A stretch of 64,000 nt of DNA from Verrucomicrobiaceae bacterium. GTDB taxonomy: Bacteria > Verrucomicrobiota > Verrucomicrobiia > Verrucomicrobiales > Akkermansiaceae. A model generated the notes under the pieces. The model had not been told where the DNA came from. It made no database searches and saw only the letters and a list, made by a program, of their open reading frames with translations. How positions within the stretch are numbered: position 1 is the first letter of the stretch; every line of letters begins with the position of its first letter. The stretch spans positions 1-64,000 of the forward strand of contig JAIXQH010000035.1 of the NCBI GenBank assembly GCA_027484055.1, in the 5' to 3' direction. Shown one piece after another: positions 1 through 64,000 of this stretch. The position numbers and the translations under genes were made by a program.

Positions 1-579
1 ATACATGTTGGATAGGCTGCGAGGACTTCGTGTTCCCGCAGTAGCCCACGAAAACCCTAAGCACGCCTATTTCTCTTTCAAAGGCTTTGCTCCCACTGAG
101 CTCCAGCCATAGAATCTCGTTTCGAGGGGCAAGTGGGCTTTCCGATTGCCAATACTTTTGGAAAAATCTCTCGTCTGCTCAGCACGGGCACGATCAGCGG
201 CGTGTCATTGGCGCTGTTCCAGCAATACCATGAGAAGATCCAGTTTTTCCAATTCCAGTTCGAAACCAACACCACTCTAGGGAGCACGGGTTTCGATGGA
301 AACAACAGTCTTAGCTTCGACAACATCCAATTTCTCAGTATCAGCAACTCCCTGGTATCGTCCCGTGTGACATCTATCACTGCCATCAATCCTGATCAAT
401 TGTCCCTGACCTCGACAGCGTTGCAGGGACATCTCTACGAGATCCATCAATCCAAGAATCTTCTGAATTTCAATCCGATTGGCGATATCGATGCGTCAGG
501 AGCATCCACGATCTTCACCCGCACCCAGACACTCGTCTCTTCCAAGTTTTTCAAGGTCGAAGACGTGGGAACTACATGA
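1..579 (+). pseudogene. 3' remnant of a secreted beta-sandwich-type protein
   Basis: The last 149 codons (GTG at 133 to the stop at 577-579) are open. They read as an Asn/Ser/Phe-rich beta-sandwich followed by a tail ending in SSKFFKVEDVG, like the C-termini of many secreted verrucomicrobial proteins. A second coding-looking stretch in the next frame (from base 2 to a TAG at 109-111, containing KHAYFSFKGF) appears to be the preceding part, so a frameshift near 100-130 is likely. In the frame of the downstream part there is a TGA at 97-99. The 5' end lies outside the window. The family cannot be named. It could instead be a short real gene starting at the GTG, but no signal peptide or ribosome binding site supports that. 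Confidence 0.45.
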
Positions 580-665
580 TTCATCGGTTGCCGAATTGCA
601 TAAGGTTCCGCTCATGTATCTTTGCTAGCCATTCTATTATTCCACCAGCCACTCAGAAAAAAGCC

Positions 666-1430
666 ATGAACATCCATACTGCTCGAAAAACTCGGAACTC
701 GCGGGGATTCACCCTAGTCGAGGTGCTGGTGACCATCACGATCATCATCACGCTGGCTGCAGTGATTTATGTGGGCATGAAGCGTATGAGATCCTCGGCT
801 GATAAAGTGGTGCCCACCCGCAATAGCTCGTAGCTACACGTTGCGAGAACCAGCTATTCTACCGATCACAATGGCCGATACATGCCGGTTTATGGCTTCG
901 ACGAAAAGGGCATTTCTGGCGGGAACTGATACACGAACCAATCATTCCTGAACTATTTGAATGGCGACAGCACGGTCACCAAGAGCAAAACGGGAGAGAA
1001 TACAGTATCTCTCAGTCTGCTGGATCCGGCTGCTGTCCGGGCGAATAAACCCGGCTTTGACACTTACGAAGGTAGTTTCCGCTAGAACGCTTAAGGAATA
1101 GACGGTCCTAGAGGAGGATGGGCGATTCTAGGATCGCAACAGTTGTTTTTCGTGGACGAAATCGCATTTCCCGAGCGCAGCGCTGCCTTTTTCATATGCA
1201 CCGACAGGATCGCCCAACACAGTTGCCACTACCTCTGGAACGATGGAAACGCCGTCAAGGGGGGCTCGAACGAAGGCAAGATCGCTTTCCGCCACGGTGG
1301 CAAGGCCTTTGTCATTTACTACGATGGCCATGTGGGCGCGATCACACTGGCGGATCTCAAAAAATCGACAGCGAAGGCACCCCGAATGTAAGTCGCCAAC
1401 ATCTTCTGGAATGCCGATGGAAAGTCGTCG
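666..1430 (+). pseudogene. Prepilin-type protein with H-X9-DG motif, disrupted by nonsense codons
   Basis: The N-terminus has a class III prepilin peptide: a basic leader, then RGFTLVEVLV and a hydrophobic helix. The same reading frame continues to the C-terminal motif HGGKAFVIYYDG, that is His, nine residues, Asp-Gly, the hallmark of the H-X9-DG prepilin family common in Planctomycetes and Verrucomicrobia. The frame carries four stops: TAG at 831, TGA at 927 (inside GGN-stop-YTNQ, where Trp would fit), TAG at 1083 and TAA at 1092. Near 1365 a one-base loss in an A-run seems to shift the last residues (LKKIDSEGTPN in the next frame). Protein-like sequence between the stops is well preserved, so the decay looks recent. 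All three stop types occur, which argues against recoding. Confidence 0.75.
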
Positions 1431-1477
1431 CTGATTCTCGCTCTGTTTTCCTCCCGGATGAATGAAGGACCCAAAAA

Positions 1478-1495
1478 ATGGCCTGATCAGGCCAT
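1478..1495 (+). promoter_or_regulatory. Palindromic operator-like site 1
   Basis: This is a perfect 18-bp palindrome, ATGGCCTGATCAGGCCAT, preceded by an A-run and ending 95 bp before the ATG at 1591. Near-identical elements occur at 9222, 22840, 25534, 32490 and 39549, each upstream of a gene start, so it is read as the binding site of a shared dimeric regulator. An upstream in-frame start at 1462 would place this site inside the gene, which is one reason to prefer 1591. Confidence 0.75.
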
Positions 1496-1590
1496 ACCCA
1501 AATCCGAACGTAACCAATATAACTTCAGCGTTCCAAGAATCGCTCCCGGCAAAAAATCCACTTAAAAAATCAATCCCATTACCCTCAATT

Positions 1591-3921
1591 ATGAAACCCC
1601 GTAATTCTCGCTACGTCACGTTGCTCCCAGTCTTTGCAGTCATCTCACTTTCTGCGCCATCACTCTTTGCCGCAACTGGCACTTGGAACGGTAATGTCGG
1701 TGGTGGGGACGGCTTTTGGGATGCTACCGCCAACACCGAGTGGACCGGTGTCACTGGCAATGCTTGGGATGCGACGAATGGCCCGAACAATATTGCCCAG
1801 TTCAACGCCGGAGCTGTTGGCGCTAATCCAGGTACTTCCGGGACGCCTGTTGCAAATGGAATCATCTGGAACAACACCAGCGGTGGCATTAGCTCAGGTA
1901 GCGTCAAACTGGACGGTACCAACCCATTCATCAACGTCACAACTTCCGGTTTGACTAGCCAGATGTTCGCAAACCTCACCGGCACCAACGGCTTCACCAA
2001 GACGGGTGCAGGGCAGTTTTTCCTAATTGATACGGTCAAGGGAATCACCGGTGGCATTACGGTCAATCAAGGCCTGCTTCGTCTGGATCTGTCCGCTGTT
2101 GCAACAGCTTCAGGAGTCGCAAATTCAAGCAACGCGCTTGCGCTCTCTGGTAGTACCCTCGAAGTGACAGGCAGAAATTACGTTGGCACTTCGTCTCAAA
2201 CCTTAAGCAACTTCACACTGAATACCGGAGGCAGCACCATTCGCATCAACCCCAACAGTGGTACCGGGACCACGCTATCTCTTGCAAATTGGACCAGAAC
2301 GTCAGGAACCAATTCAAGCTTGTTTGTGGATTCCTCCGTCACCGGGACCAAAACCCTTACATTGACGGGGACCTTGCCGACACTCTCGAATGGCATCATT
2401 GGTAGTTACGCGACTATTAGGGACAGCACAACCACTTTTGGCTTTGCCACTCTCGATGGTTCGAACAATGTGGTTCGCTACACGGCGGCCACTGTCGTTA
2501 GTTCTGCCCTCGGTGCTAATACTGTCAGTGGAACCAATTATCGAGCCACGAGCGCGGGGAACTTTTTCAACGGAAGCGGTACGGCCCAAAGTCTCAACAG
2601 TTTGGATATTGCGGTGGACGGCTCGGTCGGTGGTAATACTGCGGCGACCTATACCTTGGGTTCCGGTGGGCTTTTATATTCGCTTAACAGCACCTTCGCC
2701 AACCCCTCAGCAAACCTTAAACTCACTTCCTCGACTTCCGAATTACAAGTTTCATCGCTTAGTTATAACAATGGATTTGCTTCTAGCACCATTGGTAGCA
2801 GCGGCGGAATCTATGACAACGGTAGTGCAGTGAGCTTAGTCAAGGCCGGCCCGGGTGGCTTCAAAATGAGCAGCGGTACTTTCAGCTACACGGGCGATAC
2901 GATCGTTAATCAAGGTGTGCTTGATAACATCGCCAATATCCCGAGCGGATCCGGCAAAGGTAACCTTGTGGTGAATGCTCAGGGCATTGTCGCCCTTGGA
3001 CTGGGAGCGAGTGGAACCCGGACGATCAATGGATTGTCCAACACAACTGTGGGTGGCGGCACGGTCAACAACCAGAACTACACTTCAACAGCAGCCACGG
3101 CCTTTCTGAATCTGGGCAACAACAATGCTACCGCAAGCTTCTCCGGTGTGATGAGCGGCAATTTCAGCATCATCAAGAGCGGCACCGGCACGCAGACTCT
3201 GTCGGGTGTAAGCACTTATGCTGGCTCTACGGCGGTCAACGCGGGCATACTCAGCATCGCCTCCACCGGCAGGATCAACGGTACCAGTGCCATCACGATT
3301 GGCGCGGGTAATTTGAACTACAACTCCGCCACCGCACTTAGCCAAGGTGTCTCCTTCAACAGCACCGGCGGCACTCTCAGCGGAACGGGAACGATCACCC
3401 CGGCGGTTACGATCACGAGTGGTAACCTCCAAACAGCAGGTTCTTCGGTCACGGCAGCCAATACCACTGCCGCTCTTGGTAAGCAGATCTTCACCACCGG
3501 CATTACTTACAGCTCCGGATCAATCTTCGAGTGGAACTTGAATAGCACGGCGGTTGGCACCCGCGGCACCGACTACGATGCGATCAATACCGCATCTCTG
3601 GGCGGTTCAGGTGCCACCTTCCGAGTCATTCTGAATGGTTCCGAAAATTTCAGTGCTTCGTTCTGGGACACCGATCGCACTTGGGCAGGCATCTTCAAAA
3701 ACCTTGCTGAATCTACCTCGTCTGACATGTCAGCGATCTTCAGCAGCTTTGAATATCAGAACTCAGCTGGAACCGTTGCTGGTGTCACTGGCACTCAAGG
3801 TGCGTTCACATTCGTCAACAGCGGTCAGGATCTAAAATGGACCGCCGTTCCTGAGCCTACCAGTGCGCTTGCCGGTCTCTTGATCACCGCCGGTCTGCTG
3901 CGCCGCCGCCGCACGGCATGA
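1591..3921 (+). CDS. PEP-CTERM protein with autotransporter-type beta-strand repeats
   Basis: A 776-residue exported protein. Residues 1-27 form a signal peptide ending SAPSLFA. The body is Gly/Ser/Thr/Asn-rich with repeated motifs such as FTKTGAGQFFL, GGITVNQGLLRL and IIKSGTGTQTLSG, typical of autotransporter-associated beta-strand repeats that fold into a beta-helix. The last ~24 residues are a PEP-CTERM sorting signal: VPEPTSALAG, a hydrophobic stretch, then RRRR. In the known PEP-CTERM system the tail is cleaved by an exosortase and the protein is placed at the surface or in exopolysaccharide; no exosortase gene lies in this window. The start at 1591 is chosen because it begins the signal peptide and follows the operator-like site at 1478-1495. 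A hairpin follows at 3961. Confidence 0.88.
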   Translation: MKPRNSRYVTLLPVFAVISLSAPSLFAATGTWNGNVGGGDGFWDATANTEWTGVTGNAWDATNGPNNIAQFNAGAVGANPGTSGTPVANGIIWNNTSGGISSGSVKLDGTNPFINVTTSGLTSQMFANLTGTNGFTKTGAGQFFLIDTVKGITGGITVNQGLLRLDLSAVATASGVANSSNALALSGSTLEVTGRNYVGTSSQTLSNFTLNTGGSTIRINPNSGTGTTLSLANWTRTSGTNSSLFVDSSVTGTKTLTLTGTLPTLSNGIIGSYATIRDSTTTFGFATLDGSNNVVRYTAATVVSSALGANTVSGTNYRATSAGNFFNGSGTAQSLNSLDIAVDGSVGGNTAATYTLGSGGLLYSLNSTFANPSANLKLTSSTSELQVSSLSYNNGFASSTIGSSGGIYDNGSAVSLVKAGPGGFKMSSGTFSYTGDTIVNQGVLDNIANIPSGSGKGNLVVNAQGIVALGLGASGTRTINGLSNTTVGGGTVNNQNYTSTAATAFLNLGNNNATASFSGVMSGNFSIIKSGTGTQTLSGVSTYAGSTAVNAGILSIASTGRINGTSAITIGAGNLNYNSATALSQGVSFNSTGGTLSGTGTITPAVTITSGNLQTAGSSVTAANTTAALGKQIFTTGITYSSGSIFEWNLNSTAVGTRGTDYDAINTASLGGSGATFRVILNGSENFSASFWDTDRTWAGIFKNLAESTSSDMSAIFSSFEYQNSAGTVAGVTGTQGAFTFVNSGQDLKWTAVPEPTSALAGLLITAGLLRRRRTA

Positions 3922-3960
3922 AGATTTTCCGGGGTTAATGGGTTTTCTCCGGAACTAGAG

Positions 3961-3992
3961 CGGGGTTGCTAACTGGAGGGTTGGCAACCCCG
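3961..3992 (+). terminator. Hairpin after the PEP-CTERM gene
   Basis: Nine-base perfect arms CGGGGTTGC (3961-3969) and GCAACCCCG (3984-3992) enclose a 14-base loop and are followed by ATTCTTT, a weak T-tract. It begins 40 bp after the stop codon and 20 bp before the next start, consistent with an intrinsic terminator between the two genes. Confidence 0.6.
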
Positions 3993-4011
3993 CGATTCTT
4001 TAGAATAGAAA

Positions 4012-5004
4012 ATGAATCAGTCCGCCTTGATCGCCAGCATTCTTTTCGTGTCCTCATTTTTGATCTTTCAGGAGGCGGACGCACTTCCTGAAATCGCCAG
4101 CAGGGGACTTGAAAAACACCCGTTTCTATGCACCGGGGAATGGGACACACGCCACCCCGAGGCACAGTCCATTTTCTTAGTGCAAGATGGCAAGGTGGCT
4201 TGGACATACTCCATTCCCCTGTATCTCTGTCCTTTTGCGATTCAGGAATTCTCGGATGTGAACATGCTATCAAATGGCAACATCCTGTTCGCTTGCATGT
4301 CAGGGGCTGGAATCATTTCGCCAGAAAAGAATCTGATCTGGGAGTTCCGCTGCCCGTATGGCACCGAGACGCACTCGTGCAAACCCATCGCGAAGGACAT
4401 CGTGCTGCTGGCCTTGAACGGCAAGGTGGGCAAGGTCATGGTCATCAACACAGCGACTAACACGATACTAAAGGAACTCATCATCCCGACGGAGTCAACC
4501 TTCGCGCACTATCAATTCCGGCATGTGACCATCACACCGGGGAAGAAGACATTCATGGTCGGGTTGCTGGGCGAAAAGAAAGTCCTTGAAATGGACTTCG
4601 ACGGCAAGGTGGTCTGGTCATGCAACGCCTCTTCTGCCTGGTCCGTCATCCGATTGGAAAATGGCAACACCCTCATTTCAGGAGACAGCGAGGGCTATAC
4701 GAGAGAAGTGAATGGCAAAGGAGAGACGGTATGGGAGTTTACCCAGAAGAACGCCCCGTTCAAACTGTACAACACCCAAACTGCCAACCGACTGACGAAT
4801 GGAAATACGGTCATTTGCAACTGGGTGGCGGGGGTGAAGAATACCGAGGAATGGAAGTCGACCGTTCAAGCATTCGAAGTCACTCCGGATAAGACGGTGG
4901 TTTGGGCCTTGTCGGCATGGGACAAGCCGGATCTCGGTCCTTGCACCTGCATTCAACTGCTCGACGAACCAAGGAATTCCGATGAAGGCCAGTGGCCGCG
5001 ATGA
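4012..5004 (+). CDS. Exported beta-propeller protein (PQQ/arylsulfotransferase-like repeats)
   Basis: A 330-residue protein with an N-terminal signal peptide (hydrophobic residues 5-19, then EADA). The remainder shows propeller-like blades, each with a pattern such as D-G-K-V-V-W or L-x-N-G-N-T-L-I (GKVAWTY, LSNGNILFAC, DFDGKVVWSC, LENGNTLISGDSEG, RLTNGNTVICNW). This resembles PQQ-like and arylsulfotransferase-type propellers. The function cannot be assigned: a carbohydrate-related periplasmic binding or catalytic role is inferred only from its position before a GH28 gene on the same strand, 143 bp apart. It might be cotranscribed with that gene. Confidence 0.8.
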   Translation: MNQSALIASILFVSSFLIFQEADALPEIASRGLEKHPFLCTGEWDTRHPEAQSIFLVQDGKVAWTYSIPLYLCPFAIQEFSDVNMLSNGNILFACMSGAGIISPEKNLIWEFRCPYGTETHSCKPIAKDIVLLALNGKVGKVMVINTATNTILKELIIPTESTFAHYQFRHVTITPGKKTFMVGLLGEKKVLEMDFDGKVVWSCNASSAWSVIRLENGNTLISGDSEGYTREVNGKGETVWEFTQKNAPFKLYNTQTANRLTNGNTVICNWVAGVKNTEEWKSTVQAFEVTPDKTVVWALSAWDKPDLGPCTCIQLLDEPRNSDEGQWPR

Positions 5005-5147
5005 ATCAATGATACGGACATTTCAGCAGAGATTCGCTTTCTATCTAACCATGCGAAATAACTGCGTTTGACGCATCACTATTCCATGTTCCCAGCACAT
5101 CATGGATCCCGCAGCATGTCCGAACGGATTCACCACAATTCCTCTCC

Positions 5148-6629
5148 ATGAAATCTCTTGTCATCCTTGCGCTCTTGACTTGCCACGCCATCGCCCTTGG
5201 TGAAGAAGCGGTTGGATGGGAGAACCCGTTGCGGGAAAAACTCACGAAAATGGCTGCTGACCTGACAGCGAATCTCAAGCCGTGGAACGTGCCCAGCCGC
5301 CGCTTTGAAGTGGAGAGCCACTTTGCCGTAGCAGATGGTGTCACCGTCAACACGACCGCCATCCAAAAGACGATTGATGAGTGTTCCGCCGCTGGCGGTG
5401 GCGTGGTTCTTTTTTCCAAAGGTGCCTATGTGACCGGAACTCTCTTGCTGAAATCCGGAGTCATGTTGGAGATTTGCGAAAACTCTAGCATCCTTGGCAG
5501 CACGGATCTCGTGGACTACCCGGATCACATCGCTTCCAGACAAACGGTGATGGACACCCACATGAAGGTGAAACAGTCGCTCATTCATGCAGAAGGAGTC
5601 GAGCGTGTCGGACTCCGGGGACCGGGGAGGATCAATTTCCGAGGCGAGAAATCCAACTTCCCGGGCAAACAAACCATTGGCGAAACTCCTGGCCGGCCTT
5701 TCGGAATGAGGTTAATCGATTCGAAAAAAATCGTCGTCGAAAACATTACGCTCACGAACTCCGCGTGCTGGATGCAGAATTACCTGAATTGTGAGGATCT
5801 GATATTTCATAAGATGACGGTTAACAATCACGCGAACTATAACAACGATGGTATCGACATAGACGGCTGCCGTCGCGTGATCCTCCGCGACTGCAAGATC
5901 AACTCGGAAGACGACGCCTTTTGCCTCAAGGGTGCCAGCCTTCGCCCGACCGAGGATCTGCTCGTCGAAAATTCCACATTTTATAGCACCTGCAACGCTT
6001 TCAAAATCGGGACAGATACCCAGGGCGACTTCCGCCGTATTTTTATCCGTAACCTCAAGCTTGGTGGTATTCCCAAAGAAATGGAAAGCTCGGCGGGTCA
6101 TCAGGCCAGTTCCGGCATCACACTCGCCACTGTCGATGGAGGCACGGTGGAAGATATCCTGATTTCCGACGCGGTCATCGAAGGTGCAAGGTGCCCAGTT
6201 TTTTTGCGCGTCGGAAGTCGGGGCCGTCTGATGCCGGGGATGCCTGCGGCACCCATTGGTCTGCTCCGGCGAATCTTGATAGAGAATATATCCGGCATCG
6301 GCAACCTCCGGCAGGGTTCGTTCATATCCGGAATCAAGCACGGAACCATCGAGGATGTGGTGATTCGAAACTACAAGGTGGGCATGGAGGGCGGAGGCAC
6401 CAGCGAGATGATGCAGGCTTCGGTAGCAGAAAGCGAAAAGGGCTATCCCGACGCTCACCAATTCAGCGTCAAAGGTCTTCCTGCGTTCGGTTTCTATATC
6501 CGCCACGCCCGACGAATTGACTTTCATGACGCGAAAATCGTCTCTGCCGCGTCCGATGCGCGACCAGCCTTCGTGTTGGGTGCCGGGGCCCAAGACGTGC
6601 GTCTTGACAACCGCTTACTTTCGAAGTGA
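5148..6629 (+). CDS. GH28-family polygalacturonase-like enzyme
   Basis: A 493-residue secreted right-handed beta-helix protein with a signal peptide (residues 1-18, ending AIALG). GH28 enzymes hydrolyse galacturonan or rhamnogalacturonan backbones using three Asp residues. Two motifs are visible: N233-D234 in YNNDGIDIDGC, and the pair D255-D256 in SEDDAFCLKG. The region where canonical members carry GHG and RIK instead reads STCNAFKIGTDTQGDFR, so the enzyme belongs to a divergent clade and its exact linkage cannot be stated. The length is normal for bacterial GH28. It ends 6 bp from the end of the convergent dehydrogenase gene. No operator-like site lies upstream. Confidence 0.85.
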   Translation: MKSLVILALLTCHAIALGEEAVGWENPLREKLTKMAADLTANLKPWNVPSRRFEVESHFAVADGVTVNTTAIQKTIDECSAAGGGVVLFSKGAYVTGTLLLKSGVMLEICENSSILGSTDLVDYPDHIASRQTVMDTHMKVKQSLIHAEGVERVGLRGPGRINFRGEKSNFPGKQTIGETPGRPFGMRLIDSKKIVVENITLTNSACWMQNYLNCEDLIFHKMTVNNHANYNNDGIDIDGCRRVILRDCKINSEDDAFCLKGASLRPTEDLLVENSTFYSTCNAFKIGTDTQGDFRRIFIRNLKLGGIPKEMESSAGHQASSGITLATVDGGTVEDILISDAVIEGARCPVFLRVGSRGRLMPGMPAAPIGLLRRILIENISGIGNLRQGSFISGIKHGTIEDVVIRNYKVGMEGGGTSEMMQASVAESEKGYPDAHQFSVKGLPAFGFYIRHARRIDFHDAKIVSAASDARPAFVLGAGAQDVRLDNRLLSK

Positions 6630-6639
6630 GTCCACTCAC
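6626..6639. terminator. Small palindromic hairpin between convergent genes
   Basis: GTGAGT and ACTCAC (6-bp arms, 2-base loop) span the stops of the two convergent genes ending at 6629 and 6636. It could work in both directions but has no T-tract, so a terminator role is tentative. Confidence 0.3.
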
Positions 6640-8936
6640 GGATCTCTAGATGGCGTCTGTTGGATCCACTCCTTCAGAAGTACGACCGCCTTTTGATCGA
6701 TTTCTATCGAGCCGAATGGTGGCATGCGGGTAAAGCCGTTGGTGGTGGCAATCCGGTTGTGGATGATTGAGTGGACGGGATCACCCGGAACAATGAGTTT
6801 GTTCAAGGGATTGCCGCCGTTGTTGATCGCTTTGCCATTGATGAGTCCGGTTTGCTCAAGCGTGAGCTCCGGGCGCCCGTCCATGACGGCGTAAGGCACC
6901 ATGCCGCCCGCTTTGTGGCAGTAGGCGCAGTTCACCGCGAGGTAAGAGCGGACGCGGGCTTCGAGTGGAGCCTTGTTGTCATCCAGCGCGAAGTAGCGGG
7001 GGAGTTGACTCGGTGAAGGGGGGGGCTGACTGATGTAGTTCACGTTTTTAAGGAAGGTGAGTTGGTTGCCCGAGAAGCCGTTGAACTTAAAGTTACGATT
7101 GAGTTGGCGGGTGTCAAACGATAGCGCATATCCGGCCTGCGGTGAGTGGCAGGCCATGCACTCGGAGCGGCTCGGGACGTGCCAGCGCTGGGTGATAGGC
7201 GCGGCATCGACGGTGAGCTTGAGATCCATATCCGCGCCGCTGTCAGGCACCAGCGTGGCATCTGTCCCCGCGTCATTCCAGCGGTAGCTGACACCATAAA
7301 CGCCGGTAGAATTTTTTACTAACAATCGGGTTTCAAGGCGTTTCCTCGTCGCTGGCTTGCCCCGCTCGGTTTCCATGTCGAAGTGCTGCACCCAGATTTG
7401 GCCAGCAGGAAACTTCCACGAGCCATCGCCAGCTGGGGTCATTTTGTCGGAGGCATTCGGGATGATGAACCAGTTGCGGGTGATGGCGTGGTCGTTCCAA
7501 GAAGGGAGGTTGATCGTATAAGGAACCAGGCCGGGGGCAGGGGAGAGCTTGGTGATATCGGTGAAGAGGCCGGTCGCACTGAGCGTGGCTGGGAAACTGT
7601 TGGTGGCGGTATCGGTCGTAAGTCGGAGGATGCGATTGCCGTCGAAGTCGGCCATCAGTAGATCGCCATTCGATGGATCGGTTCCTAATGCGGCGATCCC
7701 CACCTCTCCTCCGATCCGGGTCACGGTCGGTGGTTGGCTTCCATTGCGGACCAGCGACCAGATGTGGCCGGAGACGAAGTCGGAAAAGATATAGGCACCG
7801 GTCAGGTTGGGAATCCTAGAACCACGATAGACGAGGCCGCCGGAAATCGACTTGCCGATGAAGTTAGAATCACCACCACTGTGCGTGTATTCGTAGAGGG
7901 GCTTCTGGTGATAGAGTACATCGAAATCGGCGGGTGCATCTTTCGCCTTGGGACCATCGTGATTTCCCTCGCGGAAGGCCCAACCGTAGTTGCCGCCCTT
8001 GGTGATAATGTCCACCTCCTCGTAGGTGTTGGATCCGACGTCACCGACCCAAAGTTCGTTGGTTTGGGAGTCAAAGCTGAAACGCCAGGGATTGCGCAGG
8101 CCTACCGCCCAGAACTCGGTGCGGACTTTCGTCGGGTCGATGGAAATGCCATTGAAACTCGTCGCACCGACGAAGGGGTTGTCCGCAGGAATCGAGAATC
8201 GCGCCACTCCGTCGTCCAGCGGGATCGCCGCGTGGGGATTAGGTACGAGACTACCGGTTTTTTTGTCCACATCGATACGGGCGATGCCAGAGAAGAAGTC
8301 TTTGGTGATGTTCTGGCTGTTGTTGTAATGATCATTCTGCCAGCCCTCGTCGCCGAAGGAAATGTAGAGGTAGCCGTCGGGCCCGAAGTGGAGATCGCCG
8401 CCATTGTGATTGTCTGCTTCATCCGCCTGCTGAAGGAGGACAAGTTCGGAGCCGCTATCAGCGAGAGCTGGATTTTTCGTCAGCGTGGTAAAACGCGATA
8501 CCCGCTCGTAAACCGTGCTGCCAATTTTAACCGAATAGAAGAGATAGAAATAGCGGTTCGTCTTGTAGTTCGGATGAAAGGCGATGCCTAGCAAGCCTTG
8601 CTCGCTGGAGGTACTGAGCGTCTCGTTGCGGGTTTTCAGCAGGGCTGGAAGATCAATGAAAGTGGATGTTGTTAGGGTGCTTGAGGCCACCTCAGGGATC
8701 AGGCGGACCAGCCCTCCACGATCACAAATGAAGAGCCGCCGCGTATCGCCGGGTGGGCTGGTCATGGCCACGGGTGAAGAAACTCCCGTGAAAGCCGTGA
8801 CCACCTGAAGGTCAAGTGCCGGCGGCGCGGAAGGAACGTTGAGGTTGGGATTTTCAACCCGAGGGGGCTGGGAGAGAGCGGTTGGTACCGACATCGTCCA
8901 CAGTCCTGATATGGCTAGAAGTGTTTTTGGGTTCAT
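6636..8936 (-). CDS. PQQ-type sugar dehydrogenase (GSDH family) fused to cytochrome c
   Basis: A 766-residue exported protein with a signal peptide at residues 1-22. Residues ~45-445 form a glucose/sorbosone dehydrogenase propeller with family motifs (EQGLLGIAFHP, NHNGGDLHFGPDGYLYISFGD, GLRNPWRFSFD, GGNYGW). Family members oxidise aldoses at C1 in the periplasm with PQQ. The C-terminal third has two haem-binding motifs, CMACH at ~593 and CAYCH at ~670, and a likely axial Met in FTRMPPFG at ~738, so electrons could pass straight to bound haem. Its start overlaps the stop of the 84-residue gene upstream by 4 bp (ATGA), implying translational coupling. The pair follows the operator-like site at 9222-9239. 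No PQQ biosynthesis genes are in the window. Confidence 0.87.
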   Translation of the reverse strand: MNPKTLLAISGLWTMSVPTALSQPPRVENPNLNVPSAPPALDLQVVTAFTGVSSPVAMTSPPGDTRRLFICDRGGLVRLIPEVASSTLTTSTFIDLPALLKTRNETLSTSSEQGLLGIAFHPNYKTNRYFYLFYSVKIGSTVYERVSRFTTLTKNPALADSGSELVLLQQADEADNHNGGDLHFGPDGYLYISFGDEGWQNDHYNNSQNITKDFFSGIARIDVDKKTGSLVPNPHAAIPLDDGVARFSIPADNPFVGATSFNGISIDPTKVRTEFWAVGLRNPWRFSFDSQTNELWVGDVGSNTYEEVDIITKGGNYGWAFREGNHDGPKAKDAPADFDVLYHQKPLYEYTHSGGDSNFIGKSISGGLVYRGSRIPNLTGAYIFSDFVSGHIWSLVRNGSQPPTVTRIGGEVGIAALGTDPSNGDLLMADFDGNRILRLTTDTATNSFPATLSATGLFTDITKLSPAPGLVPYTINLPSWNDHAITRNWFIIPNASDKMTPAGDGSWKFPAGQIWVQHFDMETERGKPATRKRLETRLLVKNSTGVYGVSYRWNDAGTDATLVPDSGADMDLKLTVDAAPITQRWHVPSRSECMACHSPQAGYALSFDTRQLNRNFKFNGFSGNQLTFLKNVNYISQPPPSPSQLPRYFALDDNKAPLEARVRSYLAVNCAYCHKAGGMVPYAVMDGRPELTLEQTGLINGKAINNGGNPLNKLIVPGDPVHSIIHNRIATTNGFTRMPPFGSIEIDQKAVVLLKEWIQQTPSRDP

Positions 8937-9187
8937 GAGAACGACATGAAAAGATTGATCCTCGTCTTCATGTCATCGGTGGAAGGCACGACATTGGAGT
9001 TGGAACAATAGTGATCGGGTTTCCCCTCGAGCGAGAAATAGGAATAGAGCCGCTCGTCCGCGCCGACTTTGACGGATGGATCGGCTGGAAAAGTCAATGG
9101 TGGACCGATGGGATTGCGGACTGACGCTCCGGTTACGATGGCGAGAAGAATCGCAAGAATGAAATTGATAACAATGGATTCACGCAC
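8933..9187 (-). CDS. Small exported protein coupled to the PQQ dehydrogenase
   Basis: An 84-residue protein with a hydrophobic N-terminal segment (FILAILLAIVTG, residues ~9-20) that could be a signal peptide or anchor, followed by a polar domain ending in DDMKTRINLFMSF. I do not recognise the family. It is judged real because it starts 34 bp downstream of an operator-like site, reads in the direction of the dehydrogenase, and its stop overlaps the dehydrogenase start by 4 bp. It may be a periplasmic accessory or anchor for the dehydrogenase-cytochrome fusion (inference). Confidence 0.65.
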   Translation of the reverse strand: MRESIVINFILAILLAIVTGASVRNPIGPPLTFPADPSVKVGADERLYSYFSLEGKPDHYCSNSNVVPSTDDMKTRINLFMSFS

Positions 9188-9221
9188 TGAGTGAGGCTGA
9201 CACGTTCTTGCGATTCTAGAT

Positions 9222-9239
9222 ATGGCCTGATCGGGCCAT
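9222..9239 (-). promoter_or_regulatory. Palindromic operator-like site 2
   Basis: ATGGCCTGATCGGGCCAT, an 18-bp near-palindrome with one mismatched pair, lies 34 bp upstream of the 84-residue gene. On the coding strand it continues into CATATC, a possible -10 box. It is the same element as at 1478 and five other places. Confidence 0.72.
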
Positions 9240-9691
9240 TCGTTTGAGCTTGAAATTAGTATTTCGCCGATGTAGTGTCGCTGTTGGAAAAGTGCAGGGA
9301 ACCATAAAGGGATTCAGCAAACGGATGCGACTAGGATGCGGAGGAAGTCATTTCCTTACATTCAGGATACTCAACAAACCTCTTCGATTTACAAATAAGA
9401 TCCGGCACCAGCCCACCAAATAACATCAGCCAAAAGCAGTCAGAAAAATCTTGGCAAAGCGACCCGAAGATCTACCCTTGTTTCACTTGAATTTGACTGT
9501 TATATTCAAACGTGACGATCACGATATTGCTGGATGATGCATCGCGTTGTTCTCCATAGCTCACTTAGAAAATTTCACTTTCCCATCACCCCTTGCCTGC
9601 CCTTCGGTCCGTTCACCGACTCTTTCAATGACCTTCATCGGGAAATCAATTGTCTAACAAAATACAGTATCAACTCGTTTCCAAACCTAGT
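9240..9691. other. 452-bp intergenic region before the DUF1080 gene
   Basis: No convincing coding sequence is seen on either strand. The base composition is more AT-rich than the flanking genes. An inverted repeat TTGAAT (9487-9492) / ATTCAA (9504-9509) flanks TTGACT and could be a regulatory site for the gene at 9692, but it has no second copy to support it. It probably holds the promoter and leader of the DUF1080 gene. Confidence 0.4.
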
Positions 9692-10456
9692 ATGAATATC
9701 CGAAATATCCAACCGCCTATTGTGCCGTCACTCATCGCCATAATGTTAGGTCTGTCATCCATCGCCGCGAGCGGCGACCCCGTATTTCCCGAACCCGCCG
9801 GGGCGGATACTGCGGGTTTTGTTCCGATCTTCGACGGCAAAACGCTAACAAACTGGGAGGCGGACCCGAAATACTGGCGTGTCGAAAACGGAATGCTCGT
9901 TGGTGAGGTGACTCCGCAAACGCTGCTCAATTCCAACTCATTCGCAATCTGGCGTGGCGGTGCGCCTTCCGATTTCGAACTCAAGGTCGAATATCGCGTC
10001 AGTGCCGACGGAAACAGCGGGATCAACTACCGTAGCAGTCAGGTGCATGACCCAGCCTTCGCCTTGAAGGGTTATCAGTGCGACATCGACGGCGCCTTCA
10101 GTTGGACCGGGCAAAACTACGAGGAGCGTGGACGCACCTTCCTCGCCCTCCGTGGGCAAATGACACGACTAACACCTGATGCCAAACCCGCGATCGTTGC
10201 CAGTACCGGCGAAAAAGATGCGCTCGCGAAATTTCTCCGTGGCGAAGACTGGAACCAAGTCCATCTCATCATCCGGGGCAATGTCCTCACCCACTTGATC
10301 AACGGCCAAGTCATGTGCATCGTTGTGGATGAGGATGCCGCAGCGCGCACAGCCGCCGGCTTGATCGGCGTGCAAGTCCACGTCGGCCCGCCGATGAAGA
10401 TCGAATACCGGAATTTCCTGCTCAAGGTGCTTCCGCCGACTGCTATCAGTCCTTGA
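9692..10456 (+). CDS. Secreted DUF1080 (3-keto-disaccharide hydrolase/LamG-like) protein
   Basis: A 254-residue protein with a signal peptide (residues 1-26, ending SSIAAS) and one DUF1080 domain: opening FVPIFDGKTLTNWE, central GNSGINYRSSQV and a CDIDGA segment, closing VGPPMKIEYRNFLLKVL. DUF1080 folds as a concanavalin-like sandwich; some members hydrolyse 3-keto-glycosides, and others are only known as carbohydrate-associated. The ATG at 9692 is preferred over an upstream TTG at 9650 because it starts the signal peptide directly. The gene stands alone, convergent with the GH16 gene ending at 10489, and has no operator-like element close by. Confidence 0.82.
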   Translation: MNIRNIQPPIVPSLIAIMLGLSSIAASGDPVFPEPAGADTAGFVPIFDGKTLTNWEADPKYWRVENGMLVGEVTPQTLLNSNSFAIWRGGAPSDFELKVEYRVSADGNSGINYRSSQVHDPAFALKGYQCDIDGAFSWTGQNYEERGRTFLALRGQMTRLTPDAKPAIVASTGEKDALAKFLRGEDWNQVHLIIRGNVLTHLINGQVMCIVVDEDAAARTAAGLIGVQVHVGPPMKIEYRNFLLKVLPPTAISP

Positions 10457-10488
10457 GTAGTCTGGCATCAAGGCTCGAATGTTCTATC

Positions 10489-13182
10489 TCATTTAACTCT
10501 TGCCGCCACGCTGCTGACGACGGTAAGTTTGTCTGAATCGGTGATTGTCACGGTTAGGACATAGGAGCCGGACTTAGTGAAGGTCGCAATGGAGGATTTT
10601 GCGGCGTTGGTGCCGTTTTCGCTGAAACTCACGGTCCCCGGACCGGTCGCGGACCAGGTGTAGGTGAGAGCCGCCTCGCCACCGTCGTCCGCACCCATTA
10701 CTGCCAAGGTTCCTTTATTTCCTTGGATCATGCTTGGGCTTTGACGGGGCTTTGCGGGGCAGGCGGCTGGCACGACAATGGTGGGCGAACCGGCCCGGCG
10801 GCTGGCGATGCTGAGGTCGGAAAACACGGCTGCAGTGGTCTTGCTGTTGTCACCGCTGGAGATGGCCAGCCCGGCGAAGGCAGGGTCGGTCATGCCAAAA
10901 GTCCTTGAACTTCCAAGCTGGGTCCATGCGGTTCCATCGGTTGAGTAAGAAGCGGTGAAGACATCGGATGCAGCCCCAGAGCGAGCGAGGCGCAGCCAGA
11001 CCGGCCCCGCCGCAATGGTGGCCTGTTCCCAGACCGCAGCTTTTCCACCAGTTTCACGCGAGGCCCATTGCAGGCCTGTCGGCGTGCGCCAGATGCCTGC
11101 ATATCTGGCACCACGGCCGGCCGTATTGTCGTCTACCGAAGTTAAATCCCGAAACATCAAACCTGCTTGATTTGCCGCAGATGAATCGACTCTAACAGTG
11201 ATTGTTTCATTACCTGCCACCACGGCTGGCACATATCGGAAAAAGTCCTCGCCGCCTGTGGTCGAGATGCCGGTTCCACCACCCACGACCGTCCAACGCC
11301 CAGAATCGAATCCAACATCTCCTGGAGGCGTTCGAGTGAGGGCGGGCATGGTCCACGGACTGGGCAGTGTTATGGCGATGGTGCGGGTCACCGGAAGACC
11401 GTTGACCTCAGCTTTGATGGTGGCATGGCCGGTTCCGACGAGTTTCGGCGCGGTATAGACACCGCCGGAGTTGATGGTGCCACCGCCGTTCACCACGGAC
11501 CACTTCACTGAATCCGTCCCGATCTTTTCGGCAGTGATAGCACGGACGAGGGATGTGGTGAAGGCAAGCGTGCCACCGGTTACAACACTGCTGGCGGGCG
11601 CGGCGATGGTGGGGATGAGAGAACCCACCGTGACGTTGCTGAAGATGGCGCGCGCGGGTTTCAGATAGTTATTCTGATTTCCTCCCACCACGATTCCAGC
11701 CAGCAAACTTCCAGACATTGAAACGGGCTGCGGCGAGCCAACCGGGATCCACTTGCCCCCGCCGTCAGTGGAATATGCCGCAGTGATGATGCTTCCGCTG
11801 CGGACCAACCCCAGCATGACTGGACCGACGTCGGATACCGTGGCCACAGCGGGCAAGGCGATGGTTTCTTTCAAGGTTTCTCCATTGTTGTTACGGGTCT
11901 GGAGTGTCAGGCTAGTGGTGTATTGAAGGCTCGGCCAAGGAATCGACGCCTTATACAACAAAGAAACCTCTGCGGACCCTGTATTGGAGTTCGCTCGAAT
12001 TGTCACCCCGGCCCTCACGTCATTGTCGGCGGATTCCGTGACATTGTGCACCGAGGCGATGACCGCGCCGTCACCAGGCAGCGGAGTGCATGCGAACTGG
12101 CATTGGCCGCTGGTGGCGATGGTGTTTCCGGCACCCTTGAGCATCCACTCGCCCGTCACCGGGTGCCAGGTGGCCGAGCCTTTGATGTCCGGTTTTCCGA
12201 CATCCCCGACAGTCCAACCCGCAGGTAAGGGCGCTGGGGCAGGACTCGAATCCAGAACGACCTCGGCTGGCAAGGCGGTGGACGGGGTATATCCCTCGTC
12301 CGGCGTTACGCTGGGCAGGGATGGATCGTTCGAATAAATCCGGAAATAGTCCATTTCCATTTTAGCCGGAAAAGGAGTGGTCGCATCGACTTTACCCGGC
12401 CAGTTGTAATCCGTGCCGACCGCGAGATCCAGAATGGTGTACATCGGGATGTTGATGCGGTTGGCCTGAGTCAGGGTGGCCACGCCATCCACAAACCATG
12501 TCACGGAATCCGGCTTCCAAAGGAATCCATAGGTATGGAATTTTCCATCGAAAGGATTGATTCCCCGATACGGGGTGCCATCGATTCCATGCGCGCTCAA
12601 ACGATCCCAGAAGTGGGTGGTCTGACGAACCTGATAGGTGAAATAGTTCTTTGGATCCGGATTATTGTCCCTGCCAAGGATTTCAAACACGTCGTATTCC
12701 CCGGGCCACGCACCATTGTCGGTTAGGAGCCAGAACCGGGCCCATAGTCCGCTGCCGGGCGGAAGTTTAGCCCTCAGTTCGAAATAGCCGTAACGCTGGG
12801 TGAACTTGTGGGCGGTGCTCAACATGCCGGAAACGTAGGGCAGGTTCTGGCTGAATGTCCCCTTTGGAGTCTTGTCTGCCTGAATGCTTAGAGAGCCCTT
12901 ACCATCGGAAACGAATGGATTGTAGGCCGTGAAGCCGTTAGGCGCCGAGTTGGGATCACTGAACCATTGGGCTTGGTAATCACCACTGTTGTTCCGGATT
13001 CCATAGTAGTCAGTGCTCAGCCATTTGGCGCTGTTGAAACCTGAGTTGAACTCGTCGTTGTAGGTCAAACGGTATTTCGAAGCTGCCTGTGCTAAGACCG
13101 GGGAGACGAGCAGAGAAGTTACGGAAACCACCCCTGCACAGAAGCAAATCTGGCGGATAGGGGTGCGTATGGAATTTTTCAT
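10489..13182 (-). CDS. Secreted GH16 endo-glycanase with beta-sandwich and Ig/PKD-like tail
   Basis: An 897-residue protein. It has a signal peptide (residues 1-34, ending QAAS), then a GH16 domain (~36-290) with the catalytic signature E162-Y-D164-V-F-E167, the ExDxxE form found in laminarinase-type members. GH16 enzymes cleave beta-1,3/1,4-glucans or marine galactans with retention; the exact substrate is not readable here. The tail holds two concanavalin-like modules (ending FSNVTV and FSDLSI), an Ig-like module with GGGTINSGGVYTAP, and a final PKD-like module. It is the last gene of a unit with the transporter (23 bp upstream) and the giant GH16 enzyme, and is a clear paralogue of that enzyme and of the one at 22946. 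Confidence 0.9.
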   Translation of the reverse strand: MKNSIRTPIRQICFCAGVVSVTSLLVSPVLAQAASKYRLTYNDEFNSGFNSAKWLSTDYYGIRNNSGDYQAQWFSDPNSAPNGFTAYNPFVSDGKGSLSIQADKTPKGTFSQNLPYVSGMLSTAHKFTQRYGYFELRAKLPPGSGLWARFWLLTDNGAWPGEYDVFEILGRDNNPDPKNYFTYQVRQTTHFWDRLSAHGIDGTPYRGINPFDGKFHTYGFLWKPDSVTWFVDGVATLTQANRINIPMYTILDLAVGTDYNWPGKVDATTPFPAKMEMDYFRIYSNDPSLPSVTPDEGYTPSTALPAEVVLDSSPAPAPLPAGWTVGDVGKPDIKGSATWHPVTGEWMLKGAGNTIATSGQCQFACTPLPGDGAVIASVHNVTESADNDVRAGVTIRANSNTGSAEVSLLYKASIPWPSLQYTTSLTLQTRNNNGETLKETIALPAVATVSDVGPVMLGLVRSGSIITAAYSTDGGGKWIPVGSPQPVSMSGSLLAGIVVGGNQNNYLKPARAIFSNVTVGSLIPTIAAPASSVVTGGTLAFTTSLVRAITAEKIGTDSVKWSVVNGGGTINSGGVYTAPKLVGTGHATIKAEVNGLPVTRTIAITLPSPWTMPALTRTPPGDVGFDSGRWTVVGGGTGISTTGGEDFFRYVPAVVAGNETITVRVDSSAANQAGLMFRDLTSVDDNTAGRGARYAGIWRTPTGLQWASRETGGKAAVWEQATIAAGPVWLRLARSGAASDVFTASYSTDGTAWTQLGSSRTFGMTDPAFAGLAISSGDNSKTTAAVFSDLSIASRRAGSPTIVVPAACPAKPRQSPSMIQGNKGTLAVMGADDGGEAALTYTWSATGPGTVSFSENGTNAAKSSIATFTKSGSYVLTVTITDSDKLTVVSSVAARVK

Positions 13183-13205
13183 GAATGCTTCTTGTTATTT
13201 GTGTG

Positions 13206-14630
13206 TTAGTCCGCAGCTTTCATGGAGCCACGACCAGCGCGATAGCCATAGAGGCCGTAAAATGTGATGTAGGCAAAGGCGATCATCGGAATAATGAATG
13301 AGAGTTGGATGCCATATTTGTCCGCGATGAGGCCCTGCAAGGGAGGTAGCAATGCCCCACCCAAAATGGCCATCACCAACAAGGACGACGCCTGACTCTT
13401 CATGGGACCCAGTCCTTCGATCGCCAGCGAGAAGATGTTCGACCACATCACCGAACAAAACAGACCAATACCCAGGATGGCCCACTTTGCCGTCTCGCCG
13501 GATGTTATCATACCCGCGCCGAGCAGGCCGATAATGATAAGGCTGAACAATACCAACATGCGTTGCGCACTGGCCTGCCCGAGAAAAAATGCACCGAGCA
13601 GAAGAATGAGGGGCACGCCATAGTGGAGCGCCTCGTTCCAGTTGGTGAGCGTCCCGGCCACGAGGAAGGCGAGGCACGGCGTCGCAACCATGAGCGGGTT
13701 TTTGAAGCTGCGCTTCATGCTGCTCAGGGCAAAGGCTCCCATGAAGCGTCCGATCATAAGTCCACCCCAGAAAAATGCGAGATAGTGGGTCGCTGCTTGG
13801 TGGGTCAGGCCTCCCAGCTCCGGCAGCTCCATAAAATTGATCACCGCGCTGCCAACCGCCACCTCGCCACCGACATACATGAAAATCGCAAGCATCCCTA
13901 ACACCGTGTGAGGATGTTTCAATGCTCCTGCTCCGCGGGTGATCGCTTCCTCATTCGTGAAGTTGGGAATATGGGCGAATTTAAAAGCGATCGCCAACGT
14001 GACGAAAACACCTGCGAAACAGAGATAGGGAATTCTAACCGACTCGGCTCCGTGGAGATCACCACTACTGAAAACCTTGAAAATGAGCCAGCCTCCAATC
14101 AACGGGCCGATCGTCGTGCCCAGCGAATTGAAAGCCTGTGATAGATTCAGTCGGCTAGAAGCGGTCTCCTCAGGCCCCAGAATGGTCACATAGGGATTCG
14201 CGGTGATTTGCAACATGGTGAAACCAAGACCTACCACAAACAAAGCGATCAGGAAGAAGGGATAAGAACTCATCATCGCGGCCGGTACAAACATCGCGCT
14301 ACCCGCGGCGGCGATGAGCAGGCCTAGGATGACGCCGTTTTTATAACCGATCCGGTTGATCGGGTCACCGGAAACGATGGAGATCGCATAGTAGATCAAA
14401 GAGCCGACCGCATACGCGCCGAAGAACGCGAACTGGACCAGCATCGCCTGAAAATAGGTCAGCGTGAACGCTTCCTTGAAGCGCGGGATCAGGATGTCGT
14501 TCCATACGGTCATGAACCCCCACATGAAAAAGAGGACGGTCATGATGCTGAATGGCACCCGGTAGGATGGAGTGGTCGATGGTGACTGGGAACGTGTAGT
14601 TCCTGAATGATGTGGTGTTAGTGATGTCAT
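13206..14630 (-). CDS. FucP/GluP-type sugar:proton symporter (MFS)
   Basis: A 474-residue integral membrane protein with about 12 predicted helices. Family signatures are FFMWGFMTVWNDILIP in the first helix and the ANPYVTILGP segment followed by SRLNLSQAFNSLGTTIGP, as in the fucose/glucose-galactose permeases of the FHS family, which import monosaccharides with protons through the inner membrane. It lies 21 bp after the giant GH16 gene and 23 bp before a second GH16 gene, so it probably imports the sugar their products yield. That sugar might be glucose, galactose or fucose; the sequence alone does not decide. Confidence 0.88.
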   Translation of the reverse strand: MTSLTPHHSGTTRSQSPSTTPSYRVPFSIMTVLFFMWGFMTVWNDILIPRFKEAFTLTYFQAMLVQFAFFGAYAVGSLIYYAISIVSGDPINRIGYKNGVILGLLIAAAGSAMFVPAAMMSSYPFFLIALFVVGLGFTMLQITANPYVTILGPEETASSRLNLSQAFNSLGTTIGPLIGGWLIFKVFSSGDLHGAESVRIPYLCFAGVFVTLAIAFKFAHIPNFTNEEAITRGAGALKHPHTVLGMLAIFMYVGGEVAVGSAVINFMELPELGGLTHQAATHYLAFFWGGLMIGRFMGAFALSSMKRSFKNPLMVATPCLAFLVAGTLTNWNEALHYGVPLILLLGAFFLGQASAQRMLVLFSLIIIGLLGAGMITSGETAKWAILGIGLFCSVMWSNIFSLAIEGLGPMKSQASSLLVMAILGGALLPPLQGLIADKYGIQLSFIIPMIAFAYITFYGLYGYRAGRGSMKAAD

Positions 14631-14651
14631 GGTAAATTGGGATAGAACGAG

Positions 14652-17600
14652 TCACTGGGTCGGCTCGATTTGTACGCGCAGGAAACCTTTGCCGGATAGG
14701 CCTTCGGAGTCAACCAGTCGAAAGCGGCGGTATTCGTAGCCGGAGAGCAGGGGGGGCATGGCTGTGGGGACCTGGACTTCACTAACATTACCGCTCGGGA
14801 AGATCAGGCTAGCTGACCCTTGGATGGTATATTTGACTCCATCGACAACGGTGGATTGTAATCCACCTGCACTGGCCGCGAAGGACGGCGAGCCCCCGGT
14901 ATTTCGCACCGCGAGTGTAAGCGTGAGCTCCTGCTGACCGTTGGAATTCGTGTCTTCGAGACCGGCAATATGACATCCACGGTTAGCGGCATTGTTCGGC
15001 ACACCGCCAAGAGCGTATTCGAGAAGGTTGCAGACCCCGTCACCATCCGGGTCGGCGGAGGAAGTTCTATCGCTTTCCGTCAATGACGAATAGGTATCCA
15101 ACCACGAATCAAAGAGTGAGTTCACGCGTATGGAAGCGGTGGTGCTTGTTGCTCCCGAGCTCGCTGTCAGTTGGAAGGCCGGACCTGCGGTGGCCGCGAT
15201 GAAGACTCCACTTGAATTCACTGTGCCCCCGCCATTGACCGAAAAGGCCACACTGCATGCCATTGCTTGGCTGAACTGGTCGAACGCGGCGGGAGTAAAG
15301 GTCTGGCTGGAACCAATGGCGACTGTGGCATTGCCGGGCGAAACAGAGAGAGTGGTAAGAGCTTGGCTGACAGTTTCGCTGACATCGCTGGTCACGGTGG
15401 CACCGGAGCTATCAGTGATGGTGGCCCGGAAGTTATAAATGCCGGCCTTGGTGAAGGTCGCGGTGGTGGATTTGCCCGCATTGCTGCCGTTGGTGGAAAA
15501 ACTCACCGCCGCGGGTGGTGTGCCAATGGTGGCCCAGTTGTAGGTGAGGCCTGACTCATCGGCGTCGTCGGCCCCAAGTACGCCGAGCAGCAGGGTGGTG
15601 CTTGTTACCGAAGTTGCGCTGGCGGCCGCAGCGACTGTCGGGCTCGCGTTGTTGATCGTGAAAGAGGCCGTCCCGCTGATGCTTCCGAATGCGGCTCTTA
15701 CATTGGCCGATCCGGCGGCTGCCGGCGCGTTGTAGAAGCCGCTGGCATTGATGGTACCGATACCGGATGCGAGCGACCATGCCATTGCCGGTTGTTCGGG
15801 CATGGCGGTGGCGAATTGATCGTAGGCAGTGGCGGCAAACTGCTGGGTTCCACCCGGAGCGATGTTGGTCAGCACGGGTGTTACTGAGATCGTGGCGGGT
15901 GTTTGAACGACCGTTGCAGAAACGCCGCTCGTCGTGCTGGATCCTCCGCTGTCGCTTACAGTTACAAGGAACGTGTAGTTACCTGGCTTTTGAAAGGTGG
16001 CGGTTGTCGTTTTCGCCGGACCGTTTCCATTGATAGAAAAATTTACTGCGGCCGGCGGTGTGCCCGATGTGGACCAAGTATAGGTTAGATTGGATTCGCC
16101 CGAATCATCGGCTCCCTGGACGCTTAGACTTGCGGTGGTGCCGGTGATCGCCGAGGGCGAGGCGGACGCGGGAATGGCGATAGTGGGTGGCCCGACCATC
16201 TGCAGAGATACATTGTCAAAAATCACAGCGTTCGTGCTGTTGTTGCTGTTCCGCGCGGCGACGAGGCCGTAATATGCGGTGCTCGGCATGGAGGTTATGG
16301 TGTCTGTCCTCGCAAGAGCCCAAGTCATTCCATCGGAGGATGAATAGGTGCTGAATGTGCTTCCTCGGCGTGAAACTTTCAGCCAGTAGGGGCGGGTGGG
16401 GCCGGCCACGGTGGTGCCGATGCTGTTAGCCGGTGTGGACGTTCTGGCAAGTGCTTGGACGCCTGACGCCGCCGTGGTGAAAACTCCTGAAAACACGGCA
16501 TTATTGGTAGTCGCTCCCCGGACCATCAGACCGCCCAGTGCGGTGCTGCTGGTATTGGACATTGAAAACACTCGACCTATCAGATCAGCATCGCCGGTGA
16601 CCTGGAGGTTGTAGTAGTAGAAGTTATCGGTTGCGGCGCTCACGGTAAGCGTTCCAGCGCCGGTGACAGTATATTTTCCATTACTGTTGACGCTCGCGGC
16701 GGGGGTGGGATTAAAAGTTCCTACTTTGGTTACCGTGGTGAACAGGCCGTTAACGGTAATGGTGAGAGAGTTGGTAACAGATAAGCCTTGGGCATTGGTG
16801 ATTCTTGCGAGCAGATTGTAAGTTCCGAGGGTGGTAAAAGTCGCAGTGGTGGTTTTGGCTGAGTTCGTTCCATTGGCGCTGAATGCCACGGCTGCCGGGC
16901 CAGTCGCGGACCAAGTGTATTTCAAGGCAGCTTCACCCGCATCGTCCGCTCCGAGGATTGCCAATGCCGCCGTGTTTCCGTTCACAGGATTTGGAGTAGC
17001 GGTAATTGATGTGGCGACGGTGGGTGAGGGGGTGATGCTGAGGTCTGAGAAAGTGGCGGTGGCGGTAGAATTGGTGCTGCCACTGGAGACCGCCAATCCG
17101 ACGAGAGCGGAGGCGTTCATGGTGAATGTCCGCGCGGGGCCGACTTGGGTCCAGACGATCCCATCGGATGAGTAGGCTGCGGTGAAAGTGTTGCCGACGC
17201 GGGTCAGCTTCAGCCAGACCGGGATGGAGACGGGCACGGTCGGAGTGCGTAGACTGGTAAAGTCTCCGATTGCGCCTTCCCGGGTGATCCACGCCAAGCC
17301 TGGCGTAGTACCTTGGGTGGTGTAAAAGATACCTGCGTATGGTGCATTATTGTTGGTGGAGTCACGAAACACGAGACCAGCCTGGGTTGCGGCACCTCGG
17401 TCGGTTAGGCGGACGATTGCCGTGCCGTTGCCGGTATATGGGCGGCTCACATAGCGAAATGAATCCGAGTAGATGGACCACAGGAGCCCTGATCCGCCGC
17501 CTGTGACGGTCCAGTTGCCGTTGGTTTCGCTGGAATCTCCGGCTGGCGTGGCGCTGATATCGGCGGACGTCCATGGAGCGGGCAGGGTGCTGGAAGGGAT

Positions 17601-20600
17601 GATGGAAATCGTGCTGGTCCCGTATGAGGAGCCGGCCAAAGCCTGCACCACGCTTGAGCCGGCAACTGTTGCTGCCGGTGCTGTGAACAGACCTGTGTTG
17701 GATATCGTGCCACCACCGCTGAGAACGCTCCAGATGAACGTAGGCTGGGTGGCCATCGATCCGCCGAACTGGTCGATCGCCGTGGCGTCAAACTGGAGCG
17801 TTGCGCTGGCGAGTACGCTGGGGCTCGAAGGTGTGAGGGAGATGGCGGTGAACGACTGGTTCACCTCGACGGCCACACTGCTAGAGGTTGTGAGATTTCC
17901 AACATCCCGGATGGTGGCTTTCAAAGTGTATTGACCCGCGGCATTGAAGGTCGCTGTCGTGTTTTTCGAGGCATTGCTGGCATTGGTGCTGAAGCTCACG
18001 TCCGCGGGGCCGGTCGAGGACCAGGTATAGATCAACGCGGATTCGCTGGCATCGTCGGCTCCAAGAACACTTAAATTGGTCGATTTTCCGACAAGCGGTG
18101 CCGCCGCGGCGGGAGTCGCGACGGAGGGGCCTAGGTTGATACTCAGATCGGAGAAGGTCGCGGTGGCGTTCGTGTTCGGATTTCCGCCCGAAACCGCCAG
18201 ACCAAGGAGCGCGAAGGGGCTCATGGAAAACGTCCGCGGGGGGCTCAGTGGAAGCCATGTGGTTCCATCGGACGAATAGAAGGCGCTGAAAGTATCGCCC
18301 ATTCGGGAGAGCTTTAGCCACACCGGGCCGGAGATTGGAACCGTCGAGGTTTGCAGGGTTGAAAAAGCACCACTGGCTTCGCGGGTGATCCATGCGAAGC
18401 CTGGAGTCGTCCCTTGGGTGGTGTATAGAATCCCGGCGTAAGGGGCGTCGTCGTTATTGGACTCGCGGATCATGAGACCCGCTTCGCTGGCGGATCCGGG
18501 ATCGATCAAACGAACAACCGCCGATCCGTCGCCGTTGCATGGACGACTAACAAAGTGAAACGAATCTGTGTAAGTGGACCAAAGAATTCCCGAGCCGCCG
18601 CCGGTGACTATCCAGTCTCCATTGCCCGTGCTTGCTTCGCCGGTGGGAGTGGCCGCGATACCTGTCTCCGTCCATGGGCTTGGCAGGGTGACATGCGGAG
18701 CGATGGTGAGGGTGCTCTGGTCAAAGAATGAAAGGGCCGAGGCTTGCACGACGGCTGTTTCCGAAACGGTGGCTGCGGGTGCGGTGTAGACTCCGCTGTT
18801 AGTGATAGACCCGGAACCACTGAATACGCTCCAGGCGATGGTGGGCTGGTTAGTCATCGGCGCTCCGAACTGGTCATAGGCACTGGCGATGAACTGCTGG
18901 GTTTTTCCTGCGACGATCCGGGTAGGGTCCGGCGTGAGCGAGACGCCGGTGGCTGTTTGCCCGATGGTGATCACTGTGCTGCTGGTGGTGATCAAGCCTC
19001 CCGCATCGGTGATCGTGGCGGTTAGGGTATAGCTGCCCGCTTGGGAGAAAGTGGCAGTGGTGTTTTTTGAAGCATTGGTACCATTGACGCTGTAGGTCAC
19101 CGAGGCAGGGCCGTTCGCGGTCCAGGTGTAAGTCAGGGGAGATTCGCCGGAATAGTCAGCTCCCAAGACGCTGAGGTTGCTGGTGGCACCTGTTACCGTG
19201 GCCGGATTTCCTGCAGCGGGTGTGGCGACGGTGGGGGGCGTGTTCGGGGCGGGAGTATAAACGAGGTCCGAAAATCTAGCAGTGGAAACGGTCGTGGCAT
19301 TTCCGCTGGAGACGGCGAGGCCGGCAAGGTAGTTTGTCGCCATTGGGACTGTCTGCGAGCCGCCGATCTGGGTCCAGGTGGTTCCGTTAGTTGAGCGGAA
19401 GGAGGTGACATTATTTCCTGCTCGCACCAACTTGATCCATACGGGCAAGGTGATGCTGATGCCGGTGGCGTGAAGCAGGTTGTATCCGCCAGTGCTGGTG
19501 CGGGACATCCATGCCAGGCCGGACGGCGTGAATTGCGTCGAGTAAATCAAAGAGGTGCAAAGCGAGCTTTTGTCGGTCGTGCTCCTGAACATCAGCCCGG
19601 CTTGCGCGGCGGAACCCGGATCAATGAGTTTCGCGACCAAAGTTCCGTCACCATTCACGGGCTGGCTAACAAAATGGAATGATTCCGAATATTTCGAGCC
19701 GTTGATTCCAGTGCCGGAAAGACCGTATTGATCACCAGCGGATCCCCCTCCGGTGACGGACCATTCCGTTCCGGTAAAGGCTGAGCTGCCTGCGGGCGTT
19801 GCAAAGATATCCGCCGCGGTCCAAGGGGCGGGGAGAGCGGTGGAGGGGATGATGGTAACCGTGCCCGTGGCTGATAGGGTGCCTGACACCGCTGTCACGA
19901 CGGCTGATCCGGTGCCGACGATGGCCGGGGCTGTATAAATGCCCGTGGCATTGATCGTTCCCCCGCCGCTGGTCACGCTCCAGGTCGGGCTGGCAGTGAC
20001 GATTTGTCCATACTGGTCGGTCCCGCTGGCGGTAAATTGCTGGGTCCCGTCCACGCCGACAGTGGCTGCGGTCGGGGTGATTGCTAGGGTGGTGAGTGAA
20101 GCTACCACATTGACCGCGACGCTGCTGAGGACGCTCAGGCTCGCGCCATCCGTGATAGTGGCAAAAATGTTATAAGTGCCAGAGCGGGTGAACGTCGCGG
20201 TGGTGTTTTTCGATTCGTTCGTTCCGTTGATCGAGAAACTGACGGGTGCCGGGCCTGTTGCCGACCAGGTGTAAGTGAGCGCCGCTTCACCCGCGTCATC
20301 CGCACCGAGGACGCTCAAGTCCGTGGTGCTATCAATGACGGGTGTGGCGGTGGCCGGAGTCACCACGGTGGGAGGACCACTGCTCGCCGCCAATTCGGAA
20401 AATGTGGCGGTGGTGGTGGAGGTCATGCTGCCGCTTGCGACGGCGAGACCGCTGAAAGCCGAAACATCCATGGCGAATGTTCTCGAGGTTCCCAAAGTCG
20501 TCCAAGTGCTGCCATTGCTCGAATAGGAAGCGGTAAACAGATAGGTCCCGGAGCCAGCCGCCGACCTGCTGAGGCGGAGCCAAATTGGCATGGTGGAGGA

Positions 20601-22700
20601 GGTAAGCTTGGTTCTTGAAACCGCAGCCCCGCCGTTGGTTTCACGGGTTGCCCATTCCAGCCCGGTAGGTGTGCGCCAGATGCCGGCGTAGCGGGATTTT
20701 ACGCCGGGCCGGGTGCTGCTGGCGATGATCGAGTCCCGCATGACGAGACCAGCTTGCGGACCAGTGGAACCGTCCACTTTTACCACTAGGGAGTGATCGC
20801 CATAGATCGGGGCGGAGATGAATTGGAACGAGTCTTCTGTGGAAGAAGTGGAAATACCGGTGCCTCCTCCGAGGACGCTCCACGCTCCTGAAAGAGCCCC
20901 GGCATTTGCCGGAGGGGCATTGACCATGATCGGAATGGACCATGGGCTGGGGAGAGTTGTGGTGATGGTTTTGGTAGCGGTATAGGAGCCGGAAACAGCC
21001 TTGATGATCGCGGTGCCCGTGCCGATCAGGGCGGGAGCTGTGTAAACGCCATTGGCATCGATCGTGCCGCCACCGCTGGCAACGGACCAGGTAGGGGAAG
21101 CCATCGGGGATGCGTTGCCGGTCGCTAGATCGACGAGGGAGGCACTGCATGCGATAGTTTGCCCGGTCTGGACTTTGTTGGCCGGCGAGGAGACGAGGGG
21201 CGCAAACGGTCCCACGCTCACGTTGGAAAAAATACTGCGTGAAAGGCGCAGATAGTTGTTCTGGTTTCCTCCAATCGCGAGTCCTGCTTTGGCACTCGTC
21301 GCCATGGTGATGGTTTGGGACGTGCCGACTGGAATCCAGCTGACGCCATCGTCCGACGAGTAGGCGGCGGTGAAGGAATTCGAGTTTCTAACAATTCTAA
21401 GTTTGACGGGTGTCTGGATATTGGGAACCGTGACGAGCGTGCTGGCCAAAGCGCCAGCCGTGGTTCTTGACATGAGGACCAAGCTGCTAGTGTTCGGGGA
21501 GACTGAGGCGTTCGCGACATGCAGCAGGGAAATCTGGCGGGAGTTGGCAGCGGTGCTTTCTCGAATCATCACCCCGGCGGTGACGGAGTTGCTGTTGATG
21601 AAAGTGGTGTTCTGGAGCGTGGCAACGACGCCGCCATTTCCTGACAGTGGAGCACTGGCGAATTGGAAATATTCACCGTAGCCTCCAATACCGTAACCAG
21701 CCCCTTTGATCATCCACTCGCCTGTGTTAGAGTTCCATGCACTGGAGCCTGGAAGTTCCGGGGTTCCGACTGGACCTGCTGCCCAATCGGCAGGGATCAC
21801 TGTCGTGGTCGGAGTCACTTCGACGGTGTTCCCGCCTGGAATCACGGATGGGGAATAACCCGCGTCTGGAGTGACGCTTGGGATGGACGAATCGTTCGAG
21901 TAAACTCGGAAGTACTCCAATTCCATATTCGCCGGCCAAGGGGTGGTCGCATCGGGGTTGCCGGGCCACAAGTTGCCAGGATCGTTTCCAACAGTCAGGT
22001 CTATCAGGGCATACATGGGGATGTTGATCCGGTTTGGCTGGGTGAATGTGGGGACACTGTCCACATACCAAGTCACTGTTTCAGGAGTCCAAAGGAAGCC
22101 ATAGGTGTGGAAATTGCCGTCCACGGGGTTGATTCCGGTGTAGGTGAATCCGTCAACACCGTGGGAACTGGCGGCATCTCTGTAGTGGGTGGTTTGGTGG
22201 ACGGTGACTGGGTTTTCTTTTCCAAGCACTTCGAAGATATCGTATTCGCCCGGCCAAGCGCCGTCATCAGTCAATAGCCAGAAGCGGGGCCAGAGGCCCT
22301 TGCCGGGTGGGAGTTTCGCTCTTAGCTCGTAGTAGCCGTAGCGCTGGGTATGCCTATGGGCGGTGGTCAACTGGCCGGACACGTAAGGGAGGCCGTAACT
22401 GTATTTCCCCGCCGGGGTGGGCCTGGCCTGGATCGTCAATGTGCCGCTACCAGAGGAAATGAACGGGTTGTAGGCGGTGAAGCCGCTGGGTGCATAGTTC
22501 GGATCGCAGAACCACTGGGCTTGGTAATCACCGCCGTTGTTCCGCATGCCCCAGAAATCGGCGGTGCTCCAACGGGTGTTGTTGAAGCTGTTGAACTCGT
22601 CGTTAAAAGTCAGGTGGTAGCCTGCGTGGAGCGGGGATGTGAGCAACAGGCAAGAGGCTGCAACGAGCTTTTTGAAAAGGGCAGCAATGAAGTCCTTCAT
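14652..22700 (-). CDS. Giant secreted GH16 enzyme with sixfold modular tail (2682 residues)
   Basis: It has a signal peptide (residues 1-26), then a GH16 domain (~27-300) with catalytic E152-Y-D154-I-F-E157. The rest, over 2300 residues, is built from three alternating modules, each counted six times: a concanavalin-like module ending in FSDL or FSNV, an Ig-like module with the pattern DQFG...WSV.SGGGTI...G.YTAP, and a PKD-like module with GADD.GE..LTYTWS..GP and TTATF. The C-terminal ~150 residues start with DPDGDGVCNLLEYALGG, a calcium-binding thrombospondin-3-like motif common at the ends of secreted verrucomicrobial proteins. The tail probably holds the catalytic domain away from the cell or binds polysaccharide (inference). 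It is the first gene of a three-gene unit preceded by the site at 22840. Confidence 0.9.
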   Translation of the reverse strand: MKDFIAALFKKLVAASCLLLTSPLHAGYHLTFNDEFNSFNNTRWSTADFWGMRNNGGDYQAQWFCDPNYAPSGFTAYNPFISSGSGTLTIQARPTPAGKYSYGLPYVSGQLTTAHRHTQRYGYYELRAKLPPGKGLWPRFWLLTDDGAWPGEYDIFEVLGKENPVTVHQTTHYRDAASSHGVDGFTYTGINPVDGNFHTYGFLWTPETVTWYVDSVPTFTQPNRINIPMYALIDLTVGNDPGNLWPGNPDATTPWPANMELEYFRVYSNDSSIPSVTPDAGYSPSVIPGGNTVEVTPTTTVIPADWAAGPVGTPELPGSSAWNSNTGEWMIKGAGYGIGGYGEYFQFASAPLSGNGGVVATLQNTTFINSNSVTAGVMIRESTAANSRQISLLHVANASVSPNTSSLVLMSRTTAGALASTLVTVPNIQTPVKLRIVRNSNSFTAAYSSDDGVSWIPVGTSQTITMATSAKAGLAIGGNQNNYLRLSRSIFSNVSVGPFAPLVSSPANKVQTGQTIACSASLVDLATGNASPMASPTWSVASGGGTIDANGVYTAPALIGTGTAIIKAVSGSYTATKTITTTLPSPWSIPIMVNAPPANAGALSGAWSVLGGGTGISTSSTEDSFQFISAPIYGDHSLVVKVDGSTGPQAGLVMRDSIIASSTRPGVKSRYAGIWRTPTGLEWATRETNGGAAVSRTKLTSSTMPIWLRLSRSAAGSGTYLFTASYSSNGSTWTTLGTSRTFAMDVSAFSGLAVASGSMTSTTTATFSELAASSGPPTVVTPATATPVIDSTTDLSVLGADDAGEAALTYTWSATGPAPVSFSINGTNESKNTTATFTRSGTYNIFATITDGASLSVLSSVAVNVVASLTTLAITPTAATVGVDGTQQFTASGTDQYGQIVTASPTWSVTSGGGTINATGIYTAPAIVGTGSAVVTAVSGTLSATGTVTIIPSTALPAPWTAADIFATPAGSSAFTGTEWSVTGGGSAGDQYGLSGTGINGSKYSESFHFVSQPVNGDGTLVAKLIDPGSAAQAGLMFRSTTDKSSLCTSLIYSTQFTPSGLAWMSRTSTGGYNLLHATGISITLPVWIKLVRAGNNVTSFRSTNGTTWTQIGGSQTVPMATNYLAGLAVSSGNATTVSTARFSDLVYTPAPNTPPTVATPAAGNPATVTGATSNLSVLGADYSGESPLTYTWTANGPASVTYSVNGTNASKNTTATFSQAGSYTLTATITDAGGLITTSSTVITIGQTATGVSLTPDPTRIVAGKTQQFIASAYDQFGAPMTNQPTIAWSVFSGSGSITNSGVYTAPAATVSETAVVQASALSFFDQSTLTIAPHVTLPSPWTETGIAATPTGEASTGNGDWIVTGGGSGILWSTYTDSFHFVSRPCNGDGSAVVRLIDPGSASEAGLMIRESNNDDAPYAGILYTTQGTTPGFAWITREASGAFSTLQTSTVPISGPVWLKLSRMGDTFSAFYSSDGTTWLPLSPPRTFSMSPFALLGLAVSGGNPNTNATATFSDLSINLGPSVATPAAAAPLVGKSTNLSVLGADDASESALIYTWSSTGPADVSFSTNASNASKNTTATFNAAGQYTLKATIRDVGNLTTSSSVAVEVNQSFTAISLTPSSPSVLASATLQFDATAIDQFGGSMATQPTFIWSVLSGGGTISNTGLFTAPAATVAGSSVVQALAGSSYGTSTISIIPSSTLPAPWTSADISATPAGDSSETNGNWTVTGGGSGLLWSIYSDSFRYVSRPYTGNGTAIVRLTDRGAATQAGLVFRDSTNNNAPYAGIFYTTQGTTPGLAWITREGAIGDFTSLRTPTVPVSIPVWLKLTRVGNTFTAAYSSDGIVWTQVGPARTFTMNASALVGLAVSSGSTNSTATATFSDLSITPSPTVATSITATPNPVNGNTAALAILGADDAGEAALKYTWSATGPAAVAFSANGTNSAKTTTATFTTLGTYNLLARITNAQGLSVTNSLTITVNGLFTTVTKVGTFNPTPAASVNSNGKYTVTGAGTLTVSAATDNFYYYNLQVTGDADLIGRVFSMSNTSSTALGGLMVRGATTNNAVFSGVFTTAASGVQALARTSTPANSIGTTVAGPTRPYWLKVSRRGSTFSTYSSSDGMTWALARTDTITSMPSTAYYGLVAARNSNNSTNAVIFDNVSLQMVGPPTIAIPASASPSAITGTTASLSVQGADDSGESNLTYTWSTSGTPPAAVNFSINGNGPAKTTTATFQKPGNYTFLVTVSDSGGSSTTSGVSATVVQTPATISVTPVLTNIAPGGTQQFAATAYDQFATAMPEQPAMAWSLASGIGTINASGFYNAPAAAGSANVRAAFGSISGTASFTINNASPTVAAAASATSVTSTTLLLGVLGADDADESGLTYNWATIGTPPAAVSFSTNGSNAGKSTTATFTKAGIYNFRATITDSSGATVTSDVSETVSQALTTLSVSPGNATVAIGSSQTFTPAAFDQFSQAMACSVAFSVNGGGTVNSSGVFIAATAGPAFQLTASSGATSTTASIRVNSLFDSWLDTYSSLTESDRTSSADPDGDGVCNLLEYALGGVPNNAANRGCHIAGLEDTNSNGQQELTLTLAVRNTGGSPSFAASAGGLQSTVVDGVKYTIQGSASLIFPSGNVSEVQVPTAMPPLLSGYEYRRFRLVDSEGLSGKGFLRVQIEPTQ

Positions 22701-22839
22701 GATACTTGGAGATGTTGTCCGGCATGATGGGTTCTGACAGAGTCAGTGGCCGGACAGGAGATCGGGATCTATTGGGTTTGATGAGATGTGTCTTTTGTGA
22801 CGTAAACACCACTTGTAATGTCCTTATAGCGTTTAGAAC

Positions 22840-22857
22840 ATGGCCTGATTAGGCCAT
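22840..22857 (-). promoter_or_regulatory. Palindromic operator-like site 3
   Basis: ATGGCCTGATTAGGCCAT, an 18-bp near-palindrome, lies 139 bp upstream of the giant GH16 gene and 88 bp below the end of the next GH16 gene. The long spacing suggests an untranslated leader. Confidence 0.72.
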
Positions 22858-22945
22858 TTCTCAGGGGAAAGCTGCCAAGAAACACACGGCTTCCATGCTT
22901 TTCGAAAGAAGAGGTTCAGGGCCGCTCCATTGCCATGAAAGGATG

Positions 22946-25411
22946 TCAGGGAGTCGGTGCAGGTGATGGAGTCAGGGGTGGGGTTTTGTCGCTGGTGACG
23001 CTGAGGTCGGAGAAAGTGGCATTGACAACCGTTTTCGGGCTACCACTAGCGACGGCGAGTCCGACCTGGGCGGTATCGCTCAGGGATAAGGTCCTAGGGC
23101 TGCCAAGCTGGGTCCACGCGATGCCATCTACGGAGTAAAGCGCCGTAAAGACATCGGACGCACTGCCCGAACGGGTGAGACGCAGCCAAACCGGCGTTGA
23201 GGGCGCGGGGATCTGAGCTGCCGAAATGGCTTTTTTGCCCTCTGATTCCCGCGCGGCAAACTGAAAGCCGGTGGGCGTTACCCAAATACCAGCATAGCGT
23301 CCACGGGCTCCAGCAAAGACGTCTGGCGCTTTGGCTGAGTCACGAATCACCAAGCCCGCTTGGGTGCCACCGGCTGAGAGTAATTTTACAGTTACCGTAT
23401 GGTTTCCACTCACCGGGGAAGACACAAATCGGAATGTATCATGGTTGTTGTCGATGGAAATTCCTTTTCCTCCGCCCACGACGGTCCAGACTCCTGCTGC
23501 ACATCCTGCATCACCCGGAGGTGTGTGGACGAGCGAGGGAAGTGTCCATGAGCTAGGCAGGGTGATTGCGATGGTGTGGGCCACGGAATAGGAGCCAAAC
23601 ACGGCTTTGATGGTTGCCGTCCCAGCTCCGCGCAGTGCTGGGGCAGTATATATGCCACTGTTGTCAATCTTGCCGCCGCCTTCGGCCACTGACCACGTCA
23701 CAGGGCCCGTTGATATCTTTGTGCCCGTCAACTGCTCGAACAACAAAGGGGTGAAGGCAAGGGTCTCGCCCGTAGCCACACTGGTGGCCGCAGCCGTGAG
23801 CGTGGGAGCTGCCCCTCCAACGGTCACGTTGCTAAAAGTACTTCGAGCCAGACGATTATAATTGCCTTGATTTCCAATTACCGTGATGCCTGCAACCACC
23901 TTCTCAGGCAAAGAAAATGTTTGGGGCGTTCCGATCACTTTCCAGGTAGTCCCCCCATCGAGTGAATAAGCGCCAGTAATCGTCACGCCGCTTCGGTTTA
24001 GGATGAGCGTTACAGGCAGCTCTACATCAGGAATCGTGGCTAAAGTTTCCATCTCGCTACCCGTGCTGCTTCGGTATTTGAGCACTAGGCTTTGCATTCG
24101 ATTAGGGTGACGAAGGGACGTTGTATGAAGAAGTGAGATCTCAGGCGAGTTGGTGGTCGTATTCTCACGGATCATCACACCGGAACTGACGTCATTGCTG
24201 TTGATGGCAGTTGTGGTTTGAACCGTCGCAATGATTCCACCGTCTCCAGATTGCGGTTTCCCCGCGAAATGGCGCTGGGCCCCGAAAGCCGAGCTTTTGA
24301 TCATCCATTCACCCGTTATGGGATTCCAGTTGCTGGAACCCTTCATTTCGGGAGAACCGATGTCCCCTGCGGTCCAGTCGGTGGGTAACTGAGCGGTCGT
24401 GGGAGTCGTTTCGACTTTGAGTCCCTCAGGCAGGACCGAAGGGGTATAGCCCACGTCGGGAATAGCACTCGGTATGGACGGATCGTTGGAGTAGACGCGG
24501 AAATAATCCATCTCCAAGTCCGCAGGCCAGACGTTGGATTCGTCAGGATTTCCAGGCCACGTGTTCCCAGGATCCTTTCCCACCACAAGATCAAGCAGGA
24601 CATACATAGGGATATTGATGCGATTGTCCTGCCTCAGAGTGGCGACGCCATCCACATACCACGTCACGCTCTTTGGTTCCCAAAGGAAACCATAAGTATG
24701 ATATTTGCCATCGACCGGATTGATTCCTTCGTAGGAATTCCCGTCGATTCCGTGTTTGGAGACGGCATCCCGATAATGGGTGGTTTGGTGGACTGTGACG
24801 GGCTTCTCTTTCCCAAGAACTTCAAACACATCGTATTCGCCCGGCCAGATGCCGTCATCCGTCAATAGCCAGTAACGGGACCAAAGACCTTTCCCGGGTG
24901 GAAGTTTCGCCCGCAATTCGAAATATCCATAGCGCTGTGTGAACTTGTGTGCGCTGGTCAACTGGCCGGCGACAAAGGGCTGATCCTTGGAATTGGGCGG
25001 AGCACCAGCGTAGGCATTGTTCGGTGTGGGCTCGGCGCGAATACTCAGAATGCCGTTTTTGCAAAGGAATGGGTTGTAAGGCTTCTTCGCAGGATCTTTG
25101 GGAATGTAAGAAGGGTCAGAGAACCACTGGCCTTGATAATCGCCCGGATTGTTTCGCATGCCCCAGAAGTCGGAGGTTTGCCAACGCTTGCTGTTGTAGC
25201 TGTTGAACTCGTCGTCGAAGGTCAGGTGGTAATCCGCTTTTAGCGGTGACGCCAACAGCAGGCTGGCGGCAACCATGAGCTTGGGGCTAAGGAAAACTCC
25301 GCGGTCTGTCGCGGTCTTCTCCCCATTTTGTAGGGCATCGCTCAATGATAAAGACGGGCGGAAGGTCTGGCAGGATCGAATCACTGGGCTGATTATAGCG
25401 GGACTTGTCAT
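22946..25411 (-). CDS. Secreted GH16 enzyme with beta-sandwich/Ig tail
   Basis: About 821 residues from the ATG at 25411. The GH16 catalytic motif is E192-Y-D194-V-F-E197, inside a domain very similar to the other two GH16 enzymes (shared GYFELRAKLPPGKGLW and VHQTTHYRDA blocks). Two concanavalin-like modules and an Ig-like module follow, and it ends in a Pro/Thr-rich tail with no further domain. The hydrophobic signal segment (LMVAASLLLASPLKA) lies at residues ~45-59, unusually deep. The true start may therefore be downstream, for example the ATG at 25276; the open frame also extends to a TTG at 25492. It has its own operator-like site at 25534, so it is probably transcribed separately from the unit downstream. 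Confidence 0.86.
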   Translation of the reverse strand: MTSPAIISPVIRSCQTFRPSLSLSDALQNGEKTATDRGVFLSPKLMVAASLLLASPLKADYHLTFDDEFNSYNSKRWQTSDFWGMRNNPGDYQGQWFSDPSYIPKDPAKKPYNPFLCKNGILSIRAEPTPNNAYAGAPPNSKDQPFVAGQLTSAHKFTQRYGYFELRAKLPPGKGLWSRYWLLTDDGIWPGEYDVFEVLGKEKPVTVHQTTHYRDAVSKHGIDGNSYEGINPVDGKYHTYGFLWEPKSVTWYVDGVATLRQDNRINIPMYVLLDLVVGKDPGNTWPGNPDESNVWPADLEMDYFRVYSNDPSIPSAIPDVGYTPSVLPEGLKVETTPTTAQLPTDWTAGDIGSPEMKGSSNWNPITGEWMIKSSAFGAQRHFAGKPQSGDGGIIATVQTTTAINSNDVSSGVMIRENTTTNSPEISLLHTTSLRHPNRMQSLVLKYRSSTGSEMETLATIPDVELPVTLILNRSGVTITGAYSLDGGTTWKVIGTPQTFSLPEKVVAGITVIGNQGNYNRLARSTFSNVTVGGAAPTLTAAATSVATGETLAFTPLLFEQLTGTKISTGPVTWSVAEGGGKIDNSGIYTAPALRGAGTATIKAVFGSYSVAHTIAITLPSSWTLPSLVHTPPGDAGCAAGVWTVVGGGKGISIDNNHDTFRFVSSPVSGNHTVTVKLLSAGGTQAGLVIRDSAKAPDVFAGARGRYAGIWVTPTGFQFAARESEGKKAISAAQIPAPSTPVWLRLTRSGSASDVFTALYSVDGIAWTQLGSPRTLSLSDTAQVGLAVASGSPKTVVNATFSDLSVTSDKTPPLTPSPAPTP

Positions 25412-25533
25412 GATTGAAGTGAATTCCAATTGCCCGTGCGGGCGGGGGATAATTTTACTGAAAAAACGGTTTGATGGAGAGCGGTGATTCAAAGATTAAT
25501 GCAGATACTCGCACCGTGTAAGTGATTCGTAGT

Positions 25534-25551
25534 ATGCCCCGAACGGGCCAT
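25534..25551 (-). promoter_or_regulatory. Palindromic operator-like site 4
   Basis: ATGCCCCGAACGGGCCAT is a variant of the shared 18-bp element, 122 bp upstream of the chosen GH16 start at 25411. On the coding strand it runs into CATACT, a plausible -10 box, as at the sites near 32490 and 39549. Confidence 0.68.
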
Positions 25552-25715
25552 TTTCTACCTGGTTTCGATTGCCGACGGCTGGTTGGCAGGTGATGGGGTC
25601 GCAACTTTGCTTGTCACCATTCGGATATCGACTGCTACTTACCATTCAAACTTTTGATTAGATCGACCTCTTCCTGCTTGTAGGGCTTCCCTTCCAACTA
25701 AAGAATGTCATGCAA

Positions 25716-26809
25716 TCAAACCGCCAGCTCGGATCTGTCGCTGACAACTTCGGCCCAGGTATATTTTGTATTCGTTTTTTCGGTAAGAAGCCCCCAATTC
25801 ACCGCGCCGATGTTCTGCTTTATAAGCAGCGGAGTCATGTTGATGAACAAGCTGTTGTATTTGCGAGCAAGGTATTCTGTGCAGACAAAGGGACGATCGT
25901 ATGGTTTTAAATAATCAATAATTTTTTTGATGCTCATCGGGGCCGTCGTAATTGTGGTAGGTAATGATGTCAGAATTCTCTATTTAGAACGCCCTGATAT
26001 CGGTAATTGCGTCATTTTCCTTTCCGTTGTAAGCTGATGAGGACAGTGGTTGGGATGGACGGACTTCTCATCCTCATTCAAATACTTTTTCAATAGTTGA
26101 ATTGATTTATCATTATAACCCGAGTTTCTAGGTTATTGTACAAGTACAACATCACCATTATTTGATCGTCTTTAAAAGTCGTGATGACATCTTTCACATA
26201 ATTATCTAGTGTATTGATGATTGTGGTATTGGTGAACAACAGGTCACCTGGATCGCGCATCCAGCCCGAGTTATGCCCCCTACCCCTCGGTTTTGGACTA
26301 GGCTGTTTTCCAGTCGCATAGTTGGGATTCCAACAGTCGTCAGAATATACAAAAATCGTCTTGATACCATGTTTTCGGCAAGATTCAAATATGTATTCAG
26401 CCGTTTCTTGAAACCATTCTTGTCCACCTGACATGCCACGTGGTGCAGGTAAACACGCATGACATTCATTCCAAGTGCTTCCGTCCAACGTAATTCGCGG
26501 TTGATGGTCGCTGCGTCAAACGTTCCAGCCTGCCATGTTTCCAGCTGATTGATTGCCGTGCTTGGGTTGAAATTACTTTCACAAAGCCACCCGTTCTTCT
26601 TACCCATTGCAGTGCATGAGCTTCGCTCCAGCGTGTGGAAACTATCTGATTTACTTGTGTGGCAGTGCCGGATGGCGGGGAAACTGGGGGCATCTGCTCC
26701 ACCTGCGGCTTGAGTTTACCCGAAACTATGTTATCTCCTCGTTAACAGTTTGTGAGGTTGCGACCGCCGACAATAAGACGATTGCCGAAAGATATACTGG
26801 TCTATTCAT
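25716..26809 (-). pseudogene. Frameshifted GH5-like (cellulase/mannanase type) enzyme
   Basis: Pieces of one secreted TIM-barrel hydrolase appear in order but in changing frames. There is a signal peptide from the ATG at 26809 (MNRPVYLSAIVLLSAVATSQ); TRWSEAHALQWV; GWLCESNFNPSTAINQLETW with ELRWTEALGMNVMRVYLHH; HGIKTIFVYSDDCWNPNYATG followed by HNSGWMRDPG and YVKDVITTFKDD; and a C-terminal part with DRPFVCTEYLARKYNS and GAVNWGLL. At least four frame changes are needed, and the segment around 25940-26090 that should hold the catalytic acid/base region seems deleted. It starts 33 bp after DhaL on the same strand, so it was probably the last gene of that operon. The AT content is higher than in its neighbours. 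Confidence 0.75.
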
Positions 26810-26842
26810 AACTGTATTAATTTTCGACAGTGCTGTTAAGGT

Positions 26843-27484
26843 TTATCCATGAAGGATTGCCCGGATTGCAGTGTGCATCGATTCCATGATGATAAAGCTG
26901 GAAGCCGCCCCTGCATCCAGAACTCCGCGGGAACGCTCACCGAGACGGGCGGAGCGTCCGACCTGGGCGATCATTTCTTTCGTGGAGTCTCTGCCGATCC
27001 CGGCGGCCTTGATGCTTGCTGCTAAGGCCGAGTCGAAATCAGAGCTTGAGATCACTTCAGCCTCAAATGCGGCGCATGCGGGTTCCAAGGTATCGACCAG
27101 AGTCTTGTCACCTACTTTTGCACCTCCGATTTCCTTCACTGAAGCGGTCGCCGCTTTGAGCATTCCAAGATATTCAACCGCATCGATCCGCTCCAGATTT
27201 CTGGATTGCCGCCAAAGTGTTTTGAAAAACGAGCCATACAAGGGGCCCATGGAGCCGCCGATGTCGTCCATGAGTGCCTCCGCGATGATCTTGCAGGCAT
27301 CCGAATAACCATGCTGGGCTTCGATACGTTCTCCAGCCATGGAGAAGCCTTTGTTCATATTGACGCCATGATCACCATCGCCGATCTCTCCATCCACCGC
27401 TCCGAGGTAATCCTTGTTTTCTTGGATCGATTTAATCACCAGACTCAAGACGACCGCGCCTTCTGAATTTATGAAATATTGCAT
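26843..27484 (-). CDS. dhaL: Dihydroxyacetone kinase-type ATP-binding subunit DhaL
   Basis: 213 residues, the usual DhaL length. The metal/nucleotide motif GEIGDGDHGVNMNKG lies at ~32-46; GGSMGPLYGSFF and DAGAASSF complete the all-alpha barrel that binds ATP or ADP. DhaL supplies phosphate to a ketose held covalently by DhaK. No DhaM or other phosphotransferase component is nearby, so an ATP-dependent reaction is more likely than a PTS-dependent one. It lies 28 bp downstream of DhaK. In this setting the substrate may be a tetrulose or other short ketose rather than dihydroxyacetone, because an RpiB-type isomerase is in the same operon. Confidence 0.87.
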   Translation of the reverse strand: MQYFINSEGAVVLSLVIKSIQENKDYLGAVDGEIGDGDHGVNMNKGFSMAGERIEAQHGYSDACKIIAEALMDDIGGSMGPLYGSFFKTLWRQSRNLERIDAVEYLGMLKAATASVKEIGGAKVGDKTLVDTLEPACAAFEAEVISSSDFDSALAASIKAAGIGRDSTKEMIAQVGRSARLGERSRGVLDAGAASSFIIMESMHTAIRAILHG

Positions 27485-27512
27485 GATGCTTCTTAATAGG
27501 GAGGAGAGCGGA

Positions 27513-28514
27513 TCAAAATTGTTTGAGTCCTATCGAATTGCACGGCAGATCGATCAAATTTTTTAACTCATCATCCAGTTTCATCACGGTCAGAGTGACG
27601 CCCATCATGTCTAGCGATGTGAAGTAGTTGCCCACATAGGAACGGTGGATGCTGATCTGGCTCGCCTTGAGAATTTGACTTACTTTTCTATAAAATACAT
27701 AAAGTTCACTCACGGGTGTTGCTCCAAGTCCGGAAACCAATACGGCCACCTCACATCCTGACTCAAATGGTAGATCAGGCAGGATCAAATCCAGGCACAT
27801 CGCAGCCATTTCATCTGCGGTTTGAATCTCGGTAATCTTCAGGCCGGGCTCGCCATGATGCCCAATTCCAAGTTCCATGGTGCCCGGCTCGATATGGAAG
27901 TTAGGTTTGCCCACGGCTGGAATCGTGCATGAACTCAGGCCAATCCCGACACTCCGGGTATGATCAATTGCCTTCTGGGCGGCGGCGATCACCTCGTCTA
28001 GATTGCCCCCCAAGGCAGCTTTCGCGCCACCGACTTTCCACATGAATACCTCGCCCGCGACGCCTCTACGTTTTTCCGGCTGAGACTTGGGTGCTGAGGC
28101 GACATCATCATTCGCCACGACCGTTTTCACCGTGATTCCATCATCTTCGGCATCGGCACGAGCCATCTTGACGTTCATGTTGTCGCCCGAATAATTTCCA
28201 TAAAGAACCGCCACGCCATGTCCTGAGTCAGCGGCCTTGATGGCATCGCGAAATGACTTCGCGGTGGGAGAGGAGAAAATCTCACCTGCGGCGACTGCAT
28301 CTAGCATGTTCTCACCGATATAACCGATGAACGCCGGCTTGTGTCCCGATCCACCGCCGGTGATCACTCCGACCTTGCCGGGAACTGGGGCCTTGATATA
28401 CTTCAGCACCCTAGGATTTGAGGGGAGTTGTCGCACTAGATCAGAATGGACTTCGACAAAGCCCTCTAGCATCTCATTCACGAGATCGTCTGGATTATTT
28501 ACAATGCGTTGCAT
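27513..28514 (-). CDS. dhaK: Dihydroxyacetone kinase-type substrate-binding subunit DhaK
   Basis: 333 residues from the ATG at 28514 (MQRIVNNPDDLVNEMLEGF), the standard DhaK start; the open frame runs further up into the cupin gene but that part is not DhaK-like. Motifs are GGGSGHKPAFIGYIG (~50-65), YGNYSGDNMN, and GIGHHGEPG, whose second His is the residue that binds the ketose as a hemiaminal in the family. Unlike the single-chain eukaryotic kinase, it ends after the K domain and pairs with the DhaL gene 28 bp downstream. Related kinases in mycobacteria phosphorylate erythrulose and work with RpiB-type isomerases, which is the closest precedent for this operon. Confidence 0.88.
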   Translation of the reverse strand: MQRIVNNPDDLVNEMLEGFVEVHSDLVRQLPSNPRVLKYIKAPVPGKVGVITGGGSGHKPAFIGYIGENMLDAVAAGEIFSSPTAKSFRDAIKAADSGHGVAVLYGNYSGDNMNVKMARADAEDDGITVKTVVANDDVASAPKSQPEKRRGVAGEVFMWKVGGAKAALGGNLDEVIAAAQKAIDHTRSVGIGLSSCTIPAVGKPNFHIEPGTMELGIGHHGEPGLKITEIQTADEMAAMCLDLILPDLPFESGCEVAVLVSGLGATPVSELYVFYRKVSQILKASQISIHRSYVGNYFTSLDMMGVTLTVMKLDDELKNLIDLPCNSIGLKQF

Positions 28515-28533
28515 AGATTTATGATTAAAACTC

Positions 28534-28917
28534 TTAGTCAGGAAACGTGACTCCCTCATGCAGCACATAATCCGCAAAGGTAGCGGCGGGAGCAAAGAAG
28601 CAAGCGACCTCCATGACTTCATCCCCCGAATTTCTGAGCATGTGAATGCATCCAGGTGAGAACAGGACTGCGGATCCTTTGCGGATGTCGAAGACCTCGC
28701 CATCGATGTAGGCTTTTCCGGAGCCACTCAGCAGGAAAACCACCTCTTCGTGATTGGGATGCGAGTGGGCAGGTTTGACCGTATTGCCGGGTTGGATCTT
28801 GACCACGTTCATGGAGAAACCTTTGGCCGCGTCCATGTCGGGGGTGTAAAGCCATTTGAGCGCGCGCCCTGGCATTTCCTTGGCCTCGATTTCGTCCTCG
28901 TTGATGATCATGCTCAT
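28534..28917 (-). CDS. Small single-domain cupin
   Basis: 127 residues, no signal peptide, one cupin barrel. The metal-binding motif is HSHPNHEEVVFLLSGSG (two His plus a Glu), and the second motif has PGCIHMLRNSGD. Such proteins are sugar or sugar-phosphate isomerases, epimerases, lyases or ligand sensors, and the sequence does not choose between them. It lies 19 bp before DhaK and 34 bp after the FG-GAP propeller gene, so it is part of the operon and probably acts in the same cytoplasmic pathway. Confidence 0.82.
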   Translation of the reverse strand: MSMIINEDEIEAKEMPGRALKWLYTPDMDAAKGFSMNVVKIQPGNTVKPAHSHPNHEEVVFLLSGSGKAYIDGEVFDIRKGSAVLFSPGCIHMLRNSGDEVMEVACFFAPAATFADYVLHEGVTFPD

Positions 28918-28951
28918 GATGTTGTTGCAGTTGGATCGGTTTGAGTCGCGA

Positions 28952-29962
28952 TTAGGAATAAATGACCACTTCGTTTTTCACCTGATTCGCGCTAAGGATG
29001 TAATCGGTTCCACCGTGGTGAAACAATTTGGTCTGGGTGGGGCCGACGTTTCGCTCGATTTCGATTTTCTCGATCCGCCTCGCGGAAAGATCGATGACCT
29101 TATGCAGTTCAAGTGCCTCCGAATCACGACGATTCCCGACGACAATCACCGGATCGCCATTAAAATTTCCTGCGGACAATCCATGGCCGAAGCTAAGAGT
29201 GGAGGTATAATGATTTTCCCATTCTCCCGACTTCAGTTTGTAGACGTTAAGGGTGTTTCCATGAAATGGTTCGATCGTGACAAGTTCGTCAACCCCGTCG
29301 TTGTCGAGATCGATATAAACAAACTCACTCACCTCGTTGGCAAAAATCCTGACCATTTTGAACCCGCTTTCGGCGTCGTGCTCGGCCGCAAAAATTCCCT
29401 CCGCGCCAGATACGCAAAGCGTTTCAATCCCATTGATAGTCGCTTTGCTCATGCCATGGTTGCGAACCAGGTTATCGAGCAAAAGGGTCGGCTTCCAATC
29501 GCTGTTTCCGGACTTGTCCACCTCCATCACGAATAGTTCGCCCGCATTCGACCAGTCTTCGGGACTTGCCTTGTGCTTGCTGCATGATGCGGCAAACAGG
29601 TAGTTGGTATCACCGATGGTGAGGAATTCGCAGCGATGGGCGAACGGCAGATCCAACACAAGATTGGCCGACCATTCTTCGCCTGCTTTCGAATGTAGAT
29701 AGATTCCTGCACCGTTGCTGATGAAAGGCGGAAACAGGCCCATGACGGAGATCAGATGATCCTTGCTGCCCGGAACTGGTATCAAACTCATGGTGCCACC
29801 CGGGCTTGGTGCGACTTGTGTGACCTTGTGGGTATTGAAGTCGATTAGATAGGAGGAAAATTCGCGTTCCGAACCGGCGGCTACCAGGAGACGACCGTCA
29901 AAAGTGAATGCGTTTGCCGTGTAGACGCATTCCAAATCGAGCAGTTTTGTTTTCTTAAGCAT
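28952..29962 (-). CDS. Cytoplasmic FG-GAP/VCBS-type beta-propeller protein
   Basis: 336 residues from the ATG at 29962, which overlaps the end of the RpiB gene by 8 bp. There is no signal peptide, which is unusual since most FG-GAP propellers are exported. Propeller blades are suggested by FDGRLLVAAGSEREFSSYLI, AHRCEFLTIGDTNYLF and the calcium-type loop YIDLDNDGVDELVTIE. Several conserved-looking His residues (LPFAHRCEF, NHGMSK, FGHGLSAG, LFHHGG) could form a metal site at the propeller centre. The fungal aldos-2-ulose dehydratase combines such a propeller with cupin domains, and a cupin gene follows here. A sugar lyase or isomerase role is a hypothesis only. Confidence 0.75.
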   Translation of the reverse strand: MLKKTKLLDLECVYTANAFTFDGRLLVAAGSEREFSSYLIDFNTHKVTQVAPSPGGTMSLIPVPGSKDHLISVMGLFPPFISNGAGIYLHSKAGEEWSANLVLDLPFAHRCEFLTIGDTNYLFAASCSKHKASPEDWSNAGELFVMEVDKSGNSDWKPTLLLDNLVRNHGMSKATINGIETLCVSGAEGIFAAEHDAESGFKMVRIFANEVSEFVYIDLDNDGVDELVTIEPFHGNTLNVYKLKSGEWENHYTSTLSFGHGLSAGNFNGDPVIVVGNRRDSEALELHKVIDLSARRIEKIEIERNVGPTQTKLFHHGGTDYILSANQVKNEVVIYS

Positions 29963-30425
29963 GAAGTTGGGTGGGGGTTGAGAACTCGTTTTCGATTTCA
30001 TAGATTCTTTGAATCTTAGCTTCGGATCTTCCGCCAATCTCGTATTCAGAATCCATCCAGATCGTGACGAGGGTTTTGGCCAATTCAGCACCCATGACCT
30101 GAGCGCCGAATGTCAGAATGTTAACGTTATTGCTTTTGATGGATCGTTCCACTGAATAGCAATCAGAGGCCACCGCTGCGTAGGCCCCTAACACCTTGTT
30201 CGCTGCAAGCGCCACACCGATTCCTGTTCCGCAGAGCAATATACCGCGATCTTGTTTTTTTGCGGCCACCGCCCGGGCGACTTCTAACGACGTATCCGCG
30301 TAAATGGGGTTGTCACTCCCATAGTCGGTGACTTCATGGCCTAGCGTTTGAAGATGAAGGATCAGAATATTTTTCAACTCCGACGCGTTGGGATCACAGC
30401 CGATGGCGATTGTTTTTTTCATCAC
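29955..30425 (-). CDS. RpiB/LacAB-family sugar-phosphate isomerase
   Basis: 156 residues with the RpiB fold. The N-terminal GCDPNASELKN phosphate region, the catalytic-Cys loop LLCGTGIGVALAANKV, SNNVNILTFGAQVMG, and a C-terminal GGRSEAKIQRIYEIE replacing the usual GGRHxxR. Family members isomerise ribose-5-P, allose-6-P, galactose-6-P or tetrulose phosphates. Because it sits with DhaK/DhaL, a tetrose/tetrulose phosphate is the favoured substrate, as in erythritol and threitol degradation, but this is inference. The next gene overlaps its 3' end; 14 bp separate it from the racemase-like gene upstream. Confidence 0.85.
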   Translation of the reverse strand: MMKKTIAIGCDPNASELKNILILHLQTLGHEVTDYGSDNPIYADTSLEVARAVAAKKQDRGILLCGTGIGVALAANKVLGAYAAVASDCYSVERSIKSNNVNILTFGAQVMGAELAKTLVTIWMDSEYEIGGRSEAKIQRIYEIENEFSTPTQLHA

Positions 30426-30439
30426 TGGAGGGAATTCAA

Positions 30440-31117
30440 TTACATCGTTTCGAGAATCTCACGAACTCGGGTGAAGCCGGTTCTTCCGCTGTTGAAAATG
30501 GGGACTCTGGGATTTACTAATTCGGGTTCGAGCGCACTCATTGAAAGTTGGGCTAACACGATGGCATCCACGTTCTTGGATAGTTGGTCAATTTCTTGAA
30601 GCAGGAGCTCGTTGTGTTTCGCCGTGTTGCCCTTTTTGATTTCAGCAAAGGCCTCACTGCACAAAACGGTGGTGATATCGATGTCCTTGCCGGCATCTGC
30701 CGCAGCCAATTCAAGGAGTCGGGTTGAGGCTGGGACGGTGGTAGGGACGGTGGCCAGCAACCCGATTCTTTTGCCTTGGAGCACGGCGTGATCCATCATG
30801 GGGCGGTCGATTTGCAACATCGGAACGTTGATCATCGGACGTGCGACTTCCACCGCGCGATTGAAAGTCGAACAGGCTAGCAGGATGACGTCCACTCCGG
30901 CCATTTCGAGGTAGTGGGCATAGGTGGTGAACTTGTAGAGGTTGTGCTTGGGAATAGTTCCCGGTTCGCAGGCGAAATTTGCGTTTTGAATCGTGTCATC
31001 CACATGATGAACCACTTTTACATCCGGGATGATGCTGTTGATAAATGGTTCCACCGCCTTGCAGGTGATCAGCGCTGCGTGGATGATGCCGACGGTTCGG
31101 TTTGAGAGATCTTTCAT
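30440..31117 (-). CDS. Asp/Glu/hydantoin racemase-superfamily protein
   Basis: 225 residues with the two-domain fold of the Asp/Glu racemase superfamily. One active-site Cys lies in ILLACSTFNRAV (~82-93), and the second in TTVLCSEAF (~155); GKRIGLLATVPTTVPAS precedes the second half. The superfamily also includes decarboxylases, maleate isomerase and hydantoin racemase, so amino-acid racemisation is not the only option. In a sugar operon an acid-sugar or keto-acid reaction may be more likely. It lies 12 bp after the transporter and 14 bp before RpiB. Confidence 0.8.
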   Translation of the reverse strand: MKDLSNRTVGIIHAALITCKAVEPFINSIIPDVKVVHHVDDTIQNANFACEPGTIPKHNLYKFTTYAHYLEMAGVDVILLACSTFNRAVEVARPMINVPMLQIDRPMMDHAVLQGKRIGLLATVPTTVPASTRLLELAAADAGKDIDITTVLCSEAFAEIKKGNTAKHNELLLQEIDQLSKNVDAIVLAQLSMSALEPELVNPRVPIFNSGRTGFTRVREILETM

Positions 31118-31129
31118 GGGATAGGTTCC

Positions 31130-32461
31130 TTAGTGCTTGGGTGAAAGGTGAAGTGGCTTGATTTTAGGAATGGCGACGCAAATCAGAATGAATGCTGCGA
31201 TGTGCAACGAACCAGAGACCACCAGCGCAGGCGTGTAGCTGTAACCGTGGTCCCGCAGCCATCCGACAACCTGGCCTAATGCAACGCCGCCCATGGCACC
31301 ACCGAAGCCAACGAGACCTGCAAGTGTGCCCACTGCGCGTTTGGAAATCATATCGGTCGGCAGGATCATGACTAGGGTGGACCATGATTGTTGTCCGAAG
31401 AATGCGAGGCTGAAGACGAAGATCACCCAGCCGATGGATTGAATCTGCGGCGCAAGCATCACCCACGGCATCAGCGCGGCGCTCAGGCCAAGCGCAAGCT
31501 TGCGCGATTTGTTGACGGACATTCCCCGCTTCAGCAGCCAACTTGAGGAGCCTCCTCCGACCAGACAGCCCACGCCAGACGCCGCATAGGGAATCCAGCC
31601 GATGCTACCCGCTGCCTTGATGTCGAGATGGAACGCATCGAACAAGTATTTTGGCAGCCAGAAAATATAGAAATACCATGCTCCGTCACTGAGAAACTTC
31701 GCACCTACAATCGCCCATGTCTCGCGATGTTTCAGCAGGCTCGCTAACGAAATTTTTAACTCTGGTTGGTCTGGGGGAAGTGATGAAGTGTTTGACCTTT
31801 CCGGTGACCGATAGGTCAACCACCACCAAATCGCCCATGCGATGCCCAGTGTCCCGGTCAAAAAGAAGACCCACCGCCATTCAGCGAGATTGAACCAGCC
31901 GACATGGGTCAGGACCATCACGATCAGTGGAGGGGCGATCACGGCCCCGACCGCTGTGCCTGCGTTGATGATGCCCATGGCTGTTGCCCGGTCGCTCACT
32001 GGGAACCACTCAGCGACAACACGAGTGGCCGCCGGGAATCCGCCGCCTTCACCGATTCCCAAGAGCAAGCGGCTCACAATGAGTGCCATCACGCCACCCG
32101 CAAGACCGTGGCTGGCACAGGCCAAGGACCAAAAAATCATGATGCACAAGAATCCGCGCCTTGTACCGAGTCGATCGAGCAACATGCCACCGCCGACATA
32201 CATCAATCCGTAGGTGATGAGAAACGCCGAGTCCAACCCAGCCTTGACTTGATTGCTGAACGGAATGTCCGCTTGGATCGCCTTGATTGCCCACGGTAGG
32301 GTTTGGCGATCAAGATAACTGATGGCCATCGCGCAGCTCACCATCAACGCGATGATCCAAGGCGCTCTGGAACCGCTGCCAGTTGCGGCTTTTAGTGGGT
32401 TTGTTTTGGTCGTCAATTTAGCAGGGTCTTTGAGTCCTGATAGGTCAAGACTGAGACACAA
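31130..32461 (-). CDS. MFS transporter of the anion:cation symporter (hexuronate/ExuT-like) family
   Basis: Up to 443 residues with about 12 membrane helices. The first helix reads ISYLDRQTLPWA, close to the YxDR motif of ACS-family hexuronate, glucarate and phthalate carriers, followed by GMLLDRLGTRRGF (MFS motif A) and GIGEGGGFPAATRVVAEWFP. It probably imports an acidic or short sugar through the inner membrane for the enzymes encoded directly downstream. The start is uncertain: the frame opens with a TTG at 32461, there is no ATG before the first helix, and an alternative TTG lies 15 codons further in. It is the first gene of the operon, 28 bp after the operator-like site at 32490. Confidence 0.84.
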   Translation of the reverse strand: MCLSLDLSGLKDPAKLTTKTNPLKAATGSGSRAPWIIALMVSCAMAISYLDRQTLPWAIKAIQADIPFSNQVKAGLDSAFLITYGLMYVGGGMLLDRLGTRRGFLCIMIFWSLACASHGLAGGVMALIVSRLLLGIGEGGGFPAATRVVAEWFPVSDRATAMGIINAGTAVGAVIAPPLIVMVLTHVGWFNLAEWRWVFFLTGTLGIAWAIWWWLTYRSPERSNTSSLPPDQPELKISLASLLKHRETWAIVGAKFLSDGAWYFYIFWLPKYLFDAFHLDIKAAGSIGWIPYAASGVGCLVGGGSSSWLLKRGMSVNKSRKLALGLSAALMPWVMLAPQIQSIGWVIFVFSLAFFGQQSWSTLVMILPTDMISKRAVGTLAGLVGFGGAMGGVALGQVVGWLRDHGYSYTPALVVSGSLHIAAFILICVAIPKIKPLHLSPKH

Positions 32462-32489
32462 ATCGTGCAGGGTCTGCGTGGTTTGGAGT

Positions 32490-32507
32490 ATGGCCTGATC
32501 GGGCCAT
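32490..32507 (-). promoter_or_regulatory. Palindromic operator-like site 5 with overlapping promoter
   Basis: ATGGCCTGATCGGGCCAT, identical to the site at 9222. On the coding (minus) strand it lies between a TCGACA -35-like box (32512-32517) and a CATACT -10-like box (32487-32492) separated by 19 bp, just before the MFS-to-DhaL operon. This position suits a regulator acting directly on RNA polymerase. Confidence 0.75.
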
Positions 32508-32578
32508 TTTCTGTCGATTAAGCCGTTGCGGCGAACATGTCCACGATGGCGAATCTACTATCCGAGTTTCCCAAGCAT

Positions 32579-33673
32579 TCAGGGTTTCTTCGAGTCCGTG
32601 ATTTCGGAGAGGTAGTCGAAAAATGCCTTTTTCCGCTGAGAGCTGATTTCCCAATTGATCGGGGGTGATTGATAGCCTTGTTCAAGACTTTCTCCCTTGC
32701 GGCGGAAGTCAAACCAACCCCACGAGGCATGTGCCGCGACAGCAGAAGCAAAGTTGTTCTGCGCCTTGTCGAAGTTTTCGTGATCGTCCTCATTGAAGAG
32801 GATCGGCATGGGTTTGTATCCGGGGACGGCGCGGGTGAGTTCCACCATTTTCGTGATACGGACCGGGTCTTCTACGCTGTTCCCGTGAATCAAAAGGAAG
32901 TCCGAAGCCTTGACGACATTTTCTTCAGGGATGATTCCGCCGCCATAGCTGGTGCCAACTAGCAATCGGTGCCCATCGACTTCCTGCTTCTTGACTCGCT
33001 CTATCAATTCGTTCACGCGTTTCGGTTTCAGTATTGCGTGGTCGTAGGGGCCGTTGGTTTCATTGTTGATCTCGACCAAGACGTTTCGCCAGCCACCATC
33101 GAGGAGCCAGCGAGTTGTTTTATCAGTCGCTCGCAGAACTGCGGCCTCGTCCTTGAGGTGCTGGTCTTGGCCGAAATAGAAATAGCCCAGTATCACTGCC
33201 ATACCGAGGTTATCCGCAGCATCAAGCACTTGTATCATGCGTGCTGCGAAATCCGGTCGGAGGGAGCCATCCGAGTAGTAGGCACCTGTGATCCATGGTT
33301 GCCCGGCGGAATAGCCTTCTGGCGAACCGCCTTGGAAATTCAGCGAAACGGCTAACAAGCCATGCGCCTTCCACTTCGGCATCGCAGCGATGAACTCGCT
33401 CACATTGCGTTCGGCGTCCCACTTCTTCGTATCGGGATAAGCCCAACGCGGTGACGTTTCCTGATTGAGATCGTCGAAGGTGGCCTGAACCATCCGGGAG
33501 TTGAGAAGGAGGCCTTCGATGCGATGACCTTTCCACTGCCGACCTGCGTAGGTTGGTATGCCGTTGATGTGGAAATCTTCGCCGGAAATGGAGAGAATGG
33601 TTTTCCCTGCTCCAGCGGCCCAGGGCGGGTGGAGCCACAGAGCGAAAAAGGTGATGAACAATGTGTGTTTCAT
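32579..33673 (-). CDS. Secreted TIM-barrel glycoside hydrolase-like protein
   Basis: 364 residues with a signal peptide (~1-22, ending WAAGA). The order of elements fits a clan GH-A barrel: ISGEDFHINGIPTYAGRQWKG at the start, an acid/base candidate Glu after strand 4 in VEINNETNGPYDH, and a nucleophile candidate in PILFNEDDHEN after strand 7. I cannot assign a GH family; GH5-like members are closest in layout, but hydrolytic activity is inferred. It is 117 bp upstream of the MFS gene start, with the site-5 promoter between, and a degenerate copy of the shared operator lies 42 bp upstream of its own start, so it belongs to the same functional group. Confidence 0.72.
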   Translation of the reverse strand: MKHTLFITFFALWLHPPWAAGAGKTILSISGEDFHINGIPTYAGRQWKGHRIEGLLLNSRMVQATFDDLNQETSPRWAYPDTKKWDAERNVSEFIAAMPKWKAHGLLAVSLNFQGGSPEGYSAGQPWITGAYYSDGSLRPDFAARMIQVLDAADNLGMAVILGYFYFGQDQHLKDEAAVLRATDKTTRWLLDGGWRNVLVEINNETNGPYDHAILKPKRVNELIERVKKQEVDGHRLLVGTSYGGGIIPEENVVKASDFLLIHGNSVEDPVRITKMVELTRAVPGYKPMPILFNEDDHENFDKAQNNFASAVAAHASWGWFDFRRKGESLEQGYQSPPINWEISSQRKKAFFDYLSEITDSKKP

Positions 33674-33715
33674 GGATCTGGTATGGTTGAATGTATCCTA
33701 CTGGGTGCTTATAAA

Positions 33716-33733
33716 CATGGATCGATAAGGCCG
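33716..33733 (-). promoter_or_regulatory. Degenerate copy of the operator-like element (site 7)
   Basis: ATGGATCGATAAGGCCGT matches 12 of 18 positions of the consensus and keeps the ATGG start and GGCC half. It lies 42 bp upstream of the TIM-barrel hydrolase gene, the same placement as the strong sites. On the coding strand TTTATAAG follows, a possible -10 region. Confidence 0.4.
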
Positions 33734-33929
33734 TTTTTTAGTCAAAGTTTCACTTGGCCACGGTTGTGGATCGGGTCGCTTGGGATTTCATGTTAATTTT
33801 GACGCAGCGATCGGAGTGCGGCGGCAGTTTGGCAGTCTATGAGCGAGGGGAGCCGTTGCTGTTTTCAAGCAGTAATTGGGCAGTGGAGTCCTGTAATTCT
33901 CAGCAGTGATGGTGTCCAGATGGGCGTAG

Positions 33930-35111
33930 TCAGGATTCTCGTAACGTGAGGCCAAAGCCCGGTTTGGACGACACATGCATCTTTCCGTCTCGTATCGTGT
34001 TCTCGCCAAAATCGACATGTTCGTGAATACAGGTCACGCCTTCGACGCTTGCGCCATTACCAAGCCCGGCGAGAAGTTGGGCTGCGTAAACGGTTTTGAG
34101 GCCGGAGCCCCAGGCATGCGGAGAGGAAAGGGTCCGGGTTTTGACGAGCTTGGGCATCAGTTCTCGCCAGCGGGTGAATCCGTGGCTGATGATGTCAAGC
34201 AGGCGGACGTTGAGAATCCCATCGGCTTCGAGTTTTTCGAGGATGGGGATGTCATTGTGCTGTTCGCCGTCGGCGAGAAGCATTTTTTCGAGGCCGTTCG
34301 TCGATGTCCATGCATGGACCTCGCGCCATGCAGCATCGGTTTCAACGAAAGGTTCCTCCAACCAGAACAACGGAATGCCCTCGATGCCTTTGAGAAATGC
34401 GATTGTTGTTGCCACAGAGTATCCGTCGTTGGCATCTACTAACAATTCACAATCCGGAAATGCCTTGGCAATGGCCTGCGTGACTTCGATGTCGCGTTTC
34501 AATCCAGCCTCGGGCGTCATCCATCTGTTGCCACGTCCGATTTTGACCTTCAACTGACGATAGCCCAGATCGCGGTCCTGGGCGCAGTTTGCGAGCACTT
34601 GGTCGATTCCGGCCGGTTTCTCCATTGGTTCAAGTTCATCGAAATAAATCATGCCGGAGTAGATGGGAAACAGATGCGGTTTTTCCGCTCCGAGCATTTG
34701 CCAAACCGGTTGATCAAGGATAACACCTGCGAGATCGTGTAGTGGAATATCAATCGGCCACAGCTCCGAACTAAGAATGCCAGACGCGGGATTCATGAGT
34801 TCGGCGACCGTCTTGCCGACTGCCAACGAGCGCAACTCTTCGGGAGTCTTTTGTGCATCTGGGATTTCTCCCCAGCCGACCGCGCCTTGGTCAGTCTTGA
34901 GAACGACAGCCCAAACCGTCGGGCCCCGGCCATGGACGTCGAGCTTCGCGTTTTTTCCGACTAGGCGCGGCCATGGAAGGGGGACCTGCTTGATTTCTAG
35001 CGATGTAATGCGGTGCTTCGTCAGAGGACCGGATGTTTCCGAAGCCCTTCCAATGAGTGGGTAGACAGCTGCTGATGAGGCGGTGAGGGAGAGGAAATGG
35101 CGACGGTTCAT
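33930..35111 (-). CDS. Tat-exported enolase-superfamily (mandelate racemase-like) protein
   Basis: 393 residues. The N-terminus is a twin-arginine signal (NRRHFLSLT followed by a hydrophobic stretch), so the protein should be exported folded. The capping domain is followed by a barrel with superfamily positions visible: KVKIG (KxK after strand 2), LLVDANDGY (first metal Asp), WLEEPF (Glu), LADGEQHND (third acidic position) and SPHAWGSG (a His-bearing strand-7/8 loop). Members abstract the alpha proton of a carboxylate, racemising or dehydrating sugar acids. Periplasmic export is unusual for this superfamily. It follows the 235-residue unknown gene with a 107-bp gap containing an inverted repeat. 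Confidence 0.82.
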   Translation of the reverse strand: MNRRHFLSLTASSAAVYPLIGRASETSGPLTKHRITSLEIKQVPLPWPRLVGKNAKLDVHGRGPTVWAVVLKTDQGAVGWGEIPDAQKTPEELRSLAVGKTVAELMNPASGILSSELWPIDIPLHDLAGVILDQPVWQMLGAEKPHLFPIYSGMIYFDELEPMEKPAGIDQVLANCAQDRDLGYRQLKVKIGRGNRWMTPEAGLKRDIEVTQAIAKAFPDCELLVDANDGYSVATTIAFLKGIEGIPLFWLEEPFVETDAAWREVHAWTSTNGLEKMLLADGEQHNDIPILEKLEADGILNVRLLDIISHGFTRWRELMPKLVKTRTLSSPHAWGSGLKTVYAAQLLAGLGNGASVEGVTCIHEHVDFGENTIRDGKMHVSSKPGFGLTLRES

Positions 35112-35158
35112 ATTTGATGGTTAGAGTGGCCCGTACCTTGTTTTGTATGCCCGTTGAT

Positions 35159-35177
35159 GCCTGATGAGGTATCAGGC
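35159..35177 (-). repeat. Inverted repeat made of operator-like half-sites
   Basis: GCCTGAT and ATCAGGC with a 5-base spacer lie 47 bp upstream of the enolase-superfamily start. The arms equal the GCCTGAT/ATCAGGC core of the shared palindromes but are pushed apart. No T-tract follows on the minus strand, so it is either an attenuator-like hairpin or a spaced binding site. Confidence 0.4.
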
Positions 35178-35218
35178 GAAAAAGGCATAGGTGTGAGAAT
35201 CGGGTGTCGATGTGATCG

Positions 35219-35926
35219 TTACGGCGTGGAGGATTCCGGGATCACCGCTTGGAAGAACTTGCGGACTTCGAGGCGTCCCTCACCCCGAGGACTGGGATAC
35301 ACGAATACGGTGGCACGCCGTGCGTCTCGGTGGCCCCATTGGGAAGAATAGGCGATTTCTTTTCCGATGCCGATGTAGAGCGCGATATCGCGGACGGGTT
35401 CACCAGTGGGGGAGGTGATGAGCGAGAGATGATTGGACTCGATGGGGGGATAAAACGTTTTGTCGATGGCGACTTGGATCGGAGTTTGGGTCAGGTTGAA
35501 GAAACGATAGGCTCCGGGTGGAAAATTTTTGAGCGAGTTATCGAACACTCTCACTTGCCACTTGTCAGGATTGTTCGGGATGGCGGTGAAAAGAAGCAGC
35601 ACGGAGCCACCGTTTTTCGGAAGCTTTGCGATGGCCGCTGGCGGCGGCCGCTTTTCAGGTGAAAGGGCAAGTGCTGCCTTTCCCTTGTAAAAGACGATGT
35701 CGGTCGGGCCGCTGTATTCGGTGGGCATGGTAAAACCGCTTTCGTAAACATCGAGGTTCTGCGGTTCCTCGGTGCCTTGAAACCATAGATCCTTGATGTT
35801 TCCTTCCCAACTCAAGGTGATGATTTCGGCTTTGATCGTTTCCGGAACTTGAGCGCGGGTAAGGCCTTGCATCACTGCGCAGAGCAGGAGGAAATAAGTT
35901 GTCTTCAAGAGGTTGGAGCGGATCAT
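35219..35926 (-). CDS. Exported protein of unknown function, partner of the Verru_Chthon A-like gene
   Basis: 235 residues with a signal peptide (~1-25, ending GLTRAQ) and no membrane segment after it. The mature part is probably beta-rich, with EPQNLDVYESGFTMPTEYSG, FFNLTQTPIQVAID and a final VYPSPRGEGRLEVRKFFQ. I do not recognise the family. Its start lies 4 bp after the stop of the A-like protein, so the two are almost certainly cotranscribed and may form a complex in the periplasm or at the outer membrane. Confidence 0.72.
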   Translation of the reverse strand: MIRSNLLKTTYFLLLCAVMQGLTRAQVPETIKAEIITLSWEGNIKDLWFQGTEEPQNLDVYESGFTMPTEYSGPTDIVFYKGKAALALSPEKRPPPAAIAKLPKNGGSVLLLFTAIPNNPDKWQVRVFDNSLKNFPPGAYRFFNLTQTPIQVAIDKTFYPPIESNHLSLITSPTGEPVRDIALYIGIGKEIAYSSQWGHRDARRATVFVYPSPRGEGRLEVRKFFQAVIPESSTP

Positions 35927-35930
35927 GGAT

Positions 35931-38900
35931 TCAGATTTCGTTAGGGCTCAGCCAGCGGAAGGAAATGATCTCGAACTTGCGACCGAATGTGATTCCTGGC
36001 TTGTCGAGTGTGGTATCGGTCGCGGATGATGCGGAATCGGGTTTGTCTTTTGTTAACAGGGGCTTCGGGGTGCGTTGGATCACGGCCTCGCACCAGGCCT
36101 TCGCGGTGGTTTTTCCGCTTTTATCGACAGCGCTGCCGTAAGTGCGGATTACGAAGGTGTCCGAGCGCACAGTTATCACTGGTGCAAGAGCCTGGAGAAT
36201 GTCTCCTTGCAGAAGGAAGCCAGCATTGCCCGCAGCTTGGCTTTGACCAGCGGTGATCTTTTGAAAATCACCATTCAGGTCGTCGGTTGTCTGCGCTGTA
36301 GTCGAGGGAATAGCGGCATTGATTTTGGTTTTTTGGGAATCAAGCGCTGCTTGCAGGGCTCCGCTTTCCTTGATGTCACGCTCGGTAGTAATCGCGGCAT
36401 TTTTCTTGTCCGTTAAAGAACGGTTCACGAACGCCCCAATACTGCGGAACGGGCCTCTTGCACGCACCTGATTGACAATCTCGATGGCGAGATTGTCGAG
36501 CTGTGTCTCCGTGAGAGCGAAATAGCCTTTCCAAAAATCATCCTTCTCGCCGGGAATTCGACTGAAGCGAGGGAATGAAACGCCTCCCGAATTTTTCCAT
36601 ACGGTACTGCTATTTGTTGCACCGTTGAAGGTTGGTAAATCAATGTCTGCCATTCCGGCGAGAACCGCCCGCCATGCTTTGACGGAGGTTGAATTGACGT
36701 TGAATGCGCCTTCCACCGCGAGTTTTCCTGCCAGCTCACTGGTGACAAGGTCGTCGGCTGGATTGATATAGAAGGATTTGGGTTTTCCGGGTTCCAGCAA
36801 AGTGATGCGGGAATTTGGAGCGGGTTTTTCTCCCTTGGCGATCTTGGTGAAGGTGGCATCGGGGAGGTCCGAGGCAAGTGGCGATAGGCCAGAAAGAAAA
36901 TACTTGTCCCAGATGGCGTCGTTGATGATGTATGAGCTGTCGTGAACAGTTAGCTGGTCGGTGCCGGTCAGGAACGTGGTGTTGATATCTTTGTTGAGAG
37001 GAATACGGGGATTTGCATAGGAATTCCCGAGAATGTAGCTGGGTTCATAGTTGTAGCGTCCCAGCGTGGCGTGCTGAAAATGTCCCAGCGAGAGTGGACG
37101 CGAGCTTGGTACATCGAAGGCCACGACGTGGCTTTGCTTGAGATTTCCGCCTAACATATTGTAGCGGCTACCCGCCGATTCAGGCTCACCCGTGCCAGTC
37201 ACCTTACCGCGTCCATTTGGTCCGTCTCCGACGAAAGGGCTGATACAGGTCATGCCCTTTCCTTCAATCGAGCCATCCCACCGTGAATTTGCGACCATGC
37301 AGCGGACGTTCGAGTCGATCAGATTGCGAATTCGCTGCGGCGGTTGACCGATCCGGCTACCTTCGACGGTCGAACGCAGGCTGAACGACCAAGTAGCAAT
37401 GGTTTGTGGCGAAATATTCAGGGCCTCTGCGGATAATGGTGGGAGATCGTCAATTGACTCCGGTGTCATGTTCGATACCCCAGGTTGCCAGAGGTTAGTG
37501 GTGCGGAAATTGGAAACGATTGCCTGATCCCGATCCGCGACTCCTGGTTTCAAGGCGATGTAGTTTCCGGCGGTTGTTTTATCAGTATAACCCTTGTTTG
37601 AGGTTCCTTCGGACAAATAGACCTTGTTCACCTTCACGCTGGCGGTTTTGGCAAAAGTCCATGGCACAAAAGTTTTGTTAACGTCGCTACCAGGTGCGGG
37701 TAGGATCATCCGCATGACATTCGGTTCGCCCCACCGCGGTTCGAAAAACAAAGTAAGACCCGAGTTTCTATCTTGATAGGTGGTCTTCGGTCTCAGATCC
37801 CTCCGATTCATGGTGGAAAACATCCGAAATTCGCCGGGCTGGAAATCGATGGGCTGTCTGATGACCACGTTCAGGGTCTCTCCTTGTGAGACGCCGTTGT
37901 CCAGAGTCGTATTGCCATACCAATCTGTTAGCTTTGTCACAGCGGTGTTACCAGCAATGGTAATATCGAACACGGGGGACATCTCCCAGTCGATGCGGTA
38001 GACGGTGGGTCTTATAGTGACATTGTAGGGATTCCAAAGACCAATAAGCGGTTTGAATTCAACCACGGCCCGGTATCTTCCTTCGGGATCACCGGGGACC
38101 GGCTCGGTAGTGAGGCGGTAACCCATCTGCGCCCTTGCCAGCATGGGAGCGACAACAAAATTGGTGTGTTGGGCATCTGTGTTAATCGGCCAGGAGGGAT
38201 CGCTGAAATTCTGGTAAGGGTTCCACTCGTTTCTAACTACAGGGGCGTTGTTGCTTGCAGGATAGGGGAAGATGTTTTCTAGGCTGCCATTTGTATTGGA
38301 TTTGTAAGATTGGTAATAAAAACGCAGATTTCCAAAGTTGGGGCCGGTTAATTTTTTTACCCCATCTTTGAGGTATTCGTATCGCTTTGTAATGAAAAAT
38401 TGTTCCGGGGCGTCAGCGAGGTTATAACCTGCGAGTGGGACAGTGGCTTTTTTTCTGTAGTCGCCAAATTCCCGCATGATTTCACTGATGTTGCCATCGA
38501 TGGTTTCGACAATCGGTTTGAGTCCGAACCATTTCTGGAAGACCACTTCATCCTCGAATGCCTGGGTGAGGTCGCGCTTTAAGCCGCCGTTTTTTGCATC
38601 GGTTAGGAGCCCGCGACTGTAGGGGGTAAGCGAATGGAAGTAGGATTCGGCGAACTTGGTGGTCTTGGGCGCGACGAGCTGGCCTTGGGCAAGTGTAATG
38701 GCCATCTTGGCATTTTTGTTGTCCACTGGCCAGTTGGTTTTCAGATCGCTGGAGGCGTAGCGGGGAGAGTTGCTCTGTGAGATTGCGGCAGCAAGTTTCT
38801 GATCGGCGTTGGCTTCACCCGGGGCGTAGGGATTTGAGGTGTTGAAGCGGGCTTTGACACCCTCATCGGCCACCCAGTAGGCGTAGGATCCTGCGGTGGA

Positions 38901-39428
38901 GCCGTTGACTTGGACGAGCGGCGCACGGACTTGGTCAATGGGGGTGAGGTTGCTGCCGAAGAGGGCGACCGAATCTTTGTCAGGGAGCTTTGTTTGGGGA
39001 CTGAAATAGGAATCTGGCATGGAAGCCGGCATGGTTTCCAAGTCAACGGGGGACTGTTCATTGCCGCTGACCAGAAAGGCTGGTTCACCACCACGCGAGT
39101 TCCAGACAGCGGTCCACATGGGGTTTGGACTGGTGGCACTCAGCAGATCGGCACAGCCGGTAACACGCTGATCGCCCCCGGCGTGTTTTTGGAGTTCGGC
39201 TGCGGCGATCATCAGCGCCATGCGGGCGTTGGCGCGAGCGATCGAACTGTTTGACTCGCTGGAACTACTGCGGAGGGCAATCGAGCTTAACGAGAGCAGG
39301 CCCACGGCGATGACGGTGAGGAGAATCATCAGCGAAAGTGTCACGATCAGCGCGAAGCCCCTCTTGTGGTGCTTGGTGGTGGCGCGACTCATTGGACGGG
39401 TATTGGCAGAAAATGTCTTGGGTTTCAT
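35931..39428 (-). CDS. Verru_Chthon cassette protein A-like pseudopilin-type protein
   Basis: 1165 residues. After a basic leader (KHHKRGFALI) comes a single hydrophobic helix (~24-50), a layout shared by PilX/GspK-like minor pseudopilins and by the A protein of the Verru_Chthon cassette. The rest is a large beta-rich extracytoplasmic domain with many Asn/Ser/Pro residues and no catalytic motif that I can see. The cassette (proteins A, B, C, D, all with prepilin-like N-termini) is known from Verrucomicrobium and Chthoniobacter; its function is unknown. Here A is 10 kb from the B, C, D-like genes at 49-51.6 kb. The operator-like site at 39549 lies 120 bp upstream, tying A to the glycan regulon. 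Confidence 0.75.
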   Translation of the reverse strand: MKPKTFSANTRPMSRATTKHHKRGFALIVTLSLMILLTVIAVGLLSLSSIALRSSSSESNSSIARANARMALMIAAAELQKHAGGDQRVTGCADLLSATSPNPMWTAVWNSRGGEPAFLVSGNEQSPVDLETMPASMPDSYFSPQTKLPDKDSVALFGSNLTPIDQVRAPLVQVNGSTAGSYAYWVADEGVKARFNTSNPYAPGEANADQKLAAAISQSNSPRYASSDLKTNWPVDNKNAKMAITLAQGQLVAPKTTKFAESYFHSLTPYSRGLLTDAKNGGLKRDLTQAFEDEVVFQKWFGLKPIVETIDGNISEIMREFGDYRKKATVPLAGYNLADAPEQFFITKRYEYLKDGVKKLTGPNFGNLRFYYQSYKSNTNGSLENIFPYPASNNAPVVRNEWNPYQNFSDPSWPINTDAQHTNFVVAPMLARAQMGYRLTTEPVPGDPEGRYRAVVEFKPLIGLWNPYNVTIRPTVYRIDWEMSPVFDITIAGNTAVTKLTDWYGNTTLDNGVSQGETLNVVIRQPIDFQPGEFRMFSTMNRRDLRPKTTYQDRNSGLTLFFEPRWGEPNVMRMILPAPGSDVNKTFVPWTFAKTASVKVNKVYLSEGTSNKGYTDKTTAGNYIALKPGVADRDQAIVSNFRTTNLWQPGVSNMTPESIDDLPPLSAEALNISPQTIATWSFSLRSTVEGSRIGQPPQRIRNLIDSNVRCMVANSRWDGSIEGKGMTCISPFVGDGPNGRGKVTGTGEPESAGSRYNMLGGNLKQSHVVAFDVPSSRPLSLGHFQHATLGRYNYEPSYILGNSYANPRIPLNKDINTTFLTGTDQLTVHDSSYIINDAIWDKYFLSGLSPLASDLPDATFTKIAKGEKPAPNSRITLLEPGKPKSFYINPADDLVTSELAGKLAVEGAFNVNSTSVKAWRAVLAGMADIDLPTFNGATNSSTVWKNSGGVSFPRFSRIPGEKDDFWKGYFALTETQLDNLAIEIVNQVRARGPFRSIGAFVNRSLTDKKNAAITTERDIKESGALQAALDSQKTKINAAIPSTTAQTTDDLNGDFQKITAGQSQAAGNAGFLLQGDILQALAPVITVRSDTFVIRTYGSAVDKSGKTTAKAWCEAVIQRTPKPLLTKDKPDSASSATDTTLDKPGITFGRKFEIISFRWLSPNEI

Positions 39429-39548
39429 GGGCTTCGCTGTTCTAGAAGGCTCTTGATTGTGAAGCTAATTAGGAAAGTTGGACATGATAGGTTAAAGATG
39501 CAAATGCACTATGTATTTACATATTACAGCCTCTGGACGATTTCGAGT

Positions 39549-39566
39549 ATGGCCTAAACGGGCCAT
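39549..39566 (-). promoter_or_regulatory. Palindromic operator-like site 6 inside a promoter
   Basis: ATGGCCTAAACGGGCCAT. On the minus strand it fills the spacer between GTGACA (39569-39574, five of six matches to the -35 consensus) and CATACT (39546-39551, -10-like) with a 17-bp gap, giving the clearest promoter-operator overlap in the window. It serves the Verru_Chthon A-like operon. Confidence 0.75.
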
Positions 39567-39960
39567 TTTGTCACCTTGCTGCTGACCATTCCACAGGATT
39601 CGGTTTTGCAGAACGACACCAGTCGTGATGACTGTGGGGCAGGAGCAATTTTGCCGTGGCTGAGAATCAAATGGATCTGTGCGCGGTCGGATTATTGGAT
39701 GCGCCTTTCCCGCCAGTGGTCGACGTTCTCCGCTTCGAAGTGAGGGGCGTTTTGCTTTGAATCGCGACAAAGATAACACTGGGATAAGGTCGCCCGGTCC
39801 GGAGGTTGGACGACGCATTAGACCGATACGGATGATGGTGTCGGATTCGGGTTCCAAATGTGTTTCTATCATAATCTGGTGAGGAATCGGATCGACTTCC
39901 GGGTGCTGGACGAATTCTTGGCCCCGGCGTTGGCCTGATGCCGAAGTGCTGGGATCAGGT
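39567..39960. other. 394-bp intergenic region with a hairpin at the ABC permease end
   Basis: No gene is recognised here. Next to the permease stop, arms CCTGATGCC (39934-39942) and GGGATCAGG (39951-39959) form an 8-pair stem with one mismatch. Without a T-tract it is only a possible terminator of the arabinose operon. The minus-strand -35 box of site 6 lies at the left edge. Confidence 0.4.
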
Positions 39961-40914
39961 TCAATGCACCACCAACCTGGCGGCGCGGCGCTGCAGCATC
40001 TGGTCTGCCATGACGCCTAACAGGACGACGGCTCCCATGACCGCGAAGTTGAGAGAGCTGGGGATGCCGAGCAGGTTGACGAGGTTCTGCAGGACTTGTA
40101 GCAGGGCGGTGCCAATGATGATGCCGACGATGGAGCCCTCGCCCCCTCGCAGGCTGCAACCGCCTAACACGGCAGCGGCGATGGCGTAGAGCTCGTAGGA
40201 GTTCGCGTGGTTCGAGGGCGAGACGGAGTTGGTGTAGAAGGCGATCATGATACCGGAAACGCCGGTGAGCAGTCCGGCGATGACGTAAGCGCCGGTGATG
40301 ACGCGGCGGGTGTTGATCCCGGAAAATCTTGCGGCTTCCTCGTTGCGGCCGACAGCTAACAAGTAGCGGCCGTAGACCGAGCGATGCAGCACGACCCATA
40401 GAATGGTACCGATGATCAGCAGAGTCACGAATGGCATCGGTAAGCCGAAGAGTTTTCCGCTGGCGACGCTGCGCAGAGTTTCGAACCCTTCGCCTCCGCC
40501 GAAGCCTTTGGTGTCGTCGTTGGCGATGAAGCGGGCGACGCCGCGGTAGAGCAGTAGGCCGCATAAGGTGACGATGAACGGCTGCATCTGCATCTTCGTG
40601 ACGAGAGCGCCGTGGACCCAACCGAGCGACATCGGAATGATCAGCACGGCGAGCACGGCGAGCGGCCATGCGAGGTGCCATTCCGTAAGCGCCATCGACA
40701 TGACCACACCGCACAGCGCGCACATCGATCCGACTGATAAATCGATTCCGCCGGTGATGATCACCAGGCCTAGGCCTAGACTGAAGACGCCGAACAGGCC
40801 GATGAGATTGGCCATGTTGGTGAGGTTCGTCTGGGAAAGGAAACGCGGGTTGATAAAAGCGGTGATCGCGCAGAGGGCCACGAGGAGGAGGAAGATGCCG
40901 AGTTCTTTTTTCAT
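39961..40914 (-). CDS. Sugar ABC transporter permease (AraH/RbsC type)
   Basis: 317 residues from the ATG at 40914 (MKKELGIFLLLVALC); the open frame extends upstream into the ATPase gene but only this start gives a proper first helix. It has about 8-10 membrane segments. Family signatures are LGLVIITGGIDLSVGS (residues ~50-65) and AIAAAVLGGCSLRGGEGS near the C-terminus, as in RbsC, AraH and XylH. With the ATPase (13 bp upstream) and the binding protein it forms a CUT2 importer. Location with araB, araA and araD makes L-arabinose the likely substrate. Confidence 0.9.
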   Translation of the reverse strand: MKKELGIFLLLVALCAITAFINPRFLSQTNLTNMANLIGLFGVFSLGLGLVIITGGIDLSVGSMCALCGVVMSMALTEWHLAWPLAVLAVLIIPMSLGWVHGALVTKMQMQPFIVTLCGLLLYRGVARFIANDDTKGFGGGEGFETLRSVASGKLFGLPMPFVTLLIIGTILWVVLHRSVYGRYLLAVGRNEEAARFSGINTRRVITGAYVIAGLLTGVSGIMIAFYTNSVSPSNHANSYELYAIAAAVLGGCSLRGGEGSIVGIIIGTALLQVLQNLVNLLGIPSSLNFAVMGAVVLLGVMADQMLQRRAARLVVH

Positions 40915-40927
40915 GAGGAAAGGGAAG

Positions 40928-42451
40928 TTATTGGAAGGCGGGTTTGGCGGCGGCGACGCTGCGGCCGACGGCGAGTTGAATGACGTTCTGCTCGTTGCAA
41001 TCCGCTTCTTCGAGCACGCCGGTGATGCGGCCTTCGTGCATGACGGCGATGCGGTCGCTGAGGTGGAGGACTTCCTCCATGTCGCTGCTGATGATGAGGA
41101 TGACCGCGCCGTTGTTAGCGAGGGTGCGGACGAGTCTGTATATCTCCGCCTTGGCTCCGACATCGATGCCGCGGGTTGGCTCGTCGAGGATTAGGACTTT
41201 CGGGCCCATAGCGAGCCACTTGCCGATGGCGACCTTTTGCTGGTTGCCGCCACTGAGGTTGCGGACGAGCGACTCGGCACCGGGTGTTTTGATTCGGAGG
41301 GAAGCGATCTGCTCCTTGGCTACGACGGTTTCGCGGGCCTTGCTGATGATGCCGGAGGTCGAATAACTTCCGAGCGAGGGCAGCGTGGTGTTTTCCCTAA
41401 CTGACATGGCGGTGATGAGCCCTTCGCCGCGGCGGTCTTCGGGGACTAGGAAAATCCCGTTGCCGATCGAGTCCTTGGCGTGGCGGATGACGAGGAATTC
41501 CTCGCCAAGTGTAACCTCGGCGCAGCCATGCTCGTCGAGGCCGACCACGGCTTTCATCATTTCCGAACGACCGGCACCAACCAGCCCGGCGAAGCCGAGG
41601 ATTTCGCCGCGGGCCGCGTCGAAGGAAACCCGCTGGTCGGGATAACGGCTGGAGCGGGCGTTGCGGACCTTGAGGAATCCGGGTGTCAGCTTGGCCTCGG
41701 ACGGGACGCGGTGGTTTTTGATTTCACGGCCAACCATCTTGGCGACGATGTTGTCATGATTGATCTCGGACCGGCTCAGTCCGCCGGCGTTTTTTCCATC
41801 GCGCAGGACTTCGACACGATCCGCGCATCGGCTGACCTCACCGAGGCGGTGGGAAATGTAAATGATACTGACGCCCTCGGCGCGGAGTCCGGTAATGAGG
41901 TCCAGCAGACAATCTGTCTCGGTCAGGGTGAGGCTGGAAGTCGGTTCATCCATGATGATGATCCGCGCTTTCTGGGAGAGCGCCTTGGCGATTTCCACCA
42001 TCTGCTGCTGGGCGATTGATAGATTCCGGAGCAACGTGGTACTAGGAATGTTAAGCCCGAGGCGCTTTAGCAGTGGCTCGGTGTCGGCATGGATTTTCTT
42101 GCGGTCGATAATCTGGAACGGAGCGATGAGCGGCTCGCGGCCGAGGAAAATGTTAGCTGCGATGTCGAGGTTATCTAGAATATTGAGTTCCTGATGGATG
42201 AAGCCGATGCCGAGCGCCATCGAGTCATTCACGTTTTCGATGCAGACGGGTTTCCCGTCCACGAGCAGCTCGCCTTCCTCGGGGCGATAGACGCCGCCGA
42301 GGATTTTCATGAGGGTGGACTTGCCTGCGCCGTTCTCGCCGCAAAGGGCGAGGACTTCGCCCGGGCCGACGCTCAGGCTGACCCGGTCCAGCGCCACCAC
42401 TCCAGGGAAGCGCTTGGAGATGCCGCGCATTTCTAGAAGTGGAGTGTCCAT
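40928..42451 (-). CDS. Sugar ABC transporter ATPase with two nucleotide domains (AraG/RbsA type)
   Basis: 507 residues, the usual double-ATPase length of the CUT2 family. The first domain has Walker A GENGAGKST (~39-47), a signature LSIAQQQ and Walker B IIIMDEPT. The second has a degenerate Walker A (LVGAGRSE), a good signature LSGGNQQKV and Walker B LILDEPTRGIDVGAK. In this family the second site is typically catalytically impaired, as here. It powers import of the sugar delivered by the lipoprotein encoded 19 bp upstream. Confidence 0.93.
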   Translation of the reverse strand: MDTPLLEMRGISKRFPGVVALDRVSLSVGPGEVLALCGENGAGKSTLMKILGGVYRPEEGELLVDGKPVCIENVNDSMALGIGFIHQELNILDNLDIAANIFLGREPLIAPFQIIDRKKIHADTEPLLKRLGLNIPSTTLLRNLSIAQQQMVEIAKALSQKARIIIMDEPTSSLTLTETDCLLDLITGLRAEGVSIIYISHRLGEVSRCADRVEVLRDGKNAGGLSRSEINHDNIVAKMVGREIKNHRVPSEAKLTPGFLKVRNARSSRYPDQRVSFDAARGEILGFAGLVGAGRSEMMKAVVGLDEHGCAEVTLGEEFLVIRHAKDSIGNGIFLVPEDRRGEGLITAMSVRENTTLPSLGSYSTSGIISKARETVVAKEQIASLRIKTPGAESLVRNLSGGNQQKVAIGKWLAMGPKVLILDEPTRGIDVGAKAEIYRLVRTLANNGAVILIISSDMEEVLHLSDRIAVMHEGRITGVLEEADCNEQNVIQLAVGRSVAAAKPAFQ

Positions 42452-42470
42452 GAAATTCGCTGAATCGGAA

Positions 42471-43439
42471 TTAATTGCCGAGGGTCTTTTTCAAGTTCGC
42501 TTTGAACTCGGCGACGTCGGCTTTTTTCAGGCTCTTGGTGGGAACGATCTGTTTGCCACCGGCGAGGGCTTCCTTGTCACCGGCGAGGTGCTTGGCCATC
42601 TTGGTGATCGCCTGTTTGCCGAACTCGAAGGGCTGTTGGACGACGGTGCCGTAGATGTCGCCGGAAGCAACGCCTTCAAGGGTTTCATCGTTTTCGTCGA
42701 AGCAGACGATCTTCACCTTGCCGGCTTGGCCGGCGGCGCGGACGGCGTTGAGAATGGCGGGTCCGTTGTAGTTGTAGAGCCCGACGAGGGCGGCGACGTC
42801 AGGGTATTTCACCATCGTGTCCTCGGCGTTTTTCTGGGCGCGTACGGTGTCGGTGTCGTCGGTGCGGACGTCGATGACTTCCACTTTCGAACCCTCTAGC
42901 ACTTTTTTGATACCGCCAAAGCGCTGCTTGGCGTTTTCCGCATCGGTCGCACCGACGAAGACCATGATCTTACCGCCGTCAGGAAGAGCTTCCTTGATCA
43001 GCTTGCCTGCCTCGACGCCTGCAGCGAAATTGTCGGTGCCGATGTAGGCGACGCGCTTGCTATCAGGCGCATCGCTATCGTGGCAGATAAGCAGGGTTTG
43101 TTCGGCGACGCGATTGAGGAAAGCGGTTTGGTTGGCAGGGTCGATCGGACTAACTGCGATGCCATCCACGCCCTTGGCGAGCAGATCGTCGATGATCTGT
43201 TGTTGTTCCGCAGCACCGCCGGTGGAGGGGATGCGGAAATCGACCTCGACGTTGCCGAGTTCCTTTTCTGCGGCCTCGGTGCCAGAGCGGGCGATGGTCC
43301 AGAAGGTGGCGGCGTTGTTGCTGACGAAGGCGAGCTTGAGCTTCTTGTCGCCCCCTGCGGCGGAGGAGTCTTTGTTACAACTGGCCAGCGCGAGTGCGAG
43401 AACCGCTGTGGATAGAATTCGGAACACGGGGATTTTCAT
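42471..43439 (-). CDS. Sugar ABC transporter substrate-binding lipoprotein
   Basis: 322 residues. It has a lipoprotein signal with lipobox LASC at ~18-21. The mature part is a periplasmic-binding-protein type 1 fold: KLAFVSNNAATFWTIA, IAVSPIDPANQ, YIGTDNFAAGVEAGKLI, VGLYNYNGPAILNA, VCFDENDETLEG. This is the RbsB/XylF class that feeds CUT2 importers. The C-terminal EFKANLKKTLGN is normal. The ligand is inferred to be L-arabinose from the operon; the fold also serves ribose, xylose or galactose. Confidence 0.9.
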   Translation of the reverse strand: MKIPVFRILSTAVLALALASCNKDSSAAGGDKKLKLAFVSNNAATFWTIARSGTEAAEKELGNVEVDFRIPSTGGAAEQQQIIDDLLAKGVDGIAVSPIDPANQTAFLNRVAEQTLLICHDSDAPDSKRVAYIGTDNFAAGVEAGKLIKEALPDGGKIMVFVGATDAENAKQRFGGIKKVLEGSKVEVIDVRTDDTDTVRAQKNAEDTMVKYPDVAALVGLYNYNGPAILNAVRAAGQAGKVKIVCFDENDETLEGVASGDIYGTVVQQPFEFGKQAITKMAKHLAGDKEALAGGKQIVPTKSLKKADVAEFKANLKKTLGN

Positions 43440-43458
43440 GGTGGTGGTTTTTTAGAAG

Positions 43459-44154
43459 TTATCGGGTTTGGCCGTAGTACGCGCCGGGACCGTGTTTACG
43501 GAAGAAATGTTTTTCCAACATATGGGCCGGAGCGGGTGCTACGGATGGATTGAGAGAAAGGGTTTTCAGCGCCATGGTGGCGATTATTTCAAGGGCGAGC
43601 GCGGTTTCCACCGCTTTGGCGGCACTGTGTCCCCAAGCGAAGGGGCCGTGGTTGCGGACGAGCACGGCAGGGACGTTCAGCGGACAGATCTCCGCGAAGC
43701 GCTCGACGATGACCTTGCCGGTTTCCCACTCGTATTCGCCGCCAACTTCTTCGGGTGTCATCGTGCGGGTGACCGGGACCGGGCCGTGGAAATAGTCGCA
43801 GTGGGTGGTGCCGAGACAGGGCAAATCAACGCCCGCTTGGGCGAAAGCGACGGCGCTGCGGGAGTGTGTGTGGACGACCGCGCGGATGCCGGGGAAATGC
43901 AGATAGAGGTGGCGGTGCGTCGGCGTGTCGGACGAGGGGCGTAAACTGCCTTCGAGGACATTGCCCTCGTAGTCGAGGATCACCATGTCAGCAGCGGTTA
44001 GTTTTTCGTAATCCACGCCGCTGGGTTTGATGGCGAAGACCCGGCGCTCGGGATCGGCGACGGAGACGTTGCCGAAGGTGAGATCGACCAGGCCGGTTTT
44101 CGGTAGGTCGAGGTTCGCCTGGAGGCACTCGTCTTTGATGGATTGATAGCTCAT
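43459..44154 (-). CDS. araD: L-ribulose-5-phosphate 4-epimerase AraD
   Basis: 231 residues from the ATG at 44154, the same length as the E. coli enzyme. A TTG three codons upstream overlaps the araA stop, but the ATG fits the family start (SYQSIKDECLQANLDLPK). The class II aldolase/epimerase fold is shown by GLVDLTFGNVSVAD, KPSGVDYEKL, the zinc ligands in VVHTHSRSAVAF and a third His in VRNHGPFAWG. It converts L-ribulose-5-P to D-xylulose-5-P, the last step before the pentose phosphate pathway. It lies 5 bp after araA, so translation is probably coupled. Confidence 0.94.
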   Translation of the reverse strand: MSYQSIKDECLQANLDLPKTGLVDLTFGNVSVADPERRVFAIKPSGVDYEKLTAADMVILDYEGNVLEGSLRPSSDTPTHRHLYLHFPGIRAVVHTHSRSAVAFAQAGVDLPCLGTTHCDYFHGPVPVTRTMTPEEVGGEYEWETGKVIVERFAEICPLNVPAVLVRNHGPFAWGHSAAKAVETALALEIIATMALKTLSLNPSVAPAPAHMLEKHFFRKHGPGAYYGQTR

Positions 44155-44159
44155 CGGTC

Positions 44160-45680
44160 TCAACCTTGAATGCCTTGGGCGAGGTGGAAATAGAGATCTT
44201 GGTGCCGGAGTTCGTTTTTATAAGAACGGAGCTGCGTCGCCTCGTCGATCACGCTGAGCTCGATTTTCGCGATTTCCGCGAAATCCTCGAGGTGCTCGCT
44301 GGTAAGGGCGTAGGAAAGCACCGTGTGGTGCGCGCCGCCGGCGTAGATCCATGCGGCGGTGGCGGTCTTTAGATCAGGTAGAGGTTTCCAGAGGACACGC
44401 GCCACCGGCAGTTTGGGCAGCTTGTTCTGCGGGGCGACGCACTCCACTTCGTTGACGAGGAAACGGTGGCGGCTGCCGAGATCGATGATGGAGCCGTTGA
44501 CGGCCTTGCCGGCGCCGCAGTCGAAGACCATGCGGCAGGGATCTTCCTTGCCGCCGATGCCGAGCGGGTGGATTTCGATTTTCGGAATCTCCGAGGCGAT
44601 GGACGGGCAGATTTCCAGCATGTGCGCACCGAGCACGAGCGGGTTCGCGGGATCAAGGTGATAGGTATAGTCCTCCATGAAGGAAGTGCCGCCCTCGAGT
44701 CCGTCGGCCATGACTTTCATGATGCGGACGAGCGCGGCGGTCTTCCAGTCGCCTTCACCGGCGAATCCGTAGCCATCCTCCATCAGCCGCTGCACGGCGA
44801 GGCCGGGCAGTTGCTTCATGCCATGCAGGTCTTCGAAAGTGGTGGTGAACGCGGTGAAGCCGCCTTCCTCTAGCAGGGCGCGCAGGCCGATCTCGATGGC
44901 TGCTGAATCCCGCAGCGAGTCGTGGCGTGCTCCACCTTTCCTCAGCTCGGGAGCGACGCGGTATTTCTCCTCATAAAGGGCGCAGAGCTTATCGATCTTG
45001 CCTGAAGTGGCGGCTTTGATTTTAGCGACGAGATCACCGATGCCGAAGGTGTTCACTTCCCAACCGAAGCGGATCTGCGCGGAAACTTTGTCGCCTTCCG
45101 TGACGGCGACGTGGCGCATGTTGTCGCCGATGCGGGCGACTTTCAGGCTCCGCGAGGTGTGCCAACCACGCGCGGCGCGGGCCCAGGTGGCGAGGCGCTC
45201 GTGGACTTCCTTGTCCTCCCAATGCCCAACGATAGCCTTGCGCGGCAGACGCAGGCGTGCGCCGATATGCCCGAACTCGCGGCCGCCGTGGGCGGTCTGG
45301 TTCAAATTCATGAAATTCATGTCGATGTCCGCCCACGGGATGTCGCGGTTAAACTGGGTGTGCAAATCGGCAAGCGGTTTGCGGAGGATTTGCAAGCCTT
45401 CGATCCACATCTTCGCCGGGGAAAACGTGTGCATCCAGGCGATGATGCCGATGCAGTTAGGAGCGGAGTTCGCGTCGCTGGCGAACTGGGTGATCTCGGC
45501 GGAGGACTTGAGCACGGGCTTGAAAACAACCTTGTGCGGAAGCGAGCCGGAACCGTTCAAGGCATCGACGACGACCTGCGCGTGTTCATCGACTTTTTGG
45601 AGTGCCTCGGGTCCATAAAGATGCTGGGAGCCGGTGACGAACCAGATTTCAAGGATCTCGAATTGATTGATTTCGGACAT
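44160..45680 (-). CDS. araA: L-arabinose isomerase AraA
   Basis: 506 residues, near the usual ~500. Family blocks visible include the start [48 protein letters not shown] and [22 protein letters not shown]. It isomerises L-arabinose to L-ribulose in the cytoplasm with a divalent metal bound by Glu and His residues. It starts 4 bp after araB and ends 5 bp before araD, in a compact B-A-D order. Confidence 0.96.
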
Positions 45681-45684
45681 GGAT

Positions 45685-47349
45685 TCAGTGGGATTGTTGA
45701 GCTTTGAGTGCGAGCAGGGCTTTCATGACGTGGCCGAGATCGGCCGACTTGGTGATGCCGCCGAAGGAATCGTGGAGTTCGCGATAGAGGGTGTAGAGTT
45801 GCTGATAGATCGCCTGGTTTTCGGCGATTGGTTTGTAGGAAATTTCCTTCAGGCCAGTCATCGCAGCTTGGGCGGTCTTGAAATCCGGGTGCGCCTCGGC
45901 GACCACGGCGGCCCCGATGGCGGAGCCTAGCGCGCAGGATTGTGATGAGCGGGAAACCCGCATTTCGCAGCCGGTGACGTCCGCGTAGATCTGCATGAGA
46001 AGCGCGTTTTTCTCAGCGATGCCACCGGAGCAGACGATTCGTTCGACCGGGACGCCGTATTCGCGGATGCGGTCGACGATGGCGCGGGCTCCGAAGGCGG
46101 TGCCTTCGATGAGCGCTCGATAGATTTCCGCCTTGGTGGTGTAGAGTGTCTGGCCTAGCAGTAGGCCGGTAAGGCTTTGATCGACGAGGATGGTGCGGTT
46201 GCCGTTGTTCCAGTCGAGCGCGAGCAAGCCGGATTGGCCGGGCTTCATGGCGGCGGCTTCGTCGGTGAGTTGGCTGTGGAGGGAATCATCGCCTAACACA
46301 CCTTCGACGAACCATTTAAAAATGTCGCCGACGGCGGATTGGCCGGCTTCGATGCCGAAGTAGCCGGGAAGAATCGCACCTTTCACGATGCCGCAGATGC
46401 CGGGGATGTCGGCGACGGTTTTTTCTGTGGAAACCACCGCGCAGTCGCAGGTGGAGGTGCCGATGACTTTGACGAGTGTGCCTTCATCCACGCCGCAGCC
46501 GATCGCGCCGTAGTGCACATCCATCTCGCCGATGGCGATGGGGATGCCGACGGGCAGGCCAAGTTTTTCCGCCCAAGCAGGGCAGAGATTTCCGGCGATG
46601 GCAGAGGCGTCGTGGGCTTCGGTGAAGAGGCGGTCGCGGAGATCGGCGAGCTTGGGATCGAGGGCGGTGAGGAATTCCTTGTCGGGCAGGCCGCCCCAGT
46701 CTTCGGCGTAGAGCGCCTTGTGGCCGGCCATACAGACGCCGCGCATGATGTCCTTCGGATCAGTCACGCCGGCGAGGACGGCGGGGATGAAATCGGCGAG
46801 TTCGACCCAGGAATACGCGGCGTCAAACACGGCGGCATCGACCTTGAGGCAGTGCCAGATTTTCGCCCAGAACCACTCGGACGAGTAAGTGCCACCGATT
46901 TTAGCGAGGTATTGCGGCCGGAGTTTGGCGGCGATTTCGGTGATGGCACCGGCTTCCGGAATGCTGGTGTGGTCTTTCCAGAGCCAGCATTGGGCGTCGA
47001 GGTTTTCAGAAAACTCCGGGGCATCTGCGAGCGGGGTGTTGCTTTGATCGACCGGCAGCGGGCTGGAGCCGGTGCCATCCATGCCGATGCCGACGACCTG
47101 GTCATTCGAAAACGACGGCTCGGCGGCGCGGGCGGCTTCGAGCGCGAGGAGGGTGGCTTTTTCGAGGGCGAAAACGTAGTCCGCCGGGCGCTGGCGGGCG
47201 AGGTTGTGGTCGGAGGATTTCAGGAGAATTCCTTGATTTCCTGAGGGGTAATCGACCACTGCGGTGCCGATTTCGCGGCCGTCGGTACAATCGACGACCA
47301 AGGCGCGAGCTGAGTTGGTTCCGTAATCGAGTCCGATCGTGTATGGCAT
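45685..47349 (-). CDS. araB: L-ribulokinase AraB
   Basis: 554 residues from the ATG at 47349 ([20 protein letters not shown]), the standard FGGY-kinase start; the frame is open for 15 more codons upstream but that would run into the promoter-operator region. FGGY features are the phosphate-1 loop [38 protein letters not shown] and [22 protein letters not shown] near the C-terminus. It phosphorylates L-ribulose with ATP. It is the first gene of the arabinose operon (kinase, isomerase, epimerase, binding protein, ATPase, permease) and is divergent from the LacI-type gene. Confidence 0.95.
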
Positions 47350-47397
47350 GACAGCCGCTTCATGAACATCCGGACGAATCCCGGAAAGAGACAAATC

Positions 47398-47412
47398 GTA
47401 TGACAGTCATAC
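47398..47412. promoter_or_regulatory. Operator palindrome between araB and the LacI-type gene
   Basis: GTATGACAGTCATAC is a perfect 15-bp palindrome (7-bp arms, one central base). It is the strongest symmetric element in the 106-bp divergent region, 48 bp from the araB start and 43 bp from the regulator start. A LacI-type dimer encoded next door is the obvious binder, controlling both directions and itself. Confidence 0.7.
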
Positions 47413-47455
47413 TTCGCGCTCGACCGGGTGGTAATTTCTGGGAAATCCTTGGCCC

Positions 47456-48511
47456 ATGATGAAGCCGACGATGGCGGAAGTGGCCAAGGCGGCCGGGGTT
47501 TCAAAGAATACGGTGAGCCTTGCTTTGCGTGGAAGTCCGAGGATTTCCAGTGCGACTCGTGAAAAGATCGAGTCGGTTGCGGGGGAGATGGGTTACCGGT
47601 TGAACCCGACGGTGGCGCAATTGATGGCGGAACTGCGGCAGAACCGGTCGCCCGGATTTCAGGCGACTCTAGCGATGATCAACGCCCACGAAAACCGCGA
47701 CGCGTTTTCAAACCACCCGACCATCCCCGCATATGTCACGGGCTGCCGCCAACGCGCCAAGCAGCTCGGCTATCAGCTCGATGATTTCTGGCTGCACGAG
47801 CCGAACATGCCGGTCGCTCGCTGGCTTTCGATTTTCCGGGCACGAAATATCCGCGGCATGGTGATCGTCGGGCTGATGCGGCGCAACCGGTTGCCCGCGC
47901 GTTTGACTCCGCTGTGGGATGAGTTGCCAGCCCTAGTGACGGGCGTGAGGACACGCGAACCGGCGCTGTCGTTCGCATGCAGCGACCATCACGCACTCGC
48001 GTTGATGGCGTTTGAAAAGGCTGCGGCGCTCGGTTACCGCCGGCCGGCTCTGGTTTTGGACGGGGTGATCGACGACTTGGTTGACGGGCGTTTCTCGGCG
48101 GGATTTTTGATCGGTCAGAACCGTTTGATTCCTGCCGAACAACGCACCCAGCCGTTTTACGAAGTCGCGGCTGCGAGAAAAGACCGGAGGGTGTTTTCCA
48201 AGTGGTTCGAGGAAAACCAACCCGATGTCATCTTCACCCTCTATCATGAAGTCGAGCGTTGGGTCCATGATCTTGGCTTGAGGGTGCCGGAAGACGTCGG
48301 GCTGATCCAGTACGAGTGGCGGTCCGATCACGCCGCGTGGGCGGGCATGGACCAGCGAAACGACCGGGTGGGCGCGGCGGCTGTGGACATGCTCATTTCC
48401 ATGGTTCACCACAACGAGCGCGGCATCCCGGCGCATCCGCGGGCGACCTTGATTGGCAGCCATTGGGTCGATGGCATGACGGTAAAAAATGCCTTGCCGG
48501 CGAGGGACTGA
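47456..48511 (+). CDS. LacI-family transcriptional regulator of the arabinose operon
   Basis: 351 residues. The N-terminal helix-turn-helix and hinge are typical: PTMAEVAKAAGVSKNTVSLALRG, then REKIESVAGEMGYRLNP. The effector domain has the periplasmic-binding-protein fold but is divergent (GMVIVGLMRRNRLPARL, FACSDHHALALMAFEKAAALGYRRPALV, PEDVGLIQYEW). It is probably a repressor released by arabinose or a pathway intermediate. This is inferred from its divergent arrangement with araB and the shared palindrome, not from the ligand pocket. A second ATG one codon downstream is an equally good start. Confidence 0.88.
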   Translation: MMKPTMAEVAKAAGVSKNTVSLALRGSPRISSATREKIESVAGEMGYRLNPTVAQLMAELRQNRSPGFQATLAMINAHENRDAFSNHPTIPAYVTGCRQRAKQLGYQLDDFWLHEPNMPVARWLSIFRARNIRGMVIVGLMRRNRLPARLTPLWDELPALVTGVRTREPALSFACSDHHALALMAFEKAAALGYRRPALVLDGVIDDLVDGRFSAGFLIGQNRLIPAEQRTQPFYEVAAARKDRRVFSKWFEENQPDVIFTLYHEVERWVHDLGLRVPEDVGLIQYEWRSDHAAWAGMDQRNDRVGAAAVDMLISMVHHNERGIPAHPRATLIGSHWVDGMTVKNALPARD

Positions 48512-48689
48512 AAGCGGTGGGCAGGCTAAGGTGACACGACTGCGTGGACATTTCCCACATGTCGGCGTAATAAGAAAGAGTTGGGCAAGCCTATCGCCTC
48601 GAATCGAGGGGAATGCGGTGTGTCGGTGAGAAAAAACTAGGGAATTAGCTAGGATTTGGCGGATCCAGAAAATTCCGGCGGTGAAATCA

Positions 48690-49078
48690 TTCTCGGTGGG
48701 TACAGCTTCCACATTCACGGTCTCCTCGGCGAAACGCTGGCTCATCAGCACGCAGAAGTTGCCGGAGGCTTGTCGTCATTCCCATTTTTAGGGAATCCAC
48801 CAACCGGTGGGTCCCTCTGATCTGCAAGGCGTCCCCGAGAAGTCTCGGATCGAAAGCCATCGTCGTAGGGCGGCCATCGGTGGCGAAGGACACCTGGAGG
48901 GTAGAGCCTACGAGTTCGTAATCGCGGTGGGTCAGGGTCAGATGGCCCGGTGTTTCGCATGTGAGGCGCACGGAGTTCGATTTTCCCTTCAATGACCGCA
49001 AGCACGCGTTAAGCTCGGCGCGGTGGGTTTCGAGGATGGGGACGGACTGCGGTAGGCAGAAGACCGTTTGCCCCTGTC
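48690..49078 (-). pseudogene. Remnant of a DNA polymerase III beta-clamp-like C-terminal domain
   Basis: The minus strand reads VPILETHRAELNACLRSLKG, then VRLTCETPGHLTLTHRDYEL, DGRPTTMAFDPRLLGDALQI, which follows the third domain of DnaN (analogous to LTL...PELG, then GFNPRYLLDAL). After a frame change near 48755 comes SGNFCVLMSQRF, matching the clamp ending YLYVVMPMR. The reading frame is closed upstream by a TAA at 49079-49081, and no first or second clamp domain is present. The rest of the interval 48512-49218 shows nothing else. Confidence 0.45.
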
Positions 49079-49218
49079 TTTAGTCTCACCCAGATGGCCA
49101 CAGGCATCAATGCCGTTGCTCTCGATCATCAGGAAGTTTTACAAACTGGCCAACTGACTGTGCCCAGTCCATGATCGGTCCCCGTAAACGGTTCTCGGGG
49201 AATACAGACAGCTCTAAA

Positions 49219-50145
49219 TTAGGTTCTCGGAATTTGCACCAACTTAGAGAATTGGTAGGAGTATTTCGCGAGGAATTCAGATCTTTGATTATTATTAATG
49301 GTCCGAGAGCGTAGTTGGTCAATCCCTGCGTCTGAAAGCACGGAAACAGAAATCCGAATTGAAGTGACATGTCCTGCCGCGAGTTGATCTGCTGTCACAC
49401 CTTGCACAGAATCTGTCAGGATTCCTAATCCTGTAATCCTAAAACGCCGAGCTGTATTACCGCCACTATCTGGCCCAACAGTGATTGGAACAGTTACCTG
49501 TGTGGGCTGTGTCCCGGAGTTGTCGGTAATTTCGACATTGAAGGTGACTGAGAATTGGTACATATTCTCGCAGACAAAGTTGCTAGGATCCGAAACGGTG
49601 GTTGCATAACTGTTAAATGCTGCCGTGAGGTCTGTCTTGCCGAGTAAATCAACGAAGGTTTTATTCGGATTCACGATCGATCGGCTCATGACGAAGGTTT
49701 CATATTTACCTCTTCCCCCTTGAGTCAGAGGGTCTTTGTATTGAAGTTCATATGCGACACAAGAGACATCTCCACCGAGGTCTTTGTTGGCGATATTGAT
49801 TTGGCCGTTATAGCGGTCTGTGGCCGAGGTAAAGAAAATTAATTTGGACGCACTTGGACTAGGCAGGTTTTTCCCGATAGTTTGGTCCTCAGCGACAGCC
49901 GAGAACCATTCATTAACATTCCCATTTCTCAGGACCATGGATTCGAAATCTCGTGAAAGCGAATCGATCATCGATTTCGCTTGGCGAGACGCGCGCAGCT
50001 CGGAGCGACTCTTATTCCACGTGTCCAAGGAAACTGAAGTGATGGTCAGCAGCGAGGTGACGATGATGGTGGTTATCGCCAAGCAGACCATCAACTCCAG
50101 CAGAGTGAAGCCTTGGTTACGAGAGTGCGTTGATTGGGTTTCCAT
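49219..50145 (-). CDS. Verru_Chthon cassette protein C-like pseudopilin
   Basis: 308 residues. The prepilin leader NQGFTLLELMVCLAITTIIVTSL (residues ~11-33) has the cleavage G followed by F and the conserved Glu at +5. The following region, LDTWNKSRSELRASRQAKSMIDSLSRDFESM, is the alpha helix typical of PulJ/GspJ-like minor pseudopilins and of the cassette C family. The C-terminal globular domain is beta-rich. It lies 17 bp after the B-like gene and is the last of the D-B-C unit. A role in a surface or secretion filament is inferred only from the leader. Confidence 0.75.
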   Translation of the reverse strand: METQSTHSRNQGFTLLELMVCLAITTIIVTSLLTITSVSLDTWNKSRSELRASRQAKSMIDSLSRDFESMVLRNGNVNEWFSAVAEDQTIGKNLPSPSASKLIFFTSATDRYNGQINIANKDLGGDVSCVAYELQYKDPLTQGGRGKYETFVMSRSIVNPNKTFVDLLGKTDLTAAFNSYATTVSDPSNFVCENMYQFSVTFNVEITDNSGTQPTQVTVPITVGPDSGGNTARRFRITGLGILTDSVQGVTADQLAAGHVTSIRISVSVLSDAGIDQLRSRTINNNQRSEFLAKYSYQFSKLVQIPRT

Positions 50146-50162
50146 ATGACTAAAATGGGAGA

Positions 50163-50888
50163 TTAACGACGGACTGCAAGATTGCGTGTGAAGACGGGAT
50201 TGTTGGCGTTGGTGAATTTATTATTAAATGCGTTGCCTGTGAAATAGGTTGGGTCCTTTGCAGGTAACATATGAAATTCGGCCGAGAAGGCGATGACCGC
50301 ATCAGGATAATCATTTGGGTTTACCACCGGCGTGCCACCTGGCTTAGGGTCGCGGATCACACCTTCTGCTCCTAATTTCATTCCTGTAGCTTCAAACACC
50401 ATTTGAGTACACTTCACTAGGTAAACCGAGCCTTCAATCGCTGCGAGATCTTCGGTGAATTTACTGTCACTTTTACGGCGCACAGTGGGTACAATAATGT
50501 AGTCCTTGCCGAGGATCTTTCCTTGGACTGACGGTTCTGGAGCAGGTGTATTATCGTCAGGCCGTAAGGTGTCGAGCTTGCCCCGATACTGATAGGCGAC
50601 CAGTGCATCGGCAGCGGTGTTTGACTTCTTAATCCAGTCAAATGACTTATCAAACCCTGTGCTGAAACGAGTTCCGCCAGACCCACCGGGCCGCAGTGTT
50701 ACCAATTCTGTTTCAAGTGCTGAGACGAGTCGGTCGGCATCTTGCGAGTTGATCGATTTACGAATCCCATCAATCGCGGGGGTAAATACGATGATGAAAC
50801 CTGTGAGAAGAACGGAAAATACGCCAATAGCGATGACCGTTTCGAGTAGAGTGAATCCGCCGCGCAGACGTTGGGAATTGGGTTTCAT
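50163..50888 (-). CDS. Verru_Chthon cassette protein B-like pseudopilin
   Basis: 241 residues. The leader RGGFTLLETVIAIGVFSVLLTGF (~9-31) has the GF cleavage site and Glu+5. The domain after it begins FTPAIDGIRKSINSQDADRL. No further motif is recognised. It is separated by 3 bp from the D-like gene upstream and 17 bp from the C-like gene downstream, so the three are one operon. The B name rests on operon company and leader style and is less certain than membership of the prepilin class. Confidence 0.75.
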   Translation of the reverse strand: MKPNSQRLRGGFTLLETVIAIGVFSVLLTGFIIVFTPAIDGIRKSINSQDADRLVSALETELVTLRPGGSGGTRFSTGFDKSFDWIKKSNTAADALVAYQYRGKLDTLRPDDNTPAPEPSVQGKILGKDYIIVPTVRRKSDSKFTEDLAAIEGSVYLVKCTQMVFEATGMKLGAEGVIRDPKPGGTPVVNPNDYPDAVIAFSAEFHMLPAKDPTYFTGNAFNNKFTNANNPVFTRNLAVRR

Positions 50889-50891
50889 GAA

Positions 50892-51626
50892 TTAGAATAC
50901 GGCTCCTGGGCTTAGGCTGGTGATACGATTCGAGATTTGTTCTGGGCTCCGATAGATCGATGTTTGTCCATTCCTCCAAATGACGAATCCTCCAAAGTTA
51001 CGCTTGCCCGATGAAGTGATCCGGGGTCTATCAACCGCATTGGCGAGACTCCGAGAGCCTGAACCCACCACGAAGCTGGGCGCACGGTATCCATTTTCAG
51101 TGATCCCTGAACTACAAACTCCTTCAGCGTTGTATTCGTAAAAAAAGTAAGTCCCCTGAAATGCCGCCTTCGCGGTCGGTGACATGGTCATGATATCAAG
51201 CCGACCGTCATCCGCTTGAGAATCCCGCTTGCTGAATTCGGCGCTGAAGAATGTTTGATCCGGCAGAAGGGCTCCGCGACTGGCGATGATCCAGTTTTGG
51301 GGGGTTTTCTCTCTCCCAGTCACCGGGTCGATCTCCGCAGAGGCCACAAGCACTCGGCGGAGATTGTCTTGGGAGTTATTACTCAGCTTTTCAGCCACTA
51401 GAACCCTTGTGGTGGTGCGTTGGGCGATTGCCATGGCCCTTGCCTCGGCGAATAATGACTCCACAGTCGCCACTCCACTGGTCACACCATTTCCGCCCAC
51501 ATCCTTGAGGCCAGTCGCCGCCGCTGTGATGAGGATGGATGCAATCACGATGACCACCAGCATTTCAATAAGTGTGAAAGCGCGGCGACGGTGGGGTGCA
51601 TCGGCTTTATGACGATTAGCGTTCAT
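50892..51626 (-). CDS. Verru_Chthon cassette protein D-like pseudopilin
   Basis: 244 residues. The leader RRRAFTLIEMLVVIVIASILITAAATG (~13-39) has Ala instead of Gly before the cleavage Phe, a tolerated variation in type IV prepilins. The GspH-like continuation GVATVESLFAEARAMAIAQRTTTRVLVAE is typical of cassette protein D. It is the first gene of the D-B-C set. No copy of the 18-bp operator lies upstream, unlike the A-like gene. The canonical cassette has A in tandem with the others; here A is absent from the locus. Confidence 0.77.
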   Translation of the reverse strand: MNANRHKADAPHRRRAFTLIEMLVVIVIASILITAAATGLKDVGGNGVTSGVATVESLFAEARAMAIAQRTTTRVLVAEKLSNNSQDNLRRVLVASAEIDPVTGREKTPQNWIIASRGALLPDQTFFSAEFSKRDSQADDGRLDIMTMSPTAKAAFQGTYFFYEYNAEGVCSSGITENGYRAPSFVVGSGSRSLANAVDRPRITSSGKRNFGGFVIWRNGQTSIYRSPEQISNRITSLSPGAVF

Positions 51627-52258
51627 GGGTTGAATTTATCAAAAAGTTTGGCATTTACGATTCAAAAGAACCACCCCACTCGCAAGTGCTGATGTTGACA
51701 CCGCAAGGGCTTCAATCATCTGAGTGGTGATCCGGCGAATTCGGTTTCCGTCACAGACATTGGTGAGTGGGATGGCTCTGGGAAAGTTTTTTTTGTTCAA
51801 AAAAGTCTTGGAGAGCGAAAAAGGAATGCTTCGGCGCATCACCCTCGAACAAGAGAGCGATCGTAAGATTCGATCTCCTTCCTCATACCCGTCACCTTCG
51901 CTTCTCACTCATTGATGGATATGTAGCGAGAAGCTCAAGCAAGGATCAGCTGCAGCTGTGAGCTTTTACGCATATAAAGATCTGGAATAAAAATCAGCGG
52001 CCCAGCTTACCATTTTCTGCACATGCAGCAGGTTTTAAGAACCTTGCCCAATCGAATGGCGAAAGCCGCTGAACTCCTAGGAATTCGACGGATTTCATGG
52101 GTTGCGGAAAACTAGAACGATCGTTAATTCGGTATGGGAAAACTTTACTTCACGGTGAAATCAAATCCGCAGCGAGAGCGGTTTCTGCCTGGTTGTCTGA
52201 ATTTGCCGATGGTTCTTGAGGGCTTGCGAGCGCTTGTCCGAGTGGCTTAGCTTGGTGC
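51627..52258. other. 632-bp region with a Fis-type helix-turn-helix remnant
   Basis: This region lies between the D-like gene and the methyltransferase. A 30-codon frame at 52023-52115 (+) reads LPNRMAKAAELLGIRRISW, resembling the C-terminal Fis-like helix-turn-helix of NtrC-type regulators (KAAELLGISRRTLYRKL), but nothing of the rest of such a protein is present. A second short frame at 52134-52250 begins MGKLYFTVKSNPQRERFL and is unrecognised. The part near 51640-51910 is open on the minus strand without protein-like features and probably holds the promoter of the D-B-C operon. Confidence 0.35.
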
Positions 52259-53092
52259 ATGCCGCAGCCACCACGACGTTCATTTCAGCCGCCATCTAGC
52301 CGCAACTCTGGGGGGAAGGCTCCGGGCAAAGACCGTGGCTGGGATGCGGTGGCGGCTTGGTATGATAAATTGGTGGGGGAGTCGGGCTCGGATTATCACC
52401 AAAATGTAATTCTCCCCGCTGCCCTGCGGATGCTGGAACCCCAGCCGGGCGAGGCGATCATGGATTTATGTTGCGGCCAGGGAGTGCTGGTGCGGCCACT
52501 GCTGGCGGCGCAGGTGGGTAAAATCACGGGGGTGGATGCGAGTGGGCGCTTGATCGAGTCCGCACGCGCGAGGCACGGGGCGGACCCACGGGTGTCCTTG
52601 TTGGTGGCTGATGCGTGCTTGCCGGGACGGTGGGCGGATGAGAGTCATGATGCGGCGACGTGCCTGATGGCGATGCACGATGTGCCAGACTTGGTGGGGC
52701 TATTTTCAAATCTAGCAAAGTCCCTTAAACCCGGCGGGCGGGCGGTGATGGTGTGCATGCATCCCTGTTTCCGCATTCCCCGGAAGTCGCACTGGGGCTG
52801 GGATGCCGATCAGAAAATTCAATATCGGCGGATGGATCGGTATGGCTCGCCCTTGGAAATTGAGATCACGACGCACCCTGGGAAGGGGACGGGTGAGTTG
52901 ACCCATTTCCACCACCGGCCGCTGGCGGATTTGCTGTCGGCGATGGGGAGTGGTGGGTTGGCAGTGGTGGCCTGTGAGGAGCTTTATAGTCACCGCAGAT
53001 CACAGGCGACCGGGCCATTCAGTAAGGCGGAACACCTCGCAGCGGAGGAGTTCCCCTTATTCATCGCGTTCAAGGCGCTGAGAATCGATTAG
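52259..53092 (+). CDS. Class I SAM-dependent methyltransferase
   Basis: 277 residues, cytoplasmic. Motif I is IMDLCCGQGVLVRPLL (~67-82), with ITGVDASGRLI as the acidic ribose-binding strand and DLVGLFSNLAKSLKPGGRAVMV as motif IV-VI. After it come FRIPRKSHWGWD and EIEITTHPGKGTGELTHFHHRPL, a substrate-binding insert seen in UbiE-like small-molecule methyltransferases. The N-terminal ~25 residues are basic and probably disordered. The target is unknown. It is convergent with the DUF4340 gene, with 10 bp between stops. Confidence 0.83.
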   Translation: MPQPPRRSFQPPSSRNSGGKAPGKDRGWDAVAAWYDKLVGESGSDYHQNVILPAALRMLEPQPGEAIMDLCCGQGVLVRPLLAAQVGKITGVDASGRLIESARARHGADPRVSLLVADACLPGRWADESHDAATCLMAMHDVPDLVGLFSNLAKSLKPGGRAVMVCMHPCFRIPRKSHWGWDADQKIQYRRMDRYGSPLEIEITTHPGKGTGELTHFHHRPLADLLSAMGSGGLAVVACEELYSHRRSQATGPFSKAEHLAAEEFPLFIAFKALRID

Positions 53093-53102
53093 CGGTGGCG
53101 AT

Positions 53103-54368
53103 TCAGTTTCCAGGTAGGGAAACGGGTGGAGTGACGGCTTCCACGGGTGGATTGGCGATGATGCCGCCGGGAAGCTGCTGGAGGGGATTCGGTGCGGCGG
53201 CGGCGTCGGTGGCGGGCTTGGCGATGAGCGAGGCGCGGTCCTTGAGCAGGATCTCCACGGTGGCTTGGCTCATCTCGAAGGTGATGCCGGCGAAGGCTTT
53301 TTCGCGAGTGAGCTTCTCGTTGAGGGTTTTGAGTTTCGCGGCGAATTCGGAGTCCTTGGTCTTTGCGTCTTCGGGTTTTTCGTCGCTGACCTTTGGTCGT
53401 TCTGTGGCCAGTTGTGCGCTGACGTCCACGGTGAGGAGGACGGTCTCAGTCCCAGCGGCGGCGCTTGGTTTGGCGGGAGTGAGGGTGAGCTTGTAGGTGA
53501 AGCCATCGAAGGTCTCAAGGAGGACCGTGCGGGCTTTTTCGGGAATGGCACGCTCGGCGACTTTGGCGCTGGGGACGATGTCATCAAACCGGGCGTTCCC
53601 AAGCAGGGTTTTGGCGCTGCTGGAGACGGAGCTATCGAGAACTTCCTTTTCGGTGGCACCATCGAGCACGAACTCGGCGTTGTCTGCGATGCGGCTGAGT
53701 TTCCAGGTGAATTCTGGCTTGCCGGCTTGGCTGGTGGTAATGAGGCGGATTTTTTCAGGGTTGATGAATTCGTCGTTGAGCCAGCTCTTGGCTTCGTCGC
53801 TGACGGAGGGGAACATTTCGCTGACGGCGTAGAAGGCGGAGCTGTCTGCGTGGTTGCGGATGTAGCGACCAACGGCATTGCTGCCGCCCATCATGGGATT
53901 TGGATTCGGATTGGTGGACTCGATGTTTTTCCCAAGGCTGACCTTGGCCAGTTCCTTGCCGCTGGCGTCTTTGATGGTGGCGGTGAGGCCACGGTCTGCG
54001 GCGCTGGAGGCGCTTTCATCCATGCCGAAGCGCGGCGCAAACGATGGGCCGGCTTCCTTGCCTTGAGTGACTTTCACCTCGCTGAGGGTGCGGAGGAAAT
54101 CGTTCACGTAGGAGCCTTTCGCGGGGTAGGAGTCGCGCTCGGAGACGGACCATTTTGAGTCCTTGCGGACGAGCGTGACGGTGCTGGAGGCACCGCGGAC
54201 TTCGACGCTGCTGGCCTCAGCGGCGGCGAAATTTTCGAGCAGCGTTTGGCCTGGGCTGCGCTTGATGCTGCTGTCGGTTTTTTGGTTCTGGCTGATTTTC
54301 ACCGTGGTGACGGCGACACCGAGGACGAGAGCGATGATCCAGAGGATAATGACTTGGCGTTTGTTCAT
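53103..54368 (-). CDS. DUF4340 protein of a Gld-like ABC system
   Basis: 421 residues with one N-terminal membrane helix (~6-22) and a large periplasmic part. The repeated segments VRKDSKWSVSERDSYPAKGSYV and TWKLSRIADNAEFV are the doubled DUF4340 fold. An Ala/Pro-rich tail follows. In many Bacteroidetes, Planctomycetes and Verrucomicrobia, DUF4340 genes lie behind ABC genes related to GldA/GldF/GldG, exactly the order here. The role is unknown; it may help envelope export. It lies 36 bp after the GldG-like gene. Confidence 0.82.
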   Translation of the reverse strand: MNKRQVIILWIIALVLGVAVTTVKISQNQKTDSSIKRSPGQTLLENFAAAEASSVEVRGASSTVTLVRKDSKWSVSERDSYPAKGSYVNDFLRTLSEVKVTQGKEAGPSFAPRFGMDESASSAADRGLTATIKDASGKELAKVSLGKNIESTNPNPNPMMGGSNAVGRYIRNHADSSAFYAVSEMFPSVSDEAKSWLNDEFINPEKIRLITTSQAGKPEFTWKLSRIADNAEFVLDGATEKEVLDSSVSSSAKTLLGNARFDDIVPSAKVAERAIPEKARTVLLETFDGFTYKLTLTPAKPSAAAGTETVLLTVDVSAQLATERPKVSDEKPEDAKTKDSEFAAKLKTLNEKLTREKAFAGITFEMSQATVEILLKDRASLIAKPATDAAAAPNPLQQLPGGIIANPPVEAVTPPVSLPGN

Positions 54369-54404
54369 GACTTGGAAAAGGTTTGGTTGAAAAAATGAGT
54401 GAAT

Positions 54405-56297
54405 TTACCGGGCGCGGGTGGCGGCGCGGCGTTTGATGAAGAGAGCTAGGCCGACGAGCACGACGAGTGAAGGCATGGCGGCGACGTTGAGCAGGGTGAT
54501 ATTGCCTGCGAGTTTGTCTTTTTGGCGGCGCAGTTCTTTTTCCTGCTCGCGGACGAGCTTGGCGTAGGAGACTTGCTCTTCGCGGAGTTTTTTAATCTCA
54601 GCTTCTTGGGCAGGGGAGAGGAAGAGCTCGGAGCCGCGGGATTTCTGGGATTGGAGCTCGTTGAGCTTGGCTTGAGCGGCTTGCTGCTTTTCTTGGAACT
54701 CTTGGATTTTCACGCCCACGGTCTTGTTGAAATTGGCCTCAAGTTCTTGGACGACCGTGAAGGGGCGGCTAAGGGCGGAGCGCGATCGCGAGCCGATGAG
54801 GTATTTCGAGCCAGTGGCTTGGTCGAGTAGGTTTAGGAGCAGGGAAGCGTTACCATTCGCTGGGGTGGCCATGAAGCTTTGCACGTTATAGGCGAAGCGA
54901 TCGAAAAAGGCGTCTACGTCCGCGATGAGGAAGACGTTCCCGGGGCTGGCAGCAACTTTCAGGGAGTCTGCTTTGGCAGCTTCTGGTGGAGCTGGAGGCT
55001 GGCCTTCTGCTGGGGCTGCGGGTGCAGGTTTTCCGTCTGGGAAGGCTGTCTTGAAGGTGCCGCTGAGGTGGGTGACGAGGTCGTAGGCGGTGCCGTTCGA
55101 CTTCAAGGTGCGTGCCAGTGTGGGATCAAGCTGGGCGGCTTTCCGCGTGTCAACAAAGCCAGCTTGGTTGGAGGAGCGGATGATGGAGCTGACCTTGAGA
55201 TCTGTGCCGCCGGTGAGGGTGAAGGCTCCTGGGAGGAAAAAGGTGACAGTGTTGAGATCCTTGGTGATGACGTCATCCTTCAAGGGCATGGCGTCTTTTC
55301 CAAGGGTCAGGACGGCGAGTCCGAGGCGGTCGCCGGCGAGTTTGGTGGCGTATTTGGGATCGGCCAAAGTCTGACTGGATTCAAAGGTCACGCCCCATGC
55401 TTTGAGCAGGGTGGGGAGGGTGGAGCTCGGTGGATTGGGTTGCGGCTGGCCCATCATGGGGTTCCCGCCGCTAGGGCTGGTCATCTGTGCGGCGACGGAA
55501 AGGGGATCGAGACAAGCAACGACGGTGCCGCCTTTGAGGAGGTATTGGTCGATGTTGTATTCGACTTCCGCGCTGATGCCAGCGGGGTGGAAGAGGAGCA
55601 GGACTTTGATTTGCTTGGGGTCGATGGTAGCGGCCTCCATCGAGAGGTTGACGACGTCGAAGGACTGCTTGAGCTGTTGATAGATGAGCCATGGCGGTGT
55701 TGCTTGTTGGCCGGGCATGCCGGGCTGTTCGCCTTGGATCGGGAGGGCAGAGATGATACCGATCTTAGGCTTCACGGGAGTGGCGACTTCGGCGATGGCT
55801 TTTGAAACGTTATACTCTAACATCGTTTCCTCGCGGGGGTCGATGAAGGGGATGACGGAGGTCTTGTCCAAGCAGGAGATGGCGAGTCCGAAGAAGAGGT
55901 TCTGGTCGTCCATGCGCTGGCCGTTGATGCCGTCGAGATTTGCGGAGTCTTCGGCGTCGGTATCGGGTTGCGGGTCGAGGTTGTCGATGCGGAGTTTACC
56001 TTTGGAGAGTGAGGCGTATTCCTTGAGCAGGTCATCCACGCGGCGCATGTGGAGCTTTAACTCCTGCGGCATGTAGTCGGTGCTACGTGAGGCGTAGTAA
56101 CGGATGACGATAGGGGTGTCCAACTCTGAGAGAATTGAGCGGGTGCCATCTGATAGGGTGTGGACATGAGTCTCGGTGAAGTCGGCCCCGCGATTACCGA
56201 GAGGGGTGAGTGAGACGAGCCAGTTCGCAAGGAGGGCGATGGCGACGAGCGCGGCAACGCCGAAGGCTGCGCGGGTGACCGGATGGGTGGTTTTCAT
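54405..56297 (-). CDS. GldG-like ABC transporter auxiliary membrane protein
   Basis: 630 residues. An N-terminal helix (~12-30) is followed by the GldG-type domain (VHTLSDGTRSILSELDTPIVIRYYAS, LDPQPDTDAEDSA, LEYNVSKAIAEVATPVKPKIGIIS, LLLFHPAGISAEVEYNIDQYLLKGGTVV). There is then a long Glu/Lys/Gln-rich coiled coil (~540-605) and a C-terminal helix. In gliding Bacteroidetes GldG works with GldA and GldF; here no other gliding genes are seen, so a more general envelope transport role is likely. It lies 31 bp after the permease gene. Confidence 0.85.
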   Translation of the reverse strand: MKTTHPVTRAAFGVAALVAIALLANWLVSLTPLGNRGADFTETHVHTLSDGTRSILSELDTPIVIRYYASRSTDYMPQELKLHMRRVDDLLKEYASLSKGKLRIDNLDPQPDTDAEDSANLDGINGQRMDDQNLFFGLAISCLDKTSVIPFIDPREETMLEYNVSKAIAEVATPVKPKIGIISALPIQGEQPGMPGQQATPPWLIYQQLKQSFDVVNLSMEAATIDPKQIKVLLLFHPAGISAEVEYNIDQYLLKGGTVVACLDPLSVAAQMTSPSGGNPMMGQPQPNPPSSTLPTLLKAWGVTFESSQTLADPKYATKLAGDRLGLAVLTLGKDAMPLKDDVITKDLNTVTFFLPGAFTLTGGTDLKVSSIIRSSNQAGFVDTRKAAQLDPTLARTLKSNGTAYDLVTHLSGTFKTAFPDGKPAPAAPAEGQPPAPPEAAKADSLKVAASPGNVFLIADVDAFFDRFAYNVQSFMATPANGNASLLLNLLDQATGSKYLIGSRSRSALSRPFTVVQELEANFNKTVGVKIQEFQEKQQAAQAKLNELQSQKSRGSELFLSPAQEAEIKKLREEQVSYAKLVREQEKELRRQKDKLAGNITLLNVAAMPSLVVLVGLALFIKRRAATRAR

Positions 56298-56328
56298 GAG
56301 AAAATGAAGTGAGTGTTTTAGGAAAGGA

Positions 56329-57060
56329 TTAGGCGCGTTTTGAGGATAGGATGGCGCTGGTGCCGAGCAGGCAGACGAAAATGATTGAGCCGAACCAGAT
56401 GAAGTCCTTGAGCCGGAAGAGGCCGCTGTTCAGCGAGCTGAAGTGGTCCCAAACGCCGATAGCGACGATGCCTTCCAGCACGCCGGGGGAAACGACTTTT
56501 GAGAGTTCACGAGTGACCGGATCGTAACCGCAGAGCACGACGAGGACGCAGATGGCGACGGAGACGATGAGGCAGACGACTTGGTCCCGGGTGCAGGCGG
56601 AGACGAGCATGGTGATCGAGAGAAAGGTGCAGCAGACAAGAAAACTGCCGATGTAGCCTGCGAAAATGGCTCCGTTGTCAGGATTTCCCAGATAGTTCAC
56701 AGTCGCCACGATGGGGAAGGTTAAGATCAGGGCGATGAGCCATACGGTGGCGGCGGCCATGAATTTACCGATAATGGCACTCCACGTGGAGACGGGAAAG
56801 GTGCCGAGTAGTTCGATGGTGCCGGTGCGCTGCTCATCTGCCCAGAGCTTCATGCCGACGGCGGGTGCGAGTAGCATGTAAACCCAAGGGTGCCAGAAGA
56901 GGAAGGTCCACTCGAGTGAGGAGTCACCGGTGCGCATGAACTCGCCAAAGGTGAAGGTGAGTCCTAACGAGAAGATGAGGAAGATGACGATGATGGCGTA
57001 GGCCGTGGGCTGTGAGAAGTAGCTGGAGAGCTCTCGTTTGTAGATGGTGCAGGAAGACAT
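56329..57060 (-). CDS. ABC-2 type permease (GldF-like)
   Basis: 243 residues from the ATG at 57060 (MSSCTIYKRELSSYFSQPTAY), the classic start of GldF-like permeases. The frame is open upstream into the ATPase gene, but that part is shadow sequence. Six membrane segments are visible (for example AYAIIVIFLIFSLGL, WVYMLLAPAVGMKLWADEQRTGTIELL, VVCLIVSVAICVLVVL). The EQRTGTIELLGTFPVS loop is the conserved coupling region. It forms the channel for the ATPase encoded 34 bp upstream. Confidence 0.88.
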   Translation of the reverse strand: MSSCTIYKRELSSYFSQPTAYAIIVIFLIFSLGLTFTFGEFMRTGDSSLEWTFLFWHPWVYMLLAPAVGMKLWADEQRTGTIELLGTFPVSTWSAIIGKFMAAATVWLIALILTFPIVATVNYLGNPDNGAIFAGYIGSFLVCCTFLSITMLVSACTRDQVVCLIVSVAICVLVVLCGYDPVTRELSKVVSPGVLEGIVAIGVWDHFSSLNSGLFRLKDFIWFGSIIFVCLLGTSAILSSKRA

Positions 57061-57094
57061 GGTTAGAATGAGGCGTGAAAGGTTAGCAAATGGA

Positions 57095-57829
57095 TCAGGC
57101 GGCGGCGTGGGCCGTGTCGCTGGAGGTGACTTTGCGGAATAGATCGGTGAGGGAACCGGTTTCTGACTGGGCGAGCAGCTCAGCAGGGGTGCCGTCTGCG
57201 ACGATTTTTCCACGATCCACGATGACGGCGCGGGTGCAGGAGGCCTCAACTTCTTCGAGAATGTGGGTGGAGAAGAGAATCGCTTTGGTCTGGCCTAGGC
57301 GCTTGATGAGTTGGCGGACTTCGAACTTTTGGTTCGGGTCTAGGCCGTCGGTGGGTTCGTCGAGAATGAGAACCTCGGGATCATGGAGCAGGGCTTGGGC
57401 AAGGCAGGTGCGGTGGCGGTAGCCTTTTGAGAGAGTGTCGATCGATTGCTTGGCGACGCTGCCGAGGAAGCAGGTGTCGATGGCGCGCTCGACGGCGTCA
57501 TTTTTTGCGGTTCCTTTGAGGCCTCGGATGGCGGCGCAGAATTTCAAGAAGCCGAGCACGGTCATGTCATTGTAGAGTGGCGCGGATTCCGGGAGGTAAC
57601 CGATCTTGGTTTTCGCGGCGTTCGGGTTGTCGATGATGGAGATACCGCAGACTTTGGCGTCACCTGAGGTGGGTGGGATGAAGCCGGTGATCATGCGCAT
57701 GGTGGTGGATTTGCCTGCGCCATTGGGCCCGAGAAAACCGAGGACTTCACCTTTTTGAACGGTGAAGGACAGCGAGTTTACGGCGCATTTGGTGCCGAAT
57801 TGTTTGGTGAGGGAGTCAACTTCGATCAT
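57095..57829 (-). CDS. ABC transporter ATPase (GldA-like)
   Basis: 244 residues, single ATPase domain. Walker A is GPNGAGKST (~36-44), the Q-loop region is YLPESAPLYNDM, the signature is LSKGYRHR and Walker B is LILDEPTDGLDP with the switch His in FSTHILEEVE. This is the CcmA/GldA class that pairs with ABC-2 permeases. It is the first gene of the four-gene unit ATPase, permease, GldG-like, DUF4340. The transported substrate is unknown. Confidence 0.91.
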   Translation of the reverse strand: MIEVDSLTKQFGTKCAVNSLSFTVQKGEVLGFLGPNGAGKSTTMRMITGFIPPTSGDAKVCGISIIDNPNAAKTKIGYLPESAPLYNDMTVLGFLKFCAAIRGLKGTAKNDAVERAIDTCFLGSVAKQSIDTLSKGYRHRTCLAQALLHDPEVLILDEPTDGLDPNQKFEVRQLIKRLGQTKAILFSTHILEEVEASCTRAVIVDRGKIVADGTPAELLAQSETGSLTDLFRKVTSSDTAHAAA

Positions 57830-57992
57830 TGGGTAGAGAGAGTTTATGTCGGTGGGTTGCGCGATAAGCGATGCGTGATGGGAGACTTGTTTGAAAAAAT
57901 GGCGAGGCCGAGAATTTTCCGCAGGGCTTAGAGAATTTCAGGTGAGTGATGGCCCTTGCATGAGGTGGGTGCTGGTGTATTTCTGGTGAGAA

Positions 57993-58619
57993 ATGGCCAG
58001 TATCCATCTACCTGAGCGCTGTGGCGTGATGCTTTTACCCGATTGCACCTTGTTCCCTCATGGCGGGCTGCCGCTTTTTATTTTCGAGCCACGCTACCGC
58101 CAGATGCTGGACGAGGCGCTTGAGGGAAATTGTTTTTTCGCGGTTGGGCGGCTGATCGGGCAGGAGAAGGGCGACCCGAAGGACTACGTGGCTTCGGTGG
58201 GGACGATCGGCTTGGTGAGGGCATCCAGGGAGCAGGAGGATGGCACTTCAAAGCTTTTGATCCATGGCGTTTTACGGGTGAAATTCACCGAGTGGCATGA
58301 TGACAAGAGTTACCCAGTGGCGAGCATCGAGCCGGTGATTTCGTTTTTTGAGCCGAAAGAACAGGCGGCAGCGGCGATGAAACTTCTCCGTGGAGCGGTA
58401 GAGGACGCGATTGCGAACCTACCAGACGAGGTGAAGAGCGGCGTATTTTCCTTATTGGATCGTGCCGATGAACCGGGCTTGATGACGGATGTGATCAGCC
58501 AGCAATTCATCCACGAGCCAGACTTGCGTCAGCGGTTGTTAGCGATGGAGTCCGTGGCTGACCGGATGGTGGTGCTGTGTGAGTATCTGAGAACGGCAAG
58601 CTCGGCTGCTGAGGATTGA
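57993..58619 (+). CDS. LON-substrate-binding-domain protein
   Basis: 208 residues consisting only of the N-terminal domain of Lon protease: VMLLPDCTLFPHGGLPLFIFEPRYRQML at the start, VGTIGLVRASREQEDGTSKLLIHGVLR, then a helical end. There is no AAA or protease domain. Such stand-alone proteins are common, cytoplasmic and of unknown function, and may recognise substrates or act as PUA-like binders. It is divergent from the ABC ATPase gene (163 bp) and convergent with the protease gene downstream (15 bp). Confidence 0.87.
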   Translation: MASIHLPERCGVMLLPDCTLFPHGGLPLFIFEPRYRQMLDEALEGNCFFAVGRLIGQEKGDPKDYVASVGTIGLVRASREQEDGTSKLLIHGVLRVKFTEWHDDKSYPVASIEPVISFFEPKEQAAAAMKLLRGAVEDAIANLPDEVKSGVFSLLDRADEPGLMTDVISQQFIHEPDLRQRLLAMESVADRMVVLCEYLRTASSAAED

Positions 58620-58634
58620 GCCTTTGGTGAGTGC

Positions 58635-60824
58635 TTAGCGGAGCGAGACGACGGGCTGTCCTTTGAGGAGGTGGCTGTAGTCGATGAGGATGCGTTGAGC
58701 TTCTTCAAGGATGATGTCTGGAGCTGGAGTGTCATCTGCCGCAGCGGCGATTTCTTCTGGATCTGCATCTGGGTCGAGGACTGGCTTTTTGACTTTGACG
58801 AGGTCCTTGAGGCCGGGTTGATCGACATTTTTCAGAGTGACCTCAAAAGCGGGCAGGGGTTTGCCGAGGCGGGCGATACGATCTTTTTTGATTTTTTCGG
58901 CCTTCGCTTTGAGTTCTTCTTTTTCGGTTTTCCGCTGAGTTTCGTTGAGTGAGACCGTCTTGTCTTCACGCAGCTTGGCGAAGCGGAGGGCCTCATTTTT
59001 CAGTTCCGCGAAGTCGATGTCTTTTTCGATCCGCGCTTTCGAGCGCTCGCGGAGAGTGGAAAGTGATGGGGTGACGAGGTTGGACTCGGAGTAGTCAGTG
59101 GCGGCGATGGTGTCCCATGGCAGTGGGTTCTGGAGGTCTGACTCACCGATTTCCGGCACGTCGCTGAGGGAGGGGATGACGACATCCGCCTTGACGCCTT
59201 CGAGCTGAGTGGACTTGCCACTAGGGCGGTAGAACTTGCTGATGGTCACCTTCAGCGCACCTGGATCTGAACCCGGAACGATGCCGTCTTGCTGCATGAT
59301 CCGGGCGAGTGGAACGATGGTCTGAACGGTGCCTTTGCCAAAGGTGGAGGTGTCACCGACGATGACGGCGCGGCCGTAGTCTTGGAGGGCACCGGCGACG
59401 ATTTCTGAGGCGGAGGCGCTGAAGCGGCTGGTGAGGACGACGAGTGGGCCGTCATAGGCGACCTTGTCATTGCGGTCTTTACCCACTTCGAGGCGGCCTT
59501 CGAAGTTCCGAGTCTGGACGACTGGGCCGGACGAGATGAAGAGTCCGGTGAGGTCGATGGCTTCTTGGAGTGAGCCGCCGCCATTGCGGCGAAGGTCGAG
59601 GATGATGCCGGTGACGTTTTCCTTTTTCAGCTTGTCGATGAGGCGTGCCACGTCGGTGGTGCAGGAGGTGGGAGCGCCTTTGCCGTCGCCGTCGCCGGCG
59701 TAGAAGGTGGGGAGGTCGATGACGCCAACACGGTGAGTCTGGTCGCCAAGAGGGAAATCGATGACTTGGGCCTTGGCTTGCTGGTCTTCGAGTTTGATTT
59801 CCTCGCGGACGATGGTGATGGCTTTGCGGACGCTGTCGTCAGCGGCGTTCGCGGGGATGATGTTGAGGTAAACCGTGCTGCCTTTTTTACCGCGGATCAT
59901 GTCCACCGCTTGGGAGAGCGGGAGGTCGATGAGGTCGGTGTATTCGTCGCCCTCTTTCTGCGCGACGCCGACGATGCGGTCGCCACTTTTGATGAGGCCG
60001 CTGCGTTCTGCTGGGCCGCCGGGGACGAGTTCGAGGACTTTACAAAATCCATCATCGGATCGGAGTGTGGCACCGATGCCGATGAGGGACAGGTTCATGC
60101 TGATTTCAAAGGACTTGAGCTGCTCAGGACCCATGTAGTCGGAGTGGGGGTCGTAGGTCTGGGCGAGGGATTCCAGATAAATTTCTAGGATTCCCTTGTC
60201 GGTGAGCTTGCGCATGGTCTCGACGGTGCGGCCGCTGCGGCGGGTGAGGAGCTTGGGGATGTCTGCGTCTTTTTTGCCGGCGAGTTTTTCTTGGAGGTAT
60301 TCGTAACGGAGCTGTTGGAGCCAGATGGATTTTGCCGCTTCGAGATCGGTGGGGTGAGGGAGTTTTTTGCGGTCGTAGGCGAAGGATTCTTCGGCGGTGA
60401 ACTCAAATTTAGCGGTGGCGAGCGTATCGGTGATGAAGGCGACGCGCTGGTCGAGGCGCTCCATGTAGCGTTTAAAAATGATGTGGGCGGCGCTGAAGTC
60501 GCCGCGCTCGCGGGTGGCTTGGGCGAGGGTGGGGCGGAATTTTGCAAACTCGTCGAGGTCGCTCTGAAGGAAGAGCATGTGGTTGGCGTCGAGTGTGTCG
60601 ATGTAGCGGTCGAGGAATTTGTTGGCGAGTTTCTCGTCGAGCTGGGTGTGGGCGAATTGAGATTTTTCGAGCAGTTTGGAGGTGACGACGGTGGTGGCGG
60701 AGTCCGTTTCCTTGGGCGGGAGAGGTTGGGGGTCTTTGTTCCAAAAGCCAAATGCTGCGGCTGAGGCGAGGGTGACAGCGCTGACCGAAGCGAAGGAGAG
60801 TAGGGATTTGGAGAACGGTTTCAT
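58635..60824 (-). CDS. prc: Tail-specific (C-terminal processing) periplasmic protease, S41 family
   Basis: 729 residues from the ATG at 60824; a start 14 codons earlier is possible, but only this one begins the signal peptide (KPFSKSLLSFASVSAVTLASAAA). The N-terminal helical domain is followed by a PDZ domain (LELVPGGPAERSGLIKSGDRIVGV) and the S41 core with Ser in TSRFSASASEIVAGALQDYG and Lys in DTSTFGKGTVQT. The C-terminal DUF3340-type part is rich in Lys/Glu. Prc trims or degrades periplasmic proteins from their C-termini. It is a single gene, with 99 bp between its start and the PolX end. Confidence 0.92.
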   Translation of the reverse strand: MKPFSKSLLSFASVSAVTLASAAAFGFWNKDPQPLPPKETDSATTVVTSKLLEKSQFAHTQLDEKLANKFLDRYIDTLDANHMLFLQSDLDEFAKFRPTLAQATRERGDFSAAHIIFKRYMERLDQRVAFITDTLATAKFEFTAEESFAYDRKKLPHPTDLEAAKSIWLQQLRYEYLQEKLAGKKDADIPKLLTRRSGRTVETMRKLTDKGILEIYLESLAQTYDPHSDYMGPEQLKSFEISMNLSLIGIGATLRSDDGFCKVLELVPGGPAERSGLIKSGDRIVGVAQKEGDEYTDLIDLPLSQAVDMIRGKKGSTVYLNIIPANAADDSVRKAITIVREEIKLEDQQAKAQVIDFPLGDQTHRVGVIDLPTFYAGDGDGKGAPTSCTTDVARLIDKLKKENVTGIILDLRRNGGGSLQEAIDLTGLFISSGPVVQTRNFEGRLEVGKDRNDKVAYDGPLVVLTSRFSASASEIVAGALQDYGRAVIVGDTSTFGKGTVQTIVPLARIMQQDGIVPGSDPGALKVTISKFYRPSGKSTQLEGVKADVVIPSLSDVPEIGESDLQNPLPWDTIAATDYSESNLVTPSLSTLRERSKARIEKDIDFAELKNEALRFAKLREDKTVSLNETQRKTEKEELKAKAEKIKKDRIARLGKPLPAFEVTLKNVDQPGLKDLVKVKKPVLDPDADPEEIAAAADDTPAPDIILEEAQRILIDYSHLLKGQPVVSLR

Positions 60825-60923
60825 AAAGATAAGCGGAAAGCACTGAGAGTCGTCGACTGGCGTCATACTCTTGCAAATATAAAACGATGCAAGACTGGAG
60901 AACTGTCTGTGATCTTGATTTTT

Positions 60924-62651
60924 CTAGCGTTGGGCCTTGGGGGTTTTGAGAAATGCCTCGATTTCTGCGACGGAGCGAGTGTTGAAGACGTCTTGTTTGC
61001 GGAGCCAACCTTTGCGAGCGAGGCGGATTCCGAGGCCGAGGTGGTGGAGTTGGTGAGTGGAGTGGGCGTCTGGATTGATGGAGCAGAGGACGCCCTTGTC
61101 GCGGGCGCGTTTCCACCAGCGCCAGTCCATGTCGAGGCGCATAGGGCTGCAGTTCAGCTCGATGATGGTGCGGGTTTCTGCGGCGCAGTCGATGATCATG
61201 GCGTGATTGATGGCGTAAGGTTCACGTTTGAGGAGGAGGCGGCCCGTGGGATGGCCGAGCATGGTGACGTGTTCGTTCTCCATCGCGCGGCAGATGCGGC
61301 GGGTCATTTCGTCTTCGGAAAGAGTGAATGAGGCATGGACGGAGGCGACGCAGTAGTCGAGCTGCGCGAGGAGGGCGTCGTCGAAATCGAGGCTACCGTC
61401 CTTGAGGATATCAACTTCGGAGCCGGCGAAGAGGCGGAAGGTGGGATCGGCGGCGTTGCGCTGGGCGATGGCGTCGATTTGTGCCAGGAGGCGGGTTTCA
61501 CTGAGGCCGTTAGCCTGAAAAGAAGATTTTGAGTGGTCGGCGATGCCGAGGTATTGCAGTCCGAGTTCGATGGCTTCTGCGGCCATGGCTTCGAGGGTGT
61601 CGTGGCCGTCCGAGGCGGTGGTGTGGTTGTGAAAGGTGCCGCGGAGCTGGGTGAGTTCGATGAGTCTGGGTAAGGTATGCTCGGCCGCGGCTTCGATTTC
61701 GCCCCGATTTTCGCGGAGTTCTGGGGGGATAAAGTCGAGGTTGAGAGCGTGGTAAATGTCTGCTTCTTCGTGGACTTCAAACTGGGAGGCGGTTTCGCCG
61801 GTGAAGCCGTATTCGTTGAGGGAAAGGCCTTGTTTGAGGGCGAGTGAGCGGAGGGCGACGTTGTGTTCCTTCGAGCCGGAGAAGTATTGGAGGGCGAAGG
61901 GGAATTGGGCGTTTGAGACGGCGCGGAGGTCGCACTGAAGGCCGTTTTTAAGGCGGACAGATGCCTTGGTATCGCCACAGACGATGATGGAAGCGACGTG
62001 GGGAAGGGTGGTGAAGTCTTCGCAGACGAGGGCTGTTTCCTTGGTGGCAACGAGGAAGTCGAGGTCGTGGACGGTTTCCTTACCCCGGCGGTAGGAGCCC
62101 GCGGTTGCGACGCGTGAGACCTCTGGGTGGAGGCGGAGTAGGGCGGTGATTTCCTCGACCAGTGGGGTGATGCCGCCGAGCAGGAAGGTGTCGGCGAAAG
62201 TGTCACGGAGGGTGATAGCTTCGAGGATTTTGGTCTGGGTTTTGGCACCGAAGCCGGGTAGTTTTGCGACTTGGTCGGCCTCGCAAGCGGCTCTGAGGTC
62301 GGGGATGGAGCTGATGGCGAGTGCTTCGTAGAGGGCTTTGACTTTTTTGGGGCCGAGTCCTTGAAGGTCAAACAGGTCGAAGAGTCCGGGTGGGAACTCG
62401 GCGCGGAGCTTATCGTGGAAGGCGAGTGCTCCGGTGTTGGCGAGTTCGTGGAGCTTGTCGCGGAGGGCGTCACCGATGCCCTTGATGCCGGTGAGCTCGT
62501 TGTCTTTGGCGAGTTGGAGGATGTCACCGTCGTAGTTCCGCACGGTCTCGGCACCTTGGCGGTAGGCGCGGATTTTGAAGGGATTATCTCCTTTTAGCTC
62601 GAGGAGAAGAGCGATTTCTTCGAGCACATCAGCCAGTTTCTCGCGGGTCAT
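60924..62651 (-). CDS. polX: DNA polymerase X with PHP domain
   Basis: 575 residues, the usual bacterial PolX length. Helix-hairpin-helix segments (GIKGIGDALRDKL, LQGLGPKKVKALYEAL, LPGFGAKTQTKIL) precede the polymerase core, with the metal Asp residues in GSYRRGKETVHDLDFLVA and the third in LQCDLRAV. The C-terminal PHP exonuclease has FHNHTTASDGHDTL, IADHSKSS, GSEVDIL, VASVHASF, LGHPTGR and INPDAHS, all metal ligands apparently intact. It fills gaps in base-excision and end repair. It lies 45 bp after the stop of the EEP-family gene, in the same direction. Confidence 0.95.
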   Translation of the reverse strand: MTREKLADVLEEIALLLELKGDNPFKIRAYRQGAETVRNYDGDILQLAKDNELTGIKGIGDALRDKLHELANTGALAFHDKLRAEFPPGLFDLFDLQGLGPKKVKALYEALAISSIPDLRAACEADQVAKLPGFGAKTQTKILEAITLRDTFADTFLLGGITPLVEEITALLRLHPEVSRVATAGSYRRGKETVHDLDFLVATKETALVCEDFTTLPHVASIIVCGDTKASVRLKNGLQCDLRAVSNAQFPFALQYFSGSKEHNVALRSLALKQGLSLNEYGFTGETASQFEVHEEADIYHALNLDFIPPELRENRGEIEAAAEHTLPRLIELTQLRGTFHNHTTASDGHDTLEAMAAEAIELGLQYLGIADHSKSSFQANGLSETRLLAQIDAIAQRNAADPTFRLFAGSEVDILKDGSLDFDDALLAQLDYCVASVHASFTLSEDEMTRRICRAMENEHVTMLGHPTGRLLLKREPYAINHAMIIDCAAETRTIIELNCSPMRLDMDWRWWKRARDKGVLCSINPDAHSTHQLHHLGLGIRLARKGWLRKQDVFNTRSVAEIEAFLKTPKAQR

Positions 62652-62696
62652 TGCGGAGCTTTATGGTGGGCTAGGAAGTGGTCAAGGGTGGGATGT

Positions 62697-63686
62697 TTAT
62701 CTGAGTTGAAAGTCGGTGACGACCATGCGGTGGTCGCTATTGCGAGTGGTCACGGCGCGGCTGCGAACGGGGAAAAAGTGGCGAGTGGCGTAGAGGTAGT
62801 CGATGCGCAGGACGGGCAGACGGCGTTGATAGGTGTCTCCCCAACCGATGCCAGCGGTGGCGAAGGAGTCTTGAAAATCTCGGGTGAGCTGGCGGTGAAC
62901 GACGTCGGTGGCCGGTGCATTAAAGTCGCCGCCGAAGATTACGGGTGTGTCCGGCATGTGGGTGGTCTGGTCGAGCACGCGCTGAATCAGAGTGAGTTCA
63001 TTTTCACGGAAGAGTCGGTTATTTCGGTGCTCGACCCAAGCGGACTTTTTCCAGAGCCGTAGGTCGGTGGTGGCGGTGGGGAGGTGAACGTTGACGATTT
63101 CGATTTCGAGGCGATTGGGCAACAGGAGGGTGAGTTGTTGGCTGCGCTGGGTGGGATTGCGGATTTCCCGCTGGATGCGCCAGCGAGTGACGAGACCGTT
63201 GGTCTGGTGGGTGCGGTAGTCGCCACGACCGCCGTACAGGACGTTGGCGATTTGGCTGACTTGGTAGGGATAGATGTCTTGGAGAAGGACGATGTCTGGC
63301 TGCCAGGCGGCGAGGTCAGTCGCGGCATTTCCGTAGGAGAAAAAGGCGCAGTTGAGGGTGATGACGCGGATGACAGATTGACCGTGAAATGGCGCGGCGG
63401 GACCGGGTAGGGGAGGGGCTTTGCCGAGGTTGGTTAGCACGCGTGCTTCATCCGCGCCGACGAGGAGGGTCAGCGCCCAGATTCCGGTGACGATGAGGGA
63501 GAGAGAGGCGCGGAGGACGTAAAAGGCGAAGATGGAGAAGAGCAGGCCGACGCCTCCCCAAAGCCAAATCGGCATGATGGTGAACGCTGTAAATCGATCT
63601 GGCTGCTGAGCGAAGCAGTAAACCGTGAAAAGGTGGAGAAGGAGCGAAGCCCCCACCAGCAACCATCCTAATCCGCGGCGGAGCAT
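62697..63686 (-). CDS. Membrane-anchored endonuclease/exonuclease/phosphatase (EEP) family protein
   Basis: 329 residues. Three N-terminal membrane helices (~5-85) are followed by an EEP domain on the outer side: VITLNCAFFSYG, PDIVLLQDIYP (metal Glu replaced by Asp at the usual LLQE position), IVNVHLPTATTD, VIFGGDFNAPATD, RIDYLYATRHFF and the C-terminal SDHRMVVTDF. The Asp substitution may reduce metal binding, or may be tolerated. Likely a phosphodiesterase of unknown target. It is flanked by YbaB upstream (15 bp) and PolX downstream. Confidence 0.85.
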   Translation of the reverse strand: MLRRGLGWLLVGASLLLHLFTVYCFAQQPDRFTAFTIMPIWLWGGVGLLFSIFAFYVLRASLSLIVTGIWALTLLVGADEARVLTNLGKAPPLPGPAAPFHGQSVIRVITLNCAFFSYGNAATDLAAWQPDIVLLQDIYPYQVSQIANVLYGGRGDYRTHQTNGLVTRWRIQREIRNPTQRSQQLTLLLPNRLEIEIVNVHLPTATTDLRLWKKSAWVEHRNNRLFRENELTLIQRVLDQTTHMPDTPVIFGGDFNAPATDVVHRQLTRDFQDSFATAGIGWGDTYQRRLPVLRIDYLYATRHFFPVRSRAVTTRNSDHRMVVTDFQLR

Positions 63687-63701
63687 GAGGCAGGGTGGTG
63701 C

Positions 63702-64000
63702 CTAGATGCCGGGGATGTTCATTCCACCGGTGAGTTTTTTCATTTCCGCGGCGGACTTTTCTTTGCCTTTGGAAATCGCTTCTTGCACGCCTTTGAGGAC
63801 CAATTCTTCGAGGAACTCGGCATCGGTAGGATCGATGACGGAGGGGTCGATTTTGATGGCGAGCACTTCACCGGCGCAGGTGGCGATGACGTGGACCTTG
63901 CCGCCGCCGACTGAGGCTTCGACAGTCTGGATGGAGAGTTCCTCTTGTTTGGCGGCGAGCCCAGCTTGCATTTGCTGGGCTTGTTTCATGAGTTTGGCGA
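63702..64000 (-). CDS. ybaB: YbaB/EbfC nucleoid-associated protein (5' end outside the window)
   Basis: At least 98 codons are visible; the frame stays open to the window edge and reads AKLMKQAQQMQAGL, so the true start (usually MN..AKLMKQ) lies just outside. Family motifs are GGGKVHVIATCAGEVLAIKIDPSVID and a C-terminal MKKLTGGMNIPGI. YbaB forms dimers that bind DNA and is usually encoded next to recR or dnaX. The expected partner is probably beyond the window. Confidence 0.92.
   Translation of the reverse strand, partial: AKLMKQAQQMQAGLAAKQEELSIQTVEASVGGGKVHVIATCAGEVLAIKIDPSVIDPTDAEFLEELVLKGVQEAISKGKEKSAAEMKKLTGGMNIPGI

Follow-up and report, generated by a model that had tools for sequence, protein, structure and literature searches.

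Palindromes and target units in the window

The window, which is the whole 64,000-nucleotide stretch of DNA analyzed, carries several copies of an 18-bp palindrome upstream of genes related mainly to carbohydrate use. All six strong copies that the earlier note had listed were recovered; those at 1478, 9222, 22840, 32490, and 39549 are exact, and that at 25534 carries one change. The copies, the dinucleotides at index +40/+41, and the target units are given below, with matches to the same-genus relative G036.

1478-1495, plus strand: palindrome ATGGCCTGATCAGGCCAT, before unit 1591-6629; G036 C88:11656 matches at 18/18 letters
1518-1519, plus strand: -10-like TA step, +40/+41 relative to the first base of the palindrome
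1591-6629, plus strand: target unit (by strand and spacing) of a PATR-repeat protein, a Mala_s_1-like protein, and GH28
9222-9239, minus strand: palindrome, before 6636-8894, with the called start 327 bp off; G036 C88:22077, 18/18
9198-9199, minus strand: CA replacing TA at +40/+41
6636-8894, minus strand: target, a glucose/sorbosone dehydrogenase that also matches cytochrome c below cut-off
22840-22857, minus strand: palindrome, before unit 22700-10489; G036 C88:35825, 16/18
22816-22817, minus strand: TA step, -10-like
10489-22700, minus strand: target unit of a large GH16/PKD protein, an MFS protein (gluP-like), and GH16
25534-25551, minus strand: palindrome with one change, before 25345-22946; CG at +40/+41
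22946-25345, minus strand: target, GH16 protein
32490-32507, minus strand: palindrome, before unit 32329-26843; G036 C375:3692, 15/18
32466-32467, minus strand: CA replacing TA at +40/+41
26843-32329, minus strand: target unit of an MFS protein, an Asp/Glu racemase-like protein, RpiB/LacAB, a 349-aa protein without assignment, a cupin, DhaK, and DhaL
39549-39566, minus strand: palindrome, before unit 39428-32579; G036 C2:6554, 15/18
39525-39526, minus strand: TA step, -10-like
32579-39428, minus strand: target unit of a 1165-aa protein, a 235-aa protein, an enolase-superfamily protein, and a 364-aa protein

The 1165-aa protein has weak N-terminal matches to Verru_Chthon A and GspK, both far under cut-off. 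The G036 counterpart stretch of site 25534 falls beyond a contig end, and a PEP-CTERM protein lies downstream of a site at G036 C88:10543.

The strong copies are intergenic among called genes, as had been claimed, the one at 1478 after start correction: it falls in the 5' extension of an open frame, and both the following ATG (1591) and the start called for the orthologue in G036 leave it upstream of the gene. The distance to the start codon had been put at 28-139 bp; measured from the palindrome end with crude gene starts, it is 95-327 bp in the window. The claim that GH28 genes lack the element needs qualification, because the GH28 gene at 5148-6629 is on the same strand as the unit behind 1478, with gaps of 90 and 143 bp, and may belong to it.

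Contigs C34 and C43 each align as far as C88:6604 of G036, head-to-head; synteny thus indicates a single locus of ~72 kb, made up of 40 kb from the start of the window's contig and 32 kb from the start of another.

Strong copies cluster in one locus by pattern search

In the 4.4-Mb genome (G000), the exact half-site pattern was found at eight places, five in the window and three on C34, against none in the whole genome for the reversed pattern. These eight places fall in ~1.6% of the genome (p ~5e-15 under random placement). With one mismatch, 15 more places appeared beyond the locus versus one for the reversed pattern, and the reversed control is therefore lenient. Within the window alone, eight matches with up to two mismatches (shuffled mean 3.6) are unremarkable, because 6 of 100 shuffles reached eight.

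The consensus is approximately RAAA-ATGGCCYGWTCRGGCCAT-AYC. With at most one mismatch, the refined pattern occurred at nine places in G000, all inside the locus, and at 17 in G036, all in five contigs aligning with the locus. Across 145 relatives, only G000 (8) and G036 (13) held more than three copies of the half-site pattern. Of 386 genomes from the order, three contained the refined pattern, the third in a single copy; the lone exact copy in G186 scored 12.6 and had neither the A flank nor TA. This confinement rests on the pattern search with mismatches and on matrix scoring of selected stretches. Among ten orthologous G000/G036 site pairs, chosen by hand, the palindrome letters agreed at 163/180 positions and the flanks at 1603/2530; the half-site letters hardly vary among sites.

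A short palindrome in multiple copies could also be a dispersed repeat, an uptake sequence, or a modification site. In G000 and in G036, however, the strong copies are limited to a single locus, their flanks are oriented to the target gene with a promoter-like step at a fixed distance, and divergence is greater in the flanks than in the site. We regard these readings as scarcely credible and rejected them on the locus confinement of strong copies in the pattern searches; the random or intragenic scatter that the earlier note had proposed looking for genome-wide did not occur among strong copies in the pattern search. Several units have an upstream copy, and copies stand at orthologous positions, as expected of a regulon with one cis-element. 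The regulon reading of the earlier note is thus supported by strong copies that are locus-confined, intergenic, gene-oriented in their flanks, and conserved in a second species.

The palindrome stands at a fixed distance from a -10-like step

The reported flank asymmetry was reproduced: on the coding strand, 56 of the 66 letters immediately preceding the palindrome are A, versus 18 of 66 that are T at the mirrored positions. Downstream, TA stands at +40/+41 in 16 of 22 sites, whereas other offsets reach at most 3/22 apart from the palindrome edge; four of the six sites without TA have CA instead. The TA/CA step lies 22 nt after the palindrome, and the palindrome centre is thereby near -43.5. 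No TTGACA-like consensus was seen at the -35 place in the 22 sites. This arrangement suggests that the palindrome occupies the place of an activator substituting for a -35 box, activation being favoured because the spacing to the -10-like step is fixed.

The same features bear on a reading of the element as an RNA hairpin or an intrinsic terminator. Its A-rich flank is a T-rich tail on the opposite strand, as in a short terminator; in that direction, however, the palindrome precedes a target start and does not lie behind a same-strand gene, and its half-site letters are nearly invariant, whereas a terminator requires pairing only. A transcript from the -10-like step would exclude the palindrome, because the step comes after it, which argues against a hairpin. 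The terminator reading was rejected on its position before target starts, the near-invariant letters, and the step after the palindrome, and we consider a hairpin or terminator very improbable.

Matrix scores separate strong from weak copies

A matrix was trained on the 22 sites, two of which were oriented from the flank and not from a gene; the training scores of 31-50 are high by construction. Places outside the training set scored 45.7, 36.2, 32.8, 29.9, 28.9, 22.0, and 18.3. The next lower scores were 9.9 (C34:24587), 9.4 (C34:1400), 8.7 (window 33717), and 8.3 (window 59317), and the maximum for the reversed control was 6.3. Only C34:1400 among these four has orthologous-site support. The weak copy that the earlier note had placed at 33716 does exist, at 33717-33734 on the minus strand, but it is doubtful as a site (8.7 against 31-50 for the training sites) because scores of 9.9 and 8.3 also arise at two places that look unrelated.

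Allowing up to three mismatches, the refined pattern was found beyond the locus at 26 distinct places in G000 and 22 in G036. On the forward strand, these counts were 21 versus 10 for the reversed control in G000 and 17 versus 21 in G036; G000 has an unexplained excess of weak copies beyond the locus. Matrix scores for 23 of the 26 G000 and 17 of the 22 G036 weak places reached 16.1 at best. Among 75 stretches scored overall (two places twice), the best was 17.7, at L026 in another genome.

A response regulator of the locus is the candidate reader

The regulator had been described as absent from the window, which agrees with our results: the best candidate lies on C34, in the same locus.

G000 C34:19215-19832, minus strand: NarL/FixJ-type response regulator, 205 aa; PF00072 83.8 bits, PF00196 61.1 bits
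C34:19829-21871: HisKA_3 histidine kinase, adjoining the regulator; PF07730 in G000 and G036

The receiver (PF00072) and LuxR-type/GerE (PF00196) matches both exceed cut-off, and no sigma-54 interaction domain was found among the domains of the 205-aa protein. Among the best 25 of 118 NCBIfam matches, none reached its cut-off (best MadR, 119.8 versus 300) and there was no DevR model; no named equivalog among the matches listed reached its cut-off. Single-sequence structure prediction of the sensor part of the G036 kinase gave a mean pLDDT of 33.7, too low for use. The response regulator was the only DNA-binding family among the scanned G000 locus genes, a scan that covered all but four short frames and in which six proteins matched no family. 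An XRE-cupin regulator lies on G036 contig C213, without a counterpart in the G000 locus.

A close orthologue of the regulator was found only in G036 (94%), the next best among 142 genomes being 51%; scanning the genome contigs likewise gave a single close match, at 94%, besides five distant ones. The orthologue thus occurs in the same two genomes that hold more than three sites, a co-occurrence that does not single out the regulator, because locus genes generally co-occur with the sites. No site stands directly before the kinase and regulator genes. They may nevertheless be self-controlled, because site C34:32200 precedes them on their own strand, with four glycoside hydrolase genes in between; co-transcription of the kinase unit is uncertain because its genes are preceded by gaps of 86-190 bp in G036 and, with our own gene calls, of 174-418 bp in G000.

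An 18-bp palindrome suits many dimeric regulators, and this one could be the operator of some other activator or repressor that is unlinked or encoded outside the locus, such as a LacI, GntR, CRP/FNR, or TetR protein or a different response regulator. An unlinked regulator could read it because G000 gave 42 candidate response regulators alone at first pass, of which 22 were scored; a LacI gene also lies at 47456-48511. The LacI gene, however, is past the last site, and it was rejected as the regulator because no strong site accompanies the arabinose operon next to it. The fixed offset to the -10-like step favours an activator, and a homologue of the C34 regulator in genome G004 has its own adjacent palindrome in a like layout. 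We consider a different regulator rather unlikely, and the C34 regulator with its HisKA_3 kinase is the most likely candidate for the activator.

Two related regulators lie beside diverged palindromes

In two other species, homologous regulators (45%) lie beside palindromes of like layout with the half-site ATGACTC, a sister motif found by inspection and not predicted. The G004 regulator is one such 45% homologue, and the kinase there shows 31-33% identity over 669-691 aa. Across 145 genomes, ATGACTC-N4-GAGTCAT occurs exactly only twice, each time no more than 7.2 kb from the G004 regulator; a third G004 site, with one mismatch, is ~13 kb off on the other side of the regulator, and an additional one-mismatch place is far from it. 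In three sites of G004 and two of G020, 2-4 of the four preceding letters are A, and +40/41 or +41/42 reads TA or CA. The recognition helix TVKHHVK would correspond to ATGGCC and TAKNHTR to ATGACTC.

Of 16 related regulators, 15 were included in the search, in 14 neighbourhoods in all. ATG...CAT palindromes with at most one mismatched pair were found in five of the 14 (6 matches versus 1 in the reversed control), and with the flank and offset in L126 and L137 only. The layout scan gave 6 matches in all versus 4 in the reversed control. We tentatively propose, with somewhat less than even confidence, that the genus has paralogous kinase-regulator pairs, each embedded in and tied to a single large polysaccharide locus, with its own 18-bp palindrome and the same A-rich flank and -10 offset, and with the half-site diverging along with the recognition helix; such pairs would form insulated, locus-specific switches that also govern surface proteins (PEP-CTERM, PATR) and Verru_Chthon A-like genes.

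A proposed activation mechanism

From the sequence, we consider it probable that the palindrome is the predicted site of one dimeric activator driving the whole ~72-kb polysaccharide-degrading locus, unit by unit. The kinase would sense a cue of the polymer and, as its family suggests, phosphorylate the regulator, whose dimer would bind the 18-bp palindrome. Centred near -43.5 over the absent -35 box, the dimer would recruit RNA polymerase to the weak TA/CA -10 and thereby activate transcription. The kinase and regulator may be under their own control via C34:32200.

If this model is correct, one motif predicts genes acting jointly on one polymer, proteins without assigned function become linked to that polymer, and the whole region is one co-ordinated programme. 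The diverged regulators and sites would also provide a natural pair for reading the NarL-type DNA-recognition code. In a literature search, no title or abstract opening among the matches listed describes a regulatory site for polysaccharide loci of Verrucomicrobiota, and no paper naming Verru_Chthon was found.

Comparison with known systems

The receiver and LuxR-type domain of the C34 regulator align near full length with E. coli NarL and S. aureus VraR, the recognition helix included. NarL sites are paired heptamers and differ from the palindrome in sequence. Bacteroidetes polysaccharide utilisation loci employ hybrid two-component systems and ECF sigma/anti-sigma regulators. The present locus resembles them in embedding a regulator in the locus under its presumed control; in contrast, its kinase and NarL-type regulator are separate, and many palindrome-led units extend over ~72 kb.

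OsdR and DevR (DosR) are presumably of the same response-regulator type as the C34 regulator, and DevR is among its five best PDB sequence matches. A consensus reported for OsdR is AGGGCCGATCGGCCCT, and binding of OsdR to probes carrying predicted sites is described as well (PMC5069765). As given there, that consensus has GGCC arms and a central GATC in common with our palindrome (PMC5069765), whereas the palindrome is 18 bp long, holds GGCC one step farther from the centre, and has a fixed outer AT. Unlike those of OsdR/DevR, the palindrome serves one polysaccharide locus.

In Proteobacteria, the two-component pair PrsK/PrsR is reported to be matched with an upstream motif in the DNA, and its targets are PEP-CTERM genes (PMC1569441). 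The likeness lies in the two-component pair, the upstream motif, and the PEP-CTERM protein behind a G036 site; in contrast, PrsR is described there as sigma-54-interacting with a -24/-12 motif, whereas the C34 regulator is NarL-type with a -10-like step. A two-component regulon is a known kind of system, and the one proposed here would be unusual for its large size and its restriction to one locus.

Palindrome copies and their confinement to one locus

We confirmed the six copies of the 18-bp palindrome (ATGGCC-N6-GGCCAT) that the earlier note had claimed in the window, at 1478, 9222, 22840, 25534, 32490, and 39549, of which the copy at 25534 differs from the exact pattern by one change. Scanning the 4.4-Mb genome with the exact half-site pattern revealed eight places, and the same pattern with its letters reversed matched none. 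The window's contig (C43) holds five of the eight, and a second contig, C34, the other three:

C34:5199, exact palindrome
C34:19173, exact palindrome
C34:32200, exact palindrome

Allowing one mismatch added 16 places, 25534 alone inside the locus, versus one for the reversed control; the palindrome's letters are thus commoner here than their reverse, and other genomes are the better yardstick. At least one match was found in 50 of 145 genomes, with 8 in this genome, 13 in its same-genus relative G036, and no more than 3 in any other.

The sites lie close to the first base of both contigs. Contig C88 of G036 bridges the two: C34, aligned from its base 114, and C43, aligned from its base 117, run along it in opposite directions, and both reach as far as C88:6604. 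A gene apparently split over the contig starts (C34:1-389 and window 1-579) is whole in G036 (549 aa). Because both contigs meet C88:6604 and one G036 gene matches both starts, the palindrome sites, judged from synteny, form a single locus of approximately 72 kb.

A refined pattern occurred in 3 of 386 genomes sampled from the order (7 copies here, 12 in G036, and 1 in G186). At up to one mismatch, G036 had 17 places, all within contigs C2, C88, C213, C293, and C375 (together 104 kb), a large part of which aligns with the locus. Across ten orthologous site pairs, identity was 163 of 180 letters in the sites versus 1603 of 2530 in the flanks. A regulon confined to one locus is well supported. 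Three-mismatch forward matches to the refined pattern outside the locus of this genome numbered 21 versus 10 reversed, an approximately twofold excess that G036 lacked (17 versus 21). Most of G036 C213 has no counterpart in the locus; one such stretch (L055:448-7412) carries XRE-cupin regulator, SDR, xylose-isomerase-like, and GFO/IDH genes and a weak GH88-like match.

Target units

Unit membership was assigned from strand and spacing only.

Window, PATR-repeat unit ending in GH28
Window, sugar dehydrogenase
Window, GH16 units with MFS transporter
Window 26843-32329, MFS, racemase-like, RpiB-like, cupin, DhaK, DhaL
Window, Verru_Chthon A-like unit
C34, GH3 and GH16
C34, PATR protein, apiosidase, two GH39, GH42-like, 3-keto-disaccharide hydrolase
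C34, GH106, GH43, GH106, GH42, kinase, regulator

The Verru_Chthon A label reflects an N-terminal match of 28.1 of 332.3 bits, far under the family cut-off. The RpiB-like protein scored 129.5 bits against a D-erythrulose-4-phosphate isomerase model (cut-off 240); its unit (MFS, racemase-like, RpiB-like, DhaK, and DhaL) resembles a tetrulose or apionate breakdown route. The same locus holds an apiosidase-like gene (C34:15153-16508). A degenerate site at C34:8248, upstream of a GH120-like gene, pairs with G036 C293:40058 (12 of 18 letters). Intergenic gaps in the kinase unit were 86-190 bp in G036 and 174-418 bp in our gene calls for this genome. Beyond the palindrome's range, window 39961-48511 holds an arabinose unit made up of an isomerase, an FGGY kinase, a class II aldolase, and an ABC transporter, with a LacI gene running divergently.

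Site anatomy

We aligned 22 sites on the coding strand; the nearest called gene start gave the orientation of 20 and the flank that of the other 2. Conservation outside the palindrome extended to A-rich sequence on its left, AYC-like sequence on its right, and a TA step at index 40-41. TA occupied this position in 16 of the 22 sites, and CA, by inspection, in four of the remaining six; at any other offset, the palindrome edge excepted, TA occurred in at most 3. If TA starts the -10 box, the palindrome centre would fall near -43.5 and its end over the -35 region. We strongly infer an activator layout. The lone exact palindrome of G186 (C201:1039, L143) lacks the A flank and the TA; translated, it gives MARTGH, in the frame of a sequence resembling a LuxR-type HTH.

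Candidate regulator and sister systems

The palindrome is probably read by the NarL/FixJ-type response regulator at C34:19215-19832 (minus strand; 205 aa), which has receiver and LuxR-type domains and adjoins a HisKA_3 kinase gene. The G036 orthologues share 94% (regulator) and 86% (kinase); the regulator's next best match among 142 relatives was 51%. No other DNA-binding family was found among the locus genes scanned, a set without four short frames; six of the scanned proteins had no family match, and a cupin protein of 127 aa matched the AraC ligand-binding family but no DNA-binding family. The XRE-cupin gene of G036 C213 has no counterpart in the locus of this genome.

Genome G004 has ATGACTC-N4-GAGTCAT beside homologues of the regulator (45%) and the kinase (31-33%). 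The only two exact occurrences of this palindrome in 145 genomes are both by that regulator; a third copy, with one mismatch, lies approximately 13 kb beyond it, and there is a fourth in another part of G004. Genome G020 has a one-mismatch copy adjoining its regulator (45%) and, on a different contig, a copy with two mismatches. Three G004 and two G020 sites carry TA or CA at offsets agreeing within one base. Behind the G004 sites stand:

Verru_Chthon A-like protein, matching the one in the window piecewise at 32-36% and scoring 25.2 of 332.3 bits against the family
Protein with a PEP-CTERM match slightly below cut-off, then two GH78-type rhamnosidases
Large protein, then the kinase

Most other related regulators examined had no such palindrome nearby.

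Comparison with known systems

Judged from titles and abstract starts, no paper listed by our literature searches describes a regulatory site of such a polysaccharide locus. Published work describes a PrsK/PrsR motif of PEP-CTERM genes (PMC1569441) and an OsdR palindrome (PMC5069765), which, as given there, has GGCC arms and a GATC centre in common with the palindrome described here.
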